Assembly (NCBI GenBank): GCA_016946835.1
Contig: JACVTC010000066.1
Coordinates: forward strand, 786,001 to 850,000
DNA from: Neocallimastix lanati (nom. inval.)
Lineage: Eukaryota; Neocallimastigomycota; Neocallimastigomycetes; Neocallimastigales; Neocallimastigaceae
DNA length: 64,000 nucleotides
Reading direction: 5' to 3'
This document shows positions 1 to 64,000 of the stretch, piece by piece (the stretch's first letter is position 1; each line of letters opens with the position of its first letter). The notes below the pieces were generated by a model. The model worked only from the letters and a program-made list of their open reading frames with translations, did not search any database and was not told the DNA's origin. The position numbers were made by a program, and so were the translations under genes.

Positions 1-1835
1 TCACCAAAAATTGATATTAATATTTCTAATAATTCCAATTTTAACAATTCAACCAATACCACTAATAATTTGCAATACGATGATAATCTATACCAAGATA
101 ATCAGTCTCTTACATCAATTGCTCATAACATTATTAAATCTAATGAAAATGAAATTATGGATGATATAATGATTAATAACGATGAAATTAATAATTCTCA
201 TTCTTCCAGAAAACGTCCTTTACCCCCAAATTCTCCCGATTCCAAAACATTTATTCCTTCCACTCTTAGAACTTTAAGAAGAAAGTTGGATATTAATGAT
301 TCTTATATGATCGCTTCTATTCTGATTCTCCAAATAGCTATGATGAAGCCATTAGTTGCAAAAATAAAAATTACTGGATTAATGCCATTAAAGATGAGTT
401 AAATAATTTATATTCAAATAAGATTATGACTTTTGTTTCAAAAGTTCCTCCTGAAAAAAATATTATTTCTACGAAATGGGTTTTTGCTACTAAGAGGGAT
501 AGTAATAATTTTATTTACAAATATAAAGCTCGTCTGGTTGCCAGAGGATTCCGTCAAAAATGGGGTATTGATTATGATCTTACTTATTCCCCAACTTTAA
601 ATATTGATAGTCTTAAACTCATTTTTGCTTTATCTGCTGCTTTTCATTGGGACATTTTTCAACTCGATATTAAGGCTGCTTACCTTAATGCTCCTCTCGA
701 CAAGGATATTTACACTACCATTCCTAAAGGCGATATAAACTTTGGGAGGGGATACTGGAAACTGAACAAAGCATTATATGGCCTTAAGCAATCCGGTAGA
801 CAGTGGTACGAAACAATAAGAAATTTTTTAATTAATAATAATTTTGAACAAATAAAAGCCGAACAATGCATATTCAAACATACAATAAATAATAAAACAA
901 AATGTATAACTGGACTCTATGTCGATGACATGGTCATTGCCGGTGAAATAAAATTTATCAGATATAATATCAAAAATTAAAAGAAAATTCAAAATATCAA
1001 ATTGTGGACCAATCGAATATATTTTAGGTATTAAAGTAGAAAAACAAAATAATAGTTATATAATTTCACAGAAAAGCTTTATTGAAAATATGTTAGAAAA
1101 ATTCAATATAAACAATACTCGAAAAAGAAAAACACCCTGCACAGGAGACAATGATATATCCGAAAATAAAAAGCCTTTCGATAAAACAATATACAAAAGT
1201 GCAATTGGATCTTTAATTTATTTATCAAAATGTACAAGGCCGGAAATCTCTTTCGCTGTAAATAAAGCTTCCAGAAAATGTGAACAACCAACAATTTCAG
1301 ACTGGAACAAAGTAATAAATATTTTAAAATATATAAATAGTACAAAAGATTATAAAATTAAATATGATGGAAAGGGGGAGTTAATTGCATATACGGACTC
1401 AGATTTCGCAGGCGATAAAATTGATAGAAAGTCTACTTCAGGTGGAATTATTTTAATGGGAAAAAGTCCTATATGCTGGATATCTAAAAAACAAACGTGC
1501 GTTGCTACTTCTACCGCAGAGGCCGAATATATAAGTACTTCGGAAAACGTCAAGAAAATATTATGGATAAGAAACATTATTAAAGAAATATTAAATAAGA
1601 AATTAAATATAACAATCTACACTGATAATCAAGCAAGTAAATGTATAATGGAAAATGGTGAAATCATACTAAGTTAAAACATATAGATGTCAGATACCAT
1701 TTCAATAGAGATAACATATTAAAGAAAAGAATAAATCTAAAATATATAGACACGGAAAACATGCTAGACGACATATTAACAAAAGATTCAAATGGTGCAA
1801 AAATACTAAAATTTACAAATAATATTTTTATATAA
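1..1835 (+). pseudogene. Copia pol fragment (linker, RT, RNase H), frameshifted
   Basis: Four reading-frame segments form one broken copia polyprotein. The first (from base 1 to about 315) is an Asn-rich linker with a basic SSRKRPLPP patch. The second (about 315 to 955) holds RT: ARLVARGF, QLDIKAAYLNAPL, KALYGLKQSGRQWY and the catalytic LYVDD near 920. The third (about 955 to 1665) holds RNase H with YTDSDFAGD, RKSTSGG and STAEAEY. The last (about 1665 to 1835) has KHIDVRYHFNRD and the C-terminal tail. Breaks near 315, 955 and 1665 each change frame, so no full product can be made. Family assignment is secure; the element is probably inactive. Codon choice is as AT-rich as its surroundings. 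Confidence 0.85.
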
Positions 1836-1855
1836 AAATCTCATTTGAGGGGGAG

Positions 1856-2144
1856 TGATAACTACTTAATAATTATACTATATATTTATTTATTTATTTA
1901 TTATGTAATTTATTAAAGTGTACTTGTGTTAATGTTTTATGTAAATTAGTTGATACGTTTATTTTATATTGTATAAATTATGTCAACAATCATTTTAATT
2001 ATTTTGTGTAACATGTATTTACGTAACAAATGTATTCATGTGATATTGTCCTATATAAACATCATGAATGTACTATCCACTTCTCTCTTTGTTAACCATA
2101 ATACTTTCGTATTATTATATTAAATAAATAAACAACATATATCA
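1856..2144 (+). repeat. 3' LTR of the copia element
   Basis: The LTR starts TGATAAC right after the polypurine tract and most likely ends ATATCA at 2144, where homology to the B-family LTR begins. It contains a TATATAA box near 2052 and a T/C-rich stretch near 2080. It is about 289 bp, a usual copia LTR length. The exact 3' border is inferred. Confidence 0.65.
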
Positions 2145-2553
2145 ATAATAATATTTAATAGTTATAATAAATAAATTTTTATAATATTTAATAATTTTAA
2201 TAATTTTATAATATTAATAGTTTATAATAATTTTTAGAATAATATTTAATTAATAATTTTAATAATTTTATAATAATTTTTATAATAATATTTAATTAAT
2301 AGTTTTAATAATTTAGTATCTTAAAAGTATAATTTTAATATTTACAATTGTATTTTAATATATACATATATTTAATAATATATCAATAAAGTAATTAATT
2401 AAAATTGATTACATTATTTACAAGTTAAAATTAATTTATATCAAAATAAATTAAATTTTATTATTAAGTTTAGGTTATCAAGAATATAGGAAAGTACAAT
2501 TTAGTAAAGAATTATTAATAATAAAATAAAGGTTATTAATTCATTCTTTACCA
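2145..2553 (-). repeat. Partial LTR, B family (B')
   Basis: This stretch closely matches the last 400 bp of the B-family LTR (26650-27051 and 34400-34799), including the terminal ATTCTTTACCA. The missing part would lie left of the copia insertion. It is the outermost visible member of the LTR stack. Confidence 0.8.
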
Positions 2554-2557
2554 AATG

Positions 2558-3106
2558 TGGTACATTATTTTTATATATTGTACCTTTTATATGATTTGGG
2601 GAAAGCAAGTTGTAAAATTATAAAATAATATATTCTAATAAAAGAAATAAATAAAAAATTATAACACAAAATTAATAATAAATTTTTAATAAATAATAAT
2701 GTGTTACTTTTAAGTCTTTATTTTATTTATAAGTTTTGTTCTTTAAATAAGTACATTTAATTTTATTATAACTTTATTATATCTTTAAATATATATTTTA
2801 ATAATAATATTAACCAAAATATCCTAAATATTTATTCACCCGAATAAATATTTTATAATTCCTATTCTAACTACTATATTCTTTAAAGATATTAGATTAT
2901 TAAGTTCCTCTTTTGTTAATATTTTATCTTTCACTTATTTTTATACTATAATTCTTATTGGTTATCTATTAATTAAAATTATTTTTATTAATATCATATT
3001 TTTATATACTAATTAAACCTTATACCTATTATAATAAAATAACTAAAGAATTATTTATTTTCTTATATCTTTAATAATTTATTCTATTTTAGTGAGTAAC
3101 GTACCA
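2558..3106 (-). repeat. LTR A, 3' copy
   Basis: Starts TGGTAC and ends GTACCA, an inverted pair. It matches 9913-10471. Lengths are 549 and 559 bp; the difference is mostly a short duplicated TTATCTTAAT-like stretch in the other copy. Confidence 0.9.
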
Positions 3107-3956
3107 AGACCCCCCACTTTGTCTAGACTTCGTCCCTTGAAGTCGTGATTTATGGATATAATGGATAAAAATGTTTATAAAAATTAAAAAAAATGTTATT
3201 ATATTCTTTAAATTTTTTTTTTTTTTTTTTTTTTATATTTGAACTATATAACTATATAAATTTTTTTTTTTTTTTTTTTTTTTTTAGGTAAGTAAATTGT
3301 AAAATTATGTTATATTGTTTATAAAATTTTATAAAATTATATACTTGTTTACTAATTTAATTTATATATATTCTGTCTATATATCTTTGTATATTTTAAT
3401 ATTATATTTTACTATTATATTTTACTATTATATTTTACTATTCTATTTTACTATTCTATTTTACTATTCTATTTTACTATTATAATCTATTATTATATTT
3501 TTATTATATTTTATTATTTATATCTAATAAAAGAAATTACTGGATTAGAAATGTGAATTAATTAATTAAACTTTTCAACAATAGCTAAATGTTTATTTTT
3601 GTAAGTTGAAATTCAAACGCGTTTTTTTTTTTTTTTTTTTTTGTCGTTATCTATATTCTGAAGATTATATAATTGTATTATTTATCTATCTCTATAATTT
3701 TTTTTTAAGGCGTGTTATTGTCAAGAAGTTATAGGTTGTATTAAAATATTTTTTTTTTTTTAGATAAAAACCATATTTATTTTATATATATTATTTTTTA
3801 ATTTATAATTGATAATAAATATTAATAAATAAAAAAAAATTCTTATGTAAATATTATTATTATTTTATCTACTTATTAAAAAAAAAACTTGCTATAAATA
3901 TTGTTTTAATTATTTAATAATTATTGTAAATATATTTATATTATCTGATAAGTATC
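3107..3956 (-). other. 3' untranslated region of element A
   Basis: Between the pol stop and the 3' LTR there is no coding sequence. It holds three long poly-T tracts (near 3217, 3260 and 3620), a run of ACTATTATATTTT-like units at 3405-3490, and the polypurine tract next to the LTR. Confidence 0.7.
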
Positions 3957-6900
3957 TTAGTCTTCATTTGTGAGGTTCAGTTCCGTAAAATATGGAATAA
4001 TATTCTTCAGGTGGATATTACGTTCTGCTATTTCACCAGTCGTTGGGTCGCATACTGTCACTGTGTTTAATTCTCTTTTAACAATATGTAATGGTCCTGT
4101 GAAGAATGGGTCTAGCTTCCTTTGATTAAATACTTTCACTAATACTAAGTCCCCTGGTTTATAGTCACTTCTCATTCTTTTGATTTGTTTCCTTCTATCG
4201 GACCAAAGTTTGTTTGCGGTTTCAATATTTCTTATGGCTTCCTTTATCCACTTATCATGTATCAAAAATTTTCTGAACCAGTACTCTTCATCACTTTCCC
4301 ATTCATTTTTCTTTTCAATATTAATGGATAATTCGAAAGGTTGCATATCACTCCTTCCATACAATAATTCGAAGCTACTGTGTTTTGTAACTTCACTTTT
4401 ACAAGTACGTAGTGCCCATAAAGCACTATATAAAGTCTCATCCCAATTCTTATCTTTTTTTCCCAGGATTCGTAGATATTTCCCAATTTCTTTGTTTCTG
4501 TTTTCAACTTCTCCATTCGAGGCTGGATGGTAAGTTGAAATATAGTGAACATAAACATCGTGTAGATCTAAGAATGCTTTTGTTTTATCTGCGGTGAACT
4601 GTGGACCATTGTCTGTTACCAGTATCTTAGGGATACCATGTCTTGAGAATACTTTCTTTAAAAAGTTTATCACGTCATCTGCTTCCGATATTACTAATGG
4701 TTCAGCCTCTACCCATTTGGTTAAATAGTCAACTAGAACAATTATAAATCTATTACCTCTTGGAGTTTCTGGTAGGGGTCCAATTAAATCGAGTCCAACT
4801 CTTGAGAAAGGGTATCCTGGAGGAGTGGCATTATCTTCTGGAAATTGATTTAATGTTTGTGGCTTACATGTTTGGCATTTGTAACAACATCGAATATAAT
4901 TATTAATATCCTTTTTCATATTTTTCCAATAATAATCTCTTTTTAGTCTGTTGTATGTTTTATATACTCCTTCATGGCCAATTTGATGAGCTTGATCAAT
5001 TAATATTAATTTTTCTTCTATGCTTTTCACTATGTACCTTAATTTATCGCCTTGTTTATAATATTCTTTGCCATCAATAATTATTATTCTTTTTTTGATA
5101 TAATCTTCTATAAATTTATTAATACTATTACTATTATTATTATTATTATCACTTATACCATTATCACTATTATCAACTTCATTATTATTGTTATATATAA
5201 TATTTATTGTTTCTTTAGGTTTATCAGAAGTTTCCAATCTAGACAGGGCATCAGCTATGACATTCTTCCTCCCCTCTTGATATTCGACTTTAACATTCAA
5301 GATGGATAATTCCGTAACCCATTTGAGATGTCTACTATTAGTAGGTTCACGATTATTAAATATACCAACAAGCGGTTTATGGTCAGTATAAACTATAGTT
5401 ATAAAAGAATTACCAGTGATAAATTGTTTAAATTTCTGAACACAATGGAAGACAGCTTTACCTTCCAGATCAGTAATACTATAATTTTCTTCCGATTTAC
5501 TTAATGATCTACTTTCATAAAAAATAGGAACCTCAAGATTATTTTTATCTCGTTGTAGAAGAACACCTCCTAGTCCATCTCTAGAAGCATCGGTATGTAT
5601 AATAAATGGTTTAGAAAAATCTGGGGGAGTTAATATAGGTGCTTGTATTAATTTATTTTTTAATTCTACAAATGCTTTAATACATTCTTCGGAAAAGTTA
5701 AATATCGAGTTCTTCTTTAAAAGGTAAAATAATGGTTTTGCTATTTGAGCAAAATTTTTAATAAATTTGCGATAATATCCTATAGCACCAAGAAAAGATT
5801 TAAGTTGTGTAGTATTTTTAGGTGGTAACCAATTAACAATTGTTTTTACTTTTTCCGGTATAGGAGAAATACCATCTGTCGAGAGCTTGTGACCAAGTAG
5901 TGAAACTTCTTTTTTAAAGAATGAACATTTTTCCAAATTAATTTTTAATCCATTGTCTTTTAGTATCTTAAAAACACGACGTAAGTGTAAAATATGTTTA
6001 TTTATATCTTTAGAAAATATAACTATATCATCAATATAAATAAATACACATTCACCGATTAATTCAAAAAATATTTTGTTCATTTCTCTCTGAAAGGTTG
6101 CTGGGGCGTTACATAAACCAAATGGCATTACTCTGAAGTTGTAATTGCCATACATTGTGGTAAATGCAGTCTTTTCTTTATCTTCGGGAGCCATTGGAAT
6201 TTGGTGGTATCCTGAAAAAAGGTCAATGGTAGACAGGATTTGTGAATTATTTCCGATTTGCAAAAGAATTTCATCGATTAAAGGTAATGAATATGAATCT
6301 TTAATTGTTATATTGTTTAATTTACGGTAATCAACGCACATTCTCCAATCTTTATTATTCTTTTTATGTACTAAGACAACAGGAAAGGACAAGGCAGAGA
6401 AAGACGGTTCAATCAACCGATTATTGATGAAAAAAAATGTAAGTATTTCTTTGAGAGCCATAGATTGAGCTTTAGAAAGTTTATATGCTTTCAGTTTTAT
6501 TGGTTTAGCATTTGGAATTAAATTAATTCTATGTGGTAATAATTTAGAAGTTCTGATATAAAACAAATATGTGTAGTAACATATTTGTATATTTAATATT
6601 AACTATTAAATATTAAATTTATATCTTTTTGATAATAATTATTTTATTTTATTTTATTTCAATATGTATTATTATAATTATAATAATTATAATACTTTAT
6701 TTCATATAAAATTTATATAGTTCTATATATTAGAATATATAATTAATATATTACCTATTTCTTATAAATTAAATTATTTATATTAGAAATAGAAAACTCT
6801 CTTGTAAATTTTTAGGAATTAGAATTATTATCTTAATTGTACGAATATTATAATATTATTAATAAAATTTACTAAACTGCAATTATTTAAAACCCACTGC

Positions 6901-8494
6901 TTATAAATTATTGCACATAAAAGTCCCGTATATCAGTTCCAAGGTCATCAGTCTTCACAGCTAATATGTCTTTAAAAATTTCGAATAGCTCTTTTATAGA
7001 GTTCTTATGTTCACTAGGTACGGCATTAATAATATCATTTATTAGATTTTCTTTAACATTAATAGTTTGTTCTAATTGTTTATCCTTATTCTGAATAACT
7101 ATAGTAAGTAGTAAGGGTGTAGATGCATTTGTGTTTTCTTTATTAATTTCTTCTCCTGAGTCAATTGGATTTTTCAGATTAATATTGTAGTAAAGGTCAG
7201 CTAATTTCTTGTAAGTATTATCTTCATTAATATAATATAATGAGTCATTAACTAGGTTAATATCAAACCTATTTTTCTTTAATGAATCAACTCCAATTAG
7301 AATGTCGAAAAGGTCATCTTTTTCAATTACTCTAAAATAATCTTGGAAAGTCTTGTCTCCTATAGTTATTTCTAGCTCATATATTTCGGATTCAATCGTC
7401 GAGTTTGAACAAGCTTGAAAAATAGTTTCTGAGATTCTTCCTATGGCAGGTTTGTTTATATTATATTTTTCTAAAGCAGATCTTGTAATAGCATTAACAC
7501 TAGCGCAAGTATCTAAAAATATCTCACAATTGGTATTTTCAACTTTTCCTTTTACTTTAATTATTTTAAATTTATTAACTATTGTCATCACATTATTAAT
7601 AGCATTACTTTTAAGAGTAAGCTTCAAAGCTTTACTAAATGCTGTTCTGAATTTTGGGAATAGATCAAGTAAGTATCCTAATTTAGTAATAACTTCAGTA
7701 GATGCAACTTCTTTTAATAGATCTTGTATTAAATAATCATCAAATTGTTCTATTAATTTAATATGTTTTTCTTTAGATTCTTTGTTGTTACTTAACGAAG
7801 GTGGAGATTTCTTTGCATTTTCAATAATATCTTTAATTCTTTCTTCATGATTGTTTCTTTTACTCGTTTTAATATTCTTCTCGGCTATAATTGAGGGATC
7901 TAAGTACTCCAATTTTTCGGTTTGATTACTATTAGAGGTAGTTTTATTATTTTTATCTAAAGTAGTATTCTTATCTACTGTATTTGTAGACTTATTTTTA
8001 TTAATTTCATTATTTTGTATACTATCTTCAATATCATCTTTAATCATAATTACATCTTCAATTGGTAAAGTATTAGTTTCCATATTTTGATCCTTTTGGT
8101 TATGCACCTTTTTTCCTTCATTAAGACAAGCGTCATATTTGTTGTTATGTCTCATAGCTGCTGTTTGAATCGGCGTCGGATTATTCTTTAATGTATCATT
8201 GGATTTCTCTCCATTATAAGGAATGGACCTTACGTTTTTTTCTTTTTGTTTTCTGACAGCTGGTGCAAGAACTTCAATTGGTTTATTAATATGTAAAGGT
8301 TGATAATTTGATATTGATTTATTATGGTTATTCATATTATTATTATTAATATATTTATTATTAATATTGTTACTATTATTATTAATATTGTTACTATTAT
8401 TATTAATATTTCTATTATGATGATAACAATTATTAGCATTGTCTTCCATGTGGTTGGTTTGTTTACTGGAAGTTATCCTTCTCCCATTTAGTGG
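3957..8494 (-). pseudogene. Pol of element A (PR-RT-RNase H-IN), split by an insertion
   Basis: Entered by -1 frameshift from gag at 8494. The N-terminal part is Asn-rich and carries a protease motif LDTCASVNAI at about 7500 (D-T-C in place of the usual D-T-G). Reading stops at 6908 inside an inserted 353-bp repeat, then resumes cleanly at 6566. The second part has RT (RMCVDYRKLN; catalytic YIDD near 6030), RNase H (HTDASRDGLGGVLLQ), an integrase zinc domain (H near 4985, CYKCQTC near 4880) and the integrase catalytic triad (LDLIGPL, TDNGPQF, GEVENRN). It ends with a GPL motif and no chromodomain. Outside the insertion the frame is open, so the break is recent. Confidence 0.9.
6564..6916. mobile_element. 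353-bp insertion in pol of element A
   Basis: The inserted DNA is flanked by ATAAAA on both sides (6558-6563 and 6917-6922), which looks like a target-site duplication. Removing it would join the two pol parts in one frame. The insert is AT-rich and noncoding, with TGTG near its left end and CACA at its right end, like a small solo LTR or MITE. A second, diverged copy lies at 50061-50447. Confidence 0.75.
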
Positions 8495-8500
8495 TTTAAA
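8468..8500 (-). promoter_or_regulatory. -1 frameshift site of element A (slippery heptamer and hairpin)
   Basis: Read on the minus strand, the gag frame ends TCT TTA AAC CAC TAA. T TTA AAC (8494-8500) is a classic X XXY YYZ slippery heptamer in the correct phase. Slipping back one base enters the pol frame directly. Eight bases later GGGAG can pair with CUUCC (one G-U pair) around an 8-base loop (8468-8485). Spacing and layout match known -1 frameshift signals and recur in elements B, D and E. Confidence 0.85.
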
Positions 8501-9669
8501 GATTTGTTGATCATTTCCCTTTCTTCCATTTCCGCTAATTGTTTGAACGAATAGGGGCAGTTTGAAGCCTTGTGCCCATTTTGGAAACAACGGAAACAAG
8601 TAGTTTTCCTATTTTGGTAGTCTTTATTAAAACTTTTATTATATTCCTTATTTGAAATAACCCCTGGATTTCTATTTATGGTAGTTGTAAATATATTAGC
8701 ATCAATACCGTTATTATTGTCATATACTTTACTATTTTGAGAAACTGCGGTAGCTATATTGTTGGTATTGTTATCGTTACTAATATTATTGTTTTTATAA
8801 TTGTAATTAGAGTTATTATTATTTTGCATTCTATTAGGTAAATAATTATAATTATAGTTGTTGTTATCCATGATATTATTCATATTTTGATTGACGTTAG
8901 TATTATAATTATTATTGAGGTTCATAAATCTTGAACCATTACTAAAGTTTCGGTTGTTCCTTCTAAAAGGTGGACGAAAATTATTATTGTAAACATTTCT
9001 ATTAGTACTTTGATTTATATTATGTTGATAAGAAGGTTCTCCATAAAAATTTTGATAAAATGGGTGATTCATTATAGGACTATCCAAATTTTGCACAAAC
9101 ATTAAATTAGATCTATTCTTATTATTATCTTGCCCAATATTACTAATTATTTCTTTTTCAGCTTCTTCGGATACTTCAGCTACCTTAAAAGCTTCAGATA
9201 AAGTTTCGCATTCGGTTGTCATAACTCTTGAACAAGGAAAGACCCGTGTACTTATAGCAGTAGTATAGTCCTTTATTGAAATTAGTTTTTGATATTCTCT
9301 TGGTAGGCCTTTATATAATATTTTATATCTATGATTAAATTTTTTTATAGTTTCTTTATTATTAATTTTTAATGATTTTAATACTGCACATTTATCATTA
9401 GGTGTGATGTGCAAGTACTCCTCAACGGCAGCTTGGATTTCTTTGAAGCTGGGATATCTAACTTCGTTTCCATTCTTACTTTTTAAAGAGTTTAAGGCCC
9501 CATGCATGTCTTCTTCGACTGCTTCTTTGGCCCAGACAAAAATTCTTCTTGGTTCCACAACATCGTAGAGCTCCATCACTCTGACGAATTCATGCATCCA
9601 TCCATCAACATCTTTTCCATAGTCGATGAGATTTGGTAATGCTTTCTGTAATTTGGCAGCGTGAATCAT
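8488..9669 (-). CDS. Gag of element A, with CCHC zinc knuckle
   Basis: A 393-residue structural protein of the virus-like particle. It opens MIHAAKLQKALPNL. A capsid-type helical region fills about residues 1-180, a long Asn/Tyr/Arg-rich low-complexity stretch follows (about 190-340), and a nucleocapsid zinc knuckle CFRCFQNGHKASNC (C-x2-C-x4-H-x4-C) lies near the end. The ATG at 9669 is 243 bases inside the 5' LTR and is the first in frame. The C-terminal end overlaps pol, joined by the frameshift site at 8494-8500. The frame is intact. Family assignment rests on position and the knuckle; the capsid fold is inferred. Confidence 0.88.
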   Translation of the reverse strand: MIHAAKLQKALPNLIDYGKDVDGWMHEFVRVMELYDVVEPRRIFVWAKEAVEEDMHGALNSLKSKNGNEVRYPSFKEIQAAVEEYLHITPNDKCAVLKSLKINNKETIKKFNHRYKILYKGLPREYQKLISIKDYTTAISTRVFPCSRVMTTECETLSEAFKVAEVSEEAEKEIISNIGQDNNKNRSNLMFVQNLDSPIMNHPFYQNFYGEPSYQHNINQSTNRNVYNNNFRPPFRRNNRNFSNGSRFMNLNNNYNTNVNQNMNNIMDNNNYNYNYLPNRMQNNNNSNYNYKNNNISNDNNTNNIATAVSQNSKVYDNNNGIDANIFTTTINRNPGVISNKEYNKSFNKDYQNRKTTCFRCFQNGHKASNCPYSFKQLAEMEEREMINKSLNH

Positions 9670-9892
9670 GATAAATAGAATTTATTAAAAAAAGTAATAT
9701 AAAATAGTTATATTTATTTATAATATAATAATTGTTTTGTAAAAAAAAAATGAAGAAACAAAAAAATAAAAATTGTTTTATAATAATATAATAAATGCTT
9801 TTGTACTATAAATATATAAAATAAAAAAAAAAGAATGAATTAAAGTAAAGTAATTTCTCTTATTATTTTCATATTATTTTATCTTGCTTCCA

Positions 9893-9908
9893 CCCGGATT
9901 CTCCACCA
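9893..9908 (-). other. Primer-binding site of element A
   Basis: On the minus strand, TGGTGGAGAATCCGGG starts 4 bases inside the 5' LTR. It begins TGG, complementary to a tRNA CCA end. Elements B, D and E start with the same TGGTGGAGA. The short leader (9670-9892) is otherwise AT-rich. Confidence 0.75.
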
Positions 9909-9912
9909 ATTT

Positions 9913-10471
9913 TGGTACGTTATTTTTATATATTGTACCTTTTATATGATTTGGGGAAAGCAAGTTGTAAAATTATAAAATAATATATTCTAATAAAAGA
10001 AATAAATAAAAAATTATAACACAAAATTAATAATAAATTTTTAATAAATAATAATGTGTTACTTTTAAGTCTTTATTTTATTTATAAGTTTTGTTCTTTA
10101 AATAAGTACATTTAATTTTATTATAACTTTATTATATCTTTAAATATATATTTTAATAATAATATTAACCAAAATATCCTAAATATTTATTCACCCGAAT
10201 AAATATTTTATAATTCCTATTCTAACTATTATATTCTTTAAAGATATTAGATTATTAAGTTCCTCTTTTGTTAATATTTTATCTTTCACTTATTTTTATA
10301 CTATAATTTATCTTAATTCTTATTGGTTATCTATTAATTAAAATTATTTTTATTAATATCATATTTTTATATACTAATTAAACCTTATACCTATTATAAT
10401 AAAATAACTAAAGAATTATTTATTTTCTTATATTTTTAATAATTTATTCTATTTTAGTGAGTAACGTACCA
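9913..10471 (-). repeat. LTR A, 5' copy
   Basis: Starts TGGTACG and ends CGTACCA. It matches the 2558-3106 copy apart from scattered substitutions and one indel of about 10 bp. On the minus strand this is the promoter-bearing 5' LTR. Confidence 0.9.
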
Positions 10472-10475
10472 ACAA

Positions 10476-11265
10476 TGGTATGGTTCATATAATTTTAGGA
10501 ATATAATAATAATTAACACAAATAATAAAATTACAATAAAAAAAAAAAATTTGTTTTAAAATCAATATTTATTTATTTAAATTTATAAAAGAAAAATAAT
10601 AATATAATTATTTATTTAATAAAAAGAAAGTTATTGATTATATTTTATTTCACTAAAAATTACATGTATTTATATTTTTTTATCAAATTAAAATTTGTAA
10701 AGCCTAACTATTTTTTTTAATAAACTAATTACTAATTATTTTTATAAATAAAACATTTAAATTGAAATTGAATTATTATTTTAGTTAATAATATTATTGT
10801 TATAAATAGTAGTTATATATTATTGAATTATTAATTATTTAATAATAGTTTAATACTAATATATATAAAATAAAAATAAAGAGATTATACAGAATATTTT
10901 ATTGAGGTTTAGTTAAATTTAGTAATTAAAAATAAATTTAAATTGATAACGAAAATTTTAATAACTAATTAAATAGATTTGATTATTTTTAATATAACAT
11001 AATACAAAAGAAATATAATATTAATTTATTAAGTGGGCAAGGACAATATTCTTGGCTAAAGATTTTTAATACATTATAACGGAATCGGATCGATAATTCA
11101 AAAAGGAATTATAAGTTAATTAGTGATTTATTAACTTAAGATTTCTATTTAGTAATATTTGAAGAATATTGGAAAGTTCCAATTATATAGAATAGAATAA
11201 TCTATAAGGTTAGAATAATTTATATTATTCTAGCACAATTAGTATTATTTGTTCATTCTGTATTA
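10476..11265. repeat. Solo LTR C1
   Basis: Starts TGGTATGG and ends CTGTATTA. Two other copies lie at 23538-24323 and 41696-42482, all close to 790 bp and nearly identical over their length. No internal sequence accompanies any copy, as expected after LTR-LTR recombination. It is flanked by (a)acaa on the left and acaag on the right. Confidence 0.88.
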
Positions 11266-11270
11266 ACAAG

Positions 11271-12148
11271 TGATAAATTTTAGAAATTATCTTAATTTTA
11301 ATATAGAATTAAAAAGTGATAATTTCAATTTATTTTAATAATAACTATATAAGTTATTTATGAATTAAAAAAAATGTTTTATTAAAAATAACACTAAAAA
11401 TTTGGTTTATTAGAACACTTGTTTTCTAATATTTTATTTTATAAATCTTTTATTAAAATTTATTAAACATTATAAAAATTAAAAGTGATTATTAAAATTA
11501 TAAAATTAATTAATAATAATAATAATAATAATATTTACATGAAATATTTACAAGTATTTATATTTTTCTTTAAAATTAAACTATTTATAATTTATAAATA
11601 AAAAGAATAATTAAATAAAATAAAAGTAATAAAAATAATAATAAAATAAATATTTAATAATAAAATAAATAAATTTGTTTATTATAAAAATAATATTTAT
11701 AATAAAGCATATAATAATAATATAACTATTTTCTTTTATGTTTAATTTTTTTTTTTTTTTTTTTATTAGTAATCATTAATACAATTTTTAATCTGGAATT
11801 TTCCAAAGAAATAATTAATATTGATAAATTTAATATTAATAAAAGAATTATTGATAAGATTTTGATAAACTATTAAGAAAATTGATAAAATAAACTATAT
11901 AATATTGATAAGGATTTTAATAATAATAAAATATAGATAAGAATAATAAAAGTAGTATAGATAAGGAATTAATATTAAATACACTTTTTTAAATAGTATA
12001 ATTTAATTTGTACTAATTAGGAATATAGATGAATTTATTAGAATATAGAAAGTTCCAAAAGAATAAAGAATCAATTAATTTATTTAAGGGTTAAATAAAT
12101 CATTTAAGATGAATAACCAAAAGAACATTATTTGGGCATTCTTTATCA
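11271..12148. repeat. Probable solo LTR F
   Basis: An 878-bp AT-rich noncoding stretch between two stack junctions. It begins TGATAAA and ends TTTATCA, a perfect inverted terminal pair, with acaag before and acaa after. Its end (CATTCTTTATCA) resembles the ends of LTR families E and B. There is no second copy in the window, so this rests on termini and flanks. Confidence 0.65.
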
Positions 12149-12152
12149 ACAA

Positions 12153-13322
12153 TGTTATGGCTCGAGGAATTCAAAAAAAAAATTATATAATATTAAAACA
12201 CAAAAAAAAAAAATAATTTTATTCTTTCACAATAATTTTTATTTATTTATTTTATTTTTATTTATTTATTTTATTTTTATTTATTTTATTTTATTTTTAT
12301 TTTTATTTTTTTTTATTATTATTTTTATTTATTTATTTTTATTTATTTTATTTTATTTTTATTTTTATTTTTTTTTATTATTATTTTTATTTATTTATTT
12401 TATTTTATTTTTTTTTTTTAATTTTTATTTATTTTTATTATTTCTATTTTTTATTTTCTTATTTTTTTTTTTTTTTTAATTTTTATTTAGTTTTATTATT
12501 TCTATTTTTTTATTTTCTTCTTTTTTTTTTTTTTAATTTTTATTTATTTTTATTATTTCTATTTTTTTATTTTCTTATTTTTTTTTTCTCTCCCCTAAAA
12601 GGGGGTTCCAAGGTAGTCAATTTATATCTTTTTGAAGATATAAAAGTAGCAAAGCCTCTGGAAGTAGTTGAAGAGATGGAAAAACAATAGATTTTTAAAT
12701 CTTATGGATTATTTCCTTATTGTAATAAATAGAAATTTTATTATTTCCTAATATTCAAATTAACCAAAATAAATCTATAATATAAAAGATGCATTATAGA
12801 TAAGAATTAAACAAAAAAAGAGAAGCAGTATTACAATAAAATTGAATACTTTAACTTAATTTTGATACTAATTTAATATGTAATCTTATATATTAATTTG
12901 AATGACATAATAGAAAATAAAATACATTTATTAATATATGAAAAATCTTTTACAATTTTAAATACAGAAAATTTTATTTTATTTGTTTCTTTCATTTCAA
13001 TTATTTCTTAATTCGAAAGACAGAAATATTGATAAAGTTATTTAAGTTGTTTATATACAGGAATTATTCCTTATTTAGAAAAATAATACTAAAAGTAATT
13101 AGTACTATGTTATTGCTAAACTCTCATAAATTTAATTTACCTTTATAAGGAATGAACATAAATTTAAATTAAATTTTATGTATAAACTTAAATTTTCAGA
13201 TCAAATAATATAGTAAAATTATTAATGTAAAGAATACATAAATTTATTAATATTTTAAAAATCACCTTGACTATATTAAAAGGTTTTTAATAAGAATCAA
13301 TTTAATACTTCATTCTTTATCA
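12153..13322 (-). repeat. LTR E, 3' copy
   Basis: Begins TGTTATGGCTCGAGG and ends CATTCTTTATCA. It matches 20077-21185. The lengths differ (1170 and 1109 bp) through expansion of TTTTA/TTTAT microsatellite at 12230-12590. The rest, including a distinctive segment from CTCTCCCCTAAAAGGGGG onward, is essentially identical. Confidence 0.9.
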
Positions 13323-13345
13323 CGATGCCCCCGCTAAGACTCAAG

Positions 13346-16300
13346 CTATATTGTAGCTGAGTTATATTTTACTATATTTTTGAGGTGTACATTCCGATTT
13401 AATAATATTCCTGAATTTGGATCAGCTAACTTAACTGTATTAAACTTTTTCTTGATTACTTTTAAAGGTCCATTAAAATAAGGTTCTAGTTTAGTTCTAC
13501 TAAAGTTTCTAACTAGGACTAAATCTCCCTCCTTGATTTCCTTAGCCTGATTCATACTTTGTTTTTCTTCTCGTCTAACAGCCCAAGTTTATTTGCATTT
13601 TTCACATTTTCTGATGCTTCTATGGTCCATCTATAATGAGATATAAACTTTTCCAATAGAATTTCATCAGAAGATTTATTTATACCTTTAGTCGGTCTTG
13701 CAGCTATATCAAAAGGTTGTTGGTCTTCACGACCATAAACTAATTCAAAACTAGAATGGTTAGTGGTACTATTTTTAACAGTTCTTAAAGCCTAGAGAGC
13801 AGAGGGTAATACCTCATCCCAATCTCTATTTTTCATTCCAAGCAATCTAAGGAGTTTACCAATTTCTTTATTACGATTTTCCGTAAGTCCATTAGATTCG
13901 GGATGATATGTTGTAACAAATTTTATATATACATCATATAGATCTAAAAATATTTTAGTCATATCTGATGTAAATTGGGCACCATTATCGGTGGTAATTA
14001 CTTGGGGAACTCCATGACGAGAAAATACGTTAATAAGGAACTTAATTACGTCTTTAGAAGTGATATTTTCAGTCGGTTCTGCTTCTACCCACTTAGTGAA
14101 ATAATCAACAGCTACTATTATATATTGATTATTACTTCTAGTTTTAACCAGTGGACCGATAATGTCCAAACCAAGATGTACAAAAGGTCCTTCCACTTTA
14201 GTAGGTAGATTTTCTGTAGGCTCTGGATAAGGTTGTGGTCGATTTAATTGACATTTTTCACACTTACTGACAACACATTTAACATCATTCACCATGTCGT
14301 TCCAATAATAACTCTTACGTAAACGTTGATAAGTCTTATAATAACCATCGTGTCCAATATTATGAGCCTCTAATATTAATTTTATTCTTTCATTAAGATC
14401 GGTTACTAATTTTCTATAATTGTTACCATCAATAAAGTAGTCAATACCATCAATAGTGGTGAATTTTTCATTGATAAAATCATGTATTACTTTGGATAAT
14501 AAGGCTTCAACTACTTCATGGTTAATTATTTTCGTAGCTAAAACTACATTTTCTTTATTATTTTTCATTCGGGATAGGGCATCAGCAAGCACATTCTTTT
14601 TACCGGTTTCATATCTAATGTCTACACCAAGCATACTAGCTGTCAAACACCATCTAGTTTGCCTTGCATTATGTGGTTCCTTATTTTTGAACAACCCTAG
14701 TAACGGTTTATGGTCTGTATATACAATAGTTGATATTGGATTTCCATCTATATACGGTTTTAATTTAGTTATACAATAATACAGGGCAGCACCTTCTAGG
14801 TCCGTTATACCATAATGCTTTTCTGCTCTGGTCAAACTTCTACTAATAAAGTGAATAGGGTGTTCTTTTCCAGTTTCATTATCTTTTTGTAATAACACAC
14901 CTCCTATTCCATCATAAGAAGCATCGGTACGTATAATAAATTCTTTATCAAACTGAGGGAAACTTAATATGGGTGCATTTATTAGTTTTTCTTTCAGTAC
15001 TTCAAACGATTTTTGGTGTTCACTAGTCCAAACATACTTCACACCTTTCCTTAATAATTTACACAAACACGCAGTAATTTGTGAATATTTATCGATGAAA
15101 TTTCTATAGTATCCAACAGCTCCTAAAAATGAACGTAATTCATGGATGTCCTGAGGGGGTTTCCAATCTCTGATAACCTCGATTTTACTATCAAGAGGTT
15201 TTAAGCCTTTAGTGGTTAATCTATGCCCCAAAACATTCACTTCTGTTTTCATGAAGTGACACTTTTCAATATTAAGTTTTAATCTATTTTCTTTGAGTAT
15301 GGATAAAACTTGTTGAATATGTTGGAGGTGTTCTTCAACTGTTTTAGATTATATAAGTATATCATCGATAAAATTATAAACACACTTTCCTATTAAAGGA
15401 AATAGGATTCTATTCATTTCTTTTTGAAAGGTTGCAGGAGCGTTGGTTAGACCAAATGGCATAACTTTAAATTGGTAGTTACCAAACTTAGTGGTGAAAG
15501 TTGTTATACCAATACTTTCTTCCTCCATTAAAATTTGGTGATATCCAGAGTATAAGTCAATGGTAGTGAAGATAGTTGCACCATTGAGACTATCAAAAAT
15601 TTCATTAATGTATGGTATAGAATAAGAATCCTTTATAGTAGAGTCATTAACCTTCCTATAATCTACATACATACGCCATTTCCCATTAGGCTTTGGTACT
15701 AGAACAATAGGCGAAGACCATTCAGAATTTGAAGGCTCAATTAACTTTTTATTAATTAACTTAGTTAATTCTTCCTTTAAAATATCTGTCTTCAATTTTG
15801 TTAGCCGATAAGCTCTTTGTTTTATAGGTTTGGTACCAGCTTTTAGATTTATTTTGTGTGGTGAAAGCAATGATGGTGTTAATTCCTCAGACGACGTAGC
15901 AACAATTTCTATATTGTCCTCTAATAGGTGTATTATATCAGTTCTATATTTTTCATTTAGAGTATTCATAAATATTGTATTTATGTATATATTCCATAGG
16001 TGGTAATCCTTCTAATTTCTTTAATTCCCCACCAGCATATTTTTCCTTACTATTATCCTCAAGTAATTTGTTAACACTACAAATATATTTTTCGTCAATT
16101 GCAGAATTAATTATAATGTAATAGAGCTGATAGTACCATCCATGTTATATTTACATAAGCAATTATTTAAGGGATTAATAAATAATCTATAATCAACTAT
16201 AGTTTTTAAATTAATTAGCATGTCATAAAATGGTTCCTCTTTTTCTACAATTCGGAAATCAATTAACAATGAAAGCTCATTAATTTTCACAGGTATCCTA

Positions 16301-17538
16301 ACGACTATTCCTTCAGAGTATTCATCGTCTCTAGTGGCAAGCATTATTCTACCACAACTATGACCAACAGCGGTATATTGGTATGGTAGAGAATTATAAT
16401 ATTTTTGTGACATAATATTTAAATTACTACACGTATCAATAAGTAATTTTCCAGATACACCATCAACAGAGGCATCTACCATTGCAATATCCTCCTCTGT
16501 TATTTCTGTACTTTTACTTTTATAGTTATGATCAACGTTATTAACTAATGTTGTAGTAGCAACTACATTATTAATAGCGCCAACAACATTAGTGGTGGCT
16601 TTTTCTAGTTTTAAACCTTGGGAAACTTGACTTCTTATTTTAGGCGCAGCATTCCAAAGCTGTCCAAAGGTAATATTACACTTGGTATTGCTTAAATCAT
16701 CCCATACATCATATTCCTTATAATTAGAAAGCATTTTAATAATTCGATTTACCCGAGGTATTTTCATACTATTATTATTATCATTATTATTATTATTATT
16801 ATTAATACCATCTGTATTAATTAATTTATTTAATATATTTTTATTATTCGTTACATGATTATTATCGATAATAGTTTCATTATTATTAATATTAATAGTA
16901 TTATTATTATTAATATCATTTACGACTGGGATTTTTCTAATAGTTCCATTGTTACTATTATTAGGATTACCAGTATTATTATTATTATTTTTATCTTTTT
17001 TTCTTTCTCTAGTTTGGTTAATTTCCCTTGGAGCTTCTACATTATCAACTTTTGAAGTTATTTCCTCTTTATTAGTAATTAAGTTTACATTAGACTGACT
17101 GGATGATGCAGTTTCGAATTCTTTAGAATTAGTACTAGATTTCAAAAATCTTTCTTTATCACGTATTGCTTTTTCAATTTTCTTTTCTTTATTGATATTT
17201 GGTTGCATAATTATTGATGTTTGCAACTGTTTCTTATGAGGTATCACCTCTTCAGTTTCCAATTCTCTTTCTTTTCTTTTTCTTAATGCAGGAGTGTTTA
17301 TAGGTCGTGGATTATCACGTAGGCTTTTATGAATTTTCCTTCCTTTTCCATTATCTAACTCAACATCACTTTCATCAAGTTTTCTTTTTGCCGCACCGAC
17401 AAAATATTCTCCTACCTGATCATGACTTTTGATAGTATAATCCACTCTGTAGTCTTTACTTTCTGCATCAGAAGAATTGGAAGTATATTTTAATGAAGCT
17501 ATTTTTTTGATGGGAGTGCTTCCTCTCCCTTCTACTGG
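13346..17538 (-). pseudogene. Pol of element E, multiple breaks
   Basis: Entered by -1 frameshift from gag at 17538. It has an Asn-rich N-terminus, protease DTCSNLNIM at 16429-16437 (D-T-C, not D-T-G), RT (KWRMYVDYRKVN, YNFIDD), RNase H (RTDASYDGIGGVLLQ), an integrase zinc domain and the D, D, E triad (LDIIGPL, TDNGAQF, GLTENRN). Breaks: reading ends at 16111 and resumes in another frame; a nonsense codon lies just after FIDDILI (15349); a Trp-position stop lies near 13793; a frameshift lies near 13580, before the last 69 residues. It ends NIVKYNSATI. Closest relative in the window is pol of element B. Confidence 0.88.
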
Positions 17539-17544
17539 TTTAAA
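17512..17544 (-). promoter_or_regulatory. -1 frameshift site of element E
   Basis: The gag frame ends CCT TTA AAC CAG TAG. T TTA AAC (17538-17544) is a slippery heptamer in phase. Slipping -1 gives an open pol frame that aligns with the pol start of element B. Eight bases downstream GGGAG pairs perfectly with CUCCC around an 8-base loop (17512-17529). Confidence 0.85.
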
Positions 17545-18493
17545 GGTCCTTTGGAAAAAATCTGTTTCTTATTTTCTTCTATAATGGCTTGTAGTTTGGG
17601 ACAATGTTGTTGATAATGTCCAGGTTCCTTACAGAAGAAACAGGTTTTGACGGTAGAGTTTCTTGGTCCACGTGTAAGGTTCTCCCTTTCACTTTCATCA
17701 GAAACTTTTCTATTGTCCCTGTTTTCATAAGTATTTCTTGGTGGTGAACTACGACTCTTATTATAATTATTATTATTATTATTGTTGGAAACATTTCTAT
17801 TAGGACTTGGTACACGATGTAACCTCACAGCAAGTCTATCCACTTTTTCTGCAATTTCATAAGCTTTGAAAGTGGTATATCATCAATTAAAGTTACTCTT
17901 TTCCAGGCCTCAATATTATTCTCAAGTGCATCAGCATAGTCCAAGATACTGATTTGTTTTTTGTGAGTTTTATCTAATTTTAAATATAATGTCCGATATC
18001 TTTTATTAAAATCCCTTACTTTTTCATTTCTACCAATTTTAAGAGCACGCAATTCCCTTAATAAGGTATTCTGATCTTCCTTTGCCCCATAGAATACTTC
18101 AAGAGCGTTGACGATCTCGACAAAAGAAGGATAACGGTTAGTTCTAACACTATCATTACTAGAACTACTTGAACTAGTAGAGCTACTGGTGCTAGATCCT
18201 GACATCTCACCAGTATCAGTGGAACCATTCAATTCTACATCTTCTTCTGCTGTAGTAGCAGGTAGTTCTAATTCTTGGATAATTTGTCTTGGTTCACCAG
18301 TAGACGTTAATAGGCAAGCAACAAAAATAGTTTTTGGATCAGTGATATTTTGTAATTGGATCCATAACTCAATTTCAGAAGCCCAAGATTTTATATCCAA
18401 ATGGTCCTTGTTTAATTTATCAACATATTTTAGTTCCTTTTTAAGATTTTTAAATGAAGGAACATTAGTAGTATCATTAGTAACTGAAGCCAT
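17532..18493 (-). pseudogene. Gag of element E, one frameshift
   Basis: Starts at the ATG of MASVTNDT (18493). The N-terminal capsid-like part resembles gag of element B (FKNLKKELKYVDKLNKDHLD). A Ser/Thr-rich patch lies in the middle. A one-base frameshift near 17868 diverts reading; the correct frame continues as EKVDRLAVRLHRV and then carries an intact zinc knuckle CFFCKEPGHYQQHC. It ends at the TAG at 17532. Broken by that single change. Confidence 0.85.
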
Positions 18494-18551
18494 ATTTCTT
18501 GAGTAGAAATTATACAGTAATATAGGTAAAATATTCAAAATAAAAATAATA

Positions 18552-18599
<48 letters not shown>

Positions 18600-18649
18600 A
18601 GTATGTTATAGATATATATAATATAGTATTAGAATTTATAAGTTTACAA

Positions 18650-18746
18650 ACACTTCAGAGATTAGATAAAAAAAATAAGTAAAACACTTCAGAGATTAGA
18701 TAAAAAAAAATAAGTAAAACACTTCAGAGATTAGATAAAAAAAATA

Positions 18747-18752
<6 letters not shown>
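18650..18752 (-). repeat. Three tandem 35-37 bp repeats in the E leader
   Basis: The unit ACACTTCAGAGATTAG followed by an A-rich tail and AAGTAAA occurs three times in direct succession. Long poly-T tracts bound the block (18547-18588 and 18754-18780). It lies between gag and the hairpin array. Confidence 0.8.
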
Positions 18753-18782
<30 letters not shown>

Positions 18783-18863
18783 TTTTATTTTATTTTGACA
18801 TCCAGGATTAAAATATTTTATAATTATTGTTTATTAAATTATATCTTTATAGTTATTTATATG

Positions 18864-19072
18864 AGGTTCGAAATACACTTCGACCACCTACAAGAAATAT
18901 ATTTTTAGGTTCGAATAACACTCGACCACCTAAGGAAATTTTATATTATTGGTTCGAATACCTTTCGATCACCAATAGAAGATATAATTATATTAAGGTT
19001 ATAAGCTCGAATGACACTTCGACCACTTATAATGATAATTATTTGGTTCAAGATACACCTCGACAACCAAAT
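18864..19072 (-). other. Array of five covarying hairpins in the leader of element E
   Basis: Five imperfect hairpins follow each other about every 45 bases. The inner part is conserved (TCGA, a 7-9 base loop, TCGA, then a CC or TC bulge), while the outer stems differ and stay complementary: AGGT/ACCT (18864-18889), TTAGGT/ACCTAA (18905-18933), ATTGGT/ACCAAT (18948-18976), TTATAAG/CTTATAA (18999-19032), ATTTGGT/ACCAAAT (19041-19072). Changes on one side matched on the other are the mark of selected RNA structure. In the element transcript this is the 5' leader between PBS and gag, where packaging or dimer signals of retroelement RNA usually lie; the role is inferred. Confidence 0.75.
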
Positions 19073-20076
19073 CAAACAGGTAGTAAAAAAAAAATATAGT
19101 AGTCTTTCTTCTTTGGCTCAATTTCACTTAACCACAGAGTAAGAACAGTAAACAAAAATTTTTTTTTTTTTTTTTTTTATTTTTTTGGAATTCAGTACAC
19201 TAGAATTTCTTATATGTAGGACGGAATAAATTAATCGCTAAATTAAAAAAATTAATAAGGAAAATTTATAAATATTTCTTATATATATATTATTAGCTTT
19301 ATATTATTTTCGGATCCGCAGATTCTTTACAGGGCCGTTCGACCTCCACTATTGAACCGTCAGAATAGTGAATATAACAGAGTAGTGTGTGCCTGTACGA
19401 ACACGGGACCTTACCTCTTTTTCTATTCTGTTATCACTTGTATCACTAAACCTTATTCAATAATGCTCTACTACCTCCCTATGTGTAAAGCAATCCTTCT
19501 CCTATTCTCTAATATAAACGTCTAATTTTTATATCTATATATATCAACAGTCTTGGTATCAATATATAGATACTATATATATGTATATATTTATAAATTT
19601 GAATTTATAATTTCAATTATAATATAATTTAGTCGATAATATAAATACGAATTACTATATACACTTAATTGTAACAAAGCCTTAAGCTAAGGAGTTTTTC
19701 ATCCAACAGCCGCCGATTACAATAAGTTATAAATTGTATAAAAGTATTCTTATATTAATGAATAAATGTATAATATAATTAAATTATTATTCTTACTAAT
19801 TAGTACTTGACAGGAATAAATATTTCAAAGTTTTATATCACACTGTTTCTCTTGCACAAACAGAAATATAACAACTTTGTTGAATGAAATTATTTATCCA
19901 ACTAATATAGTAAGGACGTAGGTGCTACTTTAAATTATTAATATTTATTTATGTATATATTATATTTCTATATTATTGTAAAAAAAATTTTTTTTTTTTC
20001 AATCAAATAAAATTATTGTGTATGTTTTAATATTAGTTTTTAATTTTGAAATCCCCGATATCTCCACCAAACTTTA
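19073..20076 (-). other. Rest of the E leader, with PBS at 20053-20069
   Basis: Noncoding. A less AT-rich island at 19310-19460 includes a hairpin CACTATT/AATAGTG (19347-19370). The PBS on the minus strand is TGGTGGAGATATCGGGG, 7 bases inside the LTR and identical to that of element B. Confidence 0.7.
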
Positions 20077-21185
20077 TGTTATGGCTCGAGGAATTCAAAA
20101 AAAAAATTATATAATATTAAAACACAAAAAAAAAAATAATTTTATTCTTTCACAATAATTTTTATTTATTTATTATATTTTTATTTTAATTTTTATTTTA
20201 TTTTTATTATTATTTTTATTTATTTATTTTATTTTTATTTATTTATTTTATTTTTATTTATTTTATTTTATTTTTATTTTTATTTTTTTTTATTATTATT
20301 TTTATTTATTTATTTTATTTTTTTTTTTTTTTTTAATTTTTATTTATTTTTATTATTTCTATTTTTTTATTTTCTTCTTTTTTTTTTTTTTTTTTTTAAT
20401 TTTTATTTATTTTTATTATTTCTATTTTTTTATTTTCTTATTTTTTTTTTCTCTCCCCTAAAAGGGGGTTCCAAGGTAGTCAATTTATATCTTTTTGAAG
20501 ATATAAAAGTAGCAAAGCCTCTGGAAGTAGTTGAAGAGATGGAAAAACAATAGATTTTTAAATCTTATGGATTATTTCCTTATTGTAATAAATAGAAATT
20601 TTATTATTTCCTAATATTCAAATTAACCAAAATAAATCTATAATATAAAAGATGCATTATAGATAAGAATTAAACAAAAAAAGAGAAGCAGTATTACAAT
20701 AAAATTGAATACTTTAACTTAATTTTGATACTAATTTAATATGTAATCTTATATATTAATTTGAATGACATAATAGAAAATAAAATACATTTATTAATAT
20801 ATGAAAAATCTTTTACAATTTTAAATACAGAAAATTTTATTTTATTTGTTTCTTTCATTTCAATTATTTCTTAATTCGAAAGACAGAAATATTGATAAAG
20901 TTATTTAAGTTGTTTATATACAGGAATTATTCCTTATTTAGAAAAATAATACTAAAAGTAATTAGTACTATGTTATTGCTAAACTCTCATAAATTTAATT
21001 TACCTTTATAAGGAATGAACATAAATTTAAATTAAATTTTATGTATAAACTTAAATTTTCAGATCAAATAATATAGTAAAATTATTAATGTAAAGAATAC
21101 ATAAATTTATTAATATTTTAAAAATCACCTTGACTATATTAAAAGGTTTTTAATAAGAATCAATTTAATACTTCATTCTTTATCA
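20077..21185 (-). repeat. LTR E, 5' copy
   Basis: Matches the 12153-13322 copy. As the upstream LTR on the minus strand, it should hold the element promoter. It ends TTTATCA, followed by acaag. Confidence 0.9.
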
Positions 21186-21190
21186 ACAAG

Positions 21191-22972
21191 TGATTTATAT
21201 CTAATATTCTTAATCTACAAAAATTAAATTTTGTAGAAGTGAATAAAAGGATAAATACTGAATAAAATTGATTTAAGAAATTTAAAAAAAAAAATAAATA
21301 TGTTTTATTATTAAACACAAAAATGCTTTATAAAAAAATTTATTTTTATTTTAATATTAATCTTTAATTATTTAATAATTAATTTTGTTTAAATTAATAA
21401 AATAATTGTTAAAACTAATAAAATAATAAAATGAAATATTTATTATTTAAACTAATTTATTTTAAATTTTAATAATAAAATTTATTATTAATAACTAATA
21501 AAATATATAATAATTTATCAAAATAATTAATAATCATAAAAATTGATTATTAAAAACTAATAAAATATCTATAATAATTTATTAAATAATTAATAATCAT
21601 ACTTTTTGATTATTAAAACTAATAAAATATTTATAATAATTTATTAACTAATTAATAATAAAGAATAATTTATAAGAAATATTTACATGTTTTTATATTT
21701 TTCTTTGATTTTAAACTATTTACATTAAAAATAATAAAATTAATAAAAGAGAAATAAAGAATAATTTATTATTAAATTAAACAATATTTACAATTAAAAT
21801 GTTAATAAAGATGAGTTTTAAAATGTTATTTTAATTACAATTTGTTTATAAAAGTTGAGTTATAAAATAAATAAAATAATCATTATTTTAAATAAAGGTA
21901 ACTTAAAAAATTATTTAACTATCTAATTTTAATTTTGCGATGTTTATAAGTTTGTTTATTTGTTATTTATAATTTATTAAATTTGTTTATTATTTTGTTT
22001 ATTTGTAGTCTTAGAATAATATTATTTATTAATTTATTTTAGTTTTTAATTAAAATTATTAATGATTAATTAATTTATTATTATTTTATTTTAATTATTT
22101 TTATTTAATTAATTTTTCTTAAATATGGATTTAATTTTTTTGTTTAGAATGGATTAATTTTTGGGTTAAGTTAGACAGAATGTTAAAAAGTAAACAGATT
22201 GAATTTAACGAGGAATCAGGTTGATATACCTATATAATATAACTATATAGATATAAGTAAATTACTAAAATAAAAGAGTTATAAAGTTAAATTTGTTAAT
22301 TTAACACTTAATTAAAACTAATAATTGGTTTGATATGATAAAAATTTTTATTTATTAATAAAAATATATAGTTATATTATAATAGGTTAACTATAACCTT
22401 ACAAAGAACAAAAAGATAAATTTGAATTTTCTTTTTATACTTTGTAGGTTTGAGAATATTGATAATAATAATATAAAGTTGATAATAATAATATTTAGTA
22501 TAAGAATATGTTTAATATAAATAAATTATATTTTTTAATCTAATATATTAGCTAATATATATAATATAATATTAAATTTAAATATTTAATATAGTAATTA
22601 ATAATTAATAATTAATTAAATCAATATAACATAAATTAATACATAAACATTAATTTATGAATCAAGGATGACATGACCAAATGATTCATGTTAATAAATA
22701 TTTTATTTATTAATAATATTTAAGTTTAATATGATATCATTAGAATCAGTAGGCCTAAGCTGGTCCTAAGATGATCAAATAACTTATAATATTATAAAAT
22801 AAATAAAATTTAAAGAATAATTAATGAATTATAAATTTTTATTAATTATTTTGTTTTTAATAATTTTAATTGAAATTAATTGAAATTGAAATTTAATTCA
22901 GTTGTAATTTCAACGTTAGACAGAATTTGTTTTTTATTATTTATTTTAATTTAATAATTTTGTTATTTATCA
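21191..22972 (+). repeat. Probable solo LTR G
   Basis: A noncoding AT-rich block of about 1.8 kb starting TGATTTAT and ending TTTATCA, with acaag on the left and caag on the right. Several segments match solo LTR I in reverse orientation: an ACCTTACAAAGAACA segment near 22397, a TAGGCCTAAG segment near 22750, and a stretch of AATTGAAATTG-like sequence ending GTTAGAC near 22918. G and I therefore belong to related families in opposite orientation. The strand is arbitrary. Confidence 0.6.
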
Positions 22973-22979
22973 CAAGCAA

Positions 22980-23536
22980 TGTAAAAGGTACGTTTATTAT
23001 TAACTAAAATAACGAATAATAACTAAATCTAAAGGCTAAGATAACTTAACACCTCTCTATACGAGTTGTTAATAATAAACACTATATTAATTAATTCAAT
23101 AACTATTACTTCTTAATTACACTAGAATATAGCGCAGCACTTTATAACTCTATTTGTTATCAGTTGCTGGGCTTACACTGCGTAATATATTTTATTTAAT
23201 AATTATATTTTATTTATTAATATTAATATTTATAATAACAATTTACGTTAATAGTAACGCTAGTGCGTTACAGTTACAAGTTCAATTATTATTTATACAT
23301 GTCAATAATATTATGATTGGTAAATAATTTAATTTATCTTAGTTTACTAATCACTAAATAAAATATATTTAAATAAGTATTTAACTATATAATTAATTAT
23401 AAAATAATAAAATTTAATGTACGAAAATAACAAAAGATTTTATTTGATTAGCCGAAATTGCTAGCTGTTTAGAGATACGTTACGTAACCAAAGAACTATC
23501 ATTGGATAGGCTTGAAGTTACCATGTATCTGTTACA
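22980..23536. repeat. Probable solo LTR H
   Basis: A 557-bp noncoding block starting TGTAAAAGG and ending CTGTTACA, an inverted TGTAA/TTACA pair. It is less AT-rich than its neighbours (for example 23035-23070 and 23450-23530). The left flank is caagcaa; the right junction is compressed (ttacaa directly before LTR C2). Single copy here, so the call rests on termini and position. Confidence 0.55.
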
Positions 23537-23537
23537 A

Positions 23538-24323
23538 TGGTATGGTTCATATAATTTTAGGAATATAATAATAATTAACACAAATAATAAAATTACAATA
23601 AAAAATAATTTGTTTTAAAATCAATATTTATTTATTTAAATTTATAAAAGAAAAATAATAATATAATTATTTATTTAATAAAAAGAAAGTTATTGATTAT
23701 ATTCTATTTCACTAAAAATTACATGTATTTATATTTTTTTATCAAATTAAAATTTGTAAAGCCTAACTATTTTTTTAATAAACTAATTACTAATTATTTT
23801 TATAAATAAAACATTTAAATTGAAATTGAATTATTATTTTAGTTAATAATATTATTGTTATAAATAGTAGTTATATATTATTGAATTATTAATTATTTAA
23901 TAATAGTTTAATACTAATATATATAAAATAAAAATAAAGAGATTATACAGAATATTTTATTGTGGTTTAGTTAAATTTAGTAATTAAAAATAAATTTAAA
24001 TTGATAACGAAAATTTTAATAACTAATTAAATAGATTTGATTATTTTCAATATAACATAATACAAAAGAAATATAATATTAATATATTAAGTGGGCAAGG
24101 ACAATATTCTTGGCTAAAGATTTTTAATACATTATAATGGAATCGGATCGATAATTCAAAAAGGAATCATAAGTTAATTAGTGATTTATTAACTAAAGAT
24201 TTCTATTTAGTAATATTTGAAGAATATTGGAAAGTTCCAATTATATAGAATAGAATAATCTATAAGGTTAGAATAATTTATATTATTCTAGCACAATTAA
24301 TATTATTTGTTCATTCTGTATTA
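23538..24323. repeat. Solo LTR C2
   Basis: Near-identical to C1 and C3 (TGGTATGG to CTGTATTA, 786 bp). It is followed by acaa at 24324-24327. Confidence 0.88.
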
Positions 24324-24327
24324 ACAA

Positions 24328-26036
24328 TGTAATAATTTAATTAAAAAATTATAATTAAATTATTAATCATTAATATTAGCTCTAACTGCTAATATTAAAG
24401 GTTTAGAAAAGAATCATACTTACCTATGGTTCTTTCTAATTATCGAGTTTATTATAACGAATTATAATAGACGAAACACTAAAATTGATAAGGAAAAGTT
24501 TTAATTATAAAATTTGTTTTATTAAAATAATTTGTTTTATTATTTATTAAAAATTTTAAATGTTAAAACTTATTGTTATTATTATTATATTATAATTGTT
24601 ATAATAATAACTCTTGATTTCTCAAAGAGAACTCAAGAGCCTTATTTATACTTTTTTGTCAAAATAAGGTTAAAATCAAAAGGGGTTCTAATCTTAACAA
24701 ATCTCTTATCTAGGAAAAGACTAGAAGAAAAACCTAGATAAGTTTTTTGATCGATATTCTATCCATATCGATCATCGCGTTAATTAAGTAAAACCGATTA
24801 CTTTTAAGAAGTAATTGGAAAAACCTTAATTAACCGATTACTTAATCTAATATAATGATCGAAAATATAAGAATAAAATAATGAAAATTATTTCGATCAT
24901 AAAATTTAAAATTTAATCTATTTAGTTCTATTTTATAGAATTTTACATAAAAATTATAAAACAATACATTAATAATAAAATACATGATTAATACAATACA
25001 AAATACATGATAGAATACAGAATACATTGATAAAATACAGAATAGTGTTTTAGTTTATGATTTAATAAGTGAGAGAAAACTAAAACTAATAAATTTAATA
25101 ATTAAGTGAATAATTAAATAAATTTAATATTATTTTAAATGTATAAAAATTATTTGATTAAATAAATTTTTAATATTAAACTAAATAAAATTTTAATATA
25201 TAATTAAATAAATTATTAATTATAATTAATTGTATAAATGAAATATGAGTTAAATAAAAGTTATATTAATTATAACCTAACTATGTTGAAATTATAACTG
25301 AATTGAAATCTCAATTTCAGTTATTTACATTTCAATAATTAAAAATATTATTTATTTAATTATAAATAATATATATATTTAAATAATTAATAATTAATAT
25401 AAATTCTTGTTTAATATTTAAAGGGTTATCTTAGGCCTAATAATCCTGAGAATATTAATAAATAAGGTTTATATTAATAATTAATTTCAATGATACATTT
25501 GACGTCACGTGTATTTTATTTATATTATGTTTTTATATATGTTTACAACATATCTATATTAAATTCAATTATTCAAATTAATTATATAATTAAATTTATC
25601 CTTATATTTTATTATTATTTATATTATTATTATCTTATAATTAAATATTATTATTATGTAACTTACAAAGTATAAAAGAAAGATGTAAAAATCTATCTTT
25701 TATGTTCTTTGTAAGGTTATTGTAAAATTACGTTAATAGTAATATATTATAGATATTTTATTATTAAATAAAATCAATAAATTTAAAATCAAATTAATTT
25801 GATAATTCTAATTATCAAAGTTTATTATAAATAAATTTTCATTAAACTAAACATTTAAATATTTATTATTATAATAATATATCTATATAGTATATTACTA
25901 TATAGACATATCGACTTAGTGAATATTTTTATTAAAACATATTATTTTATTTAAATTTAAATTATAAATTATATCAAAATCTTAACAAACTAAGAAAATA
26001 TAATTATTTTGTTAAAAATAATTATAGATTCTTACA
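24328..26036 (-). repeat. Probable solo LTR I, with strong hairpins
   Basis: A 1.7-kb noncoding block from TGTAATAA to CTTACA, flanked by acaa and aacaag. It contains hairpins CTTATCTAGG/CCTAGATAAG (24705-24742) and TGATCGATAT/ATATCGATCA (24748-24774), and a longer imperfect one at about 25659-25716 built on ACTTACAAAG and CTTTGTAAGGT. Parts match LTR G in reverse orientation. It has no open frames of note. Confidence 0.6.
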
Positions 26037-26042
26037 AACAAG

Positions 26043-27051
26043 TGGTAGACTCGGGGTTGACACTTAGATATTTAAAATCAAGCAGGGGGGGACGGGTATT
26101 ACCCTGCTTTGATTTTAAAAAAAAAAAAAAAATAATTCTTGATTAAAAATTATTTATTTTTTTTATTAATATAAAAGTTTTTTATTTAAAGTACACACAT
26201 TTAATTTTTAAGAAATTGTTACAATATTTATATTTTTTTATAAATTTAAAGTATAATTAATTGTTTATAATTTAAGTAATTTTATAGAATTATTGAATTA
26301 ATTTTATATCAATAATTCATTTTTGTTTTAATTTTTATAAATATAATAATATAATATTCAAATATAATTTAATTAAAAATAATTATAAAATAAATATATA
26401 GAAAATAGTTTTTACTATTTTCCGTGATATTTTTAAGTTAAATAAATTGTTTTTAAAGATTAATATAATAAATTTAATAATCTTTAATTATTTTAAATAA
26501 TACTTGTAATTATTTTCAAAATAAAATAAAATTTTTATAATATTTAATTAATAAATTTGATAATAATAATTTTTATAATAAGTAAAAATTTTTAATAATA
26601 ATTTTTAATAATAAATTTAATTAATAATCTTAATAATTTTATAATAATATTTAATAGTTATAATATATAAATTTTTATAATAATATTTAATAATTTTAAT
26701 AATTTTATAATATTAATAATTTATAATAATTTTTAGAATAATATTTAATTAATAATTTTAATAATTTTATAATAATTTTTATAATAATATTTAATTAATA
26801 GTTTTAATAGTTTAGTATCTTAAAAGTATAATTTTAATATTTACAATTGTATTTTAATATACATATATTTAATAATATAACAATAAAATAATTAATTAAA
26901 ATTTATTTACATTATTTACAAGTTAAAATTAATTTATATCAAAATAAATTAAATTTTATTATTAAGTTTAGGTTATCAAGAATATAGGAAAGTACAATTT
27001 AGTAAAGAATTATTAATAATAAAATAAAGGTTATTAATTCATTCTTTACCA
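26043..27051 (-). repeat. LTR B, 3' copy
   Basis: Begins TGGTAGACTCGGGG and ends ATTCTTTACCA (TGGTA/TACCA inverted ends). 1009 bp. It matches 33790-34799, and its last 400 bp match the partial LTR at 2145-2553. Confidence 0.93.
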
Positions 27052-27074
27052 TGATGCCCCCTCTAAAACTCAAG

Positions 27075-30000
27075 CTACATCGAAGCTGAGTTATACTTGA
27101 CTATATTCTTCAAATGAACATTTCTATTCATTTGAATTCCAGAATTTGGATCAGCCAAGGTAACCGTATTAAATTGTTTTTTTATAACTTTAAGAGGACC
27201 AACAAAATAAGGTTCTAGTTTAGTTCTTGAAAAATTTCTAACTAGAACTAAATCACCTTACCTAATTCTTTTTCCTTCATTCAAACTATTCTTTTCCTCT
27301 CTTCTAGCAGCCCAATACTTATTTGCATTTTTAACATTTTCGGCTGCTTCTAAAGTCCATCGGTAATGATTTATAAATTTTTCTAACAACACTTCATCCG
27401 ATGACTTATTAATATCCTTGGTAGGTCTAGCAGCAATATCAAAAGGCTGCTGATCCTCCCTACCATAAACCAACTCAAAACTTGAATGTTTTGTTACCTT
27501 ATTTTTGGTAGTTCTAAGAGCCCATAAGGCGGATGGTAAAACTTCATCCCAATCCTTATTCTTAGAACCCAACAACCTCAATAACTTGCCGATCTCTTTA
27601 TTACGGTTTTCCGTAAGTCCATTACTTTCAGGATGATATGTGGAAATAAACTTCACATATACATCATAGAGATCTAAAAATATTTTCGTCATGTCCGAGG
27701 TGAACTGAACACCATTGTCAGTTGTTATTACCTGTGGAACACCATGACGAGCAAACACATTAATTAAGAACTTAATCACATCCTGTGATGTTATATTTTC
27801 CGTGGGTTCTGCTTCAACCCATTTGGTGAAGTAATCCACCACAACCATAATATATTGATTATTATTCTTCGTTTTAATCAAAGGTCCAATAATATCTAAA
27901 CCCAAATGTATAAAAGGACCTTCTACTTTAGTTGGAATATTTTCTGTAGGTTCTGGATATGGTTGTGACCTATTCAACTGACACTTGTCACAACTTTGCA
28001 CCACTCTTTTAATATCCATCACCATATTATTCCAATAAAAACTTTTACGAAGCCTTTGATAAGTCTTATAATATCCCTCATGACCTATCTTATGGGCTTC
28101 TAAAATAAGTTTTACTCTTTCCGTTTGATCCGTAATTAATTTACGATAGTCATTACCATCAACAAAATAATCTTCACCATCTATCGTAACAAATTTTTCA
28201 TTTATAAAGTCTTTAATAGTTTTAGAAAGCAACTCTTCTTCTTCCTTTGAAGTTAACTTAGTTGCCAATACCACAGAATCATCTCTTTTCTTCATCCTAG
28301 ATAATGCATCGGCTAACACATTTTTCTTACCCATTTGATATTGAATTTCAACACCAAGGGTACTAACAGTTAAGCACCACCTTGCTTGCCTAGCATTATT
28401 AGGTTCCTTATTTTTAAAGAAACTGATTAAAGGTTTATGATCTGTTATTACTACTGTTTTATTAGGATTTCCTAATATATAAGATTTCAACTTAGTAATA
28501 CAATAAATTAATGCAGCTCCTTCCAAGTCAGTAATGCCATAATTTTTCTCGGCTTTACTTAAACTTCTACTTATATAATGAACTGGATGTTCCTTTTTGG
28601 TTTCTAAATCTTCTTGGAGTAATACTCCTCCAATACCTTCATAGGAAGCATCAGTTCTAATTATAAACCTTTGATTAAAACTTGGATATTTTAAAATTGG
28701 AGCATTTATTAACTTTTCTTTTAACAGATCAAAACTTTGTTGATGTTCATTATTCCATTTATATTTAACATTCTTTCTTAATAATTTACATAAAGGAGCA
28801 GAGATTTGGGCATATTTATCAATAAAGTTTCTATAATATCCTACTGCTCCAAGAAAAGATCGTAATTCATGAACATCAACAGGTGCTACCCACTCCTTGA
28901 TAGCCTTAATTTTGCTATCCTGGGGACTTAAACCTTTCACTGATGCCTTATGACCTAAGACTTCTACTTCAGTCTGCATAAAGGCACATTTTTCAATGTT
29001 AACTTTCAATTTGTGTTGGCGAAATACTTCCAACACTTGCCTAATGTGGCTTATGTGTTCTTTTATACTCTTAGAGTATATTAAAATATCATCTATAAAG
29101 TTAAAAACAAACTTTCCTATAAATGGGAAAAGAATCCTATTCATTTCCCTTTGAAATGTAGCTGGGGCTCCGGTTAAACCAAAAGGCATAACCTTGAATT
29201 GGTAGTTACCAAATTTTGTGGTGAAGGTGGTAATTTCTACGCTTTCCTCATCCATCAAAATTTGATGATAACCAGAGTAAAGATCCATTGTTGTAAAAAT
29301 CTGTGCCCCATCTAAACTATCAAATATCTCATCAATGTAAGGTAATGAATAAGAATCTTTAACTGTTAAATCATTAACCTTACGATAATCAATACATAAT
29401 CGCCATTTACCGTTCTTCTTCGGTACTAACACTATTGGCGATGACCATTCGGAACAAGAAGGTTCAATTAATTTCTTATTAATTAATTTAATTAATTCCT
29501 CCTTAAGTATATCCGACTTAAATTTAACTAATCTATAGCACCTTTGCTTAACTGGTTTCGCACCAGGAATTAAATTAATCTTATGTGGAGGAAGATCAGA
29601 AGGTGTTAATTCTTCTGAAGAAGTAGCAACTATTTCTAAGTTCTCCTCCAGAATTTTAATTATTTCATCTTTATATTTTTCGTTTAAAGTATTTAGGAAA
29701 ATTTCATGATGAATATATTGCTTTGGGGATAATCCTTCAATTTTCTTTAAATCATTCTTTTTGGAATCCTCATCCAAAGCCTTAATCATACACAACAACT
29801 TTTCTTCATCTTCATAATCATTATTAATAGGTGCAATAACGTCAATTACTCCCTCAGGAGTAATTTGACACAAACTATATAAAATGGGGTGGATAAACAA
29901 ATTATAATCAATTTGGGTTTTTAAGTTAATTAGAATATCGTAAAAAGGATCCTCCTTTTCTACTATTCTACAATTAACCATTAATACAAGATTATTAATC

Positions 30001-31124
30001 TTTACTGGCACCCGAATGATATAACCTTCCGAGTAATCATCATTCTTAGTTGCCAACCTAATTCTGCCACGACTAATATCAATAGGTTCATATTCGGACG
30101 GAAGCTTATCTAAAAATTGTTGAGTAATTATACTTAAATTACTACATGAATCAATTAAAGCCTTCCCCGAAACACCTTCAACTGTAACATCAACCATGGC
30201 AATATCCTCTTCACATGGTTCGTTACCTTTACTTTTATAAGTGTGGTCTATGTTATTAACGACCACAGTCGTGGCTGACACATTATCCAACACCCCAGAG
30301 ATATTAGATTGGTCCCTATCCAATTTAATACCCTGTGACACCTTATATCTTAATTTTGGAGCAGCATCCAATAACTGTCCAAAAGTAATATTGCAATGGG
30401 CAGAATTTAAATCTTTAAGAATATCATATTCTTCTTCCCCCGATTGCATCTTAATTTTCCTAGATACCCTAGAACTTTTAATTTCTTTTTGAGTATCTTT
30501 ATCTTTACTATTTAACACCCTAGTTAAATCAATTACTTTATTATTCTCCTTCACAATACTTTTATTATTATCATTATTTTTTTTCATTAAATTTTTATTC
30601 TTTCTTTTATCATTATTTACATTATTTACAATAACTTCATCATTCACTAATGAATTATTATTAATATTATCATTACTATTATCATTACTATGATTATTAC
30701 TATAATTAGTATTACTATTACTAGCTCTTTCATTATCACGAATTTGTCTTTCACTCTCTTTTTCTTTTTCAATTCGTGGTTGAGCTAGAATAGATGGTTT
30801 AATTTGTTTAACAATTTTATTACTTATATTATTTTCTTTTACTTCTCGTTCTTTCTGTTTTCGTAATGCAGGAGTTATTATAGGTTTAGGATTCTCCTTC
30901 AACGACTTATGAATCCTTTTCTCTGCACTACCTTCATCATTATTAACATCATAAATTTTACGTTTAGATGCTCCTACTAAATAATCAACTTTCTTTTTAT
31001 TAACCACCCTTTTATTAGCAGGAGTTTCTTCAATATTAGAAAGACGAGAATTTTTAATTTCTTTTTGATATTTAAGTGAAGCTGCTTTATTAAGTATGGG
31101 AGAGCTTCTTATCCCATTACTCAA
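27075..31124 (-). pseudogene. Pol of element B (PR-RT-RNase H-IN), one late nonsense codon
   Basis: 1288 residues are open from the frameshift point to a TAA at 27258-27260. The same frame then continues for about 60 residues of integrase C-terminus to a TAG at 27075. Domains in order: Asn/Lys-rich N-terminus; protease ALIDSCSNLSII near residue 323 (D-S-C in place of D-S-G); RT with KWRLCIDYRKVN and FIDD near 678; RNase H IIRTDASYEGIGG near 825; integrase H-H-C-C near 1013-1046; catalytic D, D and E with 35 residues between TDNG and TEN; and a GPL motif after the stop. There is no chromodomain. Loss of the integrase tail probably disables this copy. Confidence 0.92.
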
Positions 31125-31130
31125 TTTAAA
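31096..31130 (-). promoter_or_regulatory. -1 frameshift site of element B
   Basis: Gag ends CGT TTA AAT TGA. T TTA AAT (31124-31130) is a slippery heptamer directly before the stop. Slipping -1 reads TTG AGT AAT GGG, the exact start of the pol frame. Six bases downstream AUGGGA pairs perfectly with UCCCAU around a 10-base loop (31096-31117). Pol has no ATG near this point, which supports frameshifting over separate initiation. Confidence 0.88.
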
Positions 31131-31807
31131 CGTTTATTGTTTCTAATTTCCTTCCTATTTTTCTCAACAATTGCTCTCAACTTTGGGCAATTGTTTTGAT
31201 AATGACCTGGTTCTTTACAGAAATAACAAGCCTTTATTGTTAAACTTCTCATTTTTCTTGTTAATTCCTCTATGTCATTATCTTCTTTAGGTTTAATATT
31301 AACTTTTTGTTCTAATTTATTTTTAATAGGAGGATGAAAATTAACTCTATTATTAAAAGAAGATATATTTGCAGAAGGTGAAGGGGTAGTAGGATGTCTT
31401 CTTTGATTACTACCCATATAATTTAACCTATCTGCTTTTTCAGCAATTTTAAAGGCTTTTGACAGAGAAATGTTATCAAATAAGGTTAGACGTTTCCAGG
31501 CTTCAACATTGTTTTCAATGGAGTCTGTGTAATCTAAAACACTTATCTGACTTCTTTTCTTTTTATTTAATTTTAAATATAAAGTTTTATACTTGATATT
31601 AAAATCTTTGATTCTTTCATTTCTCTTAATTCTTAGAGCACGTAGCTCTCTTAATAAATTATTTTGATCCTCCCTAATGCCATAAAATTCTTCTATCGCT
31701 TTTACAATTCTATTAAGGGAAGGATAAGCCTTATTCTTTTTATCAATTTCTTTATCTTCTTCATTATCATCATCCTCATCTTCATCATTAATATCCTTAT
31801 AATTATT

Positions 31808-31844
<37 letters not shown>

Positions 31845-32074
31845 CTATCATCATCTTTATTATTATCATCCATTAATTCTTGGATGACTTTCCTGGTTTC
31901 ACCAATTGAGGTTAAAACACAGGCATAAAATATAATCTTGGAGTCTTCAACATGTTCAAGCTTTATCCAAAGCTCTAAATCAGACTTCCAAGTTTTAACA
32001 TCTAAATTTTCTTTGGATATTTTTTCAATATCCTTAAGTTCTTTTTTTAAATCTTTAAAATTAATTGTACTCAT
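31121..32074 (-). CDS. Gag of element B, with CCHC zinc knuckle
   Basis: The ATG at 32074 (MSTINFKDLKKELKDIE) is the first in frame; the open frame extends only a few codons further upstream and has no other ATG. The product is about 317 residues: a helical capsid-like N-terminus, a long Asp/Glu run (near residues 85-115, from a GAT/CAT microsatellite), further capsid-like sequence (LLRELRALRIKRNERIKDFN, AFKIAEKADRL) and a zinc knuckle CYFCKEPGHYQNNC. It ends at a TGA abutting the slippery heptamer. The frame is intact, so this is a plausible functional capsid protein. Confidence 0.88.
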
Positions 32075-32443
32075 TTTAAAAAAAAACACACTTTTAAAAA
32101 AAAATAAAATAAAAAAAAAATTGTTTTATTAATTATTTAATTGCTATATTTTTATTTATTTATTTATTTATTTACAATTAAAATTATATATTTAAGTAAT
32201 TTATATCTCTAGTGAGACGTTTCCGGCTAGTGTATATTTAATTTTGCTATATACACCCGTACTCCCCCTCCTGGACACTAGAATAAATATAAATTAATAA
32301 ACTAGTTGGAGTGTTCACTATTCTTTCAAGCTAATAACCCCTTTCGTTTATCTTTACTTAAATAAAAAAAATATATACAATTATTTACAAAAAAAATTTT
32401 TTTTTAATATAGCAATTAAAAATATTTAAAAACACAAAAATTA

Positions 32444-32479
<36 letters not shown>

Positions 32480-33082
32480 TTATTTATTTATTTATTTATT
32501 TGTTATCGGTTATTATTACAATATTTACAATTACAATTACAATTACAATTATTATTAAGTTTATATAATTACAACTTAAAAAAAACAAATAAACTTAATT
32601 AAAAACAAGGTAAATTAACAAACCTAATACAACTTGAAAAACCGCTATCTATTACAACTGCCGACCACGCAGAGGGACCTTAGTATTTCGGTATACTAAG
32701 TGAATTTGCCTGAGTCAAGTGGAGGAGCACCTAAACCGTGTTGAACGTATAATGGGTGATCTATAGGGTAATTTCTGCTTCCCAACAGTATTTACCGCTA
32801 TATCTAATCGGGGTTCGATTAGTTCGTAACCGGCCCCTCTCCAAACACCTGATTAAACCACTCGCAATTATAGAATTATCTATAACTGCTTAGTACGCAG
32901 TAAACTCAGTATATAGTTTTATTTGGAGCACGCGAAGACCAAATAAAACTGATGTTAATTTTTATTACTACCACAACAACAACAACAACAACAATCACAA
33001 CAACACCAACCACAACAACAACACAAAAAAACCGATAACAATAAAAAAAAATTTTATGATGATGATTGTAAAAGTGTGAAAA

Positions 33083-33113
<31 letters not shown>

Positions 33114-33179
33114 TAATTTAATTTAATTTAATTCTATTAAATTTAATTTAAAAAAAATTATTCTCATAATTCCAAAAAA
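32075..33179 (-). other. Structured leader of element B
   Basis: Noncoding leader between gag and the minisatellite. Islands less AT-rich than the window hold near-perfect hairpins: GTGTATAT/ATATACAC (32230-32256), CTTAGTAT/ATACTAAG with a 6-base loop (32679-32700), CTAATCG/CGATTAG (32804-32822), ACTGC/GCAGT (32885-32901), and a 12-bp stem AGTTTTATTTGG/CCAAATAAAACT (32915-32950). A CAA-rich run follows at 32970-33025, and poly-T or poly-A tracts separate the blocks. Genomic-RNA functions such as packaging or translation control are likely but inferred. Confidence 0.7.
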
Positions 33180-33724
33180 AAATAAGTCCTAGTAGTTCCA
33201 ATTTCCTTCTTGGTCTTCTCCTTCTTGGTCTCTTCTTCTTGGTCTTCTTCTTGGTCTTCTTCTTGGTCTTCTTCTTGGTTTTCTTCTTGGTCTTCTTCTT
33301 GGTTTTCTTCTTGGTTTTCTTCTTGGTTTTCTTCTTGGTTTTCTTCTTGGTTTTCTTCTTGGTCTTCTTCTTGGTCTTCTTCTTGGTTTTCTTCTTGGTC
33401 TTCTTTTTCTTGGTCTTCTTCCACTTGGTTTTCTTCTTGGTCTTCTTTTTCTTGGTCTTCTTCCACTTGGTCTACTTCTTGGTCTTCTTTTTCTTGGTCT
33501 TCTTCCACTTGGTCTACTTCTTGGTCTTCTTTTTCTTGGTCTTCTTCCACTTGGTCTACTTCTTGGTCTTCTTTTTCTTGGTCTTCTTCCACTTGGTCTA
33601 CTTCTTGGTCTTCTTTTTCTTGGTCTTCTTCCACTTGGTCTACTTCTTGGTCTTCTTTTTCTTGGTCTTCTTCCACTTGGTCTACTTCTTGGTCTTCTTT
33701 TTCTTGGTCTTCTTCCACTTGGTC

Positions 33725-33756
<32 letters not shown>

Positions 33757-33768
33757 CTTCTTCTTCTT
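33180..33768 (-). repeat. Minisatellite (about 8 x 42 bp plus 12-bp units) in the B leader
   Basis: Read on the minus strand, the repeat could encode an acidic, Gln-rich product: 14-residue units VEEDQEKEDQEVDQ, then four-residue EENQ or EEDQ units, then a basic tail. A GAA run sits next to the PBS. The frame is open for over 180 codons in the sense direction of the element but has no ATG, so translation is doubtful. It lies directly after the PBS (33769-33785, TGGTGGAGATATCGGGG). Confidence 0.8.
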
Positions 33769-33789
33769 CCCCGATATCTCCACCAATTT

Positions 33790-34799
33790 TGGTAGACTCG
33801 GGGTTGACACTTAGATATTTAAAATCAAGCAGGGGGGGACGGGTATTACCCTGCTTTGATTTTAAAAAAAAAAAAAAAAATAATTCTTGATTAAAAATTA
33901 TTTATTTTTTTTATTAATATAAAAGTTTTTTATTTAAAGTACACACATTTAATTTTTAAGAAATTGTTACAATATTTATATTTTTTTATAAATTTAAAGT
34001 ATAATTAATTGTTTATAATTTAAGTAATTTTATAGAATTATTGAATTAATTTTATATCAATAATTCATTTTTGTTTTAATTTTTATAAATATAATAATAT
34101 AATATTCAAATATAATTTAATTAAAAATAATTATAAAATAAATATATAGAAAATAGTTTTTACTATTTTCCGTGATATTTTTAAGTTAAATAAATTGTTT
34201 TTAAAGATTAATATAATAAATTTAATAATCTTTAATTATTTTAAATAATACTTGTAATTATTTTCAAAATAAAATAAAATTTTTATAATATTTAATTAAT
34301 AAATTTGATAATAATAATTTTTATAATAAGTAAAAATTTTTAATAATAATTTTTAATAATAAATTTAATTAATAATCTTAATAATTTTATAATAATATTT
34401 AATAGTTATAATATATAAATTTTTATAATAATATTTAATAATTTTAATAATTTTATAATATTAATAATTTATAATAATTTTTAGAATAATATTTAATTAA
34501 TAATTTTAATAATTTTATAATAATTTTTATAATAATATTTAATTAATAGTTTTAATAGTTTAGTATCTTAAAAGTATAATTTTAATATTTACAATTGTAT
34601 TTTAATATACATATATTTAATAATATAACAATAAAATAATTAATTAAAATTTATTTACATTATTTACAAGTTAAAATTAATTTATATCAAAATAAATTAA
34701 ATTTTATTATTAAGTTTAGGTTATCAAGAATATAGGAAAGTACAATTTAGTAAAGAATTATTAATAATAAAATAAAGGTTATTAATTCATTCTTTACCA
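33790..34799 (-). repeat. LTR B, 5' copy
   Basis: Apparently identical to 26043-27051 except for a poly-A run near 33865. On the minus strand this is the upstream, promoter-bearing LTR. It is followed by caag, then by LTR D. Confidence 0.93.
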
Positions 34800-34803
34800 C
34801 AAG

Positions 34804-35437
34804 TGATAAATAATAATAATATATATTAAGAAATAGTAAAAGATTTTATAATATTTTAAATATTAAAATAATTAAATAGTAATAACTTAATAATAATCTT
34901 GTTCATAATATTAAATAATTATAATAATTTTTATTATTATAATAATATTATTTAATAATAATATTTATATGCATTTGATTGGAAAATATAGTTACACCAA
35001 CTATAATAATAATATAAATATAAAATTTTTTATATGGAATAATTAGTTCTTTAGAAATTAATTTATAAAATAATTATGAAATTTATTAAGAGAATTTATT
35101 TAGAAAAATAATGAATTTTAACAATTAAAAATATTTCTCAACGTTGTATAATCAACTATAAAAATATTAAATAAAAATTATTATTATAACAAATATATAA
35201 AGTTATAAACTATATTATTTATATTATAGTATTTAACTATTTTAATTATTTATAAAAAGAATTATAATATTTAATATATAGATTAAATATTATATAAATT
35301 TTTAATAAAACATTTTTTTTAAAATAATTAAGTAAATTTAAATATTAAATATCGGTAAAACTTGTTAAAATAAAACAAGGTAAAACGATATAAAATAAGT
35401 TTAAGAAAATAAAATAAATAATACCTTAAACTTATTA
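34804..35437 (+). repeat. LTR D, 5' copy
   Basis: Starts TGATAAATAATAATAA and ends AAACTTATTA. It matches 41061-41691. The PBS TGGTGGAGAACC starts 2 bases after it (35440-35451). Confidence 0.9.
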
Positions 35438-35530
35438 AGTGGTGGAGAACCTCATTCTACTCCCGGGAAAGCAAATTCCTTGAACATTTTTTTATTATTA
35501 CATTTTTAAACCCATTTCTTGTATTTCAAA

Positions 35531-36382
35531 ATGAGTAGTAGTTCTAGTAAATCTGTTAAAGATGACTATGAAAAGGCTTCTAATATGGCAAAGGATATTG
35601 AAGCTTTAGGTGCCAAGAACACAAAATTTTTCAGATGGAAAATGGAACTGGAAGACATTTTCGAAGATCTTAATCTATCTGAAAAAGAAAAGAAAAGAAT
35701 CAGTATTTCTACTACCACCGGCAAATTAAAAGAGTCTTGTACAAATATTTACTTTCAGAACAAAAAGTTATCCTTTGAGGAGTTTACTTCAAAGATTGAA
35801 AAATTAATTGATAATGGTAAATCATCAATTAAGAACCTTTCAAAACTCGAAAATATTAAAATTTCTAATTTAACAGTTAATGAATTTAACAGTGAATATA
35901 GTGACTTGCTACATGGAATATCTGATAGAGACAAACCATCTGTTGAAAGACAGATATTCCTGTACACTAAAGCCTTTAAAAGAAGAACACCAATTTTTAA
36001 TATTCTTTTAAATAAACAACCAAAATCCTTAGAAGATGCCATGAATTATGCTTTAAAAGCTGAAGAAACCATTAATGAATATGAGAGTGACGACGAAAGT
36101 GATTTTTACAAATCTAAAAAGAGAACCAACTTTTCAAGAAGAAGACAGTCAAATTCTAATAACTCAAGACTTTTCGAAAATAAAGACAAGAATGAAAAAT
36201 CAAAACAATCAAAAGAAGAATCCGATTTAGAAGCCCTCACCAAGAGTTTTGCCGAAATGAAGATTCATGTATGTCATCGTTGTAATCAGAAAGGTCACGA
36301 AGAACGCTATTTTCCTAACGAAATGACTGATCTCAACAAAGCTATTGCTTCTATTCTATCCTTACAAGACCATTTAAATTAA
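35531..36382 (+). CDS. Gag of element D
   Basis: The ATG at 35531 opens MSSSSSKSVKDDYEKA, about 93 bases after the 5' LTR. The product is about 283 residues: a helical capsid-like region to about residue 185, then a Ser/Lys/Asn-rich linker. The C-terminal knuckle reads CHRCNQKGHEERYF, so the fourth zinc ligand is Tyr instead of Cys, explainable by one G-to-A change. The frame is open to a TAA at 36380, just after the slippery heptamer. The mutated knuckle may impair RNA packaging in this copy. Confidence 0.85.
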   Translation: MSSSSSKSVKDDYEKASNMAKDIEALGAKNTKFFRWKMELEDIFEDLNLSEKEKKRISISTTTGKLKESCTNIYFQNKKLSFEEFTSKIEKLIDNGKSSIKNLSKLENIKISNLTVNEFNSEYSDLLHGISDRDKPSVERQIFLYTKAFKRRTPIFNILLNKQPKSLEDAMNYALKAEETINEYESDDESDFYKSKKRTNFSRRRQSNSNNSRLFENKDKNEKSKQSKEESDLEALTKSFAEMKIHVCHRCNQKGHEERYFPNEMTDLNKAIASILSLQDHLN

Positions 36383-36406
36383 TTAAGGGAAGTTCTCAAT
36401 CTTCCC
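36373..36406 (+). promoter_or_regulatory. -1 frameshift site of element D
   Basis: The gag frame ends CAT TTA AAT TAA. T TTA AAT (36373-36379) is in phase for -1 slippage and leads into a frame with no stop that continues into pol. Seven bases downstream GGGAAG pairs perfectly with CUUCCC around an 8-base loop (36387-36406). Confidence 0.88.
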
Positions 36407-39400
36407 ACCATATAAATAAAATTGAGACCTTCTCGGATAATGATACAGACACTGATGATAACTATTATGACTCAAAGGTCGATTATAAAAATCATAAAAA
36501 TATGTTAGAAGATCACATGACTGAAAATTTAGAAAAAAAAATTTTCCAAAATGATTTTTACCAATCAGAAAATGAGTATTCTTCAGAAAATTCTGATATT
36601 CTTGATTCTGATGATTCTACCACAGATCACGTGACTTCTTCAACCAATAAAAATGATATCAAAAACCTTATCTACGCTATCAAGAGAAAAGTTTCTGAAA
36701 CAAATTTTGAGAAAGATCACGTGACTAGCAAAAATAGTTTTAACAAAAATATGTCACGTGATGTAGCTGTACCCAAGAAGAGAAGGAACCTTAAAGAAAG
36801 TGCACTTCCTATTAGCACAAAGGCCACTCAATTGTTAGCACAACAAGAAAATCACGATATCGGAACATATCAACACAATAATTACCGTGGTGACAATACT
36901 ACTAAAAATAATAACACTGAAAGACTTGACATTCTAGACACGTCAATAATCAGTGGGAAAAACATTACTAGTGCCAAAAAGAAGAATAAAGAAATTAGAA
37001 ATAAAAGAAGACTTGGACCTGATGAAATAAATAAATCTTCAACAACTTTAGAAGACCCTCCAGACATTGAAATTGATGGCAACAAAACAAAAAGTAATTA
37101 TTACGACTTCCTTAGAACCATCCTAATGTTAGACAATAGGAAAGAATACGACCTATTTGATGCCCTTAATAATACTAACGCGGGAATCACGTTGCTCAGT
37201 TATTCGCAGTAAGTCCACTCCTTAGACGGCTATGTATCAAAGGTCTTAAATTAAATCCTAATGATATAAGGAAAATCAATTCTGTTCACCATGTGAATAT
37301 AAATGAAAACGATAGTGATTTCCTTATTAATATCTTTAAGAATATAAATTCAGAACCTTCCGATGATTCAAAGGCTCATCAAGACCCTGTTGAAAACCCC
37401 AAAGACAATATTAAAAGAATTAATGTACTTGGTAAAGCTGGCATTGCTTCCGTTATTGGTTCAGTTGACAAAAATATGGTTAAAGTCCTTGTCGATACGG
37501 GTTCTGAAGCTAATGTTATAACTACTTCCTTCTTTAAAATTATTGCAAAGAACCATAAAGTCCTTAAACTAGAAAGAAATTATTTCAAGGTTGCCGGAAA
37601 ACAGATTATTTCCTCAGATCAGGTCGTCCATCTATGTTTAAAATTTGAAAATTTAGATATTAATGTTCCTTTCTACATTTTAGATGATGATGACACTTCT
37701 TACGATATTATTATTGGTCGCCAAGTTCATAAGGATTATCGTTTATATATTGATCCTGACGACGATGCCTTATACAAAAAAACTGATTCTGGACCAGTTC
37801 TTGTTGCCCATCCTACGGATATTACTATTCCTGGAAACAGATTATACAGAATCTCTATATGTAATAGTACTAATGAACTACTTACTCTTTCAAAACGTTC
37901 AGATAATGATATTGAACTTAAAAATATTGATAACAAAAAATTAAATAATTTAATTAATGAATATAAAGATGTTTTAATCAATTCTATTGATGATGTTTCT
38001 GTCGCTAAAGCTGAACCACACTCCATTGAACTAACAAACAATAAACCAATTAAAATGAGACCTTATAAAACCTCTTTAGAACAATCTAATGCTCTCAAAG
38101 AAGAAATTATAAAACTGTTGAAGCATGGATTAATTGAACCGTCACACTCACCATGGTCTTTTCCCGTTATTCTCGTAAGAAAGAAAAATGGTAAATGGCG
38201 TATGTGTGTAGATTACAGAAGGTTAAATCAAATCACTATCAAAGACGCATATGCATTACCCTTTATTGATGAACTATTAGAATCAGTATTCGGTGCTAAA
38301 TATTTTTCTGCTATTGATCTCTTCTCTGGTTTTCATCAAATTCCAATGAATCCTAGGGATATTGAAAAAACTGCCTTTACAACCAAATACGGTAACTTCA
38401 ATTTTAAAGTTATGCCATTCGGATTAACCAACGCTCCTGCAACATTTCAAAGAGAAATGAATCGAATTCTTATGCCTCTCATTGGTGTCTGCTTGTTTGT
38501 TTACATGGACGATATTCTTGTATATTCTCCCACGTTGGAACAACACTTAAAGGATTTAGAAAAACTTTTTAAAATCCTTCGTGACAATAAATTTTCTATC
38601 AATATTGATAAATGTTCTTTTTGTAAGCATTCTGTTGAAGTTTTAGGTCATATGCTTACTGGTGAAGGTATTAAACCTGTTCCTTCAAAAGTTTTAGCCA
38701 TCATGTCCTGGGACATACCTAAAGATGTTTCTCAGCTTCGTTCTTTCCTCGGACTTATTAGTTATTATCGTAAGTTTATTCCTAACTTCGCTGGTTTCTC
38801 TAATTGTTTATATAAACTTACAAGTCCCAAAGTTCCTTTTGTATGGACTAATATTCATTCTGAAGCTTTCGAAAATCTTAAAAAGGCAATTTGTTCCAAT
38901 TCTGTGCTTAAATATCCTGACCCAAACCGTCCACTTATTATTCGTACAGACGCGTCCTCGTATGCAGTCGGTGCTGTTCTTTTACAAATTCAAGACTCGT
39001 CCAAGTTAGAATTTCCAATTTATTGTGTTAGTCGTTGTCTCAAAAATGCTGAAACTAGATACTCAGTTACGGAAAAAGAAGGTATTGCCGTTATTTTCGC
39101 TTTAAAAAAATTTCGTTCTTATATCTCTGCTTCTCCCTTTCCTGTAAAACTTTTTACTGATCATAAACCTCTTGTAGGTTTCTTTTATAACAGTATTCCT
39201 AATAAAGATCGTCATTTTAGATGGATTGCCATTTTTAACGAATTTCGAGTTGACCTTATTTATGATAAGGGTAAGAATAACGTTTTCGCTGATGCTCTTT
39301 CTCGTATTCCCTCTTCACAACATTTGAAAATTAATACCATTCACTCTATTCTTAGTAATGATGAAAGTAATGACGTTTCCTCATTTGCTCCTCCTAAAAT

Positions 39401-40543
39401 ATTAGAATATGTTAAAAAGAATTACTCATTTTATGATGGTTCTCTTGTTTTTCATGACAAATCTGGGAAGCTCCTTAAAGTTATTGAAGATGAGGATGTT
39501 AAATCTTCTCTAATCCGTAAAGCTCATCTTGTAGGCCATGAAGGTGTAGAAAAAACACTTTCTAGGTTGAAAGAAGCTTATTACTGGCCTGGTATGTATA
39601 AAGATATTGATAAATGTGTTAAATCATGCTTACGTTGTCAATGTTACCGTCCAAAACCGATTACTAAAAATCTTTCAAATATTCCCACTCCAGTCGAAAG
39701 ACCATTTGTTAGAGTTGGCCTTGACATAGTTGGTCCTCTCCCTATTACAAATAAAGGAAACCAATATTTAATTGTACTCGTAGACTATACAACAAAATGG
39801 GTTGAGGCTATGCCACTAAAAAATATTGAAAGTCAAGACGTAATATATTTTTTAAAGGATGTCTTTGCAAGACACGGTGTTCCAGAAATAATTGTAACTG
39901 ATAATGGTCCGCATTTTTTTTATCTGATATTACAAAAACAATGATAGACTTATATGGTTCATGGGTACAATTTGTAGCTCCACATCATCCTGAAGCTAAT
40001 GGACAGGTAGAAAATAGAAACAGAGAAATAATTAAAATACTAAGACACCTTTGTTTCAATCAAGAAAATTGGGATGATTATATTCCTGCTTCTTTATGGG
40101 CTCTTCGTACTACAAGATCTAGTGTTACTGGATTCAGTAGTTTCGAACTTCTCTATGGAAGGAAAGATTTATGGCCTCTTAGTGTAGTAATTTCCGATAT
40201 CAACAAAGCTAAAAACGAAACTAATGAAGAATACAATTTAAGAAGATTCATTTTACATCAAAAATGGGTTAAAGAAGCTATGGAAAATATTAAAAAAGCT
40301 CATGCCTACTGGTCACAAAGAAGTAAAGCAAGAGATAATATGAATCATAAATATAAGCCAGGAGATTTAGTGCTTGTTCGCTACATAGGAAGAAAAAAAT
40401 TAGATCCATTTTTCTTAGGACCATATAAAGTTTTAAAAGCATCAAAATATAATACCTTAATTCTAGAAACAATTGACACACATAAAATTTTAGAACGTAA
40501 CATACATATAAAAAATGTCAAACCGTACTTAGTATCAATATAA
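36379..40543 (+). pseudogene. Pol of element D (PR-RT-RNase H-IN), two frameshifts
   Basis: It opens with a Ser/Asp/Asn-rich region containing repeated GATCACGTGAC motifs in the DNA. A one-base frameshift near 37190 interrupts a segment whose correct frame (VAQLFAVSPLL) matches ITFGQLLDAAPKL of element B. It continues with protease VLVDTGSEANVI (DTG at 37494-37502), RT (KWRMCVDYRRLN, FVYMDD near 38510), RNase H (RTDASSYAVGAVLLQ) and the integrase zinc domain and catalytic core. A second frameshift in an eight-T run (39914-39921) lies just after TDNGP. The last frame gives the catalytic E (GQVENRN), a GPY motif (FFLGPYKVLK) and a stop at 40543. Homopolymer slippage or a sequencing error could explain the second break. 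Confidence 0.9.
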
Positions 40544-40608
40544 AAAAAAATAATAATAAATAAAAATAAATTTTAAATTGAAATTACTTTTGAGATCACT
40601 TTATTTTT

Positions 40609-40646
<38 letters not shown>

Positions 40647-40924
40647 ATATCCAATATTATCAGAAACTTACATTTTTATTTGAAAATTTCAGTAATATTA
40701 TTATAAATTAATAAAATATCCTTATTAATATCAATTATTTCATCAATAATACATTTATATGAAAACAAGACAAAAAAAAAAAAAAAAAAAAAAAAATTAT
40801 TATTAAAATTATTTCATTTATTTTTTTTAATTTTTTTTATTATTATATTTTTATAAAAAAAAAAAAAATTTTTTAATATTAAAATTATTTCATTTATTTT
40901 TTAATTTTTTTTTTTACTATATTT

Positions 40925-40966
<42 letters not shown>

Positions 40967-41060
40967 TTTAAATTTTAACAACCTTAAATTTATATTTTTC
41001 CTTATTATTATTATTTATTATTCTTTTCAGATATAAGTTATATCTTATGGGAGGAAAACT
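40544..41060 (+). other. 3' untranslated region of element D
   Basis: Noncoding, with very long poly-A tracts at 40613-40643, 40771-40796 and 40931-40962. A unit of about 75-110 bp ending in TTTTTATA plus poly-A is duplicated (40800-40870 and 40875-40965). It ends with the polypurine tract beside the 3' LTR. Confidence 0.7.
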
Positions 41061-41691
41061 TGATAAATAATAATAATATATATTAAGAAATAGTAAAAGA
41101 TTTTATAATATTTTAAATATTAAAATAATTAAATAGTAATAACTTAATAATAATCTTGTTCATAATATTAAATAATTATAATAATTTTTATTATTATAAT
41201 ATTATTTAATAATAATATTTATATACATTTGATTGGAAAATATAGTTACACCAACTATAATAATAATATAAATATAAAATTTTTTATATGGAATAATTAG
41301 TTCTTTAGAAATTAATTTATAAAATAATTATGAAATTTATTAAGAGAATTTATTTAGAAAAATAATGAATTTTAACAATTAAAAATATTTCTCAACGTTG
41401 TATAATCAACTATAAAAATATTAAATAAAAATTATTATTATAACAAATATATAAAGTTATAAACTATATTATTTATATTATAATATTTAACTATTTTAAT
41501 TATTTATAAAAAGAATTATAATATTTAATATATAGATTAAATATTATATAAATTTTTAATAAAACATTTTTTTTAAAATAATTAAGTAAATTTAAATATT
41601 AAATATCGGTAAAACTTGTTAAAATAAAACAAGGTAAAACGATATAAAATAAGTTTAAGAAAATAAAATAAATAATACCTTAAACTTATTA
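41061..41691 (+). repeat. LTR D, 3' copy
   Basis: Matches 34804-35437 with minimal differences. It is followed by caag and then LTR C3. Confidence 0.9.
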
Positions 41692-41695
41692 CAAG

Positions 41696-42482
41696 TGGTA
41701 TGGTTCATATAATTTTAGGAATATAATAATAATTAACACAAATAATAAAATTACAATAATAAAAAAAAAATAATTTGTTTTAAAATCAATATTTATTTAT
41801 TTAAATTTAAAAAAATAATAATATAATTATTTATTTAATAAAAAGAAAGTTATTGATTATATTTTATTTCACTAAAATTACATGTATTTATATTTTTTTA
41901 TCAAATTAAAATTTGTAAAGCCTAACTATTTTTTTAATAAACTAATTACTAATTATTTTTATAAATAAAACATTTAAATTGAAATTGAATTATTATTTTA
42001 GTTAATAATATTATTGTTATAAATAGTAGTTATATATTATTGAATTATTAATTATTTAATAATAGTTTAATACTAATATATATAAAATAAAAATAAAGAG
42101 ATTATACAGAATATTTTATTGTGGTTTAGTTAAATTTAGTAATTAAAAATAAATTTAAATTGATAACGAAAATTTTAATAACTAATTAAATAGATTTGAT
42201 TATTTTCAATATAACATAATACAAAAGAAATATAATATTAATATATTAAGTGGGCAAGGACAATATTCTTGGCTAAAGATTTTTAATACATTATAATGGA
42301 ATCGGATAGATAATTCAAAAAGGAATTATAAGTTAATTAGTGATTTATTAACTTAAGATTTCTATTTAGTAATATTTGAAGAATATTGGAAAGTTCCAAT
42401 TATATAGAATAGAATAATCTATAAGGTTAGAATAATTTATATTATTCTAGCACAATTAGTATTATTTATTCATTCTGTATTA
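41696..42482. repeat. Solo LTR C3, next to the tRNA gene
   Basis: Third copy of the C family. The left flank is acaag (41691-41695). The right flank is acaag followed by another caag (42482-42490), then TGTAAT and the tRNA. It ends 14 bp upstream of the mature tRNA start, the position typical of integration at a Pol III start site. Confidence 0.9.
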
Positions 42483-42496
42483 CAAGCAAGTGTAAT

Positions 42497-42568
42497 GCCA
42501 GCTTGGCTTAGTGGTAGAGCGTCGCTCTTGTAAAGCGAAGGTCGGTGGTTCGATTCCGTCAGTTGGCA
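42497..42568 (+). tRNA. tRNA-Thr, anticodon UGU
   Basis: A 72-nt cloverleaf with a 7-bp acceptor stem (GCCAGCT with AGTTGGC, one G-U pair), a D arm, an anticodon stem TCGCT/AGCGA with loop CTTGTAA giving anticodon UGU, a T stem GGTGG/CCGTC (two wobble pairs) with loop TTCGATT, and discriminator A. The internal promoter boxes are excellent: A box TGGCTTAGTGG (42504-42514) and B box GGTTCGATTCC (42547-42557). There is no encoded CCA and no intron. A TTTTT terminator follows at 42574-42578. It reads ACA codons. Confidence 0.95.
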
Positions 42569-42573
42569 AAAGC

Positions 42574-42578
42574 TTTTT
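42574..42578 (+). terminator. Pol III terminator of tRNA-Thr
   Basis: A run of five T starting six bases after the tRNA end. Confidence 0.85.
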
Positions 42579-44030
42579 ATAAATATATATTTTTAACAAT
42601 AGTTCGGTTTATGAATGAAATTATATATATATATATATATTTTTTGTGTTTATATTAATATATAAATAAATAAATAATTCAATACATTACATCGGTTAAT
42701 TAATAAAATTTTTGAAATTTTAATTTTTTTACATATTAATAAAATATTTTATTTAAGAAGATTTATTTTTTTCTTTCTCCAAAGTGTACTGACCTGTTGT
42801 GCCAACTCAATCTTTAAAATAACCTTTATTTATAATTAAATTTAATAATTAATAACCAGTTATTAATTATTAAAATTTATTTTATATCAAATACTAATAT
42901 TAAAAATATTTTATCAAATTAATTAAATGTTAATTCAAAATTATTAACTAAAAATTATTATTAACAAAATTTTATCAAAATTATTTTTTATTCATAATAA
43001 TTTATCAAAAGTTATTACATATTCATTATATATATATAACTATTTTTTATTATCAAAAATCTTTACAAAATTAAATCTAATTTATAATTGTATTTTAAAT
43101 TATATTAATTTATGAAATTATTTTATTGTAAATAAAAAATTGGCTTTGTTATGCTTTGTTATCATTCATTAGAATATATTATTTATTAAAATAAATGAAA
43201 ATTCAATAAATTTTTACTATTTATATTATTTTTATAAAATAAAAATAAAAAAAAAAAAGTTGAATAATTATGATTTTCGTTGTTTATTATTAATTAAAGA
43301 TGTAGTAAAAGTGAAGTCTCTCATTGCTGAAATTCTAAAGTTAATATTAGTAAAATATCTCAAAAAGAATTTTAATTATTTATTTGTTTATTCATTATTA
43401 CGTTTTGATAATAAATTAAACAAAATATAACTAACAAAAACAATATTTTTATAAAAATATGCTTATTAAAAAAAAATAATAAAAAAATACTAATAAAAAA
43501 GAAATCGTCTATTATTTTTAATTAATTTATTTTAAATTTTATAATTTTATAATTTTATTTAATTGCATTTCTAAGTTATGTATATATCTTATAATATATA
43601 TAACATATTATCTTTAGAAAATATATAATTATAAACATTAATATAATTTATACATGCTTGACTTAATATTTAAAATAATTACAAATTATTATTAAATATC
43701 AAACAAGTAAAATGTTTATTATTAAATTTAATAATAAAGTAATGTATTAATATTTATGAAAATAGTTCAATCATAAATATCTATTTTAAATATTAATTTA
43801 ATACCTTCTTGTATTTTAAAATATATTTATATTACTTTTTATTATTATATAATTATTCTATATTGAACTTTTTAATATCAGGTTGTATTAATTTAAGATG
43901 TTAAAATAAGCTAATTAGAATATTAAAAATGATAGTTAAAAACTATATATATATAATTTAGATAGTTTTATGATATTTATTATTATTTTTTTATATTACT
44001 CATAATTAATTTTTGGAATTACCCTTCCTC
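42579..44030. other. Intergenic, AT-rich
   Basis: No open frames or RNA genes recognised between the tRNA gene and the 3' end of the RGS gene. It contains an (AT)n run near 42625 and short homopolymers. This sequence is not part of any LTR family seen in the window, so the LTR stack stops at the tRNA. Confidence 0.6.
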
Positions 44031-45179
44031 TTATTTTTTTGAAGATTTCTCCTGTTGATGTACATAATTAGAATATGAGTTTAAATATATATTATCTATT
44101 ACTTCTCTATATGCTTGGTCATATATAACATAATATTCTTCTATTTTTTCTTCCATAGTTAAATCCGATTCAGATTCTTCATCCATAAGTTTCATTTTTT
44201 CATTAATATTCTTAATAATAGTACTCTGTATATTAATTTCATAAATGGCATTATTTGCAATGAAATTATCATAAAATTTTTTAGCTTCTTTCTCAACTAT
44301 ATTAAAATAAGTTTTATCATTTTTTTCTTTCCCATCATTTAATATAGTTGAAGCTAAAATTGATGATGTGCTAATTATTGAATTAGCGCGTTCACTAAAT
44401 CTACTTAATAAATTACTTTTTTGTAAACTTTCATCATGAGGTATTTTGTGTGATGGTTTTGATTCTGTTTCTGAAAATTCTTGAGATTTTAATGACTCTA
44501 CATTTGAAGAATTCCTTTCGGTTTTATTAAATAAATTTTTATATCTCCAATAATCTTGATAAAATAACTTAAAATAAATTTATTTATTAAAATATTCATA
44601 TATTTTAATACCATTATATAATTTAAAAAAAAATTACTTCTCATAATAATAATTTTAACATGAAAAAATAATATAATAAAATAAAGTTAATAATACTTAC
44701 AATGTTTTCAACACAGTTTTCATATCTACAAAACTCACCAAATTCTCTTAATTGAATTTTATCTTTCAACATATCCGTCATTGCTTGATAGTTAACCTTT
44801 AAATCTTTATTACGTTTATCTATATGTCTTATATCTTTTAACTGTATTAGTTTTATTTAATATAATAGAATAAAATAATGATATATTTTTCAATAATAAT
44901 GAAATATTTAAATAATAAATAATAGATATTATTATATAATAATGATTATATTATAATAATATATATATAGTTTTATTTTATTATATATATATTTATATTG
45001 ACTTTCTAATAATGATTAAATATATATATATTTATTATTCTTATAATTACCATTGTTAATGAAAAGAGTATTGTACATATTAAACAAGATATAAAGACAA
45101 AACTTTTATTGTAATTAAATTTTATCAATAAGAAAATTATATTAATATAAGTTTATAAATAATTATAATTAAAAAAAAA

Positions 45180-45210
<31 letters not shown>

Positions 45211-46592
45211 AAAAAATAAATAATATAATAATAATAGATATAGATCTATTAATAAAAGAATATAATACATACAATCCTGGAGGAATGTACTTAACAATTC
45301 TTGAACAAAGTAGCTTCTTATCAATAGATATTAATAAGAAACCTATATAACAAAATAGTTGAAGTATAATCAGCAAAATAATAGTTTTCTTCATTCTAAA
45401 TTTATCATCAAACTTCATTGCTTCAATTAATACTATTGGAAACCCGATTATTACTATAATAGCAAATTCAAGAATTTGTGGTAAATATGAGAGTCTTTTA
45501 TAATGTTATTATCATTTTTTTTAATAATAGTAAAAAATATAATTAATAATATTTGATGGTTAATATATATTAGAAAAAAAAAATTATATATCAAAATAAT
45601 AAAATATAATATTTAAGATATATTATATATTAATTTATTTATTTACCCTATACTACAAAACCCATTTTCTTTAATAAGATCATCAGTGAAATACATTAAA
45701 ATTGAATATAATACACTTATTACATTGAAAATAACTAATGCATTTAATGCTTTTGTCGATGAACACGAAGTGTAAAAATATTTAAAAAGAAATTTTTTAT
45801 TAAAAGTTTCGCTTTGTTTTTCATCCAATGATCCTAAAAATGAATTGAAATAGGCAATTTGGGATTTATAATAATATTTAAAATACTTAATAATAATAAA
45901 TATAACACCACCTAAATAGGTAGGATAGCCTATACAAATTTAAAATAATATATATTTATATTTTTTTTTATATTTATATTAAATTTGTCTATATTATTAA
46001 ATTTTTAATAAAAATGTTAAATTAATATGAAATAATTATATACTTATTGCTGTTAATAGATGATGTATAATGCATGGATAGCTCTCAAAATATATCTTAT
46101 TATTATCATTTATTTTGTTATGTTGTATTATTTTATTATATATTATATATCATATATTAATATTAAATATTATATATTAATTATTATTATTATTTATTAT
46201 CATTTAATTATTTAATATTATTTATTAATTATTATTATTATTTATTATCATTTAATTGTTTAATATTATTCTTATTTAATTAAAAAACATACTTCCAAAA
46301 AAAGATCATCGACTAAATCTAGTACGCTTCCAATTAATAAACATAAATAATATTTTACACATTGTCTTTTGAAAATATATGTTTTATGATAGCAAAGTAG
46401 CCAAATATTAACAATAAGAATAAATAATATCACGAAAATCCCGAAAACAACAAAAATGGGTGATATATCAACCATTTCATATAAATCCTCTTTTTTTTCT
46501 GCATATTTAGAGCATTTATTATAAAAACTTATACCTCCTTTATTATTCTCATCCCAAGGATATGGTACTGTTGTAGTATCTCTTTCTGTCAT
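44031..46592 (-). CDS. Seven-transmembrane RGS protein (predicted regulator of G-protein signalling), 7 exons
   Basis: Exons on the minus strand: 46592-46293, 46095-46044, 45929-45647, 45494-45273, 45102-45051, 44841-44701, 44567-44031. All introns are GT-AG, phases agree at every junction, and the product is 528 residues. Predicted membrane segments lie near residues 45-67, 81-99, 108-130, 178-197, 217-237, 248-268 and 286-303, followed by a cytoplasmic RGS-like domain from about 336 (LREFGEFCRYENCVENI, then LFYQDYWRYKN) to about 500, with a long Ser/Glu-rich insert. RGS domains speed GTP hydrolysis by G-alpha; a 7TM-RGS layout is known from plant RGS1 and some fungal receptors. The start is the only upstream ATG in the first exon frame. 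Function is inferred; no ligand can be suggested. Confidence 0.82.
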
Positions 46593-49098
46593 AATATATT
46601 TTATTGGTGTAATAATAAAATTAATTATTTTATATATTTATGATATATTATTTTTATTTTTTAATTTCTATTAAAATTCTTAATTTATTACACATAATAA
46701 TATAATGTTAATATTATTAATAATATTAATAATAATATTATTCTTTTATTAAAAAAAACTATCTATTATATTATAATTGTTTTATTTCAGAAATAGCATT
46801 AGAAATAAAATTTATATATACTACCAAAATTATATATAAATATAAATAATAAAATAAAAAATAGGAATTCTTTATTAATATCAAATATAAACTAAATTAG
46901 TTTTAATAAAATTTATTTATATAAATATAAATTAAAATCAAAAAGACATAATACTTTAAATTTAAAATAAAGAAAATAAGATTTCTATAAATTTATGTTA
47001 TAAAGTTAATAGATTAGACTTAAAAATAGCTAGAATATATTTTATTTAAATATAATAACCTTTAAATTATATTAAAAATAATTAAAAAAAAAATAAAAAT
47101 AAAAAACAATAATAAAAATAGATATTTTTTTAACAATAAATTAAAAATATTATATATTTAATAAAATTAAAATTATAAAAGAAAAATTTCACTAATTTGA
47201 AAAAGTATAAACTTTAAAAAAAAAAAATATAAAATAATAAAAATTAGAAACCATTAATAAAGAAAGGAGAATAAAAAAAAAAAAACTATAAAGTATATCA
47301 TAAAACATATTATTATAATTATAAAAGTTTAGTTATTCAATTGATCCAATTAAAAATATTCTTAAAATATACAATTATAATTACCCAATTAATTAAATGT
47401 TTTCTTCCATTATATAGAAAATAAAATATTTTTTTTAAAATAAATTTTTTTTTTAATATTAATTTACGATATTGACATATCTAAAAAAAAAAAAAAAAAA
47501 TAAAATAAAAAATTTAATAAACCATAAACAAAGATAATATAATATATATATATATATATATATATTTCCGGTGTTGTACCGTCCTTGGTTTCTGTTCTAA
47601 CATTATATATATATATAATTGTTTTTCATTTTAATTAATTCAGAAAATAAATAAATAAATAAATAATTATTTATTTATTTATTTTCTGAACAATATAACA
47701 TTTTTATTTCAAATATTAGCAATTTAATATAATTTTATTTCAATTATTCTAAATAATACACTTAAAAAGATAAATAATTAGCTTTTTGTTAATACTCCTT
47801 TTTTTAAAGGTAACATCTTACTCTATTAGTTTTTATTATCATTATCCATTATTCATTGTAATAAAGAATTAATTTTTTTTATAAAAATATCTTGTAATAA
47901 ATTATGTATTATAAAATTAATTCATTATATTTTATTTTAAAATTTGATTCTTCCACTTCATTAGTTTCCTTACTTTAATATAGAAAATAATATATTTAAT
48001 ACTTCTTCAATTTTATATTTTTTTATTTTATTACCTAAAGAATTTTATTCTTTAATATTTTGATGTACTTTTATTATCTCAGTTTAAGTAGTAATTAATT
48101 TGGTTTAATTTTCCTAAATTTTCTCCAATAACTTTTCTTATTATATTAAAATAATTTTTAATTATTACTTTGTATCTAATTGTAAATGTTATTTTTATAT
48201 ATAAATGTTTTTATATATAAACCTTTTTTTTTTTTTATGTATATTTTTATATATAAATGTTTTTTTTTTATGTATATTTTTATATATAAATGTTTTATAT
48301 TTGTATATATATATAAGTATTAACTATTATTTTCATATTTATATATATATATAAATATATATGTATTAACTATTATTTTCATATTTTTTATATGTATATA
48401 AGTATTATCTAATATTTTTTTATGTTTATAAGAAAAAAACTATTATTTTTTTATTTTATACTTTTTTATAACAAAAAAAAATTTAATATTAAATATTTTA
48501 ATATTGAAAAAAAAAAAAAAAAAAAAAAAAATTTTTTTTTGTAATTTATTATAAAATTATAATTTTTATTCATTAAAAATAAATCTTTAAATAATTCTAA
48601 AATATGAATATAATTACTTATAAATAATATATATATTATTATAGTGATATAGAATGAAAATTCATATCTTTAGTCAATATAAAAATTATCATAAATGTAC
48701 TTTTTAAATTAAATGAAATTTTTATTTTTATCGATTATAATTATTATGTACTATAAAATTAAATGATGCAGTTTTTCAAACAAAACAATTTTGTTTTAGT
48801 AAAATACACTTGAATAAATTTATGGAAAAAAGTTGATACATATTTATTTTATTTTATTGAAAATTAGCATAAAAACAGTTTTTTATGTAAATAATTTATT
48901 TTTTTCTTTTATATTTATTTAAGAAATATTATGATATTTTCTACATTTAGTTTTTTTTTTAATAACTTTAATTATAATATAATTATTATTCTTTATTAAC
49001 TTTTACTTTTAAATATTTTGTATCATTTCTTAAAAAAAAAAAAATTTGAAAATTTTTATTTAAATGTGAATAAATTAAACTTTCTAATAAATGTAAAT
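46593..49098. other. Intergenic, AT-rich, with simple repeats
   Basis: No gene recognised. The region just upstream of the RGS gene presumably holds its promoter, but no motif is convincing. There is an (AT)n block at 47540-47563 followed by a short less AT-rich stretch, an inverted repeat TTCAGAAAATAAAT/ATTTATTTTCTGAA at 47639-47690, and tandem units containing TTTTATATATAAATG at 48190-48300. Confidence 0.6.
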
Positions 49099-50060
<962 letters not shown>

Positions 50061-50447
50061 CAAATAGGTGTAGTTAACATATATGTATATTTAATAATAA
50101 TTATTAAACATTAAATTTTATGTCTTTTTGATAATAATTATTTTTATTTTATTTTATTTTATTTCAATATATATTATTATAATTATAATAATTATAATTC
50201 TTCAATTCATATAAAACTTATATAGTTCTATATATTAGAATATATAATTAATATATTACCTATTTCTTATAAATAGATTAAATTATTAAATTATTTATAT
50301 TAGAAAATCTTGTAAAATTTTAGGATTTAGAATTATCATTTTAATTGTACAAATATTATAATTTTATTAATAAATTTTACTAAACAACCATTATTTAAAA
50401 AAAAACTCACTTCTTATAAATTATTGCACATAAAAGTCCCACATATC
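50061..50447. repeat. Second copy of the 353-bp repeat found in pol of element A
   Basis: Collinear with 6564-6916 over its whole length with many small differences. The match continues about 18 bp past the insertion point into pol sequence (ATAAAAGTCCC then ATATCA), then stops. The left flank does not match pol. It may be a decayed piece of a related element that carried the same insert, or show site preference of the insert. Confidence 0.7.
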
Positions 50448-50939
50448 AAAATATGGCTCATATGACATGAAAAAAAAACATTTATCTAATAACCTGATAT
50501 AATAAATTTATGTAATAAAAAAAAAAAAAAAAAGTAAAAATATAATAATTGTTTTATTTAAAAACGAATATAAGAAGTAATTTATAAAATTTATTAATAA
50601 ATAATAAAATAAAATGTTAAGATAATAATAATATTATAATTGTATTCAATAAATGTTTTAATATGAAAAAATATTATAATAAATTAAATGATTAATAGAT
50701 AAGAATTCAAGGGATTACTTCTAACAATGAAATAACATGAATAAAATTTAAAATTTAAATAAAGTTTAAAGGAAAACTCAATCAACAAATAAAAATACAC
50801 TTAATCATTAAACAACAATAAAACATGTCATATGACAACGTATAACACTAAAAGCATACCAATAGATTTTAACAGATAAAGGATTAATAATCAATATCGT
50901 AAAAACATTTAAGGAAAAAAAAATAACAAAAAACTTGCA

Positions 50940-52263
50940 AATTTTTAATTATAAAAGGAAGACAGCGGCTCACTAACTATAGAACATATTAGAAAAAACA
51001 TTTACAAGAAGCTCTAAAAAAAGAAGACTCAAATTACAAAATACAATGAAGATCAGGATCAGGATATAAATGTTTTCATGGTTATCTTGAAAAATACTTT
51101 TGATAAACTAAAGAATATTGACCATGACATTCAACATAAAAGCTGGAATCCTTAAAAGGTCTCATCAGAAAAATTTCAAGTTCATAGACGTATTTCAGCT
51201 TAAAAACAAATTGGATCAAATTATGTTCTTATATCAAATAAATCATTCAAGAAATAATATTTTCAAACTTAAAAGAAATAAATAATATTGAATGTACATA
51301 TAAGCCAATATTTTTAGCAGAACAGGATTACTACTCAAAATTCAACAAAGAAAAAGAAACTCAAATGCACACTTTAGACCAAAATATAAAAATGGAAATT
51401 GATTATCCAATCTGAAATATATTTTTATATTTCAGATTGGATAATCAATTTCCTTAAGTATCTCTAAGTCAATAAACTTACTTTCAAATACACAAAATCG
51501 TGATGAATAAATCATTCTTTCAAATGGAAAAGTAGTATCATCTAAAATTAGAGGAAATTTCATTGGATATATTAATAATAATAAAATTATATTGAAGGAT
51601 GTTTGTTACGTACCTAATATAACTAAAAATATAATCCCAGTAGCGAAACTTATCATTCATCAATATAAAATTATTTTTCATAATTACTAAATGTTTTAAA
51701 CTCCACTACATACAATCAACATAGAAACAGAATTGTAAAATGTGTATTCAAACAGCAATAACATATTCAATATATGATTATTAAATAAGAAAGAAAATTT
51801 TAATAAAAAAAATTTTTTTTATTATTTTTTATTATTTAAATTCTACGCAGGGTTGATATAGTATTAATATTTAAAAAAAATATTTTATTAAAAATGAAAT
51901 TTTATTATTAAATATAAATTAAAATAAAAAAAAACACAAAGAAAAGAATATTTTTTTATTAAGAATTTTACTCATATTGAAATCAATTTACTATACCTTA
52001 ACTTTGTACACGAGACCTGACATAATATTCACAGTAAGCAAAGCAGTTAGAAAAAAAAATAATAATCCCACTTTAAAATATTTGGAATAATCTGACGAGA
52101 ATTTTTCAGATACTTTAATGGTACTGAAAATTACGGAATAAAATTCTCAAAGCATCATACCTTGTAAGCATTTACAGATGCTGACCTTTGTCAGTGATTT
52201 GGATATGAGTAAAAATCTACATTTAGTTTCTTTGATAATGATAAACAATTTCCCCACCAGATT

Positions 52264-52270
<7 letters not shown>
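50940..52270 (+). pseudogene. Decayed Ty1/copia remnant (gag, protease, RNase H pieces)
   Basis: Fragments recognisable on the plus strand, each interrupted by stops: a gag-like stretch at 51040-51410 (DINVFMVILKNTFDKLKNID); a protease or downstream gag-pol stretch at 51525-51690 (GNFIGYINNNKIILKDVCYV, then PNITKNIIPVAKL), which fits the copia LxDVxYVP..NL pattern; and an RNase H stretch at 51985-52260 (LCTRPDIIFTVSKAV, then AFTDADLC and KSTFSFFDND) parallel to the copia copy at 1200-1480. Integrase and most of RT are missing. No LTRs seen. Confidence 0.65.
51394..51453. repeat. Perfect 28-bp palindrome with a 4-bp spacer
   Basis: GGAAATTGATTATCC and further bases are mirrored exactly as GGATAATCAATTTCC, giving two 28-bp arms around TTTT. 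It lies inside the copia remnant, between the gag-like and protease-like parts. An inverted duplication of one short segment is the likely origin. Confidence 0.95.
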
Positions 52271-52295
<25 letters not shown>

Positions 52296-52413
52296 TTGTA
52301 AGAGGCTGGTCTGTCTTCACTGCATTTTCAGGGTGCCTCCTTTGGTTAGTTTAAGTTTATATTGTCGGAAATAGTCAATTTTTATTGAATAGCTCACCAG
52401 AGGTATAACTTTT

Positions 52414-52460
<47 letters not shown>

Positions 52461-53359
52461 AGAGAGAGTCAGTAGATCCACACATCAAGAATGGTGTTTT
52501 ATTTTTATTTTTATTTTTATTTTTATTTTTTTTATTTTTATTTTTATTTTTATTTTTATTTTTATTTTTTTTTATTTTTATTTTTATTTTTATTTTTATT
52601 TTTTATTTTTTTTTTTTTTTTTGGAATAATCACCCTAAATGATTTGGAATATTAAACAAAAAATATTCTCATTCTCATTCTTTTTTTTTTTTTTTTTTTT
52701 TTTTTAAAGAATCTAAATCAATAATATCCTTCATCTTTTCTACCAAGAAGGAAGTGATAGTAGTTGGTACCACGTCACCTATATATATTTTACACATTAA
52801 TTATTCAAAAAAAAAAAAAAAAAAAAAAAAAAATTACTAATAATATCATAATTTTCGCCAATTGAAACCTATTTTACTACATCCCAAGTAATGATGCTAT
52901 TATTTTCACTATCACTAATATGAATTTGTTTCAATTAGATAATTTATATGACTTTTAATATAGAGAAGCAATTCTTGACGGTTATTTGAAACCCACAACT
53001 TTATAAATTTTATTAAAAATACATTAGTACATAAAAATTTTATTCAATATATATTTATTTCTACGCTTTCTCCTTTAATAAATTCCATACTTTCTAAAAC
53101 TATACTAATATTTTTTTAATATTCCTTTATATCAAAAACATTAAAAAATATATATAAATATATATATTATTACTTCCTTATTTATTAAAATTAAATTCAA
53201 CCAAAAAAAAAAAAAAAAAAAAAAACTACAATTTTATAATATAAAATATACACAAATATTTCTTTTAATTACAAATAACACATTAGAACACACAATTGAA
53301 AATTTTTAATAAAATAAGAATAAAATATAATATATATATAATTATATATATTTTATTCT
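52271..53359. other. Intergenic, homopolymer-rich
   Basis: Contains long poly-T and poly-A tracts, (TTTTA)n at 52498-52600 and a (GA)n run at 52457. A short less AT-rich piece at 52298-52370 (GTAAGAGGCTGGTCTG) is unidentified. No genes seen. Confidence 0.55.
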
Positions 53360-55189
53360 TTCGGAACGATTAATTTAAATTTTTTTTTTAACTATCCTTC
53401 AAAAATATTTTTAAAAATTTTATTTTATTACTTTTTAAAAATTTTTTTCTTTTTTTAAAGTTTTTTTATTATTTGTCTTTTGTCACTTTTTTTTTTTTTT
53501 TTTTTAAATTTATAATGTTCTTATTTTAAACATTTTTTTTTATTCTCACAAAAAATTTTATAGGTTGAATATTTATTCTATTTTATTTTAAATCGTCCTT
53601 TTTTCTTTCTATATTAAACCCATTTTTTTTTTTTCAATTTAAAATAGTATTTAATTAGATTCAAATAAAAGGTTCAATCATTTTAATTTTAATTTTTTTT
53701 TTTTTTTTTAGATATCATTTAATAGTAATTTTAACATATCATAACATAGTAATATATACTTTTTATTTTGTATTTTGATTATTTTATTTTTAGTTTTTTT
53801 TTTTTTTTAATTTGTTTTATTCTTTTTTTAATAAGTTTCCCTTTTCTTTCACTTATAAAAAGAACTTTGATTTGACATAATTCATAAATCAATAATAATA
53901 AATTAATATTATATATATAACATTCTTATTTTCTTTTTTGATTTTCTTTTTTCTTCTCTTAAAGCTTCATAAATTAATAATCCCATTATATATAAAGAAC
54001 TTTAATCAAGAGCTACGATCAAAAAAAAGAGAACGTCTTCTATATTATAAAAATTACCGCATTTTTTTTTATATAAAAAAAAAAAAAAAAATAAAAATTT
54101 GCATCATACTTCTTATTTCTATAATATAAAACTTTTTAAGAAAATAAAAAAAAAAAAATTTTAAAAGAGATAGCCACGGGATTTCAAAATTAACTTTTAT
54201 TTTTTTCTCTTCCTTTTTTTTTTTTTTTCTTTTTTTCCTCCTTGACTATTCCAATAAAACTTCCAGCAAATAGAACGGTAGTAATCCCTTTTTTTCATTC
54301 CTTTTCATTTAAAGTTTCATTACCAAATTATAAAAAAAAAAAGACTTTCTTTTTTTTTCTTAGATACTATCCCATCTTGAAAAACTTTCTTTTTTTCCTC
54401 CTTTCATTTTTCTTCGAACATTTATGGACAGTATATAAAAAAAATTCTTCTTTTCCTTTTTATTATTTCCTTAATTCACAAGTATTAAGGATATCTTTCT
54501 TTTTTTTTCCCTTTTGGTACTTTAAACAAAGTTCACTTCCATTTTTAAGAATCAGGACTAACACATTTTATCGCATTTTTTTTTTATATATATATAATAA
54601 TTTCTACTACTTATCAACTCATAAATTATTTTCTATATATATATTTTTTAACTCCCTTTTTTTTTTTTTTTTTTTTTGACTTGAAAAAGTGAAGATTTAA
54701 CCTAATACATTTTCAATCCTTTTATACTTTTTTTTTTTTCATTTAATTAAATAATTTATAATATAAGAGTTTCTTTTTTTTTTTTTTTTTTTATTATAAT
54801 ATATTTAATATAATATTAAATATATAATTTTATATATATGTTATTTACTGTTTAATAATTATATCACCAAGAAAAAAAAAAAAGTTAATAATTATCATCA
54901 TAATCATAATTAAAAAAAACAATTTTTTTTAATAATTAATTTCTTAAACCAGTTGATTAATTTCACCAATTTAATTAAACTTTAAAATAAAATCTTAATT
55001 TAAATTATTTTTTAAATTATTAATTTTAAAAAATAATTATAATAATAATATTATTATTTACTATAATTATAATTATTCATAATTATTCATGTAATTTTTA
55101 AAAAAAAATTATTCATTTTAAAAGCGGTATTAAGAAATTTTAAACTCATATATAAAAGATTTTATATAGATATAAATTCTTATTCCATA

Positions 55190-55239
55190 TAATATCTTTT
55201 TGTATATATATATATATATATAAAGATATTATATGGAAT
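55190..55239. repeat. Hairpin in the foldback spacer
   Basis: TTCCATATAATATCTTT is mirrored by AAAGATATTATATGGAA around an (AT)n loop. Confidence 0.85.
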
Positions 55240-55607
55240 GAACAATCATAATCTTAATCTATCAATTTTAAAGCACTATCAAAATAAAATTATTTTATAA
55301 TTAGTAATAATTAAATCATAGGATAATAAGGAATTAAGATATTTAAAAACTAGATCATAGGATAATAAAACTTAAGATATTAAAATATTTTAAAAATAGA
55401 AAGAGATCAAAGATTTAACTATCAATTTTTTAAAAGCATGAACTGTATCCTAAATCCAATATTAATTAAATAAAATATAAAATAATAATAATCATAATAA
55501 AATAGAATTATTGAAACTTATTAAATAATTTTTTTTTTTTTGAATGTTTTTTTTTATAATTAATTTTGTATCTAGAATTATTATTTTAAATCCTATTTGT
55601 TTTCTAC

Positions 55608-55643
<36 letters not shown>

Positions 55644-55793
55644 TGCTCTTAAAGAAATCTTTTTTTATTATACATTTTAAATAATTAAATAAATTTGTTA
55701 AAAGTCATATGAACACATACAATAGAAAAAAAAAAAAAAAAACTTTTAATATAGTAATGTATGGTGTATGTTATATTCATTAATTAAAATATT

Positions 55794-55826
<33 letters not shown>

Positions 55827-56410
55827 ATAAAAATAATTTAATGATATAAAGATGTTTTGATATTTGCTATTAATATTTTTAAATAATAATAATAATAAAA
55901 AAAAAAAAATTTTTTTGAATTGAAATGACTAAATTAAAATTTTTATTAAATTAAAAAAAAAAAAAAAATTAATTAAAAAAGTTAAAATCAATAAAATAAA
56001 ATAGAAAAAAAAAATTTTTTTTTTATTAAATTTAAAATGAAAAAAGTAATAATTATTATAATAATAATAATAATAATTAATAAATACTACTTTTTTTTTA
56101 TTGAAAAAAGAAGATGATTTATTTCACCATGAATAAAAAAATATTATTGCATTATTGAATCTTTTAAAGTAAAGTAAAAAAATAAAAAAAAATTGAAATA
56201 AAATGAATTCTTTTTTAATATAATTAGATTAGGATACAAATATTAACTATCAACTATTAATACTTTAATAAAAGTTTGATCTTTATTTATTTTTTTTTTT
56301 TTTTAAACTAATATATATAATATGTTTCTACTATCTAATCAATTAACAATTAAAAAATAAAATAAAATAAAATAAAATAAATATAAATTTATTACAATTA
56401 AAAATTTAAA

Positions 56411-56441
<31 letters not shown>

Positions 56442-56527
56442 GCATATACAATTAATACACTATAAATGTTTAGTTTTTATTTTTATTTTTATTTTTTTTT
56501 TTTTTTTTTTCATAGTTATTACAATAT

Positions 56528-56590
56528 TACAATTCAATTTCATAAATTACAATTTCATATATTACAATTTCATATATTACAATTTCATAA
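56528..56590. repeat. 18-bp tandem repeat
   Basis: TTACAATTTCATATA-type units repeat about four times with small changes, inside the foldback spacer. Confidence 0.75.
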
Positions 56591-58490
56591 AATTTCTAGA
56601 GGAGTTAAAAAAAAAAATATTTTTTTTTAAACTTTCATTAAAAAAAAAAAAAAAGATGAATTCTTTAATAAGATTTTAAAAAAAAAATATTAATGTAAAA
56701 AAATCATTAAATTAATTTAAAAATAAAATAAAATAAAATAAAATAAAAAAAAGTAAAAGTCATTTAAAGTTCAATTAAGAGATGAATTTAAATAATAAAA
56801 TTAATTTCTAGAATTAAATGATGATGATTAAGAGTTTTATTTCGGAATAAGAAAATAATTACATATTAAAAAAAAAAATAAAAAATAAATAAATAATAAT
56901 AATAATTAATTTTTTTTATTAATAATTATTACCTATAATGATATAAATCTTAAAAATTAATAATGATGCTGTAATTAATTAATTTTATAAAATCTTTTAT
57001 TATATTCTTTACTTTTTTTTTTTTTTTTTTTTAATTGATAGAAGAATTAATTACAATATATGAAATTAATATATTATTATGTAATTAAAAAAAAAAGGAA
57101 AGGAAAAAAAAAAGTATAAAAATAATGAAAATGTATTAAAATTATTCTTCACTTTTTGAAGTCAAAAAAAAAAAAAAAAAAAAAAGGGAGTTAAAAAATA
57201 TATATATAATGATTTATAATTTTTAAATTGATAAGTAAGAAATTGTTATGAAAAAAAATTTATAATAAAATGTATTAGTGCCTTAAGATAAAAGAAGAAA
57301 GTAAAGTACTTTGAAGTTCCAGAAAAATAAGCAAAAAAAAAAAAAGAAGAAGAGTAAGGATACCCAGAATAAAGGAAAAGGCTAATGAAAAAAAATTTTT
57401 TTTATTTATCTCCTATAAATGGTTGTAAAAAAAAAAAAAAGGAAATTAAAAACTCTTCAAAATTTTTTTTTTATAGTAAAGAATATGGAAACTTTTTAAT
57501 GAAGAAATGAAAAAAGTATTGCTACCGTTCTATCTTTTATGTTAAACTAAAGTTTTATTGGAATAGTTTAAGGAAGAAAAAAAAAGAAGAAAATTCATTT
57601 GAAATCCTGAAGCTATTTTTTTTTTTTTATTTTCTTTAAAAAAAATTTTTATATTATAAAAGGAAGAATGATATTGAATTTTTTAGAAGGAAAAAAGAAA
57701 TATCGTAATTTTTATAATATAAGATGCCATTCTCTTTTTTGACCATAGTTATTGAAGTTCTTTTATTAGAAAGAAAAGGAGGTGACTAAAGGATGGAAAA
57801 GAAGAAATTGAAGAAAATAAATTTGAAATTTTTATGATGATTTTTAATTATTAATTTATTAATTAAGATCAAAAAAAAAAAAAAAAAATAAAAAGTTCTT
57901 TTTATAAGTATTGAAAAGGGAGACTTATTAAAAAAGAATAAAATAAACAAAAAATAAAAATTAAAATCAAAATAAAATTAAAAAAGTATATTACTATATT
58001 ATGATATGTTAAAATTACTATTAAATGATATCCATAAAAAAAAAAAAAAAAGAACCAAAATTAAACCCAAAATAAAATTAAAAAAATATATTACTATATT
58101 ATGATATGTTAAAATTACTATTAAAAGATATCCATAAAAAAAATTTAAAAAAAAAATATGGAAACTAAAAATAAAAAAGAAAAATAAATAAAAATTATAA
58201 ACAAAAGAACATTTGAACCCTTCATTAAAAATTTATTAGACACTATTTTTGTATAAAAAAAAATGGGTTTAATAAAAGAAAAAAAAAATGAAGATTTTAA
58301 ATTTAAAAAATAAATATGCAAATATAAAAATTTTTGAAAATAAAAAAAAAGTTTTTTTAATAATAGTATTAAAAAAATTGATATATAAAAGAACAAAACA
58401 AAAAAAAAATTTTAAAAAGTAATAAAAGAAATTTATAAAAATGTTTTTTGAAGGATAGTTTAAACAAAAAATTTAATTAATTCGTATCGT

Positions 58491-59040
58491 AAAATCATAT
58501 TGTATATTTACAATTTTGTGTTTTATTATGTGTCTTTTAATTTAATGTGTTAAAATGAAAATATTGAAAATTTAAAAGAGATATATGTCATAGTATATAT
58601 TGTGTAATGTGTTATTTCGAATTGCTATTATGATAACATTAGATATACATTTATTATATTTAATATATGTGAAGTATAAAAAAAAAGTATTGATTTGTGA
58701 TAAAAATTTTATACTCTCTAAATTGATTTAAACCTAAAGTAATTCAGAAAATATGGGTTTAAAGCTAAATAAATTTTTATATATTTATTTTAAAACACAA
58801 TTAGAAATGGTAGATTTTGAAAGATAAAAATAAAACAAATTATGATATTATTTTAGATATTATAGAGTCTGCTCTATTGATTTTTAAATGATAAATTTCT
58901 TTTTGTTAAAATTTTCTAAATATATATATATATATATTTTTTTTTCTTAATAATACCATGATTAAAATGGTCCTTTAATCTAATTTTTTTTTTTTTTAAA
59001 TATAAAGATAGATAGACAGATAGATAGATTATAGAATATT
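58491..59040. other. Intergenic, AT-rich
   Basis: No gene recognised. A GATA microsatellite (ATAGATAGACAGATAGATAG) lies at 59007-59030. Confidence 0.5.
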
Positions 59041-59881
59041 TCTGATAGTTTTACTATGTTTTCTCCTTGATTTTCCTTACCAAAACAAATCCCGAGCAGG
59101 GTGTACTCGATTTATGTATAATAAATCGCCTGCAAGGGGATTTAACTTTACTCTTATAAAGTAGATCCACAGTACTGGTGCAAAATAGTAGTAAAGTTAT
59201 ATTTTGTGTTAATTACAGCTTTCTGTGATTCTGATGATAATCGATGGTTATCCTTTCTAAAGTGGCTTCTAGTACGAAGAGAGAATACTGGAATACTGGA
59301 AGACTGTAGAAAGTGAACTTGATGTTTTATATTGTCTTAAACTGGATATGTAGTAATATTGGAATTGTATAATTAATAATATCATGTAGTTTCTACATAT
59401 TATCATTGTAATGAATCTATTGTATTTTTTACTTTAGCATTATTTTGTATATGTATTTTTCTATAGTATTATTTATCTATTGGCCAGCAATGGTCTTTGT
59501 TCAATAGGTTCAAATCGAATCGTACTACTACTAACAAGAGCGTCAATGCTGAAGAAACAGTAAGACAGGCCAGCAGGGCTAGCGCAACCAATGAAGATCA
59601 TAATTTTGTATCTTAAAATTATGATTAACATTGTGAAGTCAAAATTAATGATTATACTTCAGTATAATAATGCCCTTGTGAAGTCTTACAGATATCAATT
59701 AAATGAAACTAGAATATATTATACCATTATTTTATTTTATTTTATTTTGTGTTTTATTTTTTGTTTATTTTTTTATCTTTTTTTTACTTTTATTACATGT
59801 ATTTTATCATATATTTAACTAATAAAGATGAAACAAGTTTGCTGCCGTTAAAAAAGAAAAAAAAGAAAAAAAAAAAAAAAA
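59041..59881 (+). other. Less AT-rich unidentified segment ending in poly-A
   Basis: About 840 bp with clearly lower AT than its surroundings, no long open frame, and an A-rich tail from 59849 to 59882. It holds hairpins CGATTTAT/ATAAATCG (59108-59128) and ATCATAATTTT/AAAATTATGAT (59597-59625). The tail and lack of coding suggest the 3' end of a non-LTR element or a SINE. A GGTTCAAATCG motif at 59506 resembles a Pol III B box, but no matching tRNA fold is visible. Identity is open. Confidence 0.4.
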
Positions 59882-59882
59882 A

Positions 59883-60409
59883 TAGTATTATTTATACTTT
59901 CATGTAACTATTGTAAAACGGAAATGTAGGAGATTGATTCACTCCAAAGCTTGTGTTTAAGACATTATTTAACTGATAGGAATCTTTTTATAGTCTTTCA
60001 CTACTAACATTATTTATATATACATTTCAGTTTATTTATGATTACATTAGAGAAAATTATTTTATCAATCAAAGCTTTACAAATCGAATAGAATTTCAGA
60101 AACTCCAAAGTTAACAGAAAATACATAACAGAAAAAAAAAAAAAAAAAAAGAGTTTATTCATTATTTAAATAACAGGAAAAAAGATATTATTCATTTCTA
60201 CAAAATTCTTAAGTTGTTCATTTTATTTAAACTTAATTACTCCACGAAGATAGGATCTTCATTTTTTATTATTTTTTTTATTTATATTTTTCTATTTAAT
60301 TATATATATATATATATATATTTTTTTTTTTATTTATATTTCTTAGTTTTTAGTATTTTAGTTTTCATTGTTTCATTTTTTTAAATTGTAGTTTTTTAGT
60401 TCATTATGG
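59883..60409. other. Intergenic
   Basis: AT-rich, with poly-A (60130-60149) and (AT)n (60301-60320) tracts. No gene recognised. Confidence 0.5.
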
Positions 60410-63060
60410 AAAAGATATTTCACCGGGGTTCTCGCTGCTATGGAACATCTATTGTCAACACAGGGTTAATTTTTTCCGTGGTATACACTCATTTACTAAT
60501 GCTAAAATGAAGGAATTTATTCATTCTAAATGCAAAAAAATTCAATGATAATATTTTGTCAGTAAAGAGAATTATCAAATTCAATGATAGCTTCTTTAAG
60601 ATAAAAGTATACGTATACACTCCATATTTCAACCTCAAAAAATTTAATGTAGTATTTAAAAAAGCACTATCAGGAGTTAAAATTTCATATTGTTGATGTT
60701 CCAAATGGTATCATAAGGTTTCTTTTCGGCATTTAAAACTAAATTTAATATCTAATAACACATCCAATGATATTAACACAGTAAACCTCAGTTCAACAAA
60801 TTTAGTAAATGTTAATAATGGCAATCATGAACTAATTGCTCCCAATATTCCTAATCTTAATTCTCAAAATCCATTTTCACATTCTAACACAGGAAAGTTT
60901 TCTTTTTGTCTTAGTTGGAATACCAACGGATGAAATTTTGTGAAAAGAGATAGTATTGAGTACTTCAAAACAATATTTAAACCATTATTTATATGTTTTC
61001 AGGAAACAGGTAATGGTACCAATGATGCTAGAAATCCATGTAAAGTAACACTTCCCAACTATAAATATTTCTTGAAAAGAATGGATCCTACTACTCCAGG
61101 TTGCAGAGATTTATATCTTGGTTATCATGTCTCATGTCAAGCAGTACTTGAAGATAATTCCTATACTTATCTTGTTTTCTTTAACAACTTATAGTCTCTG
61201 GAATCACTCTAAGTGTTCTGTTGGTAATGTCTATATTCCCACTAAGAAAACACTCATTACAAGTCCAATATGCATTTTCAGAAGTTTTCACATGGCTTCA
61301 GAATCACACTAATCATCTATCTATTCTTCTTGGAGACTTTAACATGAGTACCTCTGATTTACAAGATAAATTATCCATTAGTAACCTTGATAACTGGTTT
61401 ATTCTTCCGATTAATGGTTCACCTATTTCATAGACAAGAGGTAGTTTTTCATCAGATATTGATCATGCGTTTAGTCAATTCAAGTATGCTGGATAAAATG
61501 TCAAGTGCTTAATTTGTTGATTATCCTTCTGTATTTGATCATAAACCTCTCATGGTTTATTGTAAGAAAATTACCACAGATGAATCATTTTTGTTACCAA
61601 AAAAAAAATTTGTAAGATGGGATAGGTATAAATGTCTTGAACATAAGAAAGAAATATGTCATCACAATAAATTTGAAATTCTTAGTGAAGGAATAGGAAA
61701 GGAAGAACTTTCAATAGATTGTGTTATTGAAAAGTTCATTAATACTACCAATTCCATAGCTAAGGATTTATCGATTACATCTTCAACAGAAATCAGGAAA
61801 GCGATGTTTAGAATGTCACGAAAAATATATTGTCTTCAAAAGGTAAAACATATTAAATACAAACAAATTAAGCGTTATGTTTCTGCAAATGATTCCAATG
61901 AATTTTGCTAAAATAGTTGACTCGTATAACAGACTTTGTGAATCAATTCGTAAAAAATGTAACGAATTTAGGAAAAAAGAATATTTATTTTATTAAAATT
62001 GGATGTTCGTTAGCTCTTAAAAAGGATAGTAGGAAAGCATGGAAATGGGTTAAAAAGAATGCAAAAATTAATAATCAATCTTTCACGGTCTCTCATCCTA
62101 TTATTAGCGATGAAGAAATTTGCAAAGCAATCTCCTCCACTCCTAACTTTAAAGCTTGTGGTCCTGATAGGGATTCCAATGGAATTCTTCAAAGATGATT
62201 CAGAAGGATCAAGTGATAATAATTGTAACATTTCATCTGGCTTTAAATGTCTCAAAGCCTTAATCAATCGTATTTGGAATGATGATTTCCCAAAATCATG
62301 GAATAACGCATCAATAGTTTCTATTCATAAAAAGGGAGATTCATCAGATTGTAATAACTATCGTGGCATCTCTCTTATCAATATTGGATTAAAAAAAAAT
62401 GTGGCCAAAATCATCGCTAATGGAATCTCTAAATATGGAATTGATAAAGGAATTTTAAGACCTGAACAATATGGATTTCGTAAATGAAAAAGAACGAATA
62501 AGTCACTACACTTCATTAAGAATTATATGTCAGAGACGAAACTTTGAAAATAAAAGATACGAGACTTGTTTTTTTTTTTTTTTTTTTTTTTTGATCGTTA
62601 GAAAGGGTTGAATTCAGTTTCAGTTTCTATAGATATAATGTATGAATGGAGATTCATCACTTAGGAATAAGAGGTAAGTGCTATAATTTTATTTGAAAAA
62701 ACTTATACTAACCTTCCAAGACTTAGGTAAGGGTTGATGGACTATTATTGGAATAATCATATCGTATTAAGAAAGGTGTTCGTCAAGGTTGTCCCTCTCT
62801 CACCAATTTTTTTTTTTTTTTAACTTGTTCATTAATGATATTTTTTAATAAATGTGATATATATGAAATTCTTTATTGATAATAAACGCTGTTGTGGAGG
62901 TCTTTTTTTTTTTTTTTTTTTTTTTTTGCAGATGACATTGTGTTACAGGCTCCAACAAGATCTCAACTAAAGAAAATTATTAATATTTGCCAGTAGATGG
63001 GCAAGAAATAATGAAATACAATTTTGGCATCAAAAAGTGTGCCAGGTTAGTAATACGAAG
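60410..63060 (+). pseudogene. Decayed LINE (non-LTR retrotransposon): endonuclease and reverse transcriptase
   Basis: Plus-strand fragments in changing frames. 60410-60890 encodes an N-terminal region (IIKFNDSFFKIKVYVYTPYF). An AP-type endonuclease follows: SWNTNG near 60913, FICFQETGNG near 61000, VGNVYIPTKK near 61225, LLGDFN near 61335 and SDIDHAF near 61460. RT follows: ACGPD near 62155, HKKGDSSDCNNYRGISLIN near 62325, GVRQGCPLS near 62765 and FADDIVL near 62928. Stops, frameshifts and poly-T expansions (62570-62592, 62803-62820 and 62901-62927) break it repeatedly. The order endonuclease then RT is that of APE-type LINEs. Confidence 0.85.
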
Positions 63061-63299
63061 GGAAATTTCAAGATTTCTTAATAACAGTAATTCTACCTTT
63101 TAACGAAAGTATTATAATCTTGGAGGTTAGGTTTCGTTTTCTATGAACTATTTTTTCTGAATTTATTTATACCCATTTATTTTGAATATTACTTTTTTAT
63201 TTCACGTTACTATTTTAAATAGTATTATGTTCTAATTGGACAAATAATATTTATTTTTTTTTTGTTTCAAAAAAAAAAAAAAAGTATTCATATAATTAA

Positions 63300-63330
<31 letters not shown>

Positions 63331-63356
63331 AAGTTTAAAATTCGCAATAATTGCAG

Positions 63357-63414
<58 letters not shown>

Positions 63415-64000
63415 TTAGTTATAGGATTATTAATAATCCCTGGACAGACCAATTATTCTTGTCAGATTCAAATTCATTCTCCAAAAAAAAGAGAAATAGT
63501 TATGGGAAAGAATAAAAATTGGCATTCAAACATAAAAAAATAAATCATAAATAATTGAATAATAAATAATAAATAATAAATAATAAATAATAAATAATAA
63601 ATAATAAATAATAAATAATAAATAATAAATAATAAGTAAATAAATAATAAATCATAAATAATCAAGAGTATTTATTAATAAATAATTATATAATAAATTA
63701 TAAATAATGAAAAAGAGTATTTATTTAATCTATTTATCTATTTATAAAATAAAATAAATTATGATTACAATTTAAAAAAAAAAAAAAAAAAAAAGTTGCT
63801 TCTTTATTATTTTTATTATTTAAAAATATAAAATTTTTAATATATATATATAGTCTAAAAAAAAAAAAAAAAAAAAAAAAAGTTATAAAGAGTAATTTTT
63901 CTTATAAGCCTTAACCTTGATTGATTTTCCTGCTATATCTTTCTTCCAATAAAAGTGCTTTTTACTTACTTCATTATTCATTCTCTGTATGATTGAGTTT
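63061..64000. other. Intergenic with microsatellites
   Basis: (AAAT)n at 63296-63330, poly-A of about 50 bases at 63361-63411, a block of TAAATAA-type units at 63541-63660, and further poly-A tracts. Short less AT-rich pieces at 63421-63480 and 63905-63990 are unidentified. No gene supported. Confidence 0.55.

Follow-up and report, generated by a model that had tools for sequence, protein, structure and literature searches.

In the anaerobic gut fungus Neocallimastix lanati (nom. inval.), a long pile of LTR units leads up to a single tRNA gene, which raises the question of whether several retrotransposon families have repeatedly integrated at one spot beside a Pol III gene and, if so, in what order. 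The window, i.e. the whole stretch of DNA that was analysed, comprises 64,000 nt (GCA_016946835.1, JACVTC010000066.1, positions 786,001–850,000, forward strand) and contains the following features.

300..2144, + strand: 3' part of a Ty1/copia-type element that interrupts B' (Pfam RVT_2 frames 300-980 and 952-1677; 3' LTR 1856-2144 read from the sequence)
2145..2553, no strand given: B', a family-B solo LTR that is truncated and lies outside the tRNA register (97% identical to the final 411 bp of the LTR of B; B'/A junction 'aatg')
2558..10471, - strand: full-length element A with LTRs at 2558-3106 and 9913-10471 (LTR pair; RT, RNase H, and integrase domains; flank test)
10476..11265, - strand: C1 solo LTR, duplication acaa (4 bp) (LTR comparison, junction reading, flank test)
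11271..12148, no strand given: F solo LTR, duplication acaag (5 bp), seen only with E removed (junction reading, flank test)
12153..21185, - strand: full-length element E with LTRs at 12153-13322 and 20077-21185; duplication acaa (LTR pair, Pfam, junction reading)
21191..22972, no strand given: G solo LTR, duplication caag, nested insert from 22182 to about 22914 (junction reading)
22980..23536, - strand: H solo LTR, duplication agcaa (5 bp) (junction reading, flank test; native strand taken from the H-family element to the left of the window)
23538..24323, - strand: C2 solo LTR, duplication acaa (LTR comparison, junction reading)
24328..26036, no strand given: I solo LTR, duplication aacaa (5 bp), nested insert J at about 25284-25987 with repeat AACTA (junction reading)
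26043..34799, - strand: full-length element B with LTRs at 26043-27051 and 33790-34799; duplication caag (LTR pair, Pfam)
34804..41691, + strand: full-length element D with LTRs at 34804-35437 and 41061-41691; duplication caag (LTR pair; Pfam, including Ty3_capsid and Peptidase_A2B)
41696..42482, - strand: C3 solo LTR, duplication caag, the unit nearest to the tRNA gene (junction reading)
42483..42496, + strand: tRNA leader caagcaagtgtaat, the integration target used repeatedly (junction reading and flank test)
42497..42568, + strand: tRNA-Thr(TGT) gene (Rfam 68 bits, full-length match to the tRNA model; ARAGORN 42496-42569)

Composition of the stack

Between element A and the tRNA-Thr gene, which is intact, the stack consists of 10 successive units (C1, F, E, G, H, C2, I, B, D, and C3; 32 kb) with spacers of 1–7 bp between adjacent units. 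A, E, B, and D are full elements, as defined by their LTR pairs, the solo LTRs C1, C2, and C3 belong to a single family, and the orientation of D is opposite to that of A, C, E, B, and H. All ten junctions quoted in the original prediction are present exactly as quoted, and the H/C2 junction, for which no bases had been quoted, is a 1-bp spacer ('a'). The predicted 14-bp gap between the stack and the tRNA gene was likewise found: C3 ends at 42482 and the Rfam tRNA-Thr start is at 42497, and these 14 bp constitute the leader. The proposal that twelve units share one register holds for the right end of A and the ten later units but fails for the left flank of A and for B', the left side of which has been cut by the copia-type 3' LTR (1856-2144). 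LTR-element DNA extends to the left beyond the window, where an H-family element has a frame at approximately -5635 to -2072 and a 3' LTR at approximately -2044 to -1488.

Judging from their domain content, the elements are assigned to the Ty3/gypsy type (Metaviridae) of LTR retrotransposons: RT, RNase H, and integrase domains were detected by Pfam and are arranged in this order, the LTRs are paired, and putative PBS and PPT sequences are present. In B, C, and E, the PBS (TGGTGGAGATATCGGGG) is complementary, in a by-eye pairing, to the 3' end of tRNA-Ala plus CCA, and a PPT-like sequence (AGCGGGGGCAT) adjoins the C LTRs. For P0001 (99% identity to B), the best solved-structure match is Ty3 Gag-Pol, 7q5b. 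No Pfam match to a chromodomain was obtained at E values up to 0.001 in 15 proteins, some of which are gag, copia, or partial frames. A structure model of a piece of the B integrase, which ends before the C-terminus, has a mean pLDDT of 72.4.

Target duplications, insertion order, and LTR divergence

When the units were peeled off from the tRNA side, the leader acaagcaagtgtaa was recovered each time (10/10 units). A 4- or 5-bp target duplication was found for every unit after peeling, compared with 8 of the 10 in the unpeeled stack; the chance of a random 4-bp match in this sequence is 0.0126. A single leader sequence thus accounts for all ten tRNA-side units, in agreement with the predicted repeated integration at one spot beside a Pol III gene. 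Eight LTR types have used this site, with 4-bp duplications in five of them.

The duplication of H becomes visible only once all five units nearer to the tRNA gene (C2, I, B, D, and C3) have been removed, and that of F only once E has been removed. Because the F and H duplications are interrupted by these nearer units, E was inserted later than F, and C2, I, B, D, and C3 later than H. Removal of the distal neighbour was needed for none of the ten units, and 8 of the 10 are compatible with either direction of insertion. The left flank of A did not match its right flank under any of the 11 removal states tried. The nested inserts in G and I lie within LTRs rather than at a Pol III start.

Age had been expected to rise with distance from the tRNA gene. 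The order read from the interrupted F and H duplications is in line with this expectation, but no clear gradient is seen in LTR divergence, which is too low to reveal one. The LTR pairs differ by 3 substitutions in 549 sites (A), 0 in 1009 (B), and 2 in 631 (D), and B, which is farther from the tRNA gene than D, is no more diverged (0/1009 vs 2/631; Fisher p 0.15). The E pair shows 0/735 in its unique part and 23/1109 when the low-complexity tract is included, with all 23 differences located before the unique 735 bp. Counted in full, these differences would make E more diverged than A (p 0.019), B (p 3e-7), and D (p 0.0025), but they are confined to that tract. Raw BLAST identities of the LTRs (97.0, 96.5, and 98.9%) were also discarded as an age measure, since the counting of gaps and repeats makes them misleading. 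Among the C LTRs, private differences, counted with 29 distinct copies among 39, number 4 in C1, 3 in C2, and 2 in C3, which is the expected direction, but the differences are too few and most comparison copies had been picked for likeness to C3.

Association with Pol III genes across the genome

In this one genome, from which all genome-wide counts were derived, 1,372 LTR ends of related families were identified (control 67). A Pol III B box follows at a set distance in 106 of them, compared with 0 in the control, and the 100 listed among these 106 comprise 43 tRNA genes, 54 tRNA-like units, and 3 unclassified cases. The use of tRNA-like repeats as targets suggests that the Pol III promoter itself, rather than tRNA identity, is recognized. 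Among the same 100, 42 of the 43 tRNA cases, which carry 11 tRNA labels, are located at 13–16 bp, as measured to the motif taken as the gene start with offsets of approximately -7 to +23 allowed (a 31-bp window). A further 577 ends meet an LTR-like start after 3–6 bp (1 and 2 in the controls, 3 together). Once these stacked ends, the 313 internal ends, the 106 Pol III ends, and the 67 of the control are deducted, approximately 309 of the 1,372 ends remain outside all counted classes.

Viewed from the gene side, an LTR-end-like motif occurs at 13–17 bp in 18 of the 24 tRNA genes sampled, whereas 12% would be expected. ARAGORN gave 34 genes having 300 bp or more upstream, from which 10 with another tRNA gene within 120 bp were excluded to give the 24; their loci were taken by contig order or from RF00005 candidates and are thus a non-random sample, and the RF00005 search, which scored 63 candidates only, does not represent a tRNA census. 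Both counts (106 vs 0 in the control; 18/24 vs 12% expected) contradict the possibility that LTRs of these families lie mostly away from tRNA genes elsewhere. At other loci, three copies of B and D have their ends about 14 bp away from a tRNA gene (tRNA-Ser twice and tRNA-Val once), and most others adjoin another LTR-like start; a G end was found 15–16 bp from tRNA-Asn (locus L010). An LTR-library scan that admitted low-complexity matches proved too noisy and was superseded by dust-masked scans and junction reading; in that noisy scan, an F end lies about 14 bp from a SINE-like unit (locus L040).

Family C is nearly orientation-locked, with 53 versus 2 cases among the 100 listed of the 106 genome-wide Pol III cases. 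At two copies (C755 and C113), RT is encoded on the strand opposite to the displayed direction of the C LTR, and family C thus runs away from the target gene, i.e. in a divergent orientation.

Explanations and relation to known Pol III-targeting elements

Very probably, several Ty3/gypsy-type families integrate at the start region of Pol III genes, approximately 13–17 bp before the mature gene, and the stacks grow on the gene side; the fixed distance, the 4–5-bp duplications, the tenfold use of one leader, the order of F and H, and the genome-wide association are shown by the present data. The aim of integration would be set by the gene and not by the DNA upstream of it, so that units would pile end to end with the distal ones being older. 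Each new copy would enter between the gene and the preceding copy and duplicate the same leader bases, a gene-side polarity that presumably applies also to units other than F and H, and many units would then shrink to solo LTRs, presumably via LTR–LTR recombination. By analogy with yeast Ty3, the anchor may be TFIIIB/TFIIIC on the promoter.

A different origin, in which the junction bases are parts of the LTR ends and the stack arose by tandem LTR duplication through unequal crossing-over, might be suggested by the same-family stacks found elsewhere (C-C-C in L049 and L050; C-C in L061, L062, and L067) and by A and B', which are out of register, so that some recombination or deletion probably happened. 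Genome-wide, however, the 200 junctions listed contain 97 distinct strings. Because the junction bases vary by locus, ACAA(G) represents local target DNA, which speaks against the possibility, considered in the original prediction, that it is intrinsic to the LTR ends. Moreover, adjacent units in the tRNA-Thr stack belong to different families, and the interrupted H and F duplications fit sequential insertion rather than tandem duplication, which makes this origin most improbable. It is hardly credible, too, that integration is directed by sequence, with a motif such as ACAAG being recognized by the integrase instead of a Pol III complex: the same 9–10 bp were indeed used by all ten units at tRNA-Thr, but junctions elsewhere are mostly other strings (AAAA, AAAT, ATCT, TTCA, and others), with ACAA, ACAAG, or CAAG in only 8 of the 200, and the constant feature is the distance to tRNA-type genes. 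Insertion everywhere followed by retention of mainly those copies just upstream of tRNA genes is very unlikely, given the spike at 13–16 bp within a 31-bp search window, the use of one leader ten times, and the few LTR-pair differences, which leave little time for selection.

Serial integration at Pol III genes is consistent with the stacked solo LTRs: at 10 of the 11 places compared, the two junctions flanking such an LTR have at least 3 bases in common. Based on all 200 listed junctions, the null mean is 2.7 places, and this count was reached in 0 of 20,000 draws. Similar layers are found next to many tRNA-type genes besides tRNA-Thr, so that a pile of this kind can serve as an ordered record of insertion.

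With their fixed short upstream distance and 4–5-bp target duplications, these elements work in the same mode as Ty3, DGLT-A, and Tj1; the host lineage is different, and the depth, family diversity, and orientation bias are unusual. Ty3 of Saccharomyces cerevisiae integrates at Pol III gene start sites under the guidance of TFIIIB, generates a 5-bp duplication, and has an integrase chromodomain, in contact with TFIIIB, that was newly recognized from structure (PMC8632968), and its insertions occur in both orientations (PMC5911963). The present elements share with Ty3 the Ty3/gypsy domain set, the best structural match (7q5b), and Pol III start-site integration, but in the stack eight LTR types occupy one site with 4-bp duplications in five, family C (the only family whose orientation was tallied genome-wide) is nearly locked, and the scanned proteins gave no Pfam chromodomain match.

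DGLT-A of D. discoideum is described as a Ty3/gypsy-type element without a chromodomain located 13–33 bp upstream of tRNA genes, a table footnote adding that earlier insertions are displaced by later ones at the same tRNA gene (PMC5006619), and as inserting in either orientation (PMC5911963). The element type, the short set distance, and serial insertion at one gene are shared, whereas the 2–32 total copies listed per DGLT-A family contrast with hundreds of LTR ends and deep stacks here, and the lack of orientation preference contrasts with the nearly locked family C. Tj1 of Schizosaccharomyces japonicus is an LTR element that inserts at Pol III start sites in one fixed orientation and generates a 5-bp duplication (PMC4600332); the present elements resemble it in these respects, but Tj1 lies in the direction of the target gene, whereas family C points away from it.

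No published account of such stacks in gut fungi was found in listings of the open-access literature. The chances are about even for the broader proposition that, in this lineage, most genes transcribed by Pol III, whether tRNA genes or SINE-type units derived from tRNAs, are permanent pads for at least eight LTR types, that ordered stacks and interrupted duplications provide a cross-family relative clock, and that the divergent orientation, the reverse of that of Tj1, is fixed in one family or more. Precise targeting of Pol III start sites is now extended to an anaerobic gut fungus, and the stacks display the expected long-run result of many families using one target, namely deep, ordered piles. 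Their insertion order can be read from the duplications without a molecular clock, and the nearly orientation-locked family C offers a handle on how integrase is placed on the Pol III complex.

Composition of the LTR stack

The window (C621:786001-850000 within the 199-Mb genome) has a G+C content of 21.2%, in agreement with the low G+C content of anaerobic gut fungal genomes. The following features were identified.

LTR-type features and the tRNA gene of the window
tRNA-Thr(TGT): sole tRNA gene found in the window (ARAGORN; Rfam 68 bits)
Elements A, E, and B, minus strand: full-length LTR elements upstream of tRNA-Thr with Ty3/gypsy RT, RNase H, and integrase domains
Element D, plus strand: full-length LTR element upstream of tRNA-Thr with the same domains
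C1, C2, and C3: solo LTRs of a single family (C), between or beside the full-length elements
F, G, H, and I: solo LTRs, likewise between or beside the full-length elements
B': truncated LTR in the same stack
300-2144: copia-type element with a 3' LTR

Among 36 homologues of the element B protein, only P0027 (identity of 59% across 28% of the query) bears a name indicative of an organism, its code, Orpsp1, denoting the anaerobic gut fungus Orpinomyces. On the basis of this match and the base composition, the host is probably a member of that group. tRNA-Ala is the apparent primer of families B, C, and E, their primer-binding sites having been judged by eye. No 5' LTR counterpart of the copia-type element was found in the 7 kb searched to the left. 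An H-family Ty3/gypsy element lies to the left of the window, with its 3' LTR at about -2044 to -1488 (loci L131, L132, and L133; C621:779001-786010), and is followed within about 2 bp by a further LTR-like start (TGTAAG); the LTR pile seems to continue leftward. LTRs G and I each hold a nested unit (at 22182-22914 and 25284-25987, respectively), and the two units resemble each other at their ends. The one in I is flanked by a 5-bp repeat (AACTA) and the one in G by a longer repeat of about 10-12 bp (TTAGACAGAA), which differs from the LTR insertions.

Shared register and order of insertion

Unit borders were defined by LTR-pair comparison and from copies elsewhere, and units were then removed singly from the tRNA side, with one duplication collapsed at each step. 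By this procedure, exact target duplications were found in all 10 units from C1 to C3 (C1, F, E, G, H, C2, I, B, D, and C3), with lengths of 4 bp (C, E, G, B, and D) or 5 bp (F, H, and I). All ten fall in one short leader, (a)acaagcaagtgtaa, and the probability of a random 4-bp match in the local sequence is 0.0126. Repeated integration at one spot, as originally proposed, is supported for these ten units; the register does not take in all twelve. The left flank of A (aatg) matched the right flank in none of the 11 removal states, so that the register stops within A, probably as a result of a deletion or of recombination with another copy of A.

When neighbours were left in place, the duplications of eight units matched, the exceptions being F and H. 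That of F was restored by removing E, and that of H only when C2, I, B, D, and C3 were all taken out, indicating that F is older than E and that H is older than all five proximal units. None of the ten units requires removal of a distal neighbour. The interrupted duplications of F and H, together with this absence, are direct evidence that new insertions joined the stack at its tRNA-proximal end; for the remaining eight units, either order is compatible with the data.

The expected rise of age with distance from the tRNA gene holds for F and H, but dating by LTR divergence did not extend it. LTR pairs differ at 3/549 (A), 0/1009 (B), and 2/631 (D) positions, and those of E at 0/735 in the unique part or 23/1109 when a low-complexity tract is counted. 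Apart from that tract the pairs are near-identical, and their differences do not resolve the insertion order (B versus D, p 0.15; B versus A, p 0.04). The numbers of differences private to C1, C2, and C3 (4, 3, and 2, respectively) follow the predicted trend weakly.

The alternative that ACAA(G) is an intrinsic part of LTR ends was ruled against: 97 distinct strings occur among the 200 listed of 577 LTR/LTR junctions, and ACAA, ACAAG, or CAAG account for only eight of these 200. The two junctions flanking one solo LTR share at least three consecutive bases in 10 of 11 pairs (six sharing only A runs, for which the pooled null allows, two of them coming from one stack on contig C38), compared with a mean of 2.7 under random pairing, where 10 was reached in 0 of 20,000 draws.

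Association of LTR ends with Pol III-type genes

The right-hand LTR end TTCATTCTKTAYYA, a query that covers family B, family C, and LTRs (such as E) with TATCA at the end, but not A, D, F, G, H, or I, matched 1,372 sites genome-wide, compared with 67 for the reversed control. The ends continue into an element interior in 313 cases (control, 0), reach TGRTA or TGTWA 3-6 bp on in 324 and 253 cases (controls, 1 and 2), and reach a Pol III B box 45-75 bp on in 106 cases (control, 0); about 309 fall outside all classes after subtraction of the classes and the control, with slight double counting possible because a few ends may be in two classes. Of approximately 992 outer ends (1,372 - 313 - 67), about 574 are followed by an LTR-like start, and 106 lead up to a gene of the Pol III type. 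Among 100 of these 106 listed, 43 are tRNA genes (11 labels assigned from motifs, part of them confirmed by ARAGORN on fetched loci), 54 are tRNA-like units, and 3 are unclassified. The gap from LTR end to presumed gene-start motif, in a search permitting offsets of about -7 to +23, is 13-16 bp in 42 of the 43 tRNA cases and 19 bp in the remaining one.

The predicted tie to tRNA genes was also recovered from the tRNA side. In a scan of 34 ARAGORN tRNA genes in fetched loci, made with no LTR library and excluding 10 with a tRNA gene just upstream, an LTR-end-like motif precedes 18 of 24 genes by 13-17 bp (12.3% expected; p 2.7e-12, in non-random loci); individual matches may be due to chance because the motif is short. 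In 30 family C loci inspected by eye, several being copies of one another, 10 LTR copies precede a tRNA or tRNA-like unit, 9 enter an interior, and 11 adjoin an LTR-like start. Among 20 D and 20 B flanks fetched by position, one tRNA-Val (D) and two tRNA-Ser genes (B) were found about 14 bp away, three flanks of each family run into interiors, and, as judged by eye, most of the other 31 lie no more than about 8 bp from an LTR-like start; at least one D flank (L110) is ambiguous.

One class of tRNA-like targets (GCCATGTTGG...) includes 5'-truncated copies with a shared 3' body (L015, L020, L024, L033, and L037), as expected for SINEs. Others (classes S3-S10) comprise several families with A- and B-box-like stretches; six loci tested (L048, L051, L055, L056, L063, and L069) gave no Rfam tRNA match. 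Such targets lie at a similar distance from LTR ends (11-19 bp to the chosen motif) and may be SINEs.

tRNA-Cys/tRNA-Gly tight pairs occur in loci L075-L080 and L088. In six of these seven loci, an LTR-end-like motif lies 13-16 bp from the Cys gene; in L076, the gene has a tRNA-Ser upstream instead. Near-identical tRNA genes also form a large cluster (C555:170732-399007), some about 540 bp apart; the cluster gene, read in two copies elsewhere (L009 and L010), is tRNA-Arg, with tRNA-Asn directly upstream.

Proposed mechanism and orientation

Pol III targeting of this kind is already described for Ty3, DGLT-A (PMC5006619), and Tj1 (PMC4600332), and the integrase of yeast Ty3 is described as being held at the Pol III start by TFIIIB (PMC8632968). 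By analogy, the observed positions, duplications, order of F and H, and genome-wide association are most simply explained if promoter-bound factors hold the integrase, presumably by protein contact, at the presumed Pol III start site. An incoming copy would land in the leader, displace older copies outward, and duplicate the same bases, and solo LTRs would be left by LTR recombination, the probable route. The dictyostelid elements are similar in that earlier insertions are displaced by later ones, according to a table footnote (PMC5006619). No report of such stacks in gut fungi was found in a search of the open-access literature. What is unusual here is the depth (ten insertions sharing one register), the use of one site by eight LTR types, the inclusion of tRNA-like repeats among the targets, and a divergent orientation bias.

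As to orientation, the Tj1 authors state that they are aware of no further wild-type LTR element with a fixed orientation (PMC4600332). Of the 100 listed Pol III cases, 53 are family C in one orientation; in a genome-wide count made for this family, the opposite orientation occurs twice. The two patterns match different LTR ends, which may differ in conservation. The RT of family C is encoded on the other strand with respect to the LTR direction displayed (contigs C755 and C113), and C is thus directed away from the gene. D has the same direction as the gene at tRNA-Thr and at a tRNA-Val. I is reversed 17 bp from a tRNA-Gly (L081), and at another locus (L094) one D copy is followed by a reversed B, indicating that the orientation lock is not universal among families.
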